This document shows, in pieces, positions 1 through 64,000 of a stretch of 64,000 nucleotides of DNA. Source of the stretch: Saccoglossus kowalevskii (taxonomy: Eukaryota > Hemichordata > Enteropneusta > Harrimaniidae). The position numbers and the translations under genes were made by a program. The notes under the pieces were generated by a model. It worked only from the letters and a program-made list of their open reading frames with translations, searched no databases and was not told the origin of the DNA. The stretch lies in contig NW_003109083.1 in NCBI RefSeq assembly GCF_000003605.2, forward strand, positions 528,332 to 592,331, read 5' to 3'. Each line of letters opens with the position of its first letter. Position 1 is the stretch's first letter.

Positions 1-740
1 TAGTTACATACTGGGCACATAATATCATCATCACAGTTACATACTGGGCACATAATATCACACTATTACAGTTACATAGTGGGTACATAATATCACACTA
101 TTATAGTCACATACTGGGCACATAATATCACACTATTATAGTTACACACTGAGCACATGATATCACACTATTACAGTTACATACTGGACACATTGTATCA
201 CACTATTATAGTTACATACTGGACACATAGTATCACACTATTACAGTCACATACTGGGCACAAAGTGTCACACAATTATAATTACATACTGGGCACATAG
301 TATCACACTATTACAGTTACATACTGGACACATAGTATCACACTATTACAGTTACATACTGGGCACATAATATCACACTATGACAGTTACATACTGGGCG
401 CATAGTATCACGCAATTACAGTTACATACTGGACGTATAGTATCACGCTATTACAGTTACATACTGGGCATATAATATCAAACTATGACAGTTACATACT
501 GGGCGCATAGTATCACGCTATTACAGTTACATACTGGGCACATAATATCACACTATGACAGTTACATACCGGGCGTATAGTATCCCGCTATTACAGTTAC
601 ATACTAGGAACATAGTATCATACTATTACAGTTACATACTGGGCACATAGTATCACGCTATTACAGTTACTTACTAGGCACATAGTATCACACTAATACA
701 GTTACATACTGGGCACATAGTATCACGCTATTACAGTTAC

Positions 741-880
741 ATATTGAGCAATAAGTATCACATTATTACACAGATACATACTTAGTACGTAGCATCACAC
801 GTTTACAAGGCTACATACTGTTTATATAACATAACGCTATTACACAGTTACGTACTGTGCACATAGTATCACACTATTAT
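741..880. repeat. Variant satellite block, copy 1
   Basis: A block of about 140 bp of atypical monomers, containing TACATACTTAGTACGTAGCA, a TTTACAAGGCTACATACTG segment and CACAGTTACGTACTGTGCAC. The same ordered set of variants recurs at 3181-3320 and 3790-3939, so whole blocks of monomers have been copied as a unit. Confidence 0.85.
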
Positions 881-3180
881 AGTTATATACTGGGCACATA
901 ACATCACACAATTACAGTTACATACTGGGCACATAATATCAAACTACTATAGTTACATACTTGGCACATAATATCACACTATTATAGTTACATAATGGGT
1001 ACATAATATCACTATCACAGTTACATACTGTGCACATAACATCACACTATTATATTTACATACTGTGCACATAATATCACTTTCACAGTTACATACTCGG
1101 CACAAAATATCACACTATTATATTTACATACTGTGCACATAATATCACTTTCACAGGTACATACGGGGCACAAAATATCACACTATTATATTTATATATT
1201 GTGCACATAATATCACTTTCACAGTTACATACTGGGCGCATAGTATCACACTATTATAGTTACATACTGGGCACATAGTATCACTATCACAGTTACATAC
1301 TGGGCACATAATATAACACTATTACAGTTACAAATTGGGCGCATATAGTTACATACTGGGCACATAGTATCACTAACACAGTTGCATGCTGGGAACATAA
1401 TATCACACTATTATAGTTACATACTAGGCACATAATATCACCATCACAGTTACATACTGGACACATAATATAACACTATTACTGTTACAAATTGGGCACA
1501 TAATATCACACCATTATAGTTACATTCTATGGAAACAGTTTCACACTATTATAGTTACACACTGGGCACATAGTTTCACACTATTATAGTCACATACTGG
1601 GCACATAATATCACACTATTATAGTTACATACTGGGCACATAGTTTCACAATCACAGTTGCATACTGGGCACATAATATCACACTATTATAGTTACATAC
1701 TGGGCACATAGTTTCACACTATTATAGTTACCTAATGGGCACATAATATCACTATCACAGTTACATACTTTACACATAATATAACACTATTACAGTTACA
1801 AGTTGGGCGCATAGTATCACAGTATTATATTTACATAATGGGCACATTGTATCACACTATTACAGTTAAATACTAGGCACGGCACATAGTATCACTATCA
1901 CAGTCACATATTGGGAACATAATATCACACTATTATAGTTATAAATTGGGCACATATAGTTACATATTGGGCACACAGTATCACTAACACAATGGCATAC
2001 TGGGCACATAATGTCACACTATTATAGTTACATACTGGGCAAATAGTTTCACACTATTACAGTTACATACTGGGCACATAATATCACACTAATACAGTTA
2101 CAAATTGGGCGCATAGTTTCACACTATTATAGTTACATACTGGGCACATAGTATCACTATAACAGTTACATACTGGGCACATAATATAACACTATTACAG
2201 TTACAAATTGGGCGTATAGTATCACACTATTACAGTTACAAACTGGGCGCATAGTATCACACTATTACTGTTACATACTTTGTACACAGTGTCACACTAT
2301 TACAGTTACATACTCGGCGCATAGAATCACACTATTACAGTTACATACTGATTACATTGTGTCACATTATTACAGTTACGTACTGGGCACATAGTGTCAA
2401 ACTATTACAGTTACATAATCGGCACATAATATCACTGTCACAGTTACATACTTGGTACATAAAATCACACTATTACAGTTTCAAATTTGGCGTATAGTAT
2501 CACACTATTACAGTTACAAACTGGGCGCATAGTATCACACTATTACTGTTACAAATTGGGCGCATAGTATTGTACTATTACAGTTACATAATGGGCTCAT
2601 AGTATCACACTATTACAGCTACATAATGGATACATGGTGTCACATTATTACAGTTACATACTGGGCACCTAGTGTCAAACTATTACAGTTACATAATAGG
2701 CACATAGTATCACACTATTACAGTTACTTACTGGGCGCATAGTATTGTACTATTACAGTTACATACTGGGCGCATAGTATTATACTATCACAGTTACATA
2801 CTTGGTACATAAAATCACACTATTACAGTTACATACTGGGCGCATAGTATTATACTATTACAGTTACATACTGGGCGCATAGTATTATACTATTATAGTT
2901 ACATACTGGGCGCATCGTATCACACCATTACAGTTACACACTGGGCACATAATATCGCACTATTACAGTTACAGGCTGAGCACATAATATCACAATATTA
3001 CAGTTACATAGTGCGCGCATAGTAACACACTTATAGTTACATACTGGACACATAATATCACTGTATTACAGTTACATACTGGGCACATAATATCACACTA
3101 TTACATGTTCATACTGGGAACATAGGATCACACTATTACAGTTACATAATGGGCACATATTATCACGTTATTACAGTTAC

Positions 3181-3320
3181 ATATTGAGCAATAAGTATCA
3201 CATTATTACACAGCTACATACTTAGTACGTAGCATCACACGTATACAAGGCTACATACTGTTTACGTAACATAACGCTATTACACAGTTACGTACTGTGC
3301 ACATAGTATCACACTATTAT
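3181..3320. repeat. Variant satellite block, copy 2
   Basis: Near-identical to the block at 741-880, with the same order of unusual monomers. Its start is 2440 bp after copy 1 and 609 bp before copy 3. Confidence 0.85.
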
Positions 3321-3789
3321 AGTAACATGCTGAGCACATAATATCACACCATTACAGTTAAACCTGGCGCATAGTATCACACTATTACAGTTACATACTT
3401 GGAACATAGTTCTACACTATCACAGTTACATACTTGGCACAGTGTCACACTATTACAGATACATACTGGGCACATAATATCACACTATTACAGTTACATA
3501 CTGGGCACATAATATCACACTATTACAGTTACAGACTGGGCACATAATATCACACTATTACAGTTACATAGTGCGCGCATAGTATCACACTTATAGTTAC
3601 TGGGCACATAGTGTCACACTATTATGTTCACATACTGGGTACATAATTTCACATTATCCTAGTTACATACTGGACACATAATATCACATGAGCACATAGT
3701 ATCACACTATGACAGTTACATACTGGGCGCATAGTATCACGCTATTACAGTTACATCCTGGGCACATAGTATCATGCTATTACCGTTAC

Positions 3790-3939
3790 ATATTGAGAAA
3801 TAAGTATCACATTATTACACAGGTACATACTTAGTACGTAGCTTTACACGTTTACATTGTTTACAAGGCTACATACTGATTACGTAACATAACGCTATTA
3901 CACAGTTACGTACTGTGCACATAGTAGCACACTATTATA
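3790..3939. repeat. Variant satellite block, copy 3 at array edge
   Basis: Third copy of the variant block, carrying a roughly 10-bp internal duplication (TTTACATTGTTTACAAGG). It is the last recognisable satellite before unique sequence begins near 3960. Confidence 0.8.
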
Positions 3940-3960
3940 CAGTTACATACTGATAACATT

Positions 3961-6900
3961 CTAATGTGGATAGCTTAACGCGCTACAGTTGTCACCCCGC
4001 CTTGTATTCGACGTGTATTGTCCGAGTGAAAAGTACATTGTTTGTTCATATGAGATTTGTGTGCTGTGTAACCACTGAAGCGTTTTGAAGTAATTCGTCG
4101 AAATAAGTATATTCATGGTTAAACTAAAATTTCATTTGCATTATGATTGTTTTGAACTACAATTGAACAAATGCTTCTGTTTAAATATGTTCATGAACTG
4201 GTTTAATAACAGTGAGATTTTGTTATTGTCCTTCGCATTGTACATTACATTTAATATTGAAATGGTGTTATTTCTTGTCATTAAACATATTTCAGAAATT
4301 GAAAATGTGTTCAAGAAACAACCATGAATAAACTGTATATATGTTTGTTTTTCTCAAATCCTGGAATGCAAAATACAATTGTGGTTTGAGGGGCTCTGAT
4401 CTGTAAATACACAATGCAGTGCTAAATAAATGTCATACGTCATTTACAATATCTCGGGTCTAGTAAAAATCATTGTTATTTGTCTTGTGACATTCCACCC
4501 ATCACTTGCGGTTGCTCAGTTTTGTTGATTAAAACAAACAATCTGTTATTTCGTTGCTCACCGTGTTGTATATGGTGACACGTGTCATGTATTTCACATA
4601 TAAACCTTTTAGTGTCATATTTCATTCTGATGAGAGCTCTTCAAAGCAAAACGATATACTGACATTGAGTCAAGAAAAACGTTAAATTTCATCAATGTGT
4701 AAACGTTCCAATTGTCGAATGCCAATATGTGTAGACGCGTAAAATGCATCTGCCACCGTTACAAACAGCGGCAGTAAAACGCATGTGTCCGAGACGCAAA
4801 GCGACACAGTAGTACAGTACAACAAGACGTAAGGGAGAGAGAGAGAGCAGTCTAAAAATTTGTCTGTGAAGTGTGGGGTCTGCATGTGATATTGATACAA
4901 GTAAACAACTGTCATTTGCACGCTGAATGCCGCTTTACCGTCCACAGTCAGCTGTTTTTTTTTGTACTAGGGCAATGAGGGTCAGGGTTACCGCGTTCAG
5001 AATTGTATAATGCTGTTGTAAGAACTGACTAATAATTTAGGCAGTGGTTATCAACGAGTTCCGTTAATTGCAAGGCGGCTGTATTCCGCTATACATGCAA
5101 TAAGGCTTTCTAAAGAGATTTTTCTTAAAATTTGCGCCAGTGTAGTGCGTGCGCATTGCGTTTGTTTATGAATAATGAGAATACGTCACTGACGGCGCCT
5201 TGAGAAACACTCTGATAGCGAAAGTGATTATTTATCCGGCCCTTTTTTCCAAACCTATGTAAAAAGATATATAATATTCAGGTTATTAACAAAATATGGG
5301 AATTTATGTTCTCTTGCCTCATATACTCCATGAGTATTTTGTTTATGTTATTTATCATATGATGGGATCAAAAGGTCAAAAAATTACAATAACAGAAATA
5401 CAAATACGACAGCACCATAGGTTACAAAGATATATATCACAGAATATCGAAATCGATGTATAAGTAATACGATATTCGTCGTTTACTACAAAGGCATATG
5501 ACCACTTCCTGCTGCCAGGCTGAAATATCAATTTCAGTTACTTTGCAATAAACCTTATGCCTGTTTAAACTTTTGACCACCGTAGACAATTTGTAACACC
5601 CTTCAACAAAATAAACCTTCATTTTTTATACATTTGAGGAAGACCAGTAAACAATTGTCAATACACTCCATTTGGTCTAACATTTCAAAAGAAATTAGAG
5701 AAAATATATTCAAATCTACAAAATGTAACACTAAAATATTGTTGGGGAACATTAAGGTATTTAGAGTCTTTAAAACAACAAAGAAGCACTAACAGTGTAT
5801 ACATACTTAAAATGATAGCGACAACACTCGTATCACTATTGCATTTTGCATTAGAGTAAATGAGCTTTCCAGCTTAGTGTAAATATATGTATATACATAC
5901 ATAACACTGAAATGCGCGTAATAAAACAATTACAGTAATTGCAGTCTCACACTGATCCACATTAAGTGTATTCAGTTGTATTGATTGGTGAATGATTAAC
6001 TGTCTTGTTTTAGTAAAAGAAGCGACGAGAAGACTAACATATAAAGCGCACTTTGTTACGCTATATATAGATTATTATATTGCTCGATATATCAGGTAGA
6101 AAGAACCCAATTTCACAAATAAAACACAACCAATATAAAAAAAGAATTGACTTATTAGTAATAAAAATTAGGAACATAATGTATTGGAAATCTGTTAGCA
6201 ATGGCAAACTTGGATATTCAGTATTCAGCATTTCTCAGTATATTTTGATGATGGGTAATGATATAATCTGTATACCATTTTTGTTCAGCCTTTCAAAATT
6301 AATTCAAAAGGCCTCTCTCGTTCGAAACCAATCATTACTCAATAGGGCATTTAACAATAGTGATGATTTCAGTATTAATCGAAAACACATAGGTCATCAA
6401 TAAAATAAAAATGTGGTTGCTACAAACAAGACTATAGTTGTTTCATCTGTAATATTTTTTTATAGGTTTAAAAATTATTTTTTATATTCTTAATTAAAAA
6501 AAAATGTTAATTGTTTAACGAATGTCATTAACTGAGGATATTAATGATAATACTATGGAACTGAATTTATTTATAGATTTACAAATTATTTTTCAAATTC
6601 TGAGAATAAAAAAAAATGTTAATTGTTTAATAAATTATCATTAACTGCGAATAATAGTGATAATACTACGGAGCTGCGGTGTATATTTTAGTATCACCCA
6701 CTCTTATAACGCTGTTACTATAATTCTGTCTTTATAGACATTGACATTTCTAACGACCATGTTATTTCAGCAACTGAAACCACCACCCAAGTTATTATGC
6801 TAATTAAGCACGTACCAAACGACAAATTATAAAAAATCTGTGAGACATTAAACAATAGTTGTAAACTGTTTCTCAAACAGGTTTACTTCAATAACATGTT

Positions 6901-9900
6901 GTGCATATCTATATGAACACGAAAACAATTCACACGCACGTTTTAACAAACCATAGTGTATAGCTGGGTTCTAGTTTTAACAAGGTTCATATACCTGAAT
7001 TATTCTCAATAATTGACCACATCTCTGTTACACATCCATATTAACCAATTATTGACGCGCGAAATTTATTTATCCTCAAATGGTTTCATTTTCAAATTAT
7101 ACCTAGTTGACTAATATAAAAACGGATTAAGATATATGCGGATTAAGAAATGTTAGATGTGAGTATTATATATGGGCAATGTAACATATAACGCGTGTCT
7201 AGTGCCTGATGAACTAAGTTCTTGTGTTTTGTTGCAGTTTGTTATTATCCCTGGTTTACACGCACTCTTATTTAATAGTAGGATAGGATCACTGAGACGT
7301 GATATGACTTTATGAACTTTTAAATCTGTGTGCAATATAGCAGTGTTTTAGTTCACATGCATACTATTATGTTGTGTCTACATATAGTCATTAGACACGC
7401 AAAGAAACGTGCGTAGTACTACTCATTTTGTACAGAGTGGATGTTGATATGTTCAGCATTCTGTGTTTCACATGTTCTAATGTGTAAAATATTAGAAATA
7501 TATAAAGTACATATTGTTTATTTTGTGATTGAGCGACTTTAAATAAACAGTAAATCGGCAGATGTTGCTTATCCCGGTTATCCTGATACCATTGTACCTC
7601 GTAGTGTGTCACGCCACCGTGTCTAATAAATAGGACAGACTCACAATCGTAGAGTAAATCAACGTAATAGTAACAAATATACAATATATTACCAGGTGAA
7701 TGTTAACATAGTTGTCGGCTTTAATTGTAATAGAATCCCCTCCCCAAGAAAACGATTAGTGTATGGTAATAGTTGATGTTAAAAATTACCGTAAATATTT
7801 GTGATGTTCGATTTGTGTAAACATGTGACACACAAGAACAGTCTGTGTTTTCATTCTATATACACAAGTCGTAGCTAGGGGGGGTCAGTGACATGTAACA
7901 AGTGGCACTTCAATTTAACGTCAAGCACTGATGCTATACGAAAGTTCATTTACCTATGTCGCTTTACCGCGACTGTGTTTCAATTAATGCAAATCTTACA
8001 CAACGTAGTTACTGGTTTTAGATATTTCAATTGCAGGCAGTCAGTTTAATAAATTTGCTAACATGGCAGTCTATAATTGATATATATTTGGCAGCATGTG
8101 TTACTGAAACTGACTGAGACGTGTGAATTTTAAGAGATTCTCTGAATTCGCTAATAAATTAAACAATGTCTGATTTTAATAAACATAACATCAATAATTA
8201 ACATTTTTTTATATTTAATATGTTTCTATATACATTTTGCAAATTCTATTACTAATTGAGCAAACTGTAACTGTTAAATGATGGTAATTATTGATCATAT
8301 CAAGTTTAAATATGCTAATCTGTCCGACAGTAAACACCTTGTTGTCACAGATCAATATTCAATCAATTGCATGGCGTTGTCAGTTGAATGTCGAGTACTC
8401 TGAAAGCAACGTATTCAAAGGATCATTTGATGGTATTTTTAGTGAGTGTGATATGTACTATTAATACGTCACCAATATGTGGCTTTGCTCGTAGTTAGTT
8501 TGTGCGCGCACGGACATCGTCTTATGCACAAATGCAATTTTGTTTTAATAATTATTGCACGACTGGTTACGAAACATACTTGTATGACATACTCGGACTT
8601 GCTGCAATTACTATATATAATATTTATATAGACATAAGAATTTGTAATATTGATTTATGCCCATGCAGTCACCGTATCTATATTGTATATAAATAGATAT
8701 AATTGAAATGCATATAATAATTATATGCGACACGAATACAGGTTAAAATGAACTGGTGACATACTAATGCAATTGCATATGACAACAGATATTAGCATCA
8801 TGTAAACTATAAAAAAAACAGAATTCAAATCGTTGTCATAATTTGCATATTATCTGTGTTACTGATATTTGCTCCCTCCCTCTGTGACAATCAGTCACAC
8901 GACCAGACAAATCCATAAACAAGAAATACTTACGTGGATATTACGACCACCTGCGTTCATCTAGGACCGACATTGCGCATAAAGAACGTCCTTCGCCCAT
9001 TATGTTATGGGTTTTTTTCTTCTTTTATTAGCGGCAGTGGAAAATGCATAGTTAATTGACTTCGAAACACCTGACATTACTTCTTCAATATGTTCTCCGT
9101 GTACCTTGTCTGATTTATTCCGATTTGCTCATTCAGTGTAAATGTAACTGTATACCGTTTGCAATGTACACGGTGTTTATGAGTGAGATATTTCGATTAG
9201 CCATGTTGTCGTTTTTGTAAAATTTGTGTGTACATGACTGATTCGCCTGGATGACATGATTGATTGTATTTCATATCCATACCATATAAGCATAGTGTAC
9301 TCTTCATTCATTTTGTAAACATAGCATCCAATATGGTGGGCATATTGTGACATTTTGTGATAGCATTCGTAATCCAAATATCTACTAATAATAATATATT
9401 TAATTATACTCCGCAATGTTTTGAGACGTACGCGTGACGTAAACGGACATTTTTTTTGAAAAACTAAAATACAGAATAATAAAAAATAAATAAAAATAAT
9501 AAATCATAACAATCATACGGTGGCGGCCACATGGCGGACATATACCCAGGGACACTAGCGTCTAAACTGTGGACATTTGAACTCTAAACACCTGCTCCCA
9601 GGAATGCCAAACAGTAAACTGTAGTTCAACCAGGAATCAAGGGCATGACAACTTCAGTTGTTCTAACTGATAGGCTAGTTCTGATTTCAAGTAATATTGA
9701 ATAGTATGGCTTGTCGTAGACAACTATTCTCAAAATTAATAAATTTCACACTATTTATTTAATAACGTCAATGATGTGAACTTTTTTTTTTACTTTCTTG
9801 TTGTTTAAATCCGAGAGGCGAAAAATGTCATTCTACTGCTGGAATTAATTTAACAATGACTTACTAAATCAAATTTGTTAACTAAAATTATGTTTGTTCT

Positions 9901-12900
9901 AATTTTGCACGCAGTGTTCAAATATCTCCCAATACATGTTCGCTACATCATAGCCAAATACACTGAAGAGTAAAAAAAAGGTATTGTCATCATCAAGTAC
10001 AAGATGATAAGATATATAGTTGGGCGTCTCAAATATGGATGAGATCTTGTCCAAAACATTAGCAGTCCCAACGTCGAACAAACGGGTATAGAATGGTATG
10101 TATGGAAACCATTGCATTTGTTACAAAGACATTTTATGATAGGCTAAATAATATATGTACTACTATAAACAATGTCATATTGTTACTTTCTGTGAATAGG
10201 CATAACAAATGTCTCTTAGACACTTTCTTTACACTATGCAATGTCTTCCTGTGACATTAACGTAACCAATCGGATATAAAAAGGACACCTATGACCAGCG
10301 ACTGTGTGCGTTTATATGCGATTGTCATTATATAAGATTAAATGTCTGTCTTCTGTTGCGGTAACGAGGTTAATTAATTTGTCATTTGTCAATTGGCGAC
10401 GCCGGGCATAAGGCCGATTATTGGTATCAGTATATAATTGCTAACTCAAATTTGGAGAACATTTCTTTATATTTTGAATAACTTTAATTAACTTTAATAA
10501 CATTGATAATATTGAAGTGAACGACATTTTGCATGTACAATATTAATGAGCTGATATCAGCTACAAGACAGCGATTCGAAAATACTGTGTACACGTTTCA
10601 TTTATTTTAATACCGCGTTTTATTAATTTGTTGATTATATTTTTGTTAATTAGCGACAACTCGGTAACATACGACTGTGTATTACCCATACACTTGACAG
10701 CGTACGATGACTTATCCTTCCGGATTATTCTAACTTCCGTCAGTGTTGTTACAACTCTAAACTATACTATAGTATTTTTGTTATATCCGCTCACTTCTTT
10801 GAATGTCACTAGGCGATTTGTGGTATTGTCAGTGAGTGCAGCTGTCGGGGATGTCAATCAAACTTACCAGCGTGTGCGTCAGAAACGGAAGTTAACAGTG
10901 ACAACACAATTTCAACTATGGCTAGACTACAGAGATCAGCGTCCTATTGACGCCATTATGTGAGTGGTATCGACGCCGTTTCAAGGCAACACCCTTCACC
11001 TTAAAGCCGACATGCCTTTCAATATTCAATAACAAGTATATGTGCGATGACAGTTACATGAACAGAATAAGCCGTTGTACAATGCGCGCAAGTTGTGGCT
11101 ACAAATCGCCAGTGTTTATTTAATATAATATTCATTTGAGTGATTCGTTTTAATGTATATTAGCAATCTCCGTCGCCATCTACGTGAAAATACAGTGTGT
11201 TTATTTTTGATAATATTTAGAATTTCAACGTGTCGTAATTTCGTTTATTATTCATTTTCTCTCCTACCTAGTATATACATTTTTTTTCAAATCAATAGAC
11301 CTTTCAATGAGATGTTGTACGTTTAAAAATTCTTTCCAAACTCCCCGTAGTTTGTACTTACTGTAAAAGTGTCCTTGTCTGAAGCAAAACACGGTAGGAA
11401 CAATACGTTCCATGTGACAATCATGGTTATGTGTTTCAGTCAAATATTTGATGACAGCCTGTCGTTTGATAGATGTGATTGGCTGATGTTCGCAGTACGG
11501 ATGGTCAAATGAAAGTTATTGTTGAAGACAGGATTAATAGCAATGTCACCGGGAGTTAAAATAGATTCAACTTAACATGTCGACCTATGTGCGGGTATAT
11601 TGGATGGATGGGAAAATAAATGTATCTAAGAGCTTTAGTGACATTGCCCATTTGAGCGCAATACACAATGTGACCAAACATGCTGAGTGAATCTCCTTGA
11701 CAGTCTAAGTGTTATATAAACCCATGTCACGTCAGTTGTCCGGTAATTTAAACTTCAAGTAGTGCTGAGGAATTGAGTCAATATAGGATGCTAATAGACT
11801 GATCTAATAACTGTACTTGAAACCAAACACCAAAGAATCAATACTCGTGTAATTGTTTTTAGTTTTTATAAGTAGGTTAGGATTGGTAGGTACGTTGGGT
11901 CGGTAGGTTGGATTCTTCCTATAATACTATGATAACAGCTTTGCGTTTTCCAAAATGTGAAATACCTTCGTTTTAGGGGGAAAACAGCTAATTTGGACGA
12001 GAAAATGAAATACTAGTAAATATATAATTGATTTGTATTTGAAATATTTTACAATTTAAAATGACTGTCAAAAGTAGAACTATAAAAAAACAGAAAGCCA
12101 ATATTTAAATCTAAAAACAAGCTTGGTTTTAATTTGAACTAACTTCATGTAATATATTAATGAGGTAAACATCTCATTTTCTTTTGTTAGTAGCGCCATG
12201 CTTCTTTACTCTATGATAAATAGTTACTCATATGTTTAACAAATTACAGAAGTAATTTCCCTGTCTGACTGAAGAGGGCGCATGTATACAAGTTTATATG
12301 TGGTATACTTTTTCCTGTGTATTACATATGGTCATTATTCTCAAGATAGTTCGCTTTAAGTTGTTGACGGTGATCCACAGTTAAATGAGTATTGTCTGTA
12401 ATAACAAATTCATACCTTGGATCAAATGCTTTCATGGAATCACAACACCAATTTTTAATTTTATGACTCAACCCATTTAATTATTCAATAATGTAGGTAA
12501 TTCATTTCCAGAAGGCTGTCAAATTTACCCGTACATAATTGTACACACTCACAAACGACACACACAATTTCTAAAGTTCGCGTAATCATGTGTTTCTGAC
12601 ACAAAGATGTGTGCTAACAATGAAGCTCGACATTTGTCGTAGTACAATAAAATAAACACTTACGTACATGGGTGCGTGCTGTAAAGTGGTTCACAAACAA
12701 AAGAAAAATACTCAAAGAAACTTAATCATTCTAAAATGCTATGTCTGTCGTGCCGGAAAATAGAATGACTTGACCTAAAAGGAGTGTAAAGAATCAATCA
12801 GACATTTTCGAATGTTCAGTTCACTGACGCTTAATTTAATACCCACAGTCAACTACGCAACAATCTGCGCAAGTCTTGAAGGTTTAACGTACTATAAGTG

Positions 12901-13543
12901 CTGTTCATATGTTACATTATCGTCTGTTTTTCAAACAGAAAAGTTTGATGTTATGTTTTGTTAAGAGTAGTGGCGATTGTTGTCAACATTAAGCCTAACA
13001 CACTTTACATCCATGCTAAATAATGCATACGTGGCTCGAGCAATATACAAATATTCGCTGCTATGTGATATGGGTGACCACGTTTTTTGATAACTATATA
13101 TTATTATAGAATGATCTAATATATCACGTGATGGGTTCATCATAGTATGATATACAAATATGGTAAAGCTATTTTGACAGCTATTCAAATATCAGACATA
13201 CAATTCGATTAGCAAAGCGTGGTATGATTGGAGTCTGTGACAACGCGGCATGTAACTGCCAAATTGGGTCAAGTTGGGGATATGGTAGAACTGCTCAAAC
13301 TAGCCAGTGTACTGAGCAATTAATACACAGTTAACAATATTAAGAATAACAATTGTTGAAGGCGCACCATTGTCGCGCCAAGTAAACTATTGCCGCAAGT
13401 CTATTACCTGGATAATAAGTACAACATACCAAGATCGGATTTCTGACAAGCAGTAAAGTCAGTTTAATCGTATGATCTTGTTTGTAGCCTTATTTTAAAT
13501 TTGTTATTAACTCTATAAGTTTGATACAATATTCTTGTTGTAG
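3961..13543. other. AT-rich region without recognised gene
   Basis: About 9.6 kb between the satellite and the first gene A exon found. Short open frames occur on both strands, but none shows a domain, a convincing splice context or similarity to the neighbouring receptor genes. I looked specifically for gene A's missing 68-nt exon (ending ATG|GT and encoding a GPPVN-type strand) and its 71-nt exon (DPxYDxxLRPN type) and found neither. The only structure noted is an imperfect 111-bp tandem duplication at 6461-6676. Gene A's promoter or early exons could still be hidden here. Confidence 0.6.
6461..6676. repeat. Imperfect tandem duplication, 111-bp period
   Basis: Two adjacent units start TATAGGTTTA (6461) and TATAGATTTA (6572). 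They share an A-run followed by ATGTTAATTGTTTAA, then a CATTAACTG segment and GATAATACTA near the end. Divergence is moderate, so this is an old local duplication. Confidence 0.8.
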
Positions 13544-13767
13544 GACTATGGAGCAACACTCTTCCTATCCCTTCGATGGGATGATCCAAGACTAAGTTTC
13601 ATTGGAATTGAACCAATTGATCTACGCTCTGGGTCGAATTTACTGGATAAAATATGGACACCCGATTTGTATTTCACAAACGTAAAAGAGGCCAAAATAC
13701 ATGAGGTTACTGTGACCAATAAACACGTACGCATTCATCCAGATGGCCATGTGCTCTACGATATGAG
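13544..13767 (+). CDS. Gene A exon homologous to gene B exon 4
   Basis: This 224-nt exon encodes loop D through loop E of the ligand-binding domain. It starts DYGATLFLSLRWDDPRL after TTGTTGTAG and ends GAT ATG AG before gtacag. Same length and phases as gene B exon 4. The loop-D position that is Arg in glycine receptors is Ser here (13568-13570), and the loop-E Ser position is Asp (13760-13762). It also encodes EPIDLRSGS and IWTPDLYF, both standard in anion-channel subunits. Confidence 0.93.
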
Positions 13768-16700
13768 GTACAGTCAACCAAATTAATTTGAATTTCCATA
13801 AACTGCCAACACATTCGTTAAACCGTCTATTATTTTTCATGTTGGAGCGACTAATATGACTATGCATTGAAGATATGAAATTCGTTCTGTAAGTTAGACT
13901 TCTCATAATGACTGCATACTTGTCATAAATTGATTTTCGACGGCTTGCCTGGTATTTATTTAATCTACAATTATTTCTTCTCAGCTGTTAGAATGTACAT
14001 ATGCCAACATGCATTTCTTTTACTTCCTAGAGTGAGCCTTGTACTTATTTGTCATCTATACCTACAGCGATTTCCAATGGATAAGCAAACGTGTGGGATT
14101 GAGCTGGAAAGTTGTAAGTAATTACGTTTCGAAATTTGAAAAGTTTGGATATAATTATATTTGACTGCCCTCAACGATGCAGCGGGTTGTAAGTTATTTA
14201 AGAGCATGTTCAGAGCAATAACCCGAGCATTGACCCCGTTTTAGTCATCGAATATTGAAAATGAACATTGCACAACAAGGATTGAAAATAAAATCTGTTG
14301 TAAGGCGTGTTCATTGACTCACCCAAAGGACGAAATTAGTTTAAATTGTCTAACACTTGTGTAGCTAATGCGTCATTAGGAGGTTAAGCTAATAGGACGT
14401 CGGGGACACATTGACAAACACTACTTGTATACATGTGCAAAACTGATGAGATTAGTCGCTCATGGCGTGAAAGGTTTAAATTAATCCGTTGCGTACTGTA
14501 GTCAATTGAACATACATTCAATAATGCCGGAAATGGAAAGTGTGCATTTAGGACTTTACTGAGTACTAGTACATTTCACTATGGTATCCGATTTTGCCAA
14601 ACAATGTCACGAAATGTAACAAAGGAAATAGTGTAGAATATACTATAACATAGAGCGATTAGTAATTACTAGCAAAGTAATTTACTCATCACCCGGACTT
14701 GAAAAGTATTCTCTCAATTGCAAAGTATTTGTATTTGCTCTATTTACTTAATTGGAATAAAGACCATTGGTGTTCTGTCAATTATTCTGCTACAGACACA
14801 TATATTAAGAAACGTATTACACGGAATATATACCGTAGAAGTTTGCAATATACTCGGGAATCTTTTTCCATGTAAAAGAAAAAGAGGGCGATATTACACT
14901 AGTAACACGCCTGTATGGGTGAGGCGTTTCGTGAGAGTACTCGCATAATAGGTCACGTGTCCACCACCAATGTGTACGATTTTCACCAAAGAAATATGTA
15001 CTTGAAAATATGTAATGTTGATAACGATTCCAGTACCTCGTGTTCAGAACAGTCTTACTTGAGAGACCAAGCTAGACCCACCAAGAGTGGTAATATAATA
15101 CGATCAGCGCTCTTCAGAAATCTGCAGTCAACTGGTGCGTGGTTTTAGTGTACTACTATATGAATTAAATATAATACTCATATTAACTCAGTGTTATCCA
15201 TCTGTTCTCATCACGCGATTATTTACAGTAAAAGTATGATGCACGTAGTGAACTGTTTATTATTCGATCATTGTTCAGTGTGTATGCAACTGCACCGGGT
15301 GGTTCAGCCACGTATGGTTACAATTCACAAAGTGTATATGCATCCAGTATGGAGTCGTACCATTAATTAATCTCTTCTTGTGTTAACTTACATGACTCAA
15401 AGGGCTGTGGTCGTCGCACAGCGCGTGTTCGAATTTTATGTAAATAAAAAATGTATTTTACACGCGTTGTATACGTCGCTATGAGTCCCATGTCGAACAG
15501 GACGCGGCAAGACGACTGCCGCCCTTTAAAATGGTTTCAATTGATACGATGCACTTCAGTAGCGATGTACATTGATGGTATAAGTCACGTGATTTCAGTA
15601 AACAGTTTCAAAGAATTTCAAGATACTCTGAAATGTACATCGGTTTCTTTGTGATATTTGGATAATGATACTACGCCAATTGGCAAACGATACGTATTCG
15701 GTATTTCGATTTAAATTGCTTTCCCGTTATTAGTAAAATAATACCTAATTAAATACTGTTTTGAGCGAGCGCGTTCGTCTACACCTGAACATAGATTGAC
15801 GTCAGTGTGGAGTTCTGTCTACTTTTTAAAACTTGAAACACGGATAATTTTTCGATACTAGGGCAAAGCGTTCTCCGTGAGACGCTCTCCATCACCCTGA
15901 CATGATTAAATTCAACGTCCATATCGGTGTGGAGTAGTAGAATCAATTTCCAATTTATCCAGTATTAGTATCACATCACAAGTATAATACCGCATCTGAT
16001 TTTATCAGGACGATTTAATAAGACAAATTTAAGTCAATGCGGTTATATATAGCTACATAATCTTACTTTCGATAACATCGCGCACGCTTTTTTGCGTCCT
16101 CGCCACTTCAAGTATATTGAATGTATTGACGTCTTTCTCTCTAGAGGGCGTTTTTGTAATCAAATGTGAGTAGACTATACTGATAAGAAACGGATTCACG
16201 AGAAATAATTTATTGCTAATTCTTTATTTTGACAGTTGGTTATACAACAAGGGACATACAACTTGATTGGGATGCCAATTTCTCAGCGATCATCGCCCCC
16301 GAAGTGGTGATGCCCGAATTTACAGTAGGACTCCCTGTCACAAGTAAAGGAATGAGACGGTACCCCTTAGGTAAGAAAAGAAACGTGTGTTAATACGGCA
16401 ACACGACGGGGGGGGGGGCAGAGTGGTGGTGCACACTTGCAACCACAAATTACGCGTGTGATAACGAAATATTATAACAATATTCGAACTTCTTATAATG
16501 GCCGAATATTAGAATTCTATATAAAGCTTGTCACTATCATAAATTAAATTAATAAAAGCAAGTCCGCTTTTATCGCTATTGATGTGTCAAAATATAACGA
16601 TGTCAGATTTGAAAGAAGAGTAAGTCGATACATTGTATTGTTAAAACCGCTGTTACTGTAATCGCACTCATCATAGAAATATATATATTCAATATCATTC

Positions 16701-19700
16701 TGCTCTACTTTAACATCATCGCGTGAGGTTACTGTACTCTATAGCAAATGTTGTTTAAAGTCATGACATTTCAACATTTTTTTTTAATTTGCGGAGTAGC
16801 CATTTTGATGCTCACGGAACCTCTCCCCTCTGTTGGCGTGTAAATAAAGTTATCTTTGGGGCATATGCGACAGCGTTCTATTTTTACATTTCAATTACAC
16901 AGTACGCACGTGTCGACATGATTTCACGACATAAGGTGTAGTACTGATGGCATATGTCCCTTCCTTCGAATATATGTATGATAGTAATTCGCGCCAGCTA
17001 AAATGAGTGCGCCGAGATGGTGCTGTTTCGTTCGGCCTGAGGTTTTTCCTACTAATATCACGAAATGAATTAGGCGAACACGCGTTCTACACGTACATAT
17101 GTCACATGTCCTATAGTATTCTTGTTTATGTCATGTATTTTCTTTATAAAATTCAACAGGATATTACGCCCAGCTTCAATGTCAGTTTTCACTTCACCGA
17201 GAACTCATTTTCTACGTTATGGAGCATTATGTGCCTTCATTTTTATTGGTTATACTCTCATGGGTTTCGTTCTGGTTGAGTGTTGACGCAACACCAGCTA
17301 GGGCAAGTTTGGGTATCACTACAGTTTTAACCTTAACTACGTTGAGTTCCACAGCAAGAACTTCACTGGCAAAAGTCTCTTATACCAAGGTAGAGTAACG
17401 TATACAATGTTCAATATTTTGTGGTTTTCTGTAGAGGTAGATTTAGAGAATGATAATATATCATTAATGATGTTGAAAGCTTTTCAGTTATACTTGCTGT
17501 GCATGGCGCCCTCTTGGGATAACAGTATAGCACACACGCGTTTGTAAATTGCAATCTCTTCATCTCTGGGTGTCTATCGCGGTTATACATATAGAAAATA
17601 ATCTATTTGCGCTGCGATCAATAACAACCACTCTACATCTCAACCACTTGGATTAATATGAGTTTCATTTGTGTGGAATATTGCATTCATTTTGCATATC
17701 GATGCGACCCCCCCCCCCCACAAATGCTGAGATATTTGTGATTCCTATTGAAATGCAATGGTTATTGTTGAGACCGGATTTTTGCAGTACGTCATTTTAG
17801 AAGTGTTAAAGATGGAAATCAATGCATCGCATTCTGATGCTACAATGAATTAATGTGTTGTTTTTTCTCTCGATATTCTGTGGGCGCTTTTTCACAGTGA
17901 CGTTAACCGGAAGAGGTGCTAATTTCTTTATTTCATAAAAAAAAAATGTACGTCACGCGTACAAACAGAAACGTTCTCTACTTGGCGGCAGGCATTGAAT
18001 TCTTAAAATAATTCGATACAACAGTACAAAAAGTTGAGAAATCAGTCCTTGTGGCATCGACTTTGCATGAAATACGTTGACATACTGGCGTGTGAAATGA
18101 AAGTTACAACTCTAAATATCCGTTCAATATATTTTATTTAAACATTCAAGACAAACAATGTACATAGAAATAACATCGATGTGTTTACCTTAGACAGCGC
18201 TAGTTACAACAGTTATAACAGCTGTTTTTATAGTTGCAATGATAATACTAGTATAGTTTGATAGCAACAAATATTCAGCATGTGTTAAAATATATAATTA
18301 ATTTTAGGTTAAAATTACAACAAATAAGTCGGTTATTGGAACACCAGTAATATGGACATTATAGTACACCTATTATCATATGCCAATCATTATACGCCAT
18401 TTTAGAGCGAAAATGAATTTAGTATGTATTATTAATTGGCGATCTTAAAGTTGTTACGGTTCCCGTCAGAAACCATACCAACCCAATTATAAGTGTATTC
18501 AGTCGTTATTTTGACGAGTACAAATTTACCTATTTGACAGGTTAATTTATCTGACATGTTTGTGGCCATTATTTCTGGCTGCTATGCGAGTTAAATTTAT
18601 AATTCAATATTTCTGAACTGATGAATAAAAAGCAAATTATTATGAATATATTTTTATATTCATGTTATTTGTAACATAAGGTGGCTCTTTGCAGATGATT
18701 GCCAAATCAGTAAGTCCACCCGGTCACTTCTTCTTCTTTTTTTAAATATCTACTATAATGTGTTGTTCACCCCGTAGTCGTTCAGGCATTTATTATGGCT
18801 ATGTGTCCATATGTTCCGCGTGTTATTCTGATTCACCAGCTTCTCGGCTTAATTGAATAATAAGAAATTCTGTTGGGAATTGTCCCAAATACTTACGATG
18901 ATATTTCAAATGGAAAATAAAATATAAGTTATTTATCTTTCGCCCGCCAGTTGAGAATAATACAGCCTTAGAGGCTTGCCAAAACTCATTTTATAGATGA
19001 TCTGAAGTGGATAGCAAAATTAAGAGCCATGACATACACTGAATTACGTAGTGGATTTTCTTATCCAAAAAGCTGCTGCGAAAAAAAAACTCTTGGATTT
19101 ACTAACATTTCGTCAACTGTCATTTGACCAAATCCACAAAGCTCGCCTAATCAACTCGCAATTTTGCCATCACACAGAAACCGACCCGTGCATTTGTCAG
19201 AAGAAGGATTGAATTATAGTTGCGTGGAGGGCAGCCTCCTCATTTTTTTTCATCACTTTTGATGCATTTAAATCACTTCTGAATTATTCAAGGCTAAGAT
19301 TACCGCGTTATTAATACTGTATTGGGCACGTTCAACCATCAATGTAGTAATACGATTTGGTGATAAGCTTTGTGTTGTCTTTATTTCAAGAATGCACACT
19401 CATCAATGAAAGCAACTCCTTATTTCATCTCCAATTGTTAAAAAATACACTATTAAATTACTTTCGAGTAAATTGGATTTTCATGATGTTCGTTCTCGTC
19501 GTTAAGATTTATCAAAGTTTAGCCTGATTAGACCATACGGAATCGTATTGTTTACTTTTTTCTTCCCAAAACTCTGATAAAGCTCCCTGGTTGAATGCGA
19601 TTAAACATACGAGACACGACCCAATTAGCCGCTGAGAATAAGATTTTTTCAATTTCCTCGTATTCACGTTATTTGTATATAAGTACGTGAGCTATGGGAT

Positions 19701-21337
19701 TTGACTGGCGGTTTGCTTCCGTATTGCATACGTACAGTCCATAACCCAACCAGACAGGACCTCGTAATGCAATTAATACGTTCTGTTATGCACTGCAGTA
19801 ACGAATAGCGCAAATAGTTAAATTAAATGCAAAGCACACTACACGGCATTTGTCTGAATGTTATTAATGACCAGTGCGACGAAGTGATTCATCTTCTTAA
19901 TTAAATTCTGCCCGCCACATGAGTTTGATATTTCTAAAATACTTTTTTTTACATATTGGCGCTTGAATGATACAGAGGTCAAAGTTCCTTTTTGAAAAAA
20001 TAACAATTTAAATTTGTATTCTGGCATAGATCGATTTGTACTACAGAATCGGTTTATTTATTCATTCATTCATTCTTTTTTAAAATGACATTAAAAACGT
20101 TAAGGTAATTCGTTTTGTGTGCGAGTATGTTGCGTAGATTTCTAAGTACATCGAACTTGGCGGTTAAGTGAAGATGATGTTGCCGGGGAACTGAAAAATG
20201 ATTGTGAAGCAATTATACTCGCACGTGCCTAGTTGCCGATATTCTCACGGTGGCATTTCAAATTTCAAATTCATTGCAGGCACGCGGTCGGGTGTGAACG
20301 TGAGCAAATTATTTTTCCAGACGTATAATTTGTTCTTAGGTTTAATTATTAATATTGCTTGTTTCATTTCTATGCTAGGCAATAGATATATGGATGCTAG
20401 TGTGCTCGTTGTTTGTATTCGCGGCTCTACTGGAGTTTGCCGTAGCCAGCTATCTTCATAAAGCCACGGATACCTGTGATGCTCACAAGGCCAGGAGACG
20501 ACAGGTCAGGGAGACGATGTTTTGGCTAAATGCATATGCAGAGCGCCCTTGCTCGTTTCTACACTGTACCTATTATAAATTCCTTATGCTAAACTTTTTT
20601 TTCAATATCAAGTACCTGTTAGACACAAAGATCATGTTATTTTCTGTATATTGGATTCCCGCTGTGAAGACTTGTGTAAAATAGCTAAAAGCAGCTCTGT
20701 AAAACATATTCACTATAAATCAATGACTACGGGCGTTAATTCTCGAATTCAGTCAGACATGCATTGAATAGCACTTTATTGCAAATGGTGAAAACAAAAT
20801 AGCAAAACAAATCGACCAACACACACAGCACAAAATGTCCGACGGAAAAATATACGCATGGTTAATAACAATTCCCCGGGAGCTATGCAATTATTTTACT
20901 TGTCTTCAAGCACACACGCCCCTTTCTGCGTATCGCACATACATCACAGTCTCCCTCCAAGTAACTGACGTTCATTTCATTCAACCCTATGACATGATTA
21001 GTGTGTAGAAAAGCAGTTAAAATAATTGGGTCTTCCACCTTCTCAAACCTTCTCTTATGCTTCATCCCTACAGAGCCTTAACGTGGACAGAAGGACGCCT
21101 CCCCATGAACACGAACTCTTAGAATTAACCAGTAAATCAGGACTGCAACACCGCAATCATGAGACACGGATTTACATGGAGGATTCTTTCTACGACGAGC
21201 CGCCATCGTTACGAAATAAAGGATATAAACTAATCTCTCGACGAATTGACAGATATTCACGTACTATTTTTCCTGTCACCTTTGCAGCCTTCAATTTTGT
21301 ATATTGGCCTTATTATTTACATAATTATTACGGTTAA
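13544..21337 (+). CDS. Gene A: Cys-loop chloride-channel subunit, 5' end missing
   Basis: Six exons (13544-13767, 14031-14113, 16236-16370, 17160-17389, 20379-20504, 21074-21337) encode about 353 residues of a pentameric ligand-gated anion-channel subunit. Seen in sequence: a WTPDLYF strand; a Cys-loop of 13 residues between cysteines with FPMD; ESFGYTTRD for loop B; M1 with ILSWVSFWL; TPAR before M2, the anion-selectivity signature; M2 SLGITTVLTLTTLSS; M3 WMLVCSLFVFAALLEF; a roughly 75-residue M3-M4 loop; and M4 ending FVYWPYYLHNYYG and stop. The product should sit in the plasma membrane as one fifth of a channel. All introns are GT-AG with phases identical to gene B, 1.8 kb downstream. The signal peptide and first about 73 residues were not found, so the gene is either incomplete at the window edge or 5'-truncated. 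The ligand is unknown. Confidence 0.9.
14031..14113 (+). CDS. Gene A exon homologous to gene B exon 5 (Cys-loop)
   Basis: This 83-nt exon, the classical size for the Cys-loop exon of GABA-A and glycine receptor genes, encodes VSLVLICHLYLQRFPMDKQT, then Cys and the start of the ESF loop-B motif. The acceptor is TTCCTAG and the donor gtaagt. The two cysteines flank 13 residues and form the family's signature disulfide. Confidence 0.95.
14114..16235 (+). other. Gene A intron after the Cys-loop exon
   Basis: A 2.1-kb intron with GT-AG ends. It contains short open frames (for example near 14718-15148 and 15451-15654) with no recognisable motif. No repeat or RNA gene was seen. Confidence 0.8.
16236..16370 (+). 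CDS. Gene A exon homologous to gene B exon 6 (loops B-C)
   Basis: A 135-nt exon encoding GYTTRDIQLDWDANFSAI and then beta-strands up to the loop-C tip (RRYPLG). The acceptor is TTTTGACAG and the donor gtaaga. It is one codon shorter than gene B exon 6 (138 nt), the difference lying in loop C, the ligand-capping loop. No cysteine is present, so the extra disulfide of glycine receptors and GluCl cannot form. Confidence 0.92.
16371..17159 (+). other. Gene A intron with G11 tract
   Basis: A 789-bp intron before the M1-M2 exon. A run of 11 G at 16408-16418 starts 38 bp after the donor. Otherwise it is AT-rich and featureless. Confidence 0.85.
17160..17389 (+). CDS. Gene A exon homologous to gene B exon 7 (M1-M2)
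   Basis: A 230-nt exon encoding the end of loop C (GYYAQLQCQF), M1 and all of M2 up to KVSYTK. Before M2 is DATPARASLG, with Pro at -2', Ala at -1', Arg at 0', Ser at 2', Thr at 6' and Leu at 9', which indicates a chloride pore. The acceptor AATTCAACAG and donor gtagag flank it. It is the best-conserved exon between genes A and B. Confidence 0.95.
17390..20378 (+). other. Gene A intron with C12 tract
   Basis: A 3.0-kb intron after the M1-M2 exon. A run of 12 C at 17708-17719 is complementary to the G11 run in the preceding intron. No other element was recognised. Confidence 0.8.
20379..20504 (+). CDS. Gene A exon homologous to gene B exon 8 (M3)
   Basis: A 126-nt phase-0 exon encoding AIDIWMLVCSLFVFAALLEF and the start of the M3-M4 loop (HKATDTCDAHKARRRQ). 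The acceptor is CTATGCTAG and the donor gtcagg. It is four codons longer than its gene B counterpart; the extra sequence is all on the cytoplasmic side. Confidence 0.92.
20505..21073 (+). other. Gene A last intron
   Basis: A 569-bp GT-AG intron inside the M3-M4 loop region. The loop is the most variable part of the family. Nothing else was seen here. Confidence 0.85.
21074..21337 (+). CDS. Gene A terminal exon (M3-M4 loop and M4)
   Basis: Starts after TCCCTACAG and encodes 87 residues plus a TAA stop. It carries the cytoplasmic loop, a basic stretch (ISRRIDRYSRT), then M4 (IFPVTFAAFNFVYWPYYL) and HNYYG at the extreme C terminus. Gene B shares this M4 but has 16 further residues. In glycine and GABA-A receptors the basic stretch just before M4 belongs to the cytoplasmic MA helix. 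Confidence 0.92.
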   Translation, partial: SLNVDRRTPPHEHELLELTSKSGLQHRNHETRIYMEDSFYDEPPSLRNKGYKLISRRIDRYSRTIFPVTFAAFNFVYWPYYLHNYYG

Positions 21338-22454
21338 TATTATCAACGATTATATGATTCGTCTTTTTGTTTTACATTGGTAACGTAGTATTTGAATAAT
21401 TCATCCGAATATTAATCTATGGTTTAAATGTATGCACACGCGGTATGTTTACATGTTGGCTGGCAACACACTGGCACGTGATAGCCAGCTGAACTATTAT
21501 AATATCATCCAATCGCAGCGCTATACCAAGAGGAGGTTAATTAAGCGGAACACACTGCATTTTGGAAATACATTTTTACTTAAATAACGATCAACGTCAG
21601 CGTTATTACTTGCTCACTGTGCTCTTGTAGTCTTCCACGATGGATATAGAGATCCAGACTACCGACTGCGACTGAGGAATTTTACCCTGTATCCGTAGAC
21701 GTGAATGCGTGATACACAAAGCCGATTAACCACTGGGTTTCTATACACTGTCCTTACACGGAATGTGTTTTATCACGTCGGTTGATCACGGCGTGTTGAC
21801 GCTATTGATTGCTATCGCACTATACCTGTTCTCATCGACCGACGTCTTGATTTGAGGCCATACCTTTCCGTTGGAAACACTTCACTAGCCACGTTGTCAC
21901 GGTAACATCCAGAGAAGCTGCTTAATTTAGGCATAAAAGAGAGAAGATCAGAACGTTCATCATCAGCATAGGATTTCAATTCAACAATACACTGGCAATC
22001 ATGAGTGCATCAAGATGCAACTTTTCCTACTAAACAGAGACGTCACGTAAATATCAACGTCAATCACATATTATTTGTGTTCCATTGTTGTCGGGTTTGT
22101 CGACTCCTCGACGTGCTAGATTAATTCCGACGTTTCAAGATCATTTACAATAATTACACTTACTTATAACAGAGTAGGAAAACGTATTTATAGTATCTAT
22201 TAATTTAATGGACAGTTTTCACTGACACCTCGTGCACGCTTTCCAGCTACTATTGAATTTAGATGTACGAGTACGGACAAAATCACTTGCTAATTATCGG
22301 TAACAATGTCGCCGTATATTAGACTAACAAAGTTCCTGTTGATTGCTCGCTTTAAAAAACCCACTAACGACGATAATCGCCCGATAGCGTGTTAGGTGAC
22401 GACGTCTTCGTATATACGATAACGACACAAAGGGGTCAGGTGTTTAAAGAAACT

Positions 22455-22464
22455 GTCACGTGAC
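22455..22464. promoter_or_regulatory. Palindromic E-box GTCACGTGAC upstream of gene B
   Basis: A perfect 10-bp palindrome containing CACGTG, the core bound by bHLH-zipper factors such as USF, Myc/Max and MITF/TFE. It lies about 655 bp before the gene B ATG in the 1.8-kb gap between the receptor genes. The link to gene B is inferred from position only. Confidence 0.3.
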
Positions 22465-22722
22465 CGACTAGAGATTGGGAAGAAGAGACATTCTTTAAGA
22501 GAAGAAGCGCCCATCCACGTAGGTAGTTTTGCCATCATTTAGTACTTAAAAATCCTTTATCGCCAATGTGTTTTTCGTGACCAATCAATGCTCTGTATTC
22601 AGAAAATATGACATATACGATTAGATATTATTCCGTCTTAGTATGGCAAAGATTAATTTGGCCAGATAAATCTCTCAGTAACAGCTGCGATGAGACTGGG
22701 GAAGCTAATTCGTTGGGTAATG

Positions 22723-22728
22723 AATAAA
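22723..22728 (+). terminator. Possible gene A poly(A) signal
   Basis: First AATAAA downstream of the gene A stop, 1.39 kb away in AT-moderate DNA. It lies only about 170 bp before the proposed gene B leader donor, so its assignment is uncertain. A shorter 3' UTR using a variant signal is equally possible. Confidence 0.25.
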
Positions 22729-22899
22729 GTATTAAAATGCTTTGTGTGGCGTAGAAATAGAGTTGGTTTAATCAAAGAACTTTACAAGGAATTAGATGCA
22801 TGAATCGACGACAGAGGTAATGGTGAAATCAGTCGTCCAATAAACCTGGCGTAATTTATTGTTCACGCAATGGCTTAGTGTATGTGGAAGAGGGAGCAG

Positions 22900-23041
22900 G
22901 TAAGGTGATTTCTGCCGGGTGACACATTACATAGCGGAACGATGTACGCTCTTACCCGCCAATGTACTCCCCATACTCCTTGATTGGTCCAGCTGTGTAC
23001 GACGTCAGAAATGTTTCTAAACGTACTCTCCTACATTGCAG
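22900..23041 (+). other. Putative gene B 5'-UTR intron
   Basis: A strong donor (GGGAGCAG|gtaagg at 22899/22900) and a good acceptor (CTCTCCTACATTGCAG ending at 23041) define a 142-bp intron just upstream of the gene B start codon. If real, gene B has a non-coding first exon ending at 22899 and its coding first exon begins at 23042. No transcript evidence is available here. Confidence 0.35.
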
Positions 23042-23118
23042 CTCCCACTACACCGCGTGAGGGACATACTTTCCGTACTTTTGCCATCCCTTATCAGTGA
23101 CGCTACACGCGAAGAAAG

Positions 23119-23198
23119 ATGTCGCCACAGAATATCATTTTACACGGTGTCATTATTGCTTTTTATATATTGGGAACGTCAGCGACGGGCAACATCAG
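23119..23198 (+). CDS. Gene B exon 1, signal peptide
   Basis: Encodes MSPQNIILHGVIIAFYILGT then SATGNI and two bases of an Arg codon. The hydrophobic core VIIAFYIL followed by GTSA is a good signal peptide, with cleavage likely after Ala22. The ATG has A at -3 and an in-frame TGA lies 18 bp upstream (23098-23100), so this is the first possible start. Donor gtaggt. The AG end joins exon 2's G to give Arg27, keeping the frame. Confidence 0.82.
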
Positions 23199-26100
23199 GT
23201 AGGTTACATCAAGTTGGTTGCAGTGAACACGTACAACCACTGCCGATATGGCCACGCGGAGTAGGAACACGATATAAACAGGCATCACATTTCAATGGCT
23301 TGTGCTACACGCATGTCATCCGTTATATATACGTCGCGTTAGTGCAGTATATATTGTAGAAATGCCGCACTTTAATGGCATCCGGACCTGGAGTAAACAA
23401 TTCACGCTATCCACCGCTAAAAATGAGAACAGCCATAGTTGTTTCTATTTTTATACAAGCTGTGGCTGACACATTGTTACTTGTATCACATGCTTGCTAT
23501 GAAAGGTGTTGCCAATAGCTTATCATCTATCTCTATGTTATTCATATCTAGACTGGCTCTTAACTATGGTTACCATGTCTTCATATCCACGATGCATGTT
23601 TTAATGCATACACAAATTTTAAATTATTGAAATAATCATGTAATTTCAATTTCAATTTCACGGACAACAACTTGTTTAGTTCTATGGTTTCATCGAATAA
23701 ATACCAAATCAATATTCAACAGACGGCACTGCATTTTGCTGTCTATAATTTCATATGACGACATAGCTCAGTAAAATATAATCGAAATATTTGCTTGATC
23801 TTCTTAAAACCCCATCGGCTTGATAAGGGCTGATGTCAACTATAATAAGCTGTATATAACATAAACACACTGCGAGCTTCTTGAGTTTATTTGTAGAAAA
23901 GAATCAACGTAGTTATAGATTTTCGATTGCATCTTTCCGGCTGACCTGGAACTAGCAGTTTCATCAGAAATAATGCGAAATTGATGAAAACTTTCCACCA
24001 TGGTGGTTACCTGTGGTGATGCTTACTATGGCTGATGGACAAATACTAAAACAAAATTTCTGTTTTTTGCGCTAGCTACTAATGCAATCCTCACGGTGGA
24101 TACTCGCGCCGTGCTCAAACATATGCACCGTCATTTAATGACGAACTGTAGCCTCTAGCATTGTCGAACAACGATCGTGGGTTGTGTGAGTTTTTCTCAT
24201 TAGCTATATGTACTTCTAATAATACGAAAACTCACGCGTTATTTTATTCGAAATGCTCGTGCGAGCCGCATTGAATTTAAAAAGGGTCAACGTAATATAT
24301 GCAAAGTGTTTCAATCTAGCTCTACGCGTTTATAGTACCTCCGTGAATTTACGTTACTATTTGGGATCACTTATAGAGTGCCAATTAATTGCACCTGTAT
24401 TATATTAGCCAGGGAAATGGCACTCTATAAACTTCACTTCGTTGTGTGACTAAACGTACCGCTACATCACACCCATTGCAAACCAGTTCAATAATTGTGT
24501 TTATAACACATTCACTCTCAGTCATTTTTTTTAAAAGCAAAAGGGACGTTACAGAGGCCTCCCGCTGATAGGTTATTACAGCTGTTAGTCGAACTGTTCG
24601 GGTAAATTGTGTTTAAATACGACTACACGATTATGACGTTTGCGGCCTTTCATACGATCGGGTTACCTGCTGGTCACACTGGCTGTTTACTATGGTCTCA
24701 TTTGATTGAGACGCCCGAGGAGCCATTATGTCCGTATATCCGAAAACGCAATCTATGCTTACAGGATTGACGATCTCCAACCCTGGGCGTTGTTCTGATA
24801 ACACAACTACTTCCACTAAAACATAGAATCAATGTTATATCATGTCGACATATATCTGTTCATTGCCTGCTGTTACTGACACGTAACAATCAGAATACAG
24901 GTCGAAATTGACATGGCGGCGGAGCAAATCCTCGCCTCTCTACCCGATTTCCTGCGCGCTTTTTGTGGGATTTAGATCAAAATTAGATCCTGAATGACAT
25001 GATACTGATTTGAAATAACCAAAGTATGTCAGATACACTCTGGCTCCTAGATAACAAATTCGCCATTGTCGCTAAAACAAGTTTATTTTATTGGAGAGGT
25101 GTAACAGGCCGTGCTTATTGTCATTTCGTGTCCATTATTTGATGGTGCATTTACATTTGTTTTATTTATTAATCCCGACATCACTAGAGGTGGACAAAAT
25201 AATAATTGTATATGTATCGTCAATTCATCGATGGTGTAGGTATATTATATTATATACATATCCATGCAGTGGATTATGGCTATTGTTTACATAGAATGTG
25301 GCCATCATTAATAACCATGCAATTTTTATAATCAATTCAACTCACTCAGATATCCTAACCCCGACCTCATATTTATGACTAAAGTAAACACATAATTCAA
25401 TATAATCTAAAACCACCCCCAATCCGTATATCACGCATAACAGGCAAGTGATGAATAATATGCTGGATTGCCATTGAAGTGTCGTTTGTGAAATTAACTT
25501 TACTATGCCAACGCCAGTGATATATATATATACATCGCACGTTGGCGTGTCGGCGGGGAACAAACACCTTTTACAATTATCCACACTCTCTCGATGTTAA
25601 TTTGGATTCATGAATTGTATTTATACAAAACAAATAATGACCTGTAGAGCACAATGCATTGCCGACTGAAATATATTGAATCGAGTAGATCAAAGACAAA
25701 TGCTGGCAGCAAAGAATGATTTGAATTACTTGTTAATATCGTTAATCTGGCGATATATGTACGTTTTTTTCACATTGACATTGTATCTAACTCGACTTTA
25801 TTTTTGATAATGTTTTATCACTTGGTCCCCACGTTAATGCATGATATTAGCATAACTATGTTCACTAAGCTACGATCATATGCCATATAATAATCACCGT
25901 CATACGCTCACTCACCTGCGTGCTAAGTTCAAGTATGCGCTTTCAATTTTAATTCGGTGCTTTGGTATAATTACAACTTGTAGCACTAAACTGGAATATC
26001 GGGTGTGTACACTTCAATTGCAATATACAATTGTTTAAAGCGGTAATGCCTAATGAACAATGTAAAATTTGTGTGAGCTCTACACAAGGACGCATGCCCT

Positions 26101-29100
26101 GTTTTTGCTTTTTTCATTTATGTTGCGATATTACCGAATTAGCTTCTTTTTAACTTCAATTTATTTTTCGACATACAATACTGGCCTCACGTGACTCTAC
26201 ATAATACGTACTTTTCAAAAGCTCTGTTCGTTACAGGTACAAGAAAAATCTGTACGCGGTCATCAAAGACCCGGAGTACGATAAAGAACTGAGGCCAAAC
26301 GCTGAAGGTAAGTTTTCCAATTTACGCATGTCTTCAGCCACCGTTGTTCGTTTCTTGTTTTAAACGAGTTTGCCAATCATTCTAGTTAGACTATCTACTA
26401 TTGTTTGAATGGATCAACTTGGAATATTTGAACCTAAAATGAAGCTTTATGAAATCCAAAGTGATTCTAGATATAATATATATCACGATAAGTTGGTTAT
26501 CTACGTTCAGACGATAATAGTCTTTTTACTTTTTATCACGTAGGCCCACCTGTCAATATATCAGTGTTTGTTTATTTCACCAGTATACACTCGTTATCCG
26601 AGGTTTCTATGGTGAGTATATGTTTCCAAATGCACGTTTCGAGATAACGCAATAAAACTAAGACGTATCACGTGATTTTCGATTATCTGATTTGATCTTT
26701 CTATGGTCGTCTGGCGGCTACTTTAAAACATTATATCTCATTGATTCTAACATAGACATAATTAAAGAGAACTACGATTTTATTTTGAACGCATTTGTTT
26801 TAATTACTGATAAATAATGTTTTAAATCTACTTTCTGTTGGTTTAGACATGATAACTAAATCGTTATTCTGAAAATATTTATTCACGTTATTGAAAAATT
26901 AAATTCTGAATATGGCATCAAATCCGTATGTTTGAAAATAAAAAAAACAAAGCGCGTACAAAGCATATCGAAGTTTTGCCTCGTTGACCATTGGTTAGTA
27001 GTGTTGATCTCTGTGAACAGCGTGGACTTTCTCGTTAGGTTTAAAGTAAAATCCAATTAGACGAGTAAAGTTACAAAGGAAATTAGGTATGAAGAGCATG
27101 CGTGCAGATATTTTATAATAATGGAACGGAGATGGTTAAACGCACTCTGCTATGAATGTCGGTTTCATGCTTGCATATGCTGAACGCGGTAAATTAAAAG
27201 TCTCAGAGGTCAAAAGTGTTGAAACGGATTACGAAACGAAATTAAAATATGATGCCTTGCGTTACGTTCTCATCGCGCCGTTAAACCGCTGTAGGTCAGA
27301 GATTAGAAGACTTTATTTCTGTCTCTGAAACAAAATCTAATTAATTGACTCAAAACCTTGATTGGCATGTCCTTTCAAATATTAATCAAATATACATGAT
27401 ATGACTTTAAGTTCAATCCTTCTTGTGCTCTCGATATAATAATTTCCATATGTGTTTTTGGACCTTATTACTGCCCATGGAGTCGAGTTCAAGTTGATGT
27501 AACTAAATATTTGACAGCTACTGTCACAGCTCATATATTAATTCCAGAAATGGAAAGAATACGTGGCGCTATATCTCACGCCGTTATTGGTTTTTGTTGC
27601 CATTTATTTTGTTGTTGTTTTTTGTACACAGGACTATGGTGCTACGCTATTCCTATCTCTTCAGTGGGACGACCCGCGGTTTGCATTCAATGGCACAGAG
27701 CCCATTGATCTTAGATCGGGCTCAGAATTACTGGACCACATTTGGACTCCGGATTTGTATTTTGTGAACGTGAAAGAAGGGAAACTGCATCAAGTTACCA
27801 TGAATAACAAGCATATACGAATCAATCCAGACGGAAGAATTCTCTATGACATGAGGTATGACTGCATGAGTCATTTGATTTCCAAATAGGCAACTCCCAC
27901 ATGGATTGCCACATAAACGGATAGAATGAATAAGTCTAGAATTGATGTATTCAACAGTCTATCTGTAGAAATGATCGACCCGGATATGTCGAGTCTTTAT
28001 AATAAATACCAGGAATATGGTTGTCATCATTCCATTAGTGTGTTACAAACATTTCCTAAATGCAAGAAATATTCGTGTTGTAGTCTACCTTGACTAGGTC
28101 GCCCCATTTATTCTGGCTTATTGATGAATATTGGCATGACAATTTATGTGGGGATTAACATGCAAATGTTATGAATTGTACGGTGTTATAGTCATAAATG
28201 TAGAATATTAGTATCAAGTTAACTTTTATGTCAGGGAGTAATACAAAAAGAAAATTTAAACATGACGTGAGTGGCATTTTGACAAGTGTTTGACATCATG
28301 CTGGGTAAAATTTAATTTCTTTTTATGTGAACGATGTTTCGTATAAAGACTTAACAATGACGAAATAATAAATAAAAACTATGCTGCCTTGCCTATTGAA
28401 TTGAATTGAATTTGATTTGCAGTTTATCTCCTTTAGCAAAATAATGTTAGTCGTGCTCTTGTTCAGTTTGTTGTATACAATGTAAAACAGAAAAGACCTA
28501 CACAATGCGTTTGCCATTCTAGATTGGGCATTGTAGTATCAATTGATATTTTACTTTAGGCTAGTGATCATATCGTTAGATCTAGTTCACTGGAAACATT
28601 AAAACCAGTGATCGTTTTAATTCATACACAGTTCATATGTAACATTTCGTTATCTGACTCTACTGCTAAGATGCACATTGATTTCCGGTATTCAAAGTCT
28701 GAGAGAATTACGCAACAAAATTCCCGGGAGTACATATCGTGTTTCTTTGACAACAACTCGGGTTATGGAATGTAAACTGCAAATGTTGCACTTTTTTTTC
28801 ATTCATCACTGAGAATAAAGACTAGATGCCGAACTGATATCCGCAGATCTAATTACACTTTCATCTAATAACTATTTTCGGATTCACTAAGGGATGCTTT
28901 AATATGTAAAGGTCAAAGGTTATTTCCGTTATATAACTCAAGGCACTATAACATTTACGTTAATAGAAAATAACACTAAAATGTGCAATTGGATACGGGA
29001 AAAAATATAAACCACTTGCATTTGTTTTAAGGTTGATTATTTTGTAGAATGGCATCGAGTTATTAGCGTTACCTAATCGTTTTATTTTCTAGAATATAGT

Positions 29101-32100
29101 ACATGATAGCCTACCATCTAAATAATTATTATATCAAGTGCATATGTCACAGCTTCCTTTAGGTAATACATACTAATCAAACGATGATACATACTACTGT
29201 ATGTTAATCTGTGATACGTATTATGTACACTGCAGATTGTTAACATTTTTCACTATTATCTATCATGTCGCCCATTTATGTACTCTATCGAGAGAGCACC
29301 GTTACAACCCACGGCACCAAATTGTAAATACTGGCACGTATACAATTACGGTTGAAAATCTCACAAGATATACTATATGGTGTTCATTTAATGCAACATT
29401 AACTGTTTAGTATGCGCACCGTTTTTAGTATTGTTGGTTTATAATCAGTGACGCAATTAATGTGACGCGGTCTGCGTCAATCAAAGAACGCTGAGCACTC
29501 GATAAGATGGTTTTAAAATGAGACCCAGGTTTCAAGAGACATTTGTTCAAACACACAGTTAAAAATGAAACCCGAATACAAATACCTTAAAGCTTTTATC
29601 TATGGATCTGTATTTAAATTTGACAAATGTTTTTATGTTATACTGACAATGTGTATCTATGTTAAAAAATATTTTTTTTTTACCACCCGGTTTTATTTTC
29701 TTAATATTGCATATTACGTGTGATATAATTACACATTTATTAAGTCCTAAAATTTGGAATTTTGAAAGAACGTCAAGATTAAATTGCTGGCTGTTTACTA
29801 CAAATGGATTTTTACAGCTCTGTTAATATGTTAGAGTGGTAGCACAAGTAGACATGAAGAGTGTTTCCTAACGGTCATATTTGCTGCACAGTTTGCATGT
29901 GAACTTATTCAATCAGCGTAGAAACCTATGGAAAACCTTTGACATTCCATTCAGAAAAACGGAAATCAATATGAAAATGCATAGTTTCAGAAATATGCTA
30001 GTAAGATTGAGTATTTTATTTACATGAAATGGATGGAACAACCTTTCAATATTAGCTCAAATAAAAAACGGGAATGGCATTCAATAATACAGTAGTTAAA
30101 TCTTTGTTTTGACACGGGGAACAAAGTAAGAGATGATGACAACTTTCTTTGGATATTAATCATATTTGTCGTTGTATTCAGTTTGGAATATAACAGTAAA
30201 TTTGCATTATTTTATTGCAACAAAATGTTAATAATGGAGTTCCTAGCAAGTTTGTTTTAACGGTGATAAATATTTAGAAACTGGTCGATTGTTTCTATAA
30301 GACGCATTGTGTATCTACTGCAACTGTTTTTTTTTTTTTTTTTGGAGCCATTGATAGAGACAACAACGTCTTGCCACAAATAGATTACTAAAATATTCAA
30401 TGCACAGGAAATTAAATACATAGACACAATTGTAGCTCTACAATAAATACTATTGCTATGTCTGAACATGAGATTCCGACTATTTTACGGACAAGTTCAG
30501 GCAACTTAACAGATATGTGGCGTATTGTTTTGACAGAATAGTTTGATCATGCGCACAAAGAGCTACTGTATGTTGTGAAAACAATCATCAGTAGATGCAG
30601 ATTCGTTCGACTGAAATGTTAAAAAGCCATTTATATAGTCATATGTTACACATTTGTTAAGCCCAATTTGAACTTATTAAGGTGTGAACACTGTGAAAAT
30701 AAATTCGCGAGGCTTCGAAATACAATGCCATGCATCGAATCAGTTCTTGAACCTGGGTTTCATTTATTCTTCAAAAACAACATAAATTACTCAGCCAAGC
30801 ATGCAGCCGAATGTTTCAATAACATCCCGTTTACATGAATAACACATTAACATTTAATATTATGAATTTTACCACGCGATCAAAAATAACTTAACGGCTT
30901 ATTTTTTTCACAGTTTAACGCCTCTTGCAAATAGCGAAATCCGTCGTTACGAGACATATCTACGTCCATAGTATAAAAATCGATTATAGTAAATTCGGTC
31001 ACACGTAATCGAAAAACAAAAATATGATTTTTTTATTTGGACACAACGATGGCTTACAATTTATAGTTTGTGAATTTTTGTATCGAGCGTGAAACCAAAA
31101 TTGAATGCACGATTGATTCTAACAAAATCTACATATGTCGAATTATTGTCACTTGTAATTAAGTTATTTGACATAATAAGTAAATACATAATTATGGGTC
31201 TATTTCAGTATGAAATAATGTATATGTACGTTTGTAATATCATTTCTTGATCTACAGGTTAATATGGAAACACCAGTTTCAGAAAATTCGTATACTTAAA
31301 TTTTATACGACCGTGAATTACACTTACAATCGCATGGCTAAAATTATCGCATTGTGTTCTGGTGGATTTGCTTTCATATTCACTTTTGACGATGGCATTT
31401 AATAGGGAAGCTTAGCACTAGAACATATGGCACGTAGAGTATGACAATCCTCGCTGTGTTTCGCATGCATTTTCTAAGGTGTCGATAAATGTAAAGATTG
31501 ACATATTAAGGGATAACTATATGACGGGGACTTATTATCATTTTATAGTAAATGTAATACCGGTTTATACTGGCACGTGTTCTACGCCCACAAATTTGAA
31601 TTCCCAACGTTTAGAAATAACCGATTTCTGTTTTTTAAACTATGGGCCAATTTTAGACTTGTACATTTGAAGAACATTATTATTTCCTATTATTTCAATT
31701 GTATTGATTCTGAAGCCGATACATTATATTTATGCCTTGGAACAATGTTCAAATATAACAGCCACGAATTAGAAAGATTCAATAACAGTTACACAGATAT
31801 TCTGTATATACACAATGTGTCTATCAATATATGCGTCTACCACTTAGACTGTTATAATGTTTTAGCAAGTTATATTGCCATGTGATATTGTAAACCGTCG
31901 CACACATAGAGTCACAGTAAATAACTTCGGAATTTTGATAACCACTAGGTGTTATCGTGTTGCGTTTGAAATGAAAAATTAACGAATCACAGTAGCCCCC
32001 TACACAGAGCAATATATGATAACATTGCCATGTTGTCATTCCAGCATGGGTAATATGAATTCCGTCTAAGCTGGTTTATATTTGAAAGGACAACTATTAC

Positions 32101-35100
32101 TAAATATACATATAAACGCACTTGGCATTCATTGAATTCCCAAACACTGTTATGATAGTTCGCTGACCGTAATATACCATATTTATATTGAAACAATGGC
32201 GTTTGTTCCACGATGACATGGCATTCACTATTAGCGTTCCATTCAGAGCATGCACGCTACAAAGTGCGAAACGTGATTTTCTTTAGAATTCCAAGCAGTC
32301 TGGTCATGCTCATTCAAAGACCGTACTTATTGTCGATTTATTTGATGCATTAGTAGTGGTTTGTATAATGTTCAACGGCTTGTTTTTGTGCGAGATTTAA
32401 TAACTTGGAATTCCTTGTAACAGGCTTCAAAAAGGTTATGTCTATTCGTGCGGCGAATATATATATACCTCGATGATAAATCATTATTATATTTAATGGA
32501 AGGTCAGGCACAATAAAATGAACAGTTATATAGCGGCGCAACACGTTAAAGATTCGAGCCTTTTTTTTAACATGTATCAAACATTAATGCCGCAGTTATT
32601 TATTCATTACCAATGTGCAAAGAATAGAATTCATTTAATAATTTGGGTAATTTAATATTGCATATTACGTGTGATATAATTACCTATTTATTGTCGTCAA
32701 ATAATAATAAAAAATATGCTTTTCTACGCCTTGATTTCTTATTTTTCTTGTCTCATTGCTTTCACAGAGTCAGCCTGGTTCTTATTTGTCACTTGTATTT
32801 ACATCGTTTTCCGATGGATAAGCAGACATGTGGTCTTCAAATTGAAAGCTGTAAGTAAAGGAAATTAATTTGTTAGTAATGAAGGAAACAGTTGGAGAGG
32901 TATCTTTCTCTATTCTTTAAATTGGTGTGTTTTTAAATTTCCCTACTAGATGAGGCTTGATTATACTTCGTTTGCATAGGTACCTATATCCAACATCCAT
33001 CAGTCAAGTCCCCTTGATCAGCTTGTCATCAATTCCAGTATTTCTAATCAGGCAGTTACATGTAAGAAGACTGAGCGTGAAGTGATATCGGCCACTTCCA
33101 TGCTAGACTACGGTGTTTTCATCATTGCTGAACCACTTATATCCTTATAGGCTGTAGGAGATTTTAATTTCGAATCTATTTGTCAATAACAGCGTGGTAA
33201 CCCTGAATGAAAGCAATTATGTCCATGTTTAGAGGATTGCATCGGCGCATCACTGTGGATACATGCATATCTATTGCGGCAACCCCACTGGCAATTATCA
33301 AGCTGATTGATTAAATACTGAACAAGTATGTCCATAATAAAAGTTGTATCACCCAAGTGCCTCGTGGCTATACGCAAGATTAACTTCTAATAAAGTGAAC
33401 ATTTGTATTGCAATACCGTCGCAGTATAATGTTTAAAGAGACGCTGTTACCTTGGGCGTTAGATGTCGCGTGTACTTTGTTAAAATTAACACGTATGTTG
33501 ATAGAGTATATCTATCAACCTTATGTGCGATTATTGTTGATACAATGCATCATGCAGTGTACGCAATGTATTAGTGACATGAAAGCGAAGATCGATATCT
33601 TACAGACATTAAAAGGTTACATAACCCGAATTCTGAAAGCATGGGAGTACGAAAGCGATAATATTCCTACAATTTGGTGAACCATGCAACCTTACGAACT
33701 ATGTAATCTGACTACGGATGGTATGTAATTAAAATTAGCACAGTACGCTTTCCTAAACATTTTACATTATATCATATTTTCCCCGCCGTATAATTGGTGT
33801 CAGTGCCGATATGTGTGTTCTGACTGCTGAAATCACTATACTGAAATTCAATATATTCACTAATGACTGTCCACACCTGTATTTAGTTTCATTTGTGTCT
33901 CCTGGCGACTAAAATTACATTTAGGGAGAAAATCGAAGATTTTAGAAGAGTCGCGTGATTGTCCAGAAGTGTATTTGACCTCAGGGCACATGGGTTAGGC
34001 GAAAAAAATAATGTGTCAGTTTATAGCAATTAACCTCAAAATAGACATTCAGTCTGAACCCATGCTCAAGGATACCATTATCCACTTTTTGTCAATCAAC
34101 TCTTGAGTAATCATCGTCGAGCAAATCCAAATTTCCTTTTTCCATTTCATCTTTATGAAAAACGTTAGTCAATAAGTATACGAATAAATCCATGATTGAC
34201 ATGCCATATACGAGTCTATGGAGTACGCAACCTTGTTCAAAACGCTATTATTGAAGCTACTTTAGCTGTTTTATTGTAATATCAAATCTGTAAAGAGTAC
34301 AACTTAAACAAACTGACATCATAATTCTAGATAATAAATTGTCTTCGCTATGTCTTCTATTATTCTTGATTTCTTGATTAAATCTGTAGCAGATTTAATC
34401 ATAGAACATTCCGGTTATATAAACATTTCAATGAACGTAAAAGATATTTCAATATTGATGATGCAAAGTAATGGTTGTATATATATCCACCGGTTATTTG
34501 GTTGAAAATATGTCAGATATATTTAATAACAACGGAACTATGTTTGAATTCATTGTAATTTGAATTGCTCGTTTTCTTTATTTAAATTCACCTACATTGA
34601 AAGGCTGAGATGGTATCTAAGATTTAAATAAAGCTACACACACGCACAATCATATATTGAACATCTCATATATTAATTGGTACGTACTTAAAAAGTCACT
34701 TTAGGGTCATAGATACCATTACAGTTTATACATAATATGCTATATTCTTATCTAATGCATAAACATTATTGGGAATACCCACTGAAGGACTCTTACTGTG
34801 CCTGTTGATTATTGTTACACCGATTCTCGATGCGCTGTTTCAGGGAAACTTTGTATTATTACTTTAGGATATTCTTGAGGATATTAGTATTTAATATGCA
34901 TCATGAGCTGCCTTCTTACGGTTATATATGTCCGTTATAGTTAGACAGGTGTAAATCAGCGCGGCGTTGCACCAGCTGTACGTTTCCTTGCAACGGAAGT
35001 GACGTGATTTATGTCTTCAAGAGCTGCAAATGAAATTTTACTAAGTACCGTTTTAAAAAGATCAGTTATGTATTCTGGTCATGTTTCTGGGAATAGTTTC

Positions 35101-38100
35101 GAGCGTATTTTGCGGTGACTGCCGAGACTAGATACCTACAAGATTGTACTCATGTATACTTAAATTAAATAAAAAGATGAACTAACATGTTTTGTTTATA
35201 CATGTCTATATTCTGACGTTAATTATCAATAAACCTGATTCAAAAATAAAAATTGAACTTTCGGTTTTATTTTTACATGGACCGTAGTCAACCTACACTT
35301 TTAAAAAGTAGTAACGAACAACCAAACAAGCAAAATGATAACATATGGAAACGATTTTGTGAACATAAACTTTAACCTTTACAAATATGTACCAATTATG
35401 TTCAGTTCTGAAAAAAGGAAGGAAAGCTTGAAAAGCCAACTCAACGCAAATCGTCTCATGGCATTATGCCCTAAAAGTGTAATTTTCAACATTTCCATTA
35501 TCTACTTTTTCCATTGTCATTTTGACGTTGACATTTTACTTTGGTGACATTGACATTTTATTTTATTGACATCAAAACCAGTGATCCGTAATGTTTCGAA
35601 ACACATGTTAAAATGTGCACGTCAATTTCACTGCTTTGCCCTATTATATCAAGTTGCTTTTCTTTCCTGAAACGAGACTCTTGTTTCTCTAAATACCATC
35701 GCTCGAATGATTGCAATATCAATATTGTTCACAAAATAGGCATACTCCCATGCTTTTAACAACACTATACGATCGTTAGATGAGATATTGTAACTTGTTG
35801 CAAAACGATAGTACGATTTGCTTAATGGTATTTACCTAGATAGCACTCAGAATTACTGTCGCAAAAGGATTTGAGCGATTTGCTTTGTTGTTATATGTGT
35901 GGACAAACATTAGGAATGATGTTGTATGCCTGGCGTACGTAGATTATAGCACATGGACCCTACATCTACATGTCATATTTCAGTCCTGGTGCCTTACAAA
36001 GTGTTTTCAATATTGTCTTACCCCAAATATAAGGCCTTCCATATATACATACATCCTTCTGGTTTGTACTGCGACATACCTTGTACAAATTTGGCGAAAA
36101 TCGAATTTTTAAATTATTTCAGTTGCATATTAAGCTATTAGACTGTTTGCATGACCGTGGTCGTGAGTCAATACATATAACTAAATAGTGGCAGCGTAAA
36201 TGCCGTACCTGATCTAATATATACACACGCTGTGCATTTCGTCATACCTTGCCAGCTGGACTTTGATGTGTATGCCACGCTGGTCGTTGTGGATATCCAA
36301 TTTAAATTATATGATCTTACTGGCTCCGCCTTGGCTAGTGTTGAACATGGCGAATCCTTAATAAAAGACCCACTAGCAATAGAGTCGTTTAATTATGTTG
36401 TCCACGTCACCAAATCTGTTTTGATTGAATGTACTTGATATTAGTACCACTGAAAATGGTAATTGGTGAAGTTGTAGAAATGAACTATTTTGGCATTATC
36501 AAATGCACCGAAAATCCCGATGAATCCTGTATCGTGTATATTTGTGTGTCAGTAGCTTGACAAACAATATAAGTAATATTAGGAATATCCCCATTCAACG
36601 TTTTATTTCATTTTAACTGGTTGATTCCATTGTTCCTCACTTGTCATGCACGTTCGCGGGTTCCATTCGTGTGCTGCTATGAAAATAAAAATTACATTGA
36701 AAATCAGCGGTAATAGGAATAGTGTAATGAAAACACAGTTATATTCTCCGATAATATATCAGATTAATGACTATTTAATTATATATAAGACGTCCTATGA
36801 TGTGTCGACCAAACGTTGAGCATCGTTGTCATCTATTGGTGTAACGCAAATTGGGAAAGATCTGAAAACCCGAAAACATGTCATGATATCAGCTCAGCAC
36901 GTTCACGAAACAAGCATATGTTGTATGATATTGAGTACGTGGATATTCCGTATTTATCTTGCTGCTACTCAACAGATAAACGTGCCTAATGGTCCATGGC
37001 TAATGGTAGTAGTCTTTGTTAAAAGCGAGATATACGTTTTACCCAATGCATTTTTGTGGGGAATGTATTTTGCTGTAAATCAGTGAATTGATGACAGCCA
37101 TGCCTTCCAGTTAAAACAATAAATGCAATCGATTTCACAAATACGGTGTCAAGTACATCGCCTACTACAGAATGGTGTAAAATGCGCACTTGGTCGTCCT
37201 AGCAACTGGTGTTATTTCTAATGGTTAATCGCGTTGCGAATTCCCTTTTACAACATCACTTGTAAGCTCGTTACAGCATGTATTACATTACTAATTGCCA
37301 TGTTACCGCGTCTCTCAGTTACCAAACCACGTAACGAGTTACCATCGCTATCAGTGCAATGTCAACTAATTGGGAAATATTATATTACCGCATCCCGTTA
37401 CCTGTCACCGTCTCGTATTTCACGGCCCAAGTCACTATGTTGCCACCTCGGCACAATTGCGTCGATTACAGAGATATTAAATTGACTGTTTCCATGGCAT
37501 TGGGAAATGACAACCAACAGTAGAACCGTGTTAATCTATGTATCAGCATGTGTTGTTTATCGATTCGGGGCGTATTGCTACACTCATACCCCGTGGCGTG
37601 TTTTCATCTCTCCCTAACAATCTCCCTTGGACATCTTTCCTTAGTACAAATCATTCTCTGTCCTGAAGTTTTTTGCTAGTTCGTGAAAATCAAACGCGCA
37701 GTATTTTTTTGAGCTCTCAGACCTACAATAGCATAATACCGTATTCAGAGTCAACATGCATTAAACATCTGTATGTGAATTATATTGGAGCTATTTATGA
37801 TATTCATATTCATCGATCATTTTGAAATATGAATCTGCGGGCACAATATGGCCGGAATAATGTTTCACGGGTCGAGGTTAAAAAAACGCATGTCATTCTA
37901 GGCGTGTCATGTATTTTATTTCTAAATATACCTTCGGTTTTCATGGTTGTTTACACCTCTGATGTTACCTGTACGTCGTATTTGCAGTTTCATGCAGGAC
38001 TAGGTGAACTTTGACATCTCCCGGATATCGTGAACCTCTGATGGGTATCACAACAAATGTTGAACAAACGCCCCAGTTGCAATGACGTCATTGGACACGT

Positions 38101-41100
38101 GGCCGCAAACATATAATTGATATTTTGTTGCAATACGGAAAATTTAAATTTGCTGACAACAACATCAATATTATTGTGTGATATCTACATATCTATAACC
38201 ATCCATCATATAGCTTCTTTGTCGAATGCTGTAACATTATTATTCGCAGATACGTGCAGCTGCAGTCCGATTCACCTTTTCAAATTTATATTATCAAAGT
38301 CACAACCGCGAGGTAAATGTAACAACATGGATCTTATAACTTAATTGCTTTTCACAGGTCTTAATCAATAATTCTGTTGGGAAAACGCATCTTAGAATTA
38401 GCATTTCGTCTTTGCGGTGTGTTGCCACAACACGTGCAGATGTACCATTATATCTTAGGTCAGATAACAGCAGCAAAATCGATGAAGAAATCACCCTAAC
38501 AAAAGTTTTAAATGTGACATCCGTCTTTTTTCTTGATTGCATATCGCGAAACTGTTAGTTGCTTTTTGTGAATACATCCACAATAGACTTGTGTATTTCT
38601 TCTCGAAAAAGTGTTCATGCTTCAGTACTCTTGTTAATTCTCCATTTTCCGAGGTTTTGATACACAGTAACTACGTCACAAGTCTATTGAAAACTGAACA
38701 GGCAGTTGAAGGAAGTAGCTGGCTTATTTAAAAACTTACCGAAGCGTTAATCTCTATAGAATAGCCGACATAAGCCGTAGTATATTTTCTTACATTTGTA
38801 GCGTTGACCTTTTATGGTGCAGATGATATTGATTGCTTTTTCTGTCGTTAGAAACGCCAAATTACCAATGGTAATGAGCATCACAATTTAAATAAAACAA
38901 GCACCGTTTCAACTGCTGCTATCATGTACAGCTTTATTGGATTATGAAACCTCCACGCTACTCCACCCAAAACAGTGCGTGTTTGTTTTTGTTTTTACTC
39001 AATATGACACGCATCAAAGTAATCAAGTCGTATTTCAGAGATCAACATCCTGAGATTGCGATTGGAACCCATAGAGATGTAAACCAATGGCGTTTACGGA
39101 GGAGTACTAATAAAACTGAAACAGACATTTAATAAATATATGAAAATCAACAGAAATGCAATATTAAAAGAAGATGCACCCTGAAATAGATGAGCCAATT
39201 GATGCATGTATAATGATTCACAGAGTCTCTACTAAGTTGCAGTAATTCCAACACATTTTTCTTTTGTTGCGGGTTGTATTCAGCCTAGGTTATTTATTAC
39301 AATTCTGCCTATCCATCATTATTCTCCGTGCGATCCATCTAAAGTTAATCTCGTATGATTAATGGAAACCGAATTCCAATAATCCGATAGTTTTATTTTT
39401 CGCGAATGTTGTTTTTCATCGCTTTGATTATGTTTGTAAAGCAAGAGATCACTGACGAAGTCACCTTTATTCCACACGAGTATGGTTGTACACAGTTTGC
39501 TTCTCCACTAAATAAATTGCGAATGTCCCGGGAGGATTATTTGCGTTTTTTATTTTATTTTATTTCATACGTACAATGTATGAAGCATTTGTGTTTTGAA
39601 TTTACATATTACACTATTACTGCTGCCACTACTTTAAAATGCGACGCCAACGACGCATACACACATATATTTTGTATATAAGTGTATGTGTGAATGAAAA
39701 GCGCCGAGCTGGTTGATTAGTGTTACATCTTCTTACAGTCGTTCTACGGTGCACGCGACCGACTGTTACTTACTACGGTGGCTTAATTGTTCCAGGGTAA
39801 ACATCTCAGTTTGAGAACAGCTGGAAATATTTACTGTGATAATCGATTTCCGTGACAGTTTTATATAAAAAAAATCAAGTACTCAATGACATATCTCAAC
39901 TGTCTAACCTATTAGATTACGGATAGGGTGTTCAATTCCATCGGCTCGTCTTTCCGCTACAATGAACAGCGGATACTCACCTTTGTTGACAATCTCTTTC
40001 TTTGTTTTATAATTATATTTTCCCTGTCGAAAATGTCTTTGTAAGTTCAGAGGATAAATCAACTAATATCAATCAGAACTGTGCATCAAGTTCAAATGAC
40101 GTCACAGTGGGTTTTATCAGATCATATGTATTAATTAGTTAAATTTGTAAAAAAAAATGGCATATGTCAACGAGTATATGTTTTTCCTACTCAAATGCAT
40201 CCCGTTCTGTATAAGTGGGCACTCAGTGTCTTCGACTTTATTGTATTATTAACATCACATGTCTACTCAATACATGAACACTTTCGTCTCACATGTCAAC
40301 TTGAGTCAACACCGTTAGTTTTTTGTTATTTCTATAGAATACTTTAGTGGCTAAATCAAAGATTTAAATGCGACCACCATTAACACACACGCATTTCTGT
40401 ATCGGTCATACGAACGCCATTATTATTTATTCCCGCCAACTTTCACCGGCTATTTTTTTTTTATTTTTGCACATTCACATGAATATTTCTAAAATGTCCC
40501 TCTTATAGCGAGGTATTTCTAAAATGTCCCTCTTATAGCGAGGTATTTCTAAAATTTCTCTCTTATAACGAGGTATTTTTTAAAATTTCTCTCTTATAAC
40601 GAGGTATTTCTAAAATTTCCCTCTTATAGCGAGGTATTTCTAACATTTCTCTCTTATAGCGAGATATTTCTGAAATGTTCCTCTTACAGCGAGATATTTC
40701 TAAAATGTCCCTCTTATAGAGAGATATTTCTAAAATGTCCCCCTTATAGCGAGGTATTTTGTGAAAGCAGACGAAAGTTGACTTTGACCCATTTGTCTAT
40801 CTTACAGTTGGATATACTACCCGAGACATGCAACTGGATTGGAATGACGATTTCGCAGCAGTCATGGCGAGTGAAGTGATCATGTCGGAATTTCAAGTTG
40901 GTGACCCGGTTGTCTTCAAGAAAACGTTGAATTACCCTACAGTCGGTGGGTATCTGTATTGTTTGGGTTTACTCCACATACTCATCAATATTGTTCATCT
41001 TCCCCGCCTTCAGGATGAATATGAACTTGAACAATCAAAGGTACCATGCTGGTATACTCAAATTGGAACCTTGTTTCAATGAAAGTTAATAAAAAGCCAT

Positions 41101-44100
41101 TAAGAAACAAATGATTGCTGCAATGTTTCAATCATCTCGCTAGGTTGAGTTTAGATTAAACCCAAGTTTCATATGGCGGGGATGTTTATTGCTGTCCGTC
41201 AACACTGTCGTCATGTTTTCAAAGAAAACTCCATTTTAATAAATTTGATCAGTAGTTCAGTTGCAGAATGGGCAGCTTTGTAAACGTTTGATCAAATCTT
41301 GACTGTTTTATTGATTATATTTTGTGTGTATCGGTTTATAAAATTAAATAGAAGGGTTTGGGAGATGGGAATAGTGCGAATATAAATCACTGGTTCATCT
41401 CGATCATTTCTATTTTGTTATTATGCTATCCTTCGACTAAATAATTACAATTCATCACTTATATCTAATGCAAAGTCTTAATTGAACTAAATTGCTATAG
41501 TATCATTTGGATGCATAGTAGCATCTGAAAAACGTTTGGATGGACCAAATGTTTTTCAGATACACGCTGTCTCGTGAAGGTGGAAATTACAACACTCTAT
41601 ATGATTTACCTACGCACTGGTTTATGCATTGCGCTTGATGATGACAAGAGATATAGATGAAACCGAGTCATGCAGAATCTTATTTAGTTTCCCCCCAGCT
41701 GCAGCTAACTATTCCCTAACTTGATTTAGAGTCGTTTAATATATTGAAGATATACATAAATGACGGGCTGTGCAATTCATTTATTCCATCGCCCACGAGA
41801 CTGTCTATTAGCAAGTAATCGACGCGACGACGAGGGACCTTCAAATAAATTTGTTAATGTTTTTACTACAGGCTGGTTCATCAGAATTTTGATGAGCTAT
41901 ATAATCAACAACGATATAAGGGATGTTATTGCTATAGGCAGATGCTATAAGACACTTTGTTTTTAAGTGTTATGTCTTCTATAATTCTGTCTTAACAGGA
42001 TGTTGTCATGAGATATTTTTACAATAGATGCCTGATCTATGTTATGCTGTGACATCATTTATTCTATTACTATTATTTATGTTTGTACGTAAACTTGGAA
42101 AAACATGTTCTCTCGTTTTCAACATGAATTTTCTTCTCTAGGCTAGAGTCAACATAATTACTTTTACAAACGTACTCTGATACAATGTCTATAATTCGCA
42201 ATGTACATTATGGATGTCAATATTATGTGAGGAGAAGCTTCCTAATGAAATACATAGGTCATACTTCTTACTCAATGAAAATGTTGTTTTGCATATTTAA
42301 ATATCAAGCACCAGTTACGCGTAAAATTGACAAGTTGCTGTCATTTTAATTTGCCTCGCCTCAAAACATGTCGTTCAGATAGTTCAAACTGGCTGTTAAG
42401 AGTCTCTTTTGAACTAATATACAGTAAACGTTTTTATGCATCTCACGTTTCATAGGAAGTTCTGATTTAATTGCATTGTCCATATACCTGCTTTGCAGTG
42501 TCGCCATTACCTTGCGAATCGGAATAATTCAATGGCTCACATGTTTAATGGATATCGGATTTCGTGTTGACAGTGAGTTGTTTATTTTGACAGGTTTCTT
42601 CGACCAGTTAGAATGTCGATTCTCTCTTCACCGTGAACTAATCTTCTACGTTATGGAACATTACGCACCGTCATTTTTACTCGTTATACTGTCATGGGTG
42701 TCTTTTTGGCTAAGTGTGGAAGCTACTCCTGCGAGGGCAAGTCTGGGAATAACAACAGCTCTAACATTAACTACATTAAGCTCGTCAGCCAGGGCACAGA
42801 TGGCGCGAGTATCATACACAAAGGTGAGTCATATTGTAATATATAATTACGTCACTATGATTATGCCGCTATATGGGTCGCTGAACTGTCCCCGCGTATG
42901 TAAATAGGTAGAACTTTCCACTCGTGTCGGATTATTTGTCACGTACTGTATATAAACATGTTACAAAAATAGTATGCAGAACTACACAAAATGTTTATCA
43001 ATCATGTTACAGGCATGTAAATGCATTCGTGTAATCCTCAAATGTCGTATTCAAATGTTGTAATCTTTCGGCAATTCATATACTTATAAAAACTGCAAAA
43101 ACTTTGCGGCGCATATGTTACTTTACATGTTAATTCCTCACTTGCTTTTTTGATCTGCCTGACATAATCCTCTCTAAGGAAAACGGACCAAACCCCCAAA
43201 ATGCAATTACGACACGACGCTTTCTAATTAAATGGATTTAATCATTTGTCAACTTACATTATAATCGATAATGATTTAATATAACTTTTGAATGTCGAGA
43301 TAAATTGAATTAATATAACGTAGTGGCGGTTAGAGTTAACAGATCCCCAGAGCAATATAATTGGTTTATCAAAGGTAACATTGTCCTACTGGCGATCGCA
43401 ATAGTCGTGTTTGATTGTTTTAATTTACTGTCTTAATTACAGAGTCGTGTTGCTAATTTATCAACTCCGGCATGCAAATAAATAAACCTCGCAAAAACAT
43501 GAGAAGTATCATTATGCAAGACATAAAAGTACATATATCACACACGTCCAACTCGCTCACTTCAGAACGCTGTCATTTATGTGTTTCTATTCACTTGGCG
43601 TTATTTAGCACCACTTCGATGTATCACACGACGCATCTCCTGTCACTGGAAGCCCATAGTTACACTTTACACTATACAAATCCCTCTACTATGTAAAGCT
43701 CGATAATTTAATAAGATGACACAATTCAAGACCCAGTGTTCTGACTTGCAGACTTTCCTCACAAACCAGACACATGGCACTGTAGTTAATCTAATAAAGA
43801 TCCGTTTCCAGAGAGTATACAATTGTATTGTTGGTTAACTAAGTGTAATTCCGGCCCTTCTCAGTTTGGAAAATTGATCTATTAATTTAATTCGCGTGGC
43901 ATGTAATAATACGTTGGTGTTTATATTTTAGAATAAAACATTATAGCTCTAAAATGTCAAGATTGTTCTTGGTATAATCTTGATATATTAAGGGACTGCT
44001 AGTCTTACACATGTAGCAAGACACTATGTAGATTTACCGACTATCTGACACGTGTGCAGTGGGTAAATCACGAACAACAGCTATTACTGATCTAATACCA

Positions 44101-47100
44101 CTCAGACTGGAAATAGAATGAAGCTCATAATAGGTCGACATTGTGAGTGTGAATAATGTCATACTGTCTCGCAACAGCACGTGGTGGATATTTACCGTCT
44201 AACGGTTTCTGCTATAATTGTTCGGTTAGTACAGAACATATGTTTGTATTAAACAGCAGTAGTCCGGCCTTGCCGTGTTCATTGCAATCATTATGTTGTT
44301 ACACACGGGCGGGTTAAGCATTCATGAACTAATTGACACTCAAGATAGGATAATGAGTTTCGAGTCGGGAACCTGATGGGAAAAGAACATGTCATTGGCC
44401 CACACCGCGGAGTAGGAATCATATCTCTAACAATATCACGTTGTAGGAAATAGTCTATGAGTTTGCAAAAATGCCTTCACGCCCGATCACAGCGAGGGAG
44501 ATACATATATACAGCAAAACACTACGGGATTAAAAACAACGATACATGTCAATTTGCCCTGACACGACTCACCACGTACTGTTCAAGGACCGCCGTACTT
44601 ATCATCGTGTCATAATTACTGCACGGTGATATGAATAACCAGTCAGCTAGATTTAGTTATTGTTATAAATATAGGAGCATGGTGTACGCCACAGTGGATT
44701 ATTTTCAAATATCGTGATATTTACACAGCCTCAAAGTGCATGACCCCCGTTCATCCAAAAAAGTTCGAAGTTCACCATACGGTAAATACCAACTAACATG
44801 TAGATCAAGAAATGAGATGAAATACATCGTGCTATAATTCGTTAATGCACTTATTACTGACTGCCACGCCGTATACCATTTGCACAATTCATTTAAATTC
44901 AGTAATTAATTTGAAGAAAAAAAACGCGCAAAGGAAATTCAATAACGGATTATAAAATGTGAAATGTCATTGTTTTCCGTATCAAGATGGGTGTCAATTC
45001 GGCCTGGATAACTCCAATAGCGCAGTTGCCCCCTCCTCAAAACATACACTCGCCTTTTCAGTATCATTTTTCCAAAAAAGGAAATATATTCGGTCGACAT
45101 TTTAATTCGTGACGTACTAATACGTATTGTAAATCTGCTTAACAAAGCGATACTGATATATTTTTAAGTCGCAATGAGAACATTATAAAATAAACAAGGA
45201 CTATTCATAAACAGATTTTTTACATTAGTACTGCTGTTACTGGGGATTTTTGATCATGTGTTATCTCTTTCTTCTCGATCGATGAACAATATATTCATGT
45301 AAATATAATTCAAAATTCCCCAGTGTTATTTTCACCGCCGCGTTACAAGTTCCGTGTGTCCTATTCACGTACAGATAACAACTATGAAATCGCATATGAT
45401 TTGCTATTTATAAAAAAAATGACTGACATAGGCGTATTTCTGTTTTGTTACAGGCTATAGACATTTGGATGCTGGTATGTTTGATATTCGTCTTCGCTGC
45501 ATTATTGGAGTTTGCCGTAGCCAGTTATCTTCACAAGAAGTCAGAGACGATGTATTACAATTCCTCGGTAAAACAATTAATTTGCTCATATATAAATAAT
45601 TACAGGCGCTTCTAGAGTCGGTTTCCTGGCTTGTGACCACTCTCGGTGTTATAGAATAATAACTAAAGTCATTTCAGTTCTAATGAATTTTTGATAAACT
45701 GAAATGTTAAATCTATTTCGTCATATTTACTGTGTGACCATTGCTGCGCTTAGCCGGAACATGGCATGTTGACTGAATATCAGTTTTGTGGTTACACGCT
45801 GTCGGCGTTGTTGTATTGATGTGACTGCTGTGAATATAATCCGTGTAATAGGTTAAGGGCCGTGTGCAATGCATGCATGTCGTATCTCTATAGGTTTGAA
45901 ACTGTCCTCTCTCTTTTATACGTTATTTGTATTTGGGAGTACGTGGTTTATTCCCAGTCCCTCATAGATCAACATCCCCAATATAAGTGTATTGCTGTAT
46001 TCCATATTGAATAACACAAAGTGTGTTATGGCGTCTGTTGAATTAGAAACGATGACTGAAATGATAAAATTGGGATAAATGTGGGGCTTATTGTCAATAA
46101 GAAAAAAACGTGTCACAGCTTATGTATTATCTTTTGTGTGTGCAATGTAAAGCCAGCTGATGGTTCTACTCTGAGAGCGATAACAACGTTGTAAGTTGAG
46201 CGACTGCAAAATACCACTTTATAGGGTGTCTCAAAAGTTTTGGTCCCTGAAGAAGTTCGCAAGAGTTCTTCTCAGGTATTGAAACTTTTCGGACACTCGT
46301 ATAACCGTTCATCGGTTCGCTGCGCATGCGTTGATCGACCCGACAAGACAGTGATTCTCAGATGTTTATTTGATATCAACCGAGGCAGTTGAATACAACC
46401 GAAGACATTGACATATATTTATTTGATTGATGTATATATATATAAATATTATCTGTTTGTTGTTGAGTATTTACTCATGTATGATTTTGCAACATGAGTG
46501 TTATTACCCCGTGTTGGTACCATAGAGACAACGTTGAAGACGCGTGTACCTATTTATACCATGTGAAATAGTGGTTGGCAGTTTTACGCTTATCAGGAAG
46601 TCGAGTAATTTCGAAGTTCATTAATACGGAAACCATGACTACATAGCCATTATTAACTTTCATATATTCACCTCTCGCGAAACTGAATAACGATACTAAT
46701 AATGATGAGCACTTACCAACCTTCCTCGCTTGTATCTAGTATGTACGTAATGTTTTAATGAAGCTAATATTTTAAAAGTCTTGTAAGGTAAAGTTAATAA
46801 CACACTTTTACACTTACATGATACTGCACGATTCTCCCAAGGCTCGTTTCCAAGTTGTTCACCCAAGAATTATAAACACGTTCGAAGGCTTGTTTTCATC
46901 TCTTTGTGTGTACTGACCCACGTGATTTGAAGTTGACCTAGATTGACCTCAATCAAGTTGCTCGACTTGCCAATCGATGATCGCCACTGCCAACACAACT
47001 TGAAATGAATGGAATTGCACTTTATTTTTTCATTATAAATTCCTTTATAGCTACTATCGATAACAATAATACGGATACCCACACATTTGACGTTGAATCG

Positions 47101-50040
47101 ATGCAATTGAAAATGGCCAGAGGCGTCATCGTGTGATGAAAGATACGTTCAGAAATTGTGCATGCATTTAATACATACACGTAATAACAACGAGTCATTT
47201 TCCCTGCTCCGCGATTCCGGTTATTAGACGAGAAACACAAATGCTGTTTATTTTACGCTAGTTTATTTATAAAATTCATAAAAAAAAACTGTGACAATGA
47301 ATCCCATTATCGCTTCACAACAGATGTACATAGCGAATGGGTTCAAAGAGAAATTGCATTCAATTATAAAGAGAAACATATCATTTCAGCCAAAATACGT
47401 GTATTGTAATTTTTTCATTATCATGGCTTGCGTGACAACCGAAAAATATGTGATTGTAATTGTAATCCCGACAGACGTTTTCTACCGGTCTTAGAAAATT
47501 AACAAAACGCATCAATTATTTTAACTTGAATAGAAAAATAAAAATATAATTATTATTCATTACTCATTGAATAGCCCTAATAACTGGGTGACATAGATAT
47601 GCACAGACATAGACTTAAATCCTATATGAGAAATGGTTACCTGCGGCAATTGCGCTAACAAGAATAAGCATAAAGCATAAAAGTTGGACACTTCTGTCAT
47701 TAGCATTGGAATGAGATGAGATATGCCTCCGACAGTCAGGTCATACACTATTTAAGGACATTGACTAAGATTGCTGGAAAGTTTGGAAACATTAACTGTC
47801 ATCCCCATTTACTAACATCGCTCGACAGAAGTTATTAGATTTACACTATGCCAGTAATTAGCCAATTTCACGCGTCATAGTTCCCACTCTCCCATTATTT
47901 ATTGTATGATTCAATATGTGATATAACTGATGCTACTGTCGTCCTTTTAGCTATATGTTATAACCTCACTTTTTATGATGTCATTGAATTATTATTCAAC
48001 AAAAACATTTCACGGCAATTTATTTTTTTATATTTAAACCAAATTATAGAGTAATAAATAGGAGAAAATGCCGTCCAATTGCTTGCAGAAGATATACGGA
48101 ATTTGTATGTCACCATGTTTTATCATAACGGCTATTCGGACATTATTTCACGTTCACGATCTTAGCATTGCCATATGGATGCCATTCCATCGACTAGATC
48201 TGTGTTGCTACACTGTGAGTTATCATGGGCATCACTGTGGGTTATCATGGAGATGGGATGACGTTCCTTCTAGAGTAATGTTATTGGTAGGATGCCATTG
48301 CACTCTATGTTAATACAGCAATGTCAATGCCAACATGCATCTTGACGCGGCTGCTAGGTCGGTGCCATATCTCCAGTGCCAAGCCAAATACATCAATTCA
48401 ATCTTCACAGTGTACAATGCTAGTGCATATTTACTATGTTATTTCAATTTCATCTTAGTGCACGGTTACACGTGCAAATAAATTCCAAACCATTGTGTTT
48501 TAACACAGCTGATCTGGTCCAAATTTACATTTTAGTAACACAACTAGATTTACATCGTTTAACTCGGTAAACATGGTACCAAAGATACGTGCCTATTAAA
48601 AATACTATGTCAATTTCATCTTAGTGTATTAAGACGTCGACTAATAATCTTGTCTGAAGTTAGCATGGCCAGGGTAGGTTCCACGCCGGCTGTTTTAACA
48701 CGGCTGGATTGGTGCATTTTATATTTGGTAACACTGCTAGATGTTATCTTTTTATTCGATTAGAGGTATACCAGTACTACGTGCATAGTAACATGATTAG
48801 ATACAGCCAGATAAATATTCTGTAAAGCGTTGACATGGCTGAACAACCTCATTATTTCGCGTGTTAACGTGGTTATACCAATGCCACCTCATTTATAAGG
48901 CCAGATAAATGGCACTTCAATGTGTGGTTACGCCGTTATAATATTGGTTTCATCTTAGTCTATGTTATATGGGTTGAATTCATGTATACGTTAACACGGC
49001 TAAATCGATGTCATTTCTATGCGCGCTGTCTTGTCTGGAGTTACGACATCCCACTGTGCCGACAAGACTAGCTTTGTGTCTCCCTATATTTTGCTAAGAA
49101 GATAATTGTGAAATTTAGTATATCCCTCGAATACATTCATGCTACTTCAGTGATCACTATTAGATCTGTTCTTACATGCCTATTCAAAATATCACAAATG
49201 ATGGCGCCAACTAACTAAAATGTTGTTTTGTCATGCTCCCCCAGCCCAGTGGCCCGCAGATTCGACTCGTTTAAAATTCGATTTAGTTCTTTGGTCTAAC
49301 ATGTATATGAAATGTACTTTGGCGGGATTATACTTCCGTGCATGTACACTATCATGGGGGCTTTATGTTCTTTGTTGCACAAAAGAACGGAATAAATCTA
49401 TTTTATTATTGTTAATTGTGACGCATGCGCAGTAAAAGTCGGTCGTTCGTTTAAACTATCGTTTCAGATCCATATGTTGCCAGTATTTTAACCCAGTACA
49501 ATGCACACTTCTATTGCATAAACTGTTAAAGTGATATCCTTGCTGGCGACAAAATGTTAGGGCCGGGTCAGAGAGATATATTTTTTACCAACCGATGATA
49601 GGGTTAAAAACAGAAGTGACGTAAAACATTACTTATCGCCCTCAGACAAGTCTTGATTAGTAACGCCTATTTTATCTCTAGTTGATTTAGATATGGTATT
49701 CTAACAGTTACATTTCTTGTTTCAGGATTATTACTCGGAGAGTAGTATACCATTGCGTCGCCTTGATTTAAAAGACTACACACCAGTAAGATCAGACATA
49801 CTGCACCACCAAGAACTACGGATTAACATCGAAGACGGGAGGCCGCCAGAAACACCGAGGATTGCCCGAAAAAGAAGTTTCAGGAGACTCTCTAGGACGA
49901 TAGATAAATACTCCAGGGGATTGTTCCCCTTAGCTTTCTTGTTCTTTAATTCTGTCTACTGGCCCTTTTATCTGCACAATTACTACGGGACTGACCCGAT
50001 GGAAAAGTATTATGCGGAGATGGCTGCAAATGACAGCTAG
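23119..50040 (+). CDS. Gene B: Cys-loop chloride-channel subunit, complete
   Basis: Nine exons (23119-23198, 26237-26307, 26544-26611, 27632-27855, 32768-32850, 40808-40945, 42594-42823, 45454-45567, 49726-50040) total 1323 nt, or 440 residues. Domains: signal peptide about 1-22; ligand-binding domain to about 239 with a conserved DPEYDKELRPN start, GPPVN, WDDPR, WTPDLYF, Cys-loop C155-C169 and ESFGYTTRD (174-182); M1 about 240-262; M2 about 267-289 preceded by PAR; M3 about 302-324; cytoplasmic loop about 325-400; M4 about 401-419; 21-residue tail. Possible N-glycosylation at N55 and N93. Length and layout fit GABA-A/glycine receptor subunits, which form pentameric chloride channels in the plasma membrane. 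Ligand not identifiable; loop D Ser82 and loop E Asp146 differ from glycine and GABA receptors. A tandem paralogue (gene A) lies just upstream. Confidence 0.94.
23199..26236 (+). other. Gene B intron 1
   Basis: A 3.0-kb intron between the signal-peptide exon and the N-terminal helix exon. Contains an inverted repeat at 24371-24430 and several short open frames without recognised motifs. Confidence 0.8.
24371..24430. repeat. 13-bp perfect inverted repeat
   Basis: TTATAGAGTGCCA (24371-24383) and its exact complement TGGCACTCTATAA (24418-24430), separated by 34 bp. It could be a fold-back relic or an RNA stem. No clear target-site duplication was seen. Confidence 0.8.
26237..26307 (+). CDS. Gene B exon 2, N-terminal helix
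   Basis: A 71-nt exon encoding residues 27-50, with YAVIKDPEYDKELRPNAE. The xxYDxxLRPN pattern is the hallmark of the N-terminal helix/loop in GABA-A and glycine receptor subunits (compare YDARIRPNFKGPPVN of glycine receptors). The acceptor is TTCGTTACAG and the donor gtaagt. Confidence 0.92.
26544..26611 (+). CDS. Gene B exon 3, beta-1 strand
   Basis: A 68-nt exon, the canonical size of this exon in GABA-A receptor genes. It encodes GPPVNISVFVYFTSIHSLSE then VSM. N55-I-S is a possible glycosylation site. The acceptor is ATCACGTAG and the donor gtgagt; the phase joins exon 2 (phase 1) and exon 4 (phase 0). Confidence 0.92.
26612..27631 (+). other. Gene B intron 3
   Basis: A 1.0-kb intron. 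Its last 69 bp form an open frame with a hydrophobic pyrimidine-coded stretch that reads into exon 4 (from an ATG at 27563); this is most simply the polypyrimidine tract of the acceptor. Confidence 0.75.
27632..27855 (+). CDS. Gene B exon 4, loops D, A and E
   Basis: A 224-nt exon encoding residues 74-147: DYGATLFLSLQWDDPRF, then N93-G-T, EPIDLRSGSE, IWTPDLYF, KHIRINPDG and LYDMR. Ser82 (27656-27658) replaces the loop-D Arg of glycine receptors, and Asp146 (27848-27850) replaces the loop-E Ser. Acceptor TTTGTACACAG, donor gtatga. Same length as its gene A partner. Confidence 0.95.
29701..29732 (+). repeat. 32-bp direct repeat, copy 1
   Basis: Identical to 32652-32683; the first 20 bases are TTAATATTGCATATTACGTG. 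Both copies lie in the same intron, 2.95 kb apart, in the same orientation. The flanks are not alike. Confidence 0.9.
32652..32683 (+). repeat. 32-bp direct repeat, copy 2
   Basis: Exact match to 29701-29732. It lies 84 bp upstream of gene B exon 5, close to where branch points and splicing enhancers occur. Confidence 0.9.
32768..32850 (+). CDS. Gene B exon 5, Cys-loop
   Basis: An 83-nt exon encoding VSLVLICHLYLHRFPMDKQT, Cys and GLQIES. Cys155 and Cys169 form the signature disulfide over FPMD. Acceptor GCTTTCACAG, donor gtaagt. Same length and phases as in gene A. Confidence 0.95.
34375..34401. repeat. Perfect 12-bp hairpin
   Basis: TGATTAAATCTG, loop TAG, then CAGATTTAATCA. A perfect stem of 12 bp with a 3-nt loop in intron 5 of gene B. 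AT-rich, so possibly chance or a small fold-back relic. Confidence 0.85.
40483..40753 (+). repeat. 30-bp minisatellite, nine units, beside gene B exon 6
   Basis: Nine tandem units, each reading approximately TATTTCTAAAATGTCCCTCT then TATAGCGAGG. One unit is 31 bp. Seven of nine units carry TATAG or TACAG after a pyrimidine run and a CTAAA-like stretch, so each looks like a branch point plus 3' splice site; two read TAACG. The array ends 54 bp before the true acceptor of exon 6. Confidence 0.95.
40808..40945 (+). CDS. Gene B exon 6, loops B and C
   Basis: A 138-nt exon (canonical length in this family) encoding GYTTRDMQLDWNDDF and then VVFKKTLNYPTVG at loop C. The donor is GTCG|gtgggt at 40946. 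A site three bases upstream would lack GT, so this end is well fixed by phase. Loop C has Tyr and Thr at places used by glycine receptors but no cysteines. A nine-copy minisatellite lies 55 bp upstream. Confidence 0.93.
40946..42593 (+). other. Gene B intron 6
   Basis: A 1.6-kb intron between the loop-C and M1-M2 exons, containing the hairpin at 41521-41563. Otherwise nothing recognised. Confidence 0.8.
41521..41563. repeat. 19-bp near-perfect hairpin in intron 6
   Basis: GCATCTGAAAAACGTTTGG and CCAAATGTTTTTCAGATAC pair at 17 of 19 positions around an ATGGA loop. The stem is somewhat short for an animal microRNA precursor; a small fold-back element is an alternative. Confidence 0.8.
42594..42823 (+). 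CDS. Gene B exon 7, M1 and M2
   Basis: A 230-nt exon encoding GFFDQLECRF, M1 (FLLVILSWVSFWL), EATPAR and M2 (ASLGITTALTLTTLSSSARA), ending RVSYTK. Pro267/Ala268/Arg269 form the anion filter; Thr275 at 6' and Leu278 at 9' line the pore. Acceptor TTTTGACAG, donor gtgagt. Confidence 0.95.
42824..45453 (+). other. Gene B intron 7
   Basis: A 2.6-kb intron between the M1-M2 and M3 exons. Short open frames are present (for example 43472-43696) without recognisable features. Confidence 0.8.
45454..45567 (+). CDS. Gene B exon 8, M3
   Basis: A 114-nt phase-0 exon encoding AIDIWMLVCLIFVFAALLEF and the start of the cytoplasmic loop (YLHKKSETMYYNSS). Acceptor TTTTGTTACAG, donor gtaaaa. Leu305 occupies the site that is Ala288 in the human glycine receptor alpha-1. 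Confidence 0.93.
46224..46299. mobile_element. MITE-like 76-bp hairpin flanked by TA
   Basis: Starts GGGTGTCTCAAAAGTTTTGG and ends GAAACTTTTCGGACACTCG. GTGTC pairs with GACAC, AAAAGTTT with AAACTTTT, and CCTGAAGAA with TTCTTCTCAGG (two-base bulge) around a short centre, so nearly the whole element folds on itself. It is bounded by TA at 46222-46223 and 46300-46301, the target-site duplication expected for mariner/Tc1-type elements. No coding capacity; a non-autonomous relic. Confidence 0.6.
48310..49060. repeat. Degenerate tandem repeat field
   Basis: Repeated variants of GTTTTAACACGGCTGGATTGG followed by GTGCCATTT- and CATCTTAGTGTA-like pieces, at irregular spacing of about 50-130 bp. Examples are near 48500, 48690, 48860 and 48990. 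Strongly diverged, suggesting an old array. Confidence 0.55.
49726..50040 (+). CDS. Gene B exon 9, cytoplasmic loop, M4 and tail
   Basis: Starts after TCTTGTTTCAG and encodes 104 residues plus TAG. It has a 64-residue loop portion with basic RIARKRSFRRLSRTIDKY before M4 (GLFPLAFLFFNSVYWPFYL) and an extracellular tail ending MEKYYAEMAANDS. The basic run matches the pre-M4 region in gene A. The tail after HNYYG is absent from gene A. Confidence 0.95.
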   Translation, partial: DYYSESSIPLRRLDLKDYTPVRSDILHHQELRINIEDGRPPETPRIARKRSFRRLSRTIDKYSRGLFPLAFLFFNSVYWPFYLHNYYGTDPMEKYYAEMAANDS

Positions 50041-52479
50041 ATTTATCCGATTTATGACCATAATGTATAGTGGGCGATTGACATGCCGCGTGGCGCAGGT
50101 GTGAAATCGACAGCCAACGCTAAATCCGCCATCTCTGGTGAATTCTTCGTGGAAGCACAGCTTTCTCGATAATTGTGTTCCCGCAGAAATCAGCGATTCC
50201 AATTTAATCCGACAAAGGTAAAAATGGCGTTCATGCTCTCTCTCTCTAAAGAATGAACGGATGCTTTTGTTTCTGTATTAAAAATTGGACGTTTCGCATA
50301 TGACATATGCTAACGTTGTCAAAAAAACATATAACACTTGAGTGCCGTAGATGCACCCTAATGATGACAGCGTGTTAGAAGTGGGGATTACTATATTGCA
50401 ATACGCTCACAGTCAATCATAGATTCAAAACATCCAAACTGACAAGCAAGTGATGTCTTTCTTTGAAATGTCTATGCATATCTGCAATTCACACTCGAGA
50501 TCAAACGACGTTTATGAACTTAATGAACAACTCAGATGGCATCTATTGAATTGCAATGCCGATTCAGCTGGAAGTCGAAATCCACCGGTAATGGGAGGGT
50601 CCTTAAGAAAATATTCATGGGTATCAAATACAGCACATTCTCTAAGTTTAAAAACGCGAATTCTACAAGTATGTATAGAAGAAAAGATGCCAGTCAAGTT
50701 TTGCTTTTCTCTGACAGTTCACGAAAATGATGTCATATTCTTCGAAAGTAGCCTGACTTCCGATAGACGACGGTTCTCGTCTGCTTTTTACCCATTTCTT
50801 GTCAAGAGATAATTCTGAATTCGACGCATCTTTCCTGTAAAGTCTTTTTTTCTTCCAATCAGACAGTATTGAATTTTTTTCCCTCAGCTGGAATCTAAAT
50901 ACGAATTCAAGTGACAATTAATCTGTGAGGAAGTTTTACTTCCACATAGTTGGATCAAATGCAGTAATTGCTTTCCGGGAAGTAATTTGACACATAGATA
51001 TAGGAGAACCAATTGATATATTTATTTTAGCCGTTATTGTGTTTTTCTATAATGATAAACTTAAATGTTTGACAGAATCGGATATATAGACAATGGAATA
51101 CATTTGCCGGATTGCAGAAGAAAACAATGTAGTAACAATGGGAAAATGCAAATAGTCGATACATATAGATCTATCAGTGTTATTAAACAATCTAGAATAT
51201 ATTCTCATTCGATCGACGTTCTTTTATCGCGTGACTCTGACTTAAATTTTTACCAATAATAATCGCTGGCAACTAAATTAACTTACCATACCTTTACGGT
51301 GAATGCAACAATTCTATTCTCCTGCGCCGTTTTTTTACCATTTAATTCTGATTCTACGGACACATTGTAGAATACTGTCACAATATAATACGTGTTAACG
51401 ACGGCTCCTTGACAATTAGTGTTGCAAATTACAAATTTCTCATAAATACTATATTGAGTGCATTACATTTACTAACGTCAACGTGTGCCGGGGAGTCTCT
51501 CTATTCTTAATTCTAATTCCCACGGATGCCCCGTGTCGCCAATTTACACTATAAATCACTAAATATGCACATTCAATATTAACAAAAAGTTGGCATTTTC
51601 AATTACAAATAAAGTGGTAATCCTCCATGTCCTTCAATTATTAATAGTTACTTAGGATTGGTCTTTTCGACATTTACTTTAATTAAGGAGAACTACATCG
51701 TACTAATTCCCGTTGGATAATGTATAAGACAGTTGCCTTCATAAAAGTATAAACAATAAATAAATCCCCCAATTGTGTGTATATGACTGACGTGTGTATT
51801 TGTATTGTATATGCATTACACACATATTCTTGTTTTCTTTCTTTTTTTTTAAAGAACCACTTAGTCACACGAAATAATCAATTCTACCAGCTGAATAATA
51901 TTGGTTTTATTTTCCATGCAAAGATTCACTTATGGGCACACTATTTTTTTATTGGAGACGGGCTTTAATGCAACTATTTATGAAGTTGATAATTTTTACA
52001 AATCGATTAAAAATATTTGATTTTAAGTTTACAATGACTTAAATATGAAATAAATGCTTTCATTTCACTATTTTCTTTTTGTAATTATTGGTGTTTGTGT
52101 TTTCTATCATTCGCTTCAATCGACTCCAGCAGTGTACGACATTATTTTATCGACCCACGAGTTTTAGGCTGGAGTCGAATTTATATTATTCTGTACGCGT
52201 GCGATTTTGAGTTGCATTTGGGATTAGTACGTTGTAATGACGGGTAGACACATTACTTATAGGTAAAAGTTGACACATTTGCGTGCAGCGCATTTCGAAT
52301 ACGTCGAGCAGATTGGAGGAGAGCTTGGCATGTGGAATTGAATAAATCAGAATATACCCCTCCGTGTATGCAAATCACTCTGGCTTTTACTGCGCTTGTG
52401 TCGCGAGCCACACACCATGTTGGCTGCCCAGTTTACAGAAGTAAAATGGGGCTTCGAAAGAAAATGTTTAGAAAGTTAA
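50041..52479. other. Gene B 3' UTR and following intergenic region
   Basis: The first few hundred bases probably include the gene B 3' UTR. From 50450 to about 50920 several frames on both strands stay open (up to 120 codons), but their translations overlap and none shows a motif, a splice context or biased composition. I see no convincing gene here. Confidence 0.5.
50277..50282 (+). terminator. Possible gene B poly(A) signal (ATTAAA)
   Basis: ATTAAA, the commonest variant poly(A) signal, 237 bp after the gene B stop. No canonical AATAAA lies close by. Weak evidence by itself. Confidence 0.25.
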
Positions 52480-52716
52480 ACTACAGACAGGCGTGACAAA
52501 CTTGACAACTATGACAATTCGAAAATTCTCATCAATACGGATGCAGAGAACCACAACAATATTTCACACGATCGCTCCCGTGCACAATTTGTACACGTAA
52601 GCAAACGCAAACGGATCTGCAGACGAGTATATGACACTCTCGTCAATAAACACGACTCTTGTCTCGGAACTGGTCTACCAGGCTGCTGCACTCCGCGACG
52701 CAGTGCTTGCAGCTGA
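52480..52716 (+). CDS. Possible exon for a cysteine-rich secreted peptide
   Basis: A 78-codon frame, open from just after a TAA (52477) to TGA (52714), without its own clear start, so an exon rather than a whole gene. An AG acceptor (AAACTACAG) sits near its start, though its pyrimidine tract is poor. The translation is polar at first, then KRKR (a prohormone-convertase type site), then one Cys, 13 residues, HDSCLGTGLPGCC, six residues and a final Cys-Ser. The CxGxxxxxCC spacing recalls inhibitor-cystine-knot peptides and agouti-type domains (HESCLGQQVPCC in AgRP). Only five cysteines are present and no signal peptide was found, so function is not assigned and it may be chance. Confidence 0.3.
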   Translation, partial: TTDRRDKLDNYDNSKILINTDAENHNNISHDRSRAQFVHVSKRKRICRRVYDTLVNKHDSCLGTGLPGCCTPRRSACS

Positions 52717-54939
52717 CACCACAAATATTCAAATCACCACACGAATTTGACGAGGAAACAATTATTAAATGTGAGGGTAGGGGAATATGAAGATTTGTCA
52801 CATACCCCTCAATCGCAGTGAATAATTGTTTATTATTTACATGCGTTTTATGGAACTCATATCGAAGACAACGGGCGCGACGACTGTGATGTATTAATAT
52901 AATATTCTGGTGTGTATCGAGCTTCGGTTAGATTATTCAAATATTTAAATCGTTTTAAAATTATTAGGGTTTTATTTCCAGTAAAACGAGGAGTTACGAC
53001 GCGCACGATAAACTGACAAGTTAATAGAGTAGACCACATGCATTGGCAGGATACGAAAGACACTACACACGCTTCGGTATTCGTATGGGTTTGTTACATA
53101 ATTGTTAATCTTTGGTGATCGTTACCATATGAAGTGGATTTCATCTTCTTCATCACTTTTTCGGCGACGACAAATAAAAACAAATTATCGCCGGAAACAA
53201 ACATGTCTCGTGTTTCCCAGTGGGTATGAAATAAACGAATTGCAAAAAAGGTAATTTAAAATGAGACCTTTTCTTTCTTTTCGGCACCTCAACGTGTTTT
53301 AATTATGTGTGTTTTGATAGAAAATATTAGTACTAGACCTTTAGGAGTTACTTGTATTTCTACTGGTTATTGTGAGATGCGTAATTTGTCATTGAACACT
53401 TTCTTTCATTCTCCTGGCGTCTCTGGGCGTAAAGCAAACTATAATATTTTGTATATTTAACGTCTATATAATCTACATATATTGCTAGCAAAATATTCAT
53501 ATTACTGAAACATATCGAACTTCTAAATTATTCAAATCACAAGTGGGCATCGGAAAATACATCGAAGTACCTTGTTTCAGACGCATTACAATTGGTTTAT
53601 AAAACAGTTGCGTTAGCAGTGCACGAACATATATCGATTTATCGGAATGAGATATAAGTAGGAATACCGCGCATGCTCTTTGAACACCTGTATGTACTAT
53701 TGATTCAATTTAAAAGTGCATTCACATTTGTGTTTTATATCATCAAGAATGTGTTTAGTTAAGTTACTTACTTAAATACTTAAGTTATTGTCAAAGTTTC
53801 GGGCGGATGACTGTAATGTTTTGATCAACTTGATACATATGTATGCGTGTTAAAATATGTAAAATAAATGTTACAAAGTAGAAACGGGATCATAAACAAT
53901 CGAAATTCACATTTATCACCAAATAATGAGGAATATGCAGACATATACTGGTTATGATTAAGATTCATGCATGCACAAGGATTTTGTTAAAGGATAATTC
54001 TCTTGGCGCTCTTCAGCTCGATCCATCATAATTGGGTCGCCGCGACATGTGCAGCTGCCATCCCCCGATATCACGCATGGCACAGTTACATTGGCGTGAT
54101 AAGTTAGATTATAACAAACACGTTGCATACAATCTCCTGTGTGCGATTTGTTTCATGAAGCGTGTACTTTGTGTTGTTTGTTTACTAAAACATATACGTA
54201 TACATGTCCTACTTTATCTTGTGCAAATTTACCCGTACAAACATTGAATGCAAATAAGACCGTACAGCCGGGGTTTCTCGATGAACAAATGCTATGACAC
54301 TAGGTTACACTCAATACAATATAAAGTAACCAATTATTCCGTGTACCAATGTACCGACCGACAACGAGTCAAATTGTGATATTAAAAGAAAATTTAAACG
54401 GGCAGGAGATAATTTTGGCTCACGGATTAAATTGTTTGTAAACGATGAAAAGAGCAGTTCATGCCACCCTTTCATATACGTAAAGTCTGTTAAAACTGTA
54501 AAAGGGAAATAGTACACCGTTACAGTGATGACGTCAAGCCAGAGATTACCAACAGAATCGTCTACGTCATCAAAATATACGATTGCGCAATTGAATGACA
54601 CCTGGTCACAAACGTAATGGATGTCGCCTCACAAGTCATGTACGAATTGTTTGCCTTTTTTTAAAAAAAATGCACATGCTACTTAAAGGTGTTTTTCCAT
54701 GTTTTGTTCAGTGCATGAACAGTGCAGCTGCCAGTGAAGAGTGTTTACTGATAACTGTCAGTCGTCACGGTAACGAACACAAGTGATGACGCGACAAGTC
54801 TTAATTTTGCAAGAAGTCTAAGTACTTAAACACAATCTGATGCGTAAGATATTGCATGCAAAAAAGGGTTATCTGAGTCAGTAAGAAAATAAGGCTAATT
54901 AAAGCTGCAAGTGGTATTAGCTGGGCCAACGACATCTTT

Positions 54940-55500
54940 TTCATAATTAACGAGGTCACCATTAGGAAGTTTAAATCATCAGTATCATGAGGTCAAAATG
55001 CAGCTAGTTTCATGTATTTACCCAGTTTGGTCATTGACTTTTCGAATATATAATGGGCCATATGCTTATGCATATTAATGAGGTTACATAAATATGTTGT
55101 TAGTTCTTTTATTCAATGCATTGATTATGACATTGATTGTAGGTGCACGTCTGCAAGTGTTACAGATATGAGAGTTATGCATGTCAATGAGTTCACATGA
55201 TCATATATGGTAATATTTTAGTTTAGTCATATTTCCTGTCCAATGTCTTTATAATAAAACAAGTTGCCCCTTGCTATCTGCATCAGTGCTTGAGATATTA
55301 CAGTTATGGATATTGATGAGGTCAGACGACCCTACCCCATGAGCGCCGAACAACGTGACCCACTCAATCATAATCCAAGGAAAGAATGCATTTCCGGAGT
55401 GGGATGCACATGCACAATTTCAAACCAAACAGACCAACAAAACACACGCAATTGTACAATTTCTGTTCTACACAAAATGAAAGATGGTGAAAAAACCTAA
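54940..55500. repeat. Diverged tandem repeat, about 110-130 bp period
   Basis: Copies of a TGCATATTAATGAGGTCAC-like core lie at about 54942, 55070, 55180 and 55305, each followed by loosely similar AT-rich sequence. Strong divergence implies age. Confidence 0.55.
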
Positions 55501-55860
55501 TCAAAATTACATTATTTTTTCTCGTAAGAAGCTATGGTCATACATGATATATGGATTGGTTGAAGCATTCATGAGCTAAAACTTTTGGTTATTTTTATCA
55601 AAAATCAAAGATGGCGGCCAAACCACGTGACTGATCAAAATTGTTTTATTTTTGTCGTAAGGAGGTTTTGTCGTACATGCTATATACACGATTTCAAGTT
55701 GATTGGTTGAAACATTCATGAGAAAAATATTTTTGTCAAAAATCAAAGATAGCGGCCAAACTACGTGACTGATCCACATTATTTCATTTCAGTAAATCAT
55801 CATTAGAAGAAATCCAAGATGGCGGCCAACCCACGTGATCAATAATACAAAGCTCATTAT
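55501..55860. repeat. Repeat with GATGGCGGCCAAACCACGTGA core
   Basis: Three imperfect units about 136 bp apart, centred on AAGATGGCGGCCAAACCACG (near 55605, 55745 and 55820) and preceded by a GATTGGTTGAAGCATTCATG stretch in two units. The core includes CACGTGA. A weaker related stretch may lie at 60040-60260. Confidence 0.7.
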
Positions 55861-56888
55861 ACTTTGGTTCACTTTATACATATAAGCTAATATCAAAATT
55901 TGAAAACAGTGTTTCTGAAGAAATGGATTTTCAAGTGTGTTTTTTTTGCCGTTTTTAGGGGAAAAATCATGGTCATGTGCCGCTAAACTTTTTATACAAA
56001 TTATTGTTATTTGGCTAAATTAAAGATGGATTTGGAATGCTGGAGGCAGATTTCCGTAGCTCAGACATCCATCCAGGTGCTCAATGAGTTTCCAAAATGT
56101 AGCTGTAATTGTGAAAACATACCCACATTGCGTCATAGTTGGATCCTTTAATCGACTTCTTCTCAAGACCCGCTAGACGAAATGAGTCGGAATTTTGCAT
56201 ATTCATATTGCATGACATTTGCGCAACAAGCATTAGTAAATAAGACTGTCTGAGTGAGAAGCAATAGAAAATTTCAAAACAACATAACGACCAAACTATT
56301 GACCGATCGCCATTTTGAAGTTAGGTGCATTTGTTCTCATTGGTATGCATCAGCACATACTAGCCGTTTTCACAAACGACGAGAGGAAAAAAATGAACAA
56401 TAACAAGTTCCAACGTACATGTTTAAGCAATATACTCTGATCAGTTCTTAGCTAAATAAAACACGCATGCGCGGAAATTGTGAATATAATAAACCGGGTT
56501 CAGCTTCAGTTTTGTGCGAAATTGTTTGATGTGAACGTGACATGCAGTGGCATGATATCATATTTGTCAGTATTCCGCCAAACAACAGTTCTCATATTTC
56601 GATGAAAGTAATAAATCTCCACAAAGCCAAAATGATATGGTATTGATACACGTGAAAATTGTAGCTAATGTCAAAGTGATACCCACGTTTCCATTTAAGA
56701 CAGATGAGATTGTTTCCATGGCATATTGTCGTAGATCACAATAACCGAGTATCAAAATCGGCATGAATATCAAATTTATTCTATACATTTATGCTTGCAG
56801 AAGGATTGCCGCCTTGCAGCCAACGAGCTTTGATCATGTCGTTTTTTTCTGTACTATCTGTGTTTGTATGTCCCTTTTCCATAAATCG

Positions 56889-57000
56889 TTTTGACAAATC
56901 AATCTGTGAACAAATTATTGAAAAGTAAACTGTTGTTGTTTTGTTTTTAAATTGTTTTGACAAATCAATCTGCAAGTAAATGATTGAAAAGTTAGCTGGA
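56889..57000. repeat. Two-copy tandem duplication, 66-bp period
   Basis: TTTTGACAAATCAATCTG occurs at 56889 and 56955, each followed by an AAT-ATTGAAAAGT segment and ending near CTG. The copies differ by several substitutions. Confidence 0.85.
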
Positions 57001-57652
57001 ATGACAAATGTCACTTTCAATCCATGTGTGACGTTGACACATTGAATTTATTGAATAAAAAACGCATTAATGAAAGATACATCACAGCTCGTATTCTCTA
57101 GATAACAAAAATATCTCCAGTCACACAGTAACGCAATTGGCATTCATCATAAGTTTGTAATTTACTTTTCACTTAACACAAATATGCACAATAAATACTT
57201 CGACCAACGCGCTTCTAATGTCATTGATTTGAGCTTTCTCGCCTGGCGGCGCCATTCTAAATGAAAATTGCCAACTTCTGTTTTAGCATTTCCTAATCTG
57301 TGCCTGCAGTTCTCGGGAATAATCTATACAAATTACTGGATAGAATTTTAGAGGTCGGGCAGTATAAGTAAACCACAATGTGAATACTTGAAAATACTTT
57401 TGCGCATACTATCGAAAGTTACATCATTCAATATTCTATTTCCATCATCGCAAAAGTCGAGATTCGTGACACATTTACAAATATAAAATTACACAAGTAG
57501 CATATTGATACTGTCGAATCCCAGTCTCCAATAATGTCTCTATTATATGGAGTCATGCAACACACACATGACTTTGGTAAATTTAGGGAATTAGATTGGA
57601 TACTGACAAATATTATCGTAATTATATAATAACTGCGTCTTTCATATTTCAG

Positions 57653-57786
57653 AGACGGAGACTGAAGAAATACGCAATGAAATCAGCTCTCCAGTGCGAC
57701 ACGGGCCACCTACATTAGATCATCGATCGCCTAAACAAGTCAATACTACTTATTCTCCACATCTATATGAGTACGATATACTTTAA
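57653..57786 (+). CDS. Orphan terminal coding exon of an unidentified gene
   Basis: An excellent acceptor (GCGTCTTTCATATTTCAG) is followed by an open frame of 43 codons to TAA. Translation from the second codon begins TETEEIRNEISSPVRHGPP, continues with Pro, Ser and charged residues, and ends THLYEYDIL-like (actual end SPHLYEYDIL). The hydrophilic composition resembles the cytoplasmic or disordered C-terminus of a larger protein. It enters in a phase needing one upstream base. No preceding exon was found in the 7.6 kb after gene B, and no family is recognised. It could be an alternative 3' exon of a longer gene or a chance open frame. Confidence 0.35.
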
Positions 57787-57851
57787 ACTATGTCCTCGAT
57801 AATAATACACTTATAAAGTGATGCTAATATTTTTACGTTTGAATAATTAAA

Positions 57852-57888
<37 letters not shown>
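57852..57888. repeat. (TTA)n microsatellite
   Basis: About 12 copies of an ATT/TTA trinucleotide in tandem, ordinary simple sequence just after the orphan terminal exon. Confidence 0.95.
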
Positions 57889-58780
57889 TGTATTATATGT
57901 AGAACACTCTGCAACTGATCAAGATGAGAAATAATCAAGTCAGATAGTTTGGCAACAAATCCTGAAATATTAGAACACTGAAGCTAAATCTCGTGGTGCC
58001 TAAACATAATTTTTATCATTGTAATCTTTCAGACCCATTTGTTTGCGTACATTTTTTACGTTTACATGGCTTATCTTATTCATAAATTTCTTTCTAATCC
58101 GAGTTCAGAATTTGGTTGGATAATATTTCTCATGGACTATACAAAAACTTATGGCGCTTATATGGGTGCTTACATGGGCCAGTGAAAGATTTCATGCAGG
58201 TCATAAAAAGTGGAACTGCACCTTTAGAACATATTTATTCATTGAGTTTACATTATAGACTAACGCCCGTCCTCAGCATTATGCACTGTATACATGAGCC
58301 TTAACATAAAAAATTGTGATTTAGCATAAAGAGCATTATTTCGCGCCCAATTATGTTCGTTTGATGACATACCTAACTATCCAAATGCGCACGCGCTTCG
58401 AACTATTGGTACGTTGCGTAGTAAATTATTTAGACATTTGTTTTTACTTATGAAAAATCAGCGTAAAAATACCATTAGTTACTCGTACTGCAACTCATAA
58501 TTGTCTCATTAATCATAAAATGTACATGTGTATTGCTTTTTATGTTATATGTCTTTCCTAATGCGCTTATTGTCTTTCCTAATGCGCTTCAGTACTTCCT
58601 TTAAACCAGCGCTTTTGTTTCTGTATAGACCCGTTTTGCAATTACCTTAAATACTATATGTTGAATTGATTTCCGGACTGCGGAAGTGACCACGATTTCA
58701 ATCGCATTTTATTCATTGTGGGGCTCATTCTTCAAAATTTCAACTGGGCCATGTCTCAGGTATGCTTCCAGGAAAATGCT

Positions 58781-58806
58781 CATTACGATTTGCTGAAATC
58801 GTAATG
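58781..58806. repeat. Perfect 11-bp hairpin
   Basis: CATTACGATTT, loop GCTG, AAATCGTAATG. A perfect short stem in non-coding DNA with no poly-T tract suggesting an RNA terminator; function unknown. Confidence 0.8.
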
Positions 58807-59130
58807 TTAGCAATCATAACACGTGACCTCATTATTTAGACTTAAGTTCCTGTCTAAATGCGTTTTTACTCTGAAATTGAAAAACAATATACAACACTGC
58901 TCACCTACACAATATTTCAACGAATACAAACACACGGGTCCACAATATCATATTATATTACTTAACTCTTTGTTGAAATAAACATCTGCATTTAAAGTGC
59001 CGTGCGTATTTATGCGTATTTATAAAACAGAAGGTTTTACCTGAATAATTATAAATTAAAGACAGGATTTATTAAATAATCTGCGACCGAGATGTTACTA
59101 TTTTTATTTTGTTTTATAATTTTATGCAGG

Positions 59131-59343
59131 ACATATCATATAACAATGTACATCACTGACGCCATGCAGTGCCAAAATATGGACAACAATTGTATATTAC
59201 AGTACAATATTGAGTTCGACACGTCTGATGAAATGTGCAGACCCTTGGAGATAGGAATTTCCACACTTCTACACTTTCGTATATTTCTTCGATATCATTT
59301 ATACGTGTTGATGGACACGATGGCGTTACGTTCTATCAGCTAA
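59131..59343 (+). CDS. Doubtful terminal exon or small secreted protein
   Basis: A strong 3' splice-site-like tract (TTTTATAATTTTATGCAG, ending 59130) precedes a frame that runs 70 codons to TAA and contains three cysteines (QCQNMDNNC, then DEMCRPLEI). Alternatively, an ATG at 59092 gives an 83-residue protein whose first 12 residues (MLLFLFCFIILC) resemble a signal peptide, but that hydrophobic run may just be the pyrimidine tract. No family is recognised and no neighbour exon was seen. Confidence 0.15.
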   Translation, partial: TYHITMYITDAMQCQNMDNNCILQYNIEFDTSDEMCRPLEIGISTLLHFRIFLRYHLYVLMDTMALRSIS

Positions 59344-60873
59344 TAAATTAGGTGTGATTTAAGTGCGAACATGGTCGAGTTCCTAATAGATGTACGTTCA
59401 ACATATAAAGTAATTTTGATTCCGTTCGTGCGTCTGGAGCCATTTCTCGAATATGCGTTGATCCATGTTGATCAAATTGCCACAGCGATTCAATTTTACA
59501 CAGTGGCATTCATTCAAGGACTTGTATTCAAATATTAGTCTTGCAGATTTATTCATTCGATAGACAGTATAATGCGCAATCAGAGAAAATTTAAATTAAA
59601 TAATTAAAGTAAGAAGCAGCTTTGAAGGGATCACAGCCTTTTAACGAATAGCCTCGATTTACATAACGTTGAAGATATAACATATATTGGTTACGCAGTT
59701 CAAAACAAGGTCGTTGCAATGGAATAGGTCAACACATGCACACTTGATTAGTGCAGAGTCGAATAAAGTGATATCCCTCTAAGCAGTCTCTCTCTTTGTG
59801 AATGCTTTAAATTGAATAACATCAATATGTACAGTGTGTATATGCCCTTTTTAATTAAGTACTCATGTTCACAGCAAATGATTTGTCGTTCAAGTTTATG
59901 AAGCTGGTACAATAACGTTTGTGTACGTAGTTCATAGAAAGAATATTTTAAAACTTGTTTTTTTAACCACAACCACTTGCGTAATCTGTATTATTATAAA
60001 AGCCGATAAATATGTGGCATAGGGAAAACAGTGGCTAAATAAGCAAAATGAGGTCATCTAACCTGATGATCAATCAAAATGTACTTTTTTTCCTATAAAA
60101 TTGTTGCATCATAAACAAACTGGCTAGAAGATCATTTGTTCTGATGGTATATGAGAAGATGCGGTGGCAATGTCACGTAAATAATCGTGGCGGGTTTTAT
60201 CGTAAATACTCATAGGTGTTACAAATCAAATTTCAAATTAATTGGTTGAATTCTAAAACGACCTTTAACATTTCACACAGTTTTTCAGTTCCGCTGTCAT
60301 TATTGTTTGGATATATTATTAGTTTTGTTCATTTTAACATTTTAAAGTGATTCGCAAATTATTCTACAACAATAACATTATGACTGAAAAATTCTATGAA
60401 TGTTAGCCCTGAGAGACGCAGCCATTAAATTCTAGATACATTATTAATAAAAAAATTATACCATGAAAATATGACATCACTTTACACTTTATGGAAAGAA
60501 AAATCTTGTAAATTCATTACAAAAAATACATCAACAAAACGATAAAAAGAAAGTATCTACAATTTAATTTAAATTTAAGATAACTTTAGGAAAGTTTAGG
60601 AAATAGTAGAATATAACCCATTTAATAAATTCAAAACAAGAGGCTTTGACTCCATCAAGATGAAATGATTTTAAGAATCACTATGCTGGACAGATACCAG
60701 ATCAACAACCACCGGAACTAATGAACAAGAAGCACTTGGTGTGCACTCCACTATAAAATGATTAATGGAAAAAATACAGATACAGGAACTACAGATGCAA
60801 GTTTAAGAAATATTTAAGACACATAAATCGAAGTTAGACATCGTTTGTTTTCAATTTATTCTTCGATAATGTC

Positions 60874-61065
60874 ATGCATGTTTACGAGGCATTTGAATTC
60901 AACATTCCTACAGCAGCACCAGGAGATGTATCTGCTCGGCGGGAAGACAAACCAAATAAGTTATGGAATGGTTATGCTGATGACACAACATTGTACACAA
61001 AAATTAGTGAAAATCTTCAAATTAATTACATCCCAAGTATACAAAGACCGAAACCGAAAGTATAA
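60874..61065 (+). pseudogene. Probable LINE reverse-transcriptase relic
   Basis: A 63-codon frame contains LWNGYADDTTLYTKISENLQ. YADD is the catalytic motif of reverse transcriptases, and YADDTTLY or FADDTTLY followed by a Lys/Glu-rich helix is usual in non-LTR retrotransposons of the CR1, L2 and Jockey kind. The rest of the domain was not recognised; the surrounding sequence (about 60600-61130) is AT-rich and closed by stops, so this is a decayed fragment, not a working element. Confidence 0.45.
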
Positions 61066-61129
61066 TAATATTCAAAACGAACATTCAAAAAAATTTACAT
61101 TTACATTACATTTAAGATAAGATACAAGA

Positions 61130-64000
61130 TATAAGATACAACAGTTGTTCACAAATTAAGCAAGCTCACAATAATATGCTTCTCTGCGAAATGATTAAAA
61201 ATAATAATAACTAATCAGAAGAGTAAAATATGTAAATGTCTACATGCTCACTTGATAAATACAGTGTCAAATTGTGTGATGAATGAAGGAATGAATGAAT
61301 GAATGTAATGGGATGTAGCTCGATCGGTCGATTGGTCATATTTAATACAATTTCTTAAAATATTTACGAACAGGGTATCGATAATTTCATTCCATATTCC
61401 GTACATTCAACAACAAAATATTGAATTGTTCTTACGTCGAACAAATATTCACATCGACCAACACAATACAACCAGCTGTTATTCAATATATTACGTAAGT
61501 ACTGTGGCGCAGCTGGAGCACGAGTAGCAGATGTCGAAGTATTCCGAAAATGCCATGCGTGTTTCATTTTTTTTATTGAAGGATTAATGATAGATAGCTT
61601 TCCATTGTTTAACCCCAGAGTCGTGATACATGTTGTTTGTAATTTTCAAATATGTCAAATATTTATTACATTGAAAGTTACGTATTTTGTTATTTTGCCT
61701 GAACATAAGTATGGAAGATCATGAAAACGCTTTTCAAGGAGCATCGAATCTGAAAAGAAAAACAAATGTAAGTTTGGCTTCGTCTTCAGTATTATGTTTA
61801 TAACATTTGATTTTTTGGTCAAATGTCTGTTGTATGTAAGTATAAAGTAAAACATTGGCTGAAATAAACACAGAATACAGTGACGGTTTGCATAGACAGA
61901 TAGTGTTTGGATCTATTTTGTTAATCGGTTATCCATACATTGAACTCCAGTTTTATATTGTGAACAGCGTGGAAACAGGCATACATTCAGTGTATTGTCT
62001 TTAATGTTAACACTTCCTTTGCCCTTGTTAATTTATAATTATTCACAACAAAGAAGAACAATGTCTTAGTAAGTCCTAGCTTATTTCGCGTCACATTAAC
62101 GTGTGTGAGTTTAGTGTGCATTTCTAACTGCCGATTCGAATAGATTTGCATAGAACTGTAAGATTAAATAACATTTAAAAGAACTAAAACCAGAAGAAAT
62201 TCAACACGCGTGATCATCCGGTGTTTGTATTTTTCGTCAAACCCAAATCCATGTGTACAACACAAAACAACTGAATGGGCTTCCAATGGACACATTGACA
62301 TTGGACAACGTTAACGTATTGCCATGACTTTGTTTATTTGCCACCGCTATTGATTGAAGTCGTATATATCGCCTCATTCTTTCGTGCAAGTTGTTCACAA
62401 CTCTTCAAATATAACAACTAAGCACTGGAGACCGATTGAGTTCATACGTGTTTATAGATAAATTAAAAGGTCTGTCCCTAATGCCGTAACGTTGTTCATA
62501 TACCTCAGGGAGAAACCGCGTTAATTGGTATGCAGATAGGTCAGTCAATTTAAGGGGATTGGTAGTTATAAACTAATCCGTTCAGCTACTAATTTGTACT
62601 ACCGTCGCTTCAGCTTAATGCGTGGAACGTATTAACACGGTATATGACAGACACGCAGTTATTATACTCAGCAAGATTAAGTGATTTCAAAGTAAAGAAT
62701 ACCTACATTCAACGTTACTTTCTGCAATGTACTAATATTCGTATCTAGTATTATTATTTTGTGAACTATAAACTCCTGATCAATTGCATTTATTCATTAC
62801 ACAACAAATTATACCAGGAGTAAGTGTATAGGACCGACTGTGATAACTTTAATTGAGAGGTCATCAACGTCAATTTTCAGTATATCATTTAGATAGCGGT
62901 GTAGTATTATTCAACTTCATCTTTTACCAAATAATAACGTCGGAGAATGAAATGTGAATTTAACGGGCAGCAGGTATATAGGGCCTATACACTACTCTTA
63001 ATAGAGACCACTTCACTACTATTAGATTCACTTCTGTAAAGTTTTTGGTGAAAAACCACAAGCAAATGCAGTACGGCCACAATATTCGAAGTCGTCATTT
63101 ATGCGAAATAATTTAAATTGTTTAGCGGTATCATTTTCATCGCAGTCTGTGCAATCACTTGAATGGTGGAATGACACTAGCGTGTTATAATATCGACCGT
63201 TACTGAAAGTTTATTTCGAAAACATATTGACAGAAGGGTAATATTTCTACCGATTATCGATATATCTGTCTTTTGGAACTCACGTACTTGTCCAACCAAC
63301 TCTACAGATAGGTGATATCAGATAATAACCTTATCTTATATGAACTTGATGTGCAATGTGCATATACACAGCGCGATCTTCTGACCTAATCCCGTTACCT
63401 GCGAAAACATTGTATTTGTTTTCAATTTACTTACTTACTTACTTTACTTTACTTACTTTCAATTTATCTATGCTTTCTGGGAAAAAATACGATGGTTAAT
63501 ACGAATATGCAATTGCCGATGTGAATAGTACATGTCGATATTTTTGTATAAACTTATTGATCGCAACACAAACACTGAATCAACGTGTAATAGATGTAAC
63601 CATGAAACACTTAACAACGGCAACGTTTTCATTTATAATACAATAAGCAGTTCGTTAGGCCTGGTTCGCTGGGTGCTTTATTGATGAAGTTCGTTGACCT
63701 GCGTTACAATCACGTGACGCAAACATGTGAAAAATATTCGCTTTGTTAAATGTTCATTTACTAGTCAACATGTGTCGATTAACTCCCGTCAAGGTTTGAT
63801 ACGAATCGTGTGGCGTACTTCTATTATATTCTATTATATTATTGTTGTGAAGAAAAAGTGTATTCCGTGTCACAAGCGTGTCACCCTCGGTAATCCGTAT
63901 AGCTGCTAGGCTATACAACACAAGCTGTTGCCAATAACATACGGTGAGAAGCATAACATACGAATAAAAGTATTGTCTTTAATATAAAGCAAAACAATAT
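61130..64000. other. Right end without recognised gene
   Basis: AT-rich DNA with a GAAT-type simple repeat near 61281-61309 and a TTAC-type simple repeat near 63427-63459. Open frames on the minus strand at 61364-61567 and 61655-61855 have no recognised motif. Confidence 0.6.

What the first reader, a model, noticed from the sequence alone, without database searches (positions are those of the whole stretch)
13544..50040. Paired orphan chloride channels that have lost the amino-acid-binding arginine
In glycine receptors loop D reads FLRQQW, and its Arg (R65 of human alpha-1; equivalent Arg in GABA-rho and GluCl) holds the ligand's carboxylate. Both genes here read FLSLxW, so that Arg is Ser (13568-13570 and 27656-27658). 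In loop E the family's LYSIR Ser is Asp in both genes (LYDMR; 13760-13762 and 27848-27850). The aromatic loop-B ESFGY is kept. Losing a positive charge and gaining a negative one in the binding site suggests a ligand without a carboxylate, perhaps an amine such as histamine or another biogenic amine. The pore remains clearly anionic. Shared by both copies, so it predates the duplication.
Basis: partly seen in the sequence, partly recalled or inferred. Interest (0 to 1): 0.75.

Follow-up and report, generated by a model that had tools for sequence, protein, structure and literature searches.

The report
Acorn-worm chloride channels with inverted pocket
Two neighbouring acorn-worm genes belong to a branch of the glycine-receptor family, so far found only in acorn worms, whose ligand pocket has lost the side chains that normally grip an amino acid's acid group and gained an acidic one instead, so they probably answer to a different, positively charged signal such as an amine; this has yet to be tested.

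Summary
The window is Saccoglossus kowalevskii; gene B is 100% identical to a protein named 'glycine receptor subunit alpha-1-like'. Both genes read FLSLxW in loop D and LYDMR in loop E at the stated codons. The change defines an acorn-worm clade of 19 database proteins from three species (support 100/99 with the trait columns removed). None of the 19 has the loop-D Arg, all 19 carry Asp for loop-E Ser129, and at the aligned loop-C Thr204 all 19 have Leu, Val, Met or Phe (gene B keeps a Thr one residue earlier). The 28 relatives compared have R, S and T there. Aromatic box, loop-B Glu, Cys-loop and anionic PAR pore stay. In the worm's genome Asp129 occurs in 9 of 40 homologous exons read, eight on one contig. 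All three known carboxylate contacts are thus replaced, one of them on the face that GABA-A beta subunits keep. Best reading: an anion channel gated by a cationic ligand without a carboxylate, most likely an amine, identity unknown. Loss of the Arg alone has published precedent (HisCl1, MOD-1, LGC-55, ACC-1). Function, expression and pocket geometry are untested.

The parts
13544..13767 (+). Gene A exon 4 (glycine-receptor numbering): loops D, A and E; FLSLRW ... LYDMR
13568..13570 (+). Gene A loop D Ser at the Arg65 position
13760..13762 (+). Gene A loop E Asp at the Ser129 position
14031..14113 (+). Gene A exon 5: Cys-loop, first part of loop B
16236..16370 (+). Gene A exon 6: rest of loop B, loop F, start of loop C
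17160..17389 (+). Gene A exon 7: end of loop C, M1, M2 with PAR motif
20379..20504 (+). Gene A exon 8: M3
21074..21337 (+). Gene A exon 9: M3-M4 loop, M4, stop
   Evidence: the database model P0011 leaves this exon before M4
23119..23199 (+). Gene B exon 1: first 27 residues (N-terminus, likely signal peptide)
   Evidence: tblastn of P0001; exact 3' border not checked
26237..26307 (+). Gene B exon 2
26544..26611 (+). Gene B exon 3: loop G region
27632..27855 (+). Gene B exon 4: loops D, A and E; FLSLQW ... LYDMR
27656..27658 (+). Gene B loop D Ser at the Arg65 position
27848..27850 (+). Gene B loop E Asp at the Ser129 position
32768..32850 (+). Gene B exon 5: Cys-loop, first part of loop B
40808..40945 (+). 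Gene B exon 6: rest of loop B, loop F, start of loop C
42594..42823 (+). Gene B exon 7: end of loop C, M1, M2 with PAR motif
45454..45567 (+). Gene B exon 8: M3
49726..50040 (+). Gene B exon 9: M3-M4 loop, M4, stop

Best explanation
Both genes encode subunits of Cys-loop channels with an anion-type pore, descended from a glycine-receptor-like ancestor in acorn worms (shown by sequence and tree). Their orthosteric site keeps the cation-holding half (aromatic box, loop-B Glu157), but the three side chains that hold an amino acid's carboxylate in glycine receptors (Arg65, Ser129, Thr204) are replaced, Ser129 by an invariant Asp (shown by alignment). Inferred: the natural agonist is a cation without a carboxylate, most likely a biogenic amine or a choline- or polyamine-like ligand. 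Its ammonium would sit in the aromatic box, and its far end (hydroxyl, imidazole or second nitrogen) would meet Asp129. Binding opens a chloride pore.
For: Arg65 0 of 19 against 28 of 28, Ser129 replaced by Asp 19 of 19 against 0 of 28, Thr204 0 of 19 against 28 of 28. In published simulations of the glycine receptor the carboxylate is held by T204, S129 and R65 (PMC5377815, passages); [quoted passage not shown] Retained: Tyr202 19 of 19, aromatic 207 19 of 19, Phe159 18 of 19, Glu157 18 of 19 (the one miss in each is P0016, whose model appears to lack the Cys-loop exon); position 99 is Tyr in 19 of 19. Asp129 is one of 23 invariant columns of 200 in the extracellular domain, while 65 and 204 have become variable: this suggests an active role for the Asp and relaxation at the other two. 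Acidic residues also rise at 105, 186 and 208. PAR in 19 of 19. Precedent: loop-D Arg absent from HisCl1, ACC-1, MOD-1 and LGC-55 (PMC4006026, passages). S. kowalevskii has serotonin neurons and expresses histidine decarboxylase (PMC10508912, passages).
Against: No functional, expression or docking data. Acids also fall elsewhere: at 49, 77 and 114, and Glu103, at the back of the site, is kept in 3 of 19 against 21 of 28, so the net charge of the site is not established. Basic residues rise at 144, 149, 164 and 197, and an inserted Arg is in 17 of 19. Arg119 (18 of 19, the other Lys) and Arg131 (19 of 19) remain. Position 65 is Ser in 10 but Val, Ile or Pro in 9, not uniformly polar as reported for amine-gated channels. 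Nine of 19, gene B among them, have one extra residue in loop C; gene B has Thr and P0003 Ser in it, so for these the loss of the loop-C hydroxyl depends on the alignment. Whether Asp129 faces the ligand or pairs with Arg131 on the same strand cannot be decided without a structure. No known amine-gated channel was compared at position 129.
Confidence: 0.5

Rival explanations
1. They are auxiliary subunits of heteromers, like GABA-A beta: the complementary face is blank because a partner subunit with Arg65 and Ser129 supplies it, and the ligand is still an amino acid.
For: GABA-A beta subunits lack the Arg and contribute only the principal face (PMC4006026, passages); the five beta-type proteins in the census have Gln65 and Gly129. 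Ordinary receptors exist in the same genome (25 of 31 non-clade exons read keep Arg65). Gene B's loop C still holds a Thr, one residue off.
Against: The principal face is changed too: aligned Thr204 is gone in 19 of 19, whereas all five beta-type proteins read STGSY in loop C. A merely blank face would not need an invariant Asp.
Confidence: 0.2
2. The channels are gated or tuned by protons (pHCl-like): Asp129 and clade-specific His residues act as titratable groups.
For: His at position 49 in 14 of 18 clade rows with a residue there and at 117 in 10 of 19, plus extra acids. pH-gated anion channels exist in invertebrates (stated in PMC4006026).
Against: The aromatic box and Glu157 are kept, which suggests an organic cation. 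The His residues are not invariant.
Confidence: 0.12
3. The ligand is still a zwitterion or anion, bound in another way: flipped, with its ammonium at Asp129, or with its carboxylate taken by a basic residue elsewhere (Arg119, Arg131, the inserted Arg, Lys/Arg197).
For: Glutamate receptors moved their second Arg between faces (PMC4338433). Arg119 and Arg131 are kept; an inserted Arg is in 17 of 19 and Lys or Arg at 197 in 12 of 19.
Against: No clade Arg at the loop-A position 101 or the loop-G position 46. Arg131 lies about 8 angstrom from glycine and pairs with Glu103 in the human receptor (PMC5377815). The inserted Arg is in the beta2-beta3 stretch, remote from the pocket in related structures (recalled, not checked).
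Confidence: 0.12
4. Relaxed or lost function: the pocket is decaying and the channels no longer bind a ligand.
For: A broken partial copy of one clade gene lies nearby. Positions 65 and 204 vary.
Against: Open frames with intact splice sites; orthologues of gene B in two further genera at 77 and 73% identity; Asp129, Tyr202 and Tyr99 in 19 of 19, PAR in 19 of 19, Cys-loop in 18 of 19.
Confidence: 0.06

Closest known systems
Glycine receptor alpha subunits (GLRA)
   Same: Best sequence match among solved structures (E 2.4e-93) and best fold match; Cys-loop, PAR pore, Glu157, aromatic box, Tyr202; the tree places the clade inside a glycine-receptor group (98/90). That human GLRA1 shares the exon sizes 224, 83 and 138 is recalled.
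   Different: Arg65, Ser129 and aligned Thr204 all replaced; the second, glycine-receptor-type cysteine pair 198/209 absent in 18 of 19 (kept only in P0015).
Biogenic-amine- and acetylcholine-gated anion channels of protostomes (HisCl1, MOD-1, LGC-55, ACC-1)
   Same: Anion channels without the loop-D Arg (PMC4006026, passages).
   Different: No sequence of these was retrieved here. The acorn-worm clade sits among deuterostome glycine receptors in a tree that does not contain them, so a likeness would probably be convergent. Asp at the loop-E position was not checked in them.
GABA-A beta subunits
   Same: Loop-D Arg absent (Gln).
   Different: Loop E has Gly, not Asp; loop-C Thr kept in five of five.
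Other S. kowalevskii exons with His, Lys, Thr or Tyr at position 65 (C451, C3285, C1000)
   Same: Loop-D Arg lost (6 of 31 non-clade exons read).
   Different: Loop E keeps Ser (five of six) or Gly (one); other contigs.

Membership tests
Glycine receptor (glycine-gated) | Descent from the glycine-receptor grade | tested here: met
   Clade inside a 47-row group with hemichordate, amphioxus and vertebrate glycine receptors, 98/90; clade itself 100/99 (52 of 271 fetched proteins used, no protostome amine- or glutamate-gated channel among them)
Glycine receptor (glycine-gated) | Cys-loop and anionic PAR motif | tested here: met
   Cys-loop 18 of 19 (P0016 model appears to lack the exon), PAR 19 of 19
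Glycine receptor (glycine-gated) | Aromatic box and loop-B Glu157 | tested here: met
   Aromatic at 63 in 17, 99 in 19, 159 in 18, 202 in 19, 207 in 19; Glu157 in 18; each of 19
Glycine receptor (glycine-gated) | Carboxylate contacts Arg65, Ser129, Thr204 | tested here: not met
   0 of 19 for each in the alignment, 28 of 28 in relatives; gene B has a Thr one residue before position 204
Glycine receptor (glycine-gated) | Second cysteine pair 198/209 | tested here: not met
   Absent in both window genes and in 18 of 19; present in P0015; present in 19 of 28 relatives
Glycine receptor (glycine-gated) | Opens to glycine | not testable with these tools
   Needs electrophysiology
Amine-gated anion channel (functional class) | No loop-D Arg, anionic pore | tested here: met
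   class feature from PMC4006026 (passages)
Amine-gated anion channel (functional class) | Polar residue in place of the loop-D Arg | tested here: inconclusive
   Ser in 10 of 19 (both window genes), Val, Ile or Pro in 9
Amine-gated anion channel (functional class) | Gated by an amine | not testable with these tools
   Needs electrophysiology
Protostome HisCl/MOD-1/LGC clades | Phylogenetic membership | not tested
   No named member was retrieved, so the tree does not contain them
GABA-A beta-type principal-only subunit | Loop-C Thr kept while Arg is lost | tested here: not met
   Thr204 0 of 19 against STGSY in five of five beta-type proteins; gene B's shifted Thr noted
Glutamate-gated chloride channel | Second Arg in loop G or loop A | tested here: not met
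   Position 46: Thr or Ser in 18 rows, gap in 1; position 101: Val, Thr, Pro or Ala

The most novel reading that the evidence does not exclude
Acorn worms carry a lineage-specific family of chloride channels (at least nine genes in S. kowalevskii, eight on one contig) that arose from glycine receptors by replacing the carboxylate-holding residues of the pocket with an acidic one and now respond to a cationic amine: an independent, deuterostome origin of amine-gated inhibitory channels.
Probability: 0.42. Interest if true: 0.75.

Novelty: new variant of a known kind. Interest (0 to 1): 0.52.

Why it matters
If true, fast inhibition by an amine evolved in the deuterostome line from glycine receptors, a natural experiment in changing agonist class with the three contact positions known. 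It would also mean that the database label 'glycine receptor subunit alpha-like' misleads about function for a sizeable set of hemichordate genes. Because the earliest branch (P0015) keeps the glycine-receptor cysteine pair while already lacking Arg65, Ser129 and Thr204, the order of steps can be tested by mutation.

Tried and rejected
Considered and dropped: (1) that the pair is a two-gene novelty: the tree and genome search show a larger radiation. (2) That gene A is a truncated pseudogene: exons 2 and 3 were found upstream of the window; its exon 1 was not sought further. (3) Gene-A position-67 Arg (FLSLRW) as a replacement Arg: Arg occurs there in only 3 of 19 clade rows and in 7 of 28 ordinary relatives. 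(4) That Asp129 arose to pair with Arg131 after loss of Glu103: P0014, P0015 and P0017, on early branches, keep Glu103 and already have Asp129. An Asp129-Arg131 contact itself remains possible. (5) GABA-A-beta-like subunit: kept as a rival.

Led nowhere: the all-against-all ORF comparison was swamped by the 35-base repeat and was redone without it; a paper search for R65/S129/D97/R119 gave nothing; Rfam gave no match; AlphaFold2 on 17 of the 19 clade sequences gave only a middling model (mean pLDDT 67.1, pTM 0.55), so pocket geometry was not read from it. Amine-gated channel sequences of protostomes were in no result that I saw, so loop E could not be compared. All three protein searches are spent, and each lists only its best 120 (of 1483, 2254 and 3233 hits), so a weaker clade member elsewhere, in echinoderms for instance, could have been missed. 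Genome searches scored only part of their candidates (150 of 247, 96 of 241), so gene counts are lower bounds, and near-identical exons were not merged.

Full report
What is there. The window is from the acorn worm Saccoglossus kowalevskii: the spliced gene B is 100% identical to P0001, 'glycine receptor subunit alpha-1-like [Saccoglossus kowalevskii]', and the window maps to contig C346:528332-592331 of the held genome. Two glycine-receptor-like genes lie on the + strand. Gene B has nine exons, 23119-50040. Gene A has exons 4-9 in the window (13544-21337); its exons 2 and 3 lie about 14-18 kb before the window start, beyond a stretch that reads N, and exon 1 was not found. Exons 4 to 6 have 224, 83 and 135 (A) or 138 (B) bases with AG/GT borders. 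A and B share 232 of 349 aligned residues. Pfam finds the ligand-binding and membrane domains of Cys-loop channels in both.

The observation. The spliced loop B is ESFGY in both. In glycine-receptor numbering (mapped on fish protein P0023) both genes have Ser65 and Asp129.

How general it is. My three searches listed 271 different proteins (the best 120 of 1483, 2254 and 3233 hits). Of these, 246 have Arg65 and Ser129, 19 have no Arg65 and Asp129, five GABA-A beta-type proteins have Gln and Gly, and one amphioxus protein has Arg and Gly. The 19 are hemichordate by their database names: 7 from S. kowalevskii, 4 from Ptychodera flava, 8 from Glandiceps talaboti. In a profile search built from 17 of them, 18 of the 19 score 530 bits or more; the next proteins score 464 or less, except a long fish GABA rho protein (P0121, 537 bits, which has Arg65 and Ser129). 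The nineteenth, P0016 (470 bits), stands barely above the rest and has a faulty model. With columns 65, 129 and 196-212 removed, 52 of the 271 proteins gave a tree in which the 19 are one side of a branch at 100/99, inside a group with hemichordate, amphioxus and vertebrate glycine receptors at 98/90. The rows P0184, P0212, P0121 and P0016 have long branches and are unsure. Gene B groups with P0002 and P0003 from the other two genera; gene A with P0009 of Glandiceps.

In the genome. I read 40 exon-4 regions of S. kowalevskii, chosen from the listed part; they include the 39 matches of gene B listed that cover this exon. Both searches scored only part of their candidates, so counts are lower bounds. 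Nine of the 40 have Asp129, none with Arg65: eight on C346 (119.8 kb on the minus strand; 407.1, 441.3, 457.6, 541.9 = A, 556.0 = B and 627.4 kb on the plus strand; 711.9 kb on the minus strand) and one on C3381. The other 31 have Ser (26), Gly (3), Asn (1) or Thr (1); 25 of the 31 keep Arg65. The loop-D peptides of two of the nine (C346:441.3 kb and C3381) are in none of the 271 proteins; the other seven match the seven S. kowalevskii proteins one to one.

The pocket. I compared 19 clade rows with 28 ordinary relatives (18 hemichordate, 3 amphioxus, 7 vertebrate); the tree rows P0223, P0184, P0186, P0188 and P0121 were left out. Arg65: 0 against 28. Ser129: 0 against 28 (Asp 19 against 0). 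Thr204: 0 against 28 (Leu 11, Val 4, Met 3, Phe 1). Kept: Tyr202 19 of 19, aromatic 207 19 of 19, Glu157 18 of 19, Phe159 18 of 19 (P0016 is the exception), and an aromatic at 63 in 17 of 19. Position 99 is Tyr in 19 of 19, against Phe in 25 of 28. Acids rise at 105 (16 of 19 against 2 of 28), 186 (15 against 0) and 208 (13 against 0), but fall at 49 (0 of 18 against 19), 77 (0 against 21) and 114 (2 against 25). Glu103 is kept in 3 of 19 against 21 of 28. Basic residues rise at 144, 149, 164 and 197, and a clade-specific two-residue insertion brings an Arg in 17 of 19. Asp129 is among 23 invariant columns of 200; 65 and 204 are of middling variability. Nine of the 19 (P0001-P0008, P0016) have one extra residue in loop C; there gene B has YPTVG and P0003 YPSVG, so in these the true partner of Thr204 is uncertain. 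Gene A reads YPLG and has no hydroxyl there.

Why it points to another ligand. Papers seen as passages or parts: glycine's carboxylate is held by Thr204, Ser129 and Arg65 (PMC5377815); three aromatics, a Thr, an Arg and a Ser are named the amino-acid agonist motif, and glutamate receptors add an Arg in loop G or A (PMC4338433, parts 1 and 2 of 5). The clade has replaced all three carboxylate ligands and shows no Arg at either of the two alternative sites. The loop-D Arg is absent from HisCl1, ACC-1, MOD-1 and LGC-55, and from GABA-A beta, which serves only as principal face (PMC4006026). Thr204 is on the principal face and is also replaced, while five of five beta-type proteins keep STGSY, so the beta-like reading fits less well. 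Arg119 and Arg131 are also in ordinary receptors; Arg131 lies about 8 angstrom from glycine. That Arg119 pairs with Asp97 is recalled, not looked up.

Order of events. P0015, sister to the other 18 (100/99), keeps Cys198, Cys209 and Glu103 but already has Ile65, Leu204 and Asp129. So the ligand contacts appear to have changed first, and the glycine-receptor cysteine pair was lost later. In glycine receptor alpha1, mutating Cys198 abolishes surface expression and mutating Cys209 abolishes glycine currents (an older study as cited in PMC4795631, passage). The second cysteine pair is itself not universal: 19 of the 28 relatives have it.

What is not shown. No ligand, no expression, no assembly. 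The predicted structure has the right fold (the best PDB matches are glycine receptors; GABA receptors follow closely) but is middling and a monomer. Amines are available to the animal: serotonin neurons, and histidine decarboxylase expression in the posterior proboscis and the cords, which the authors say may be partly non-neuronal (PMC10508912, passages). That makes amines possible, not chosen.

Is it in print? Searches for hemichordate + glycine receptor (6 papers listed), Saccoglossus + Cys-loop (5 listed) and histamine-gated + chloride channel + deuterostome (5 listed) show no paper whose title or abstract start treats this family. Of these I read passages of one (PMC2822779), which reports only distantly related sequences in sea urchin. 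The library lacks most subscription journals.

Verdict. Observation confirmed and extended; interpretation partly supported; a new variant of a known kind, of good interest because it is directly testable in oocytes.

Noticed in passing
window 2-3820: About 105 copies of a 35-base tandem repeat (AGTTACATACTGGGCACATAGTATCACACTATTAC) fill the start of the window.
   Followed up: no
window 40484-40760: Nine copies of a 30-base tandem repeat ending about 48 bases before the acceptor of gene B exon 6.
   Followed up: no
L030, L033, L045, L047 (C451), L044 (C3285) and L028 (C1000): Other glycine-receptor-like exons of the same genome have His (3), Lys, Tyr or Thr at the Arg65 position while keeping Ser (5) or Gly (1) at 129: apparently separate losses of the loop-D Arg, four of them on contig C451.
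   Followed up: partly
L060-L061 (about C346:648.9-653.4 kb, minus strand): A partial, broken copy like the clade gene P0016 (83-95% identity over pieces) with M1-M4-loop pieces; looks like a pseudogene or an assembly duplicate.
   Followed up: no
window 21259-21695: The database model of gene A (P0011) leaves exon 9 near 21259 and joins a short downstream piece at 21630-21695, so it lacks M4; the window has an uninterrupted M4 reading to a stop at 21337.
   Followed up: partly
clade alignment, position 212: A clade-specific Cys at position 212 (17 of 19), just after loop C, where the glycine-receptor second cysteine pair has been lost in 18 of 19; no partner identified.
   Followed up: no
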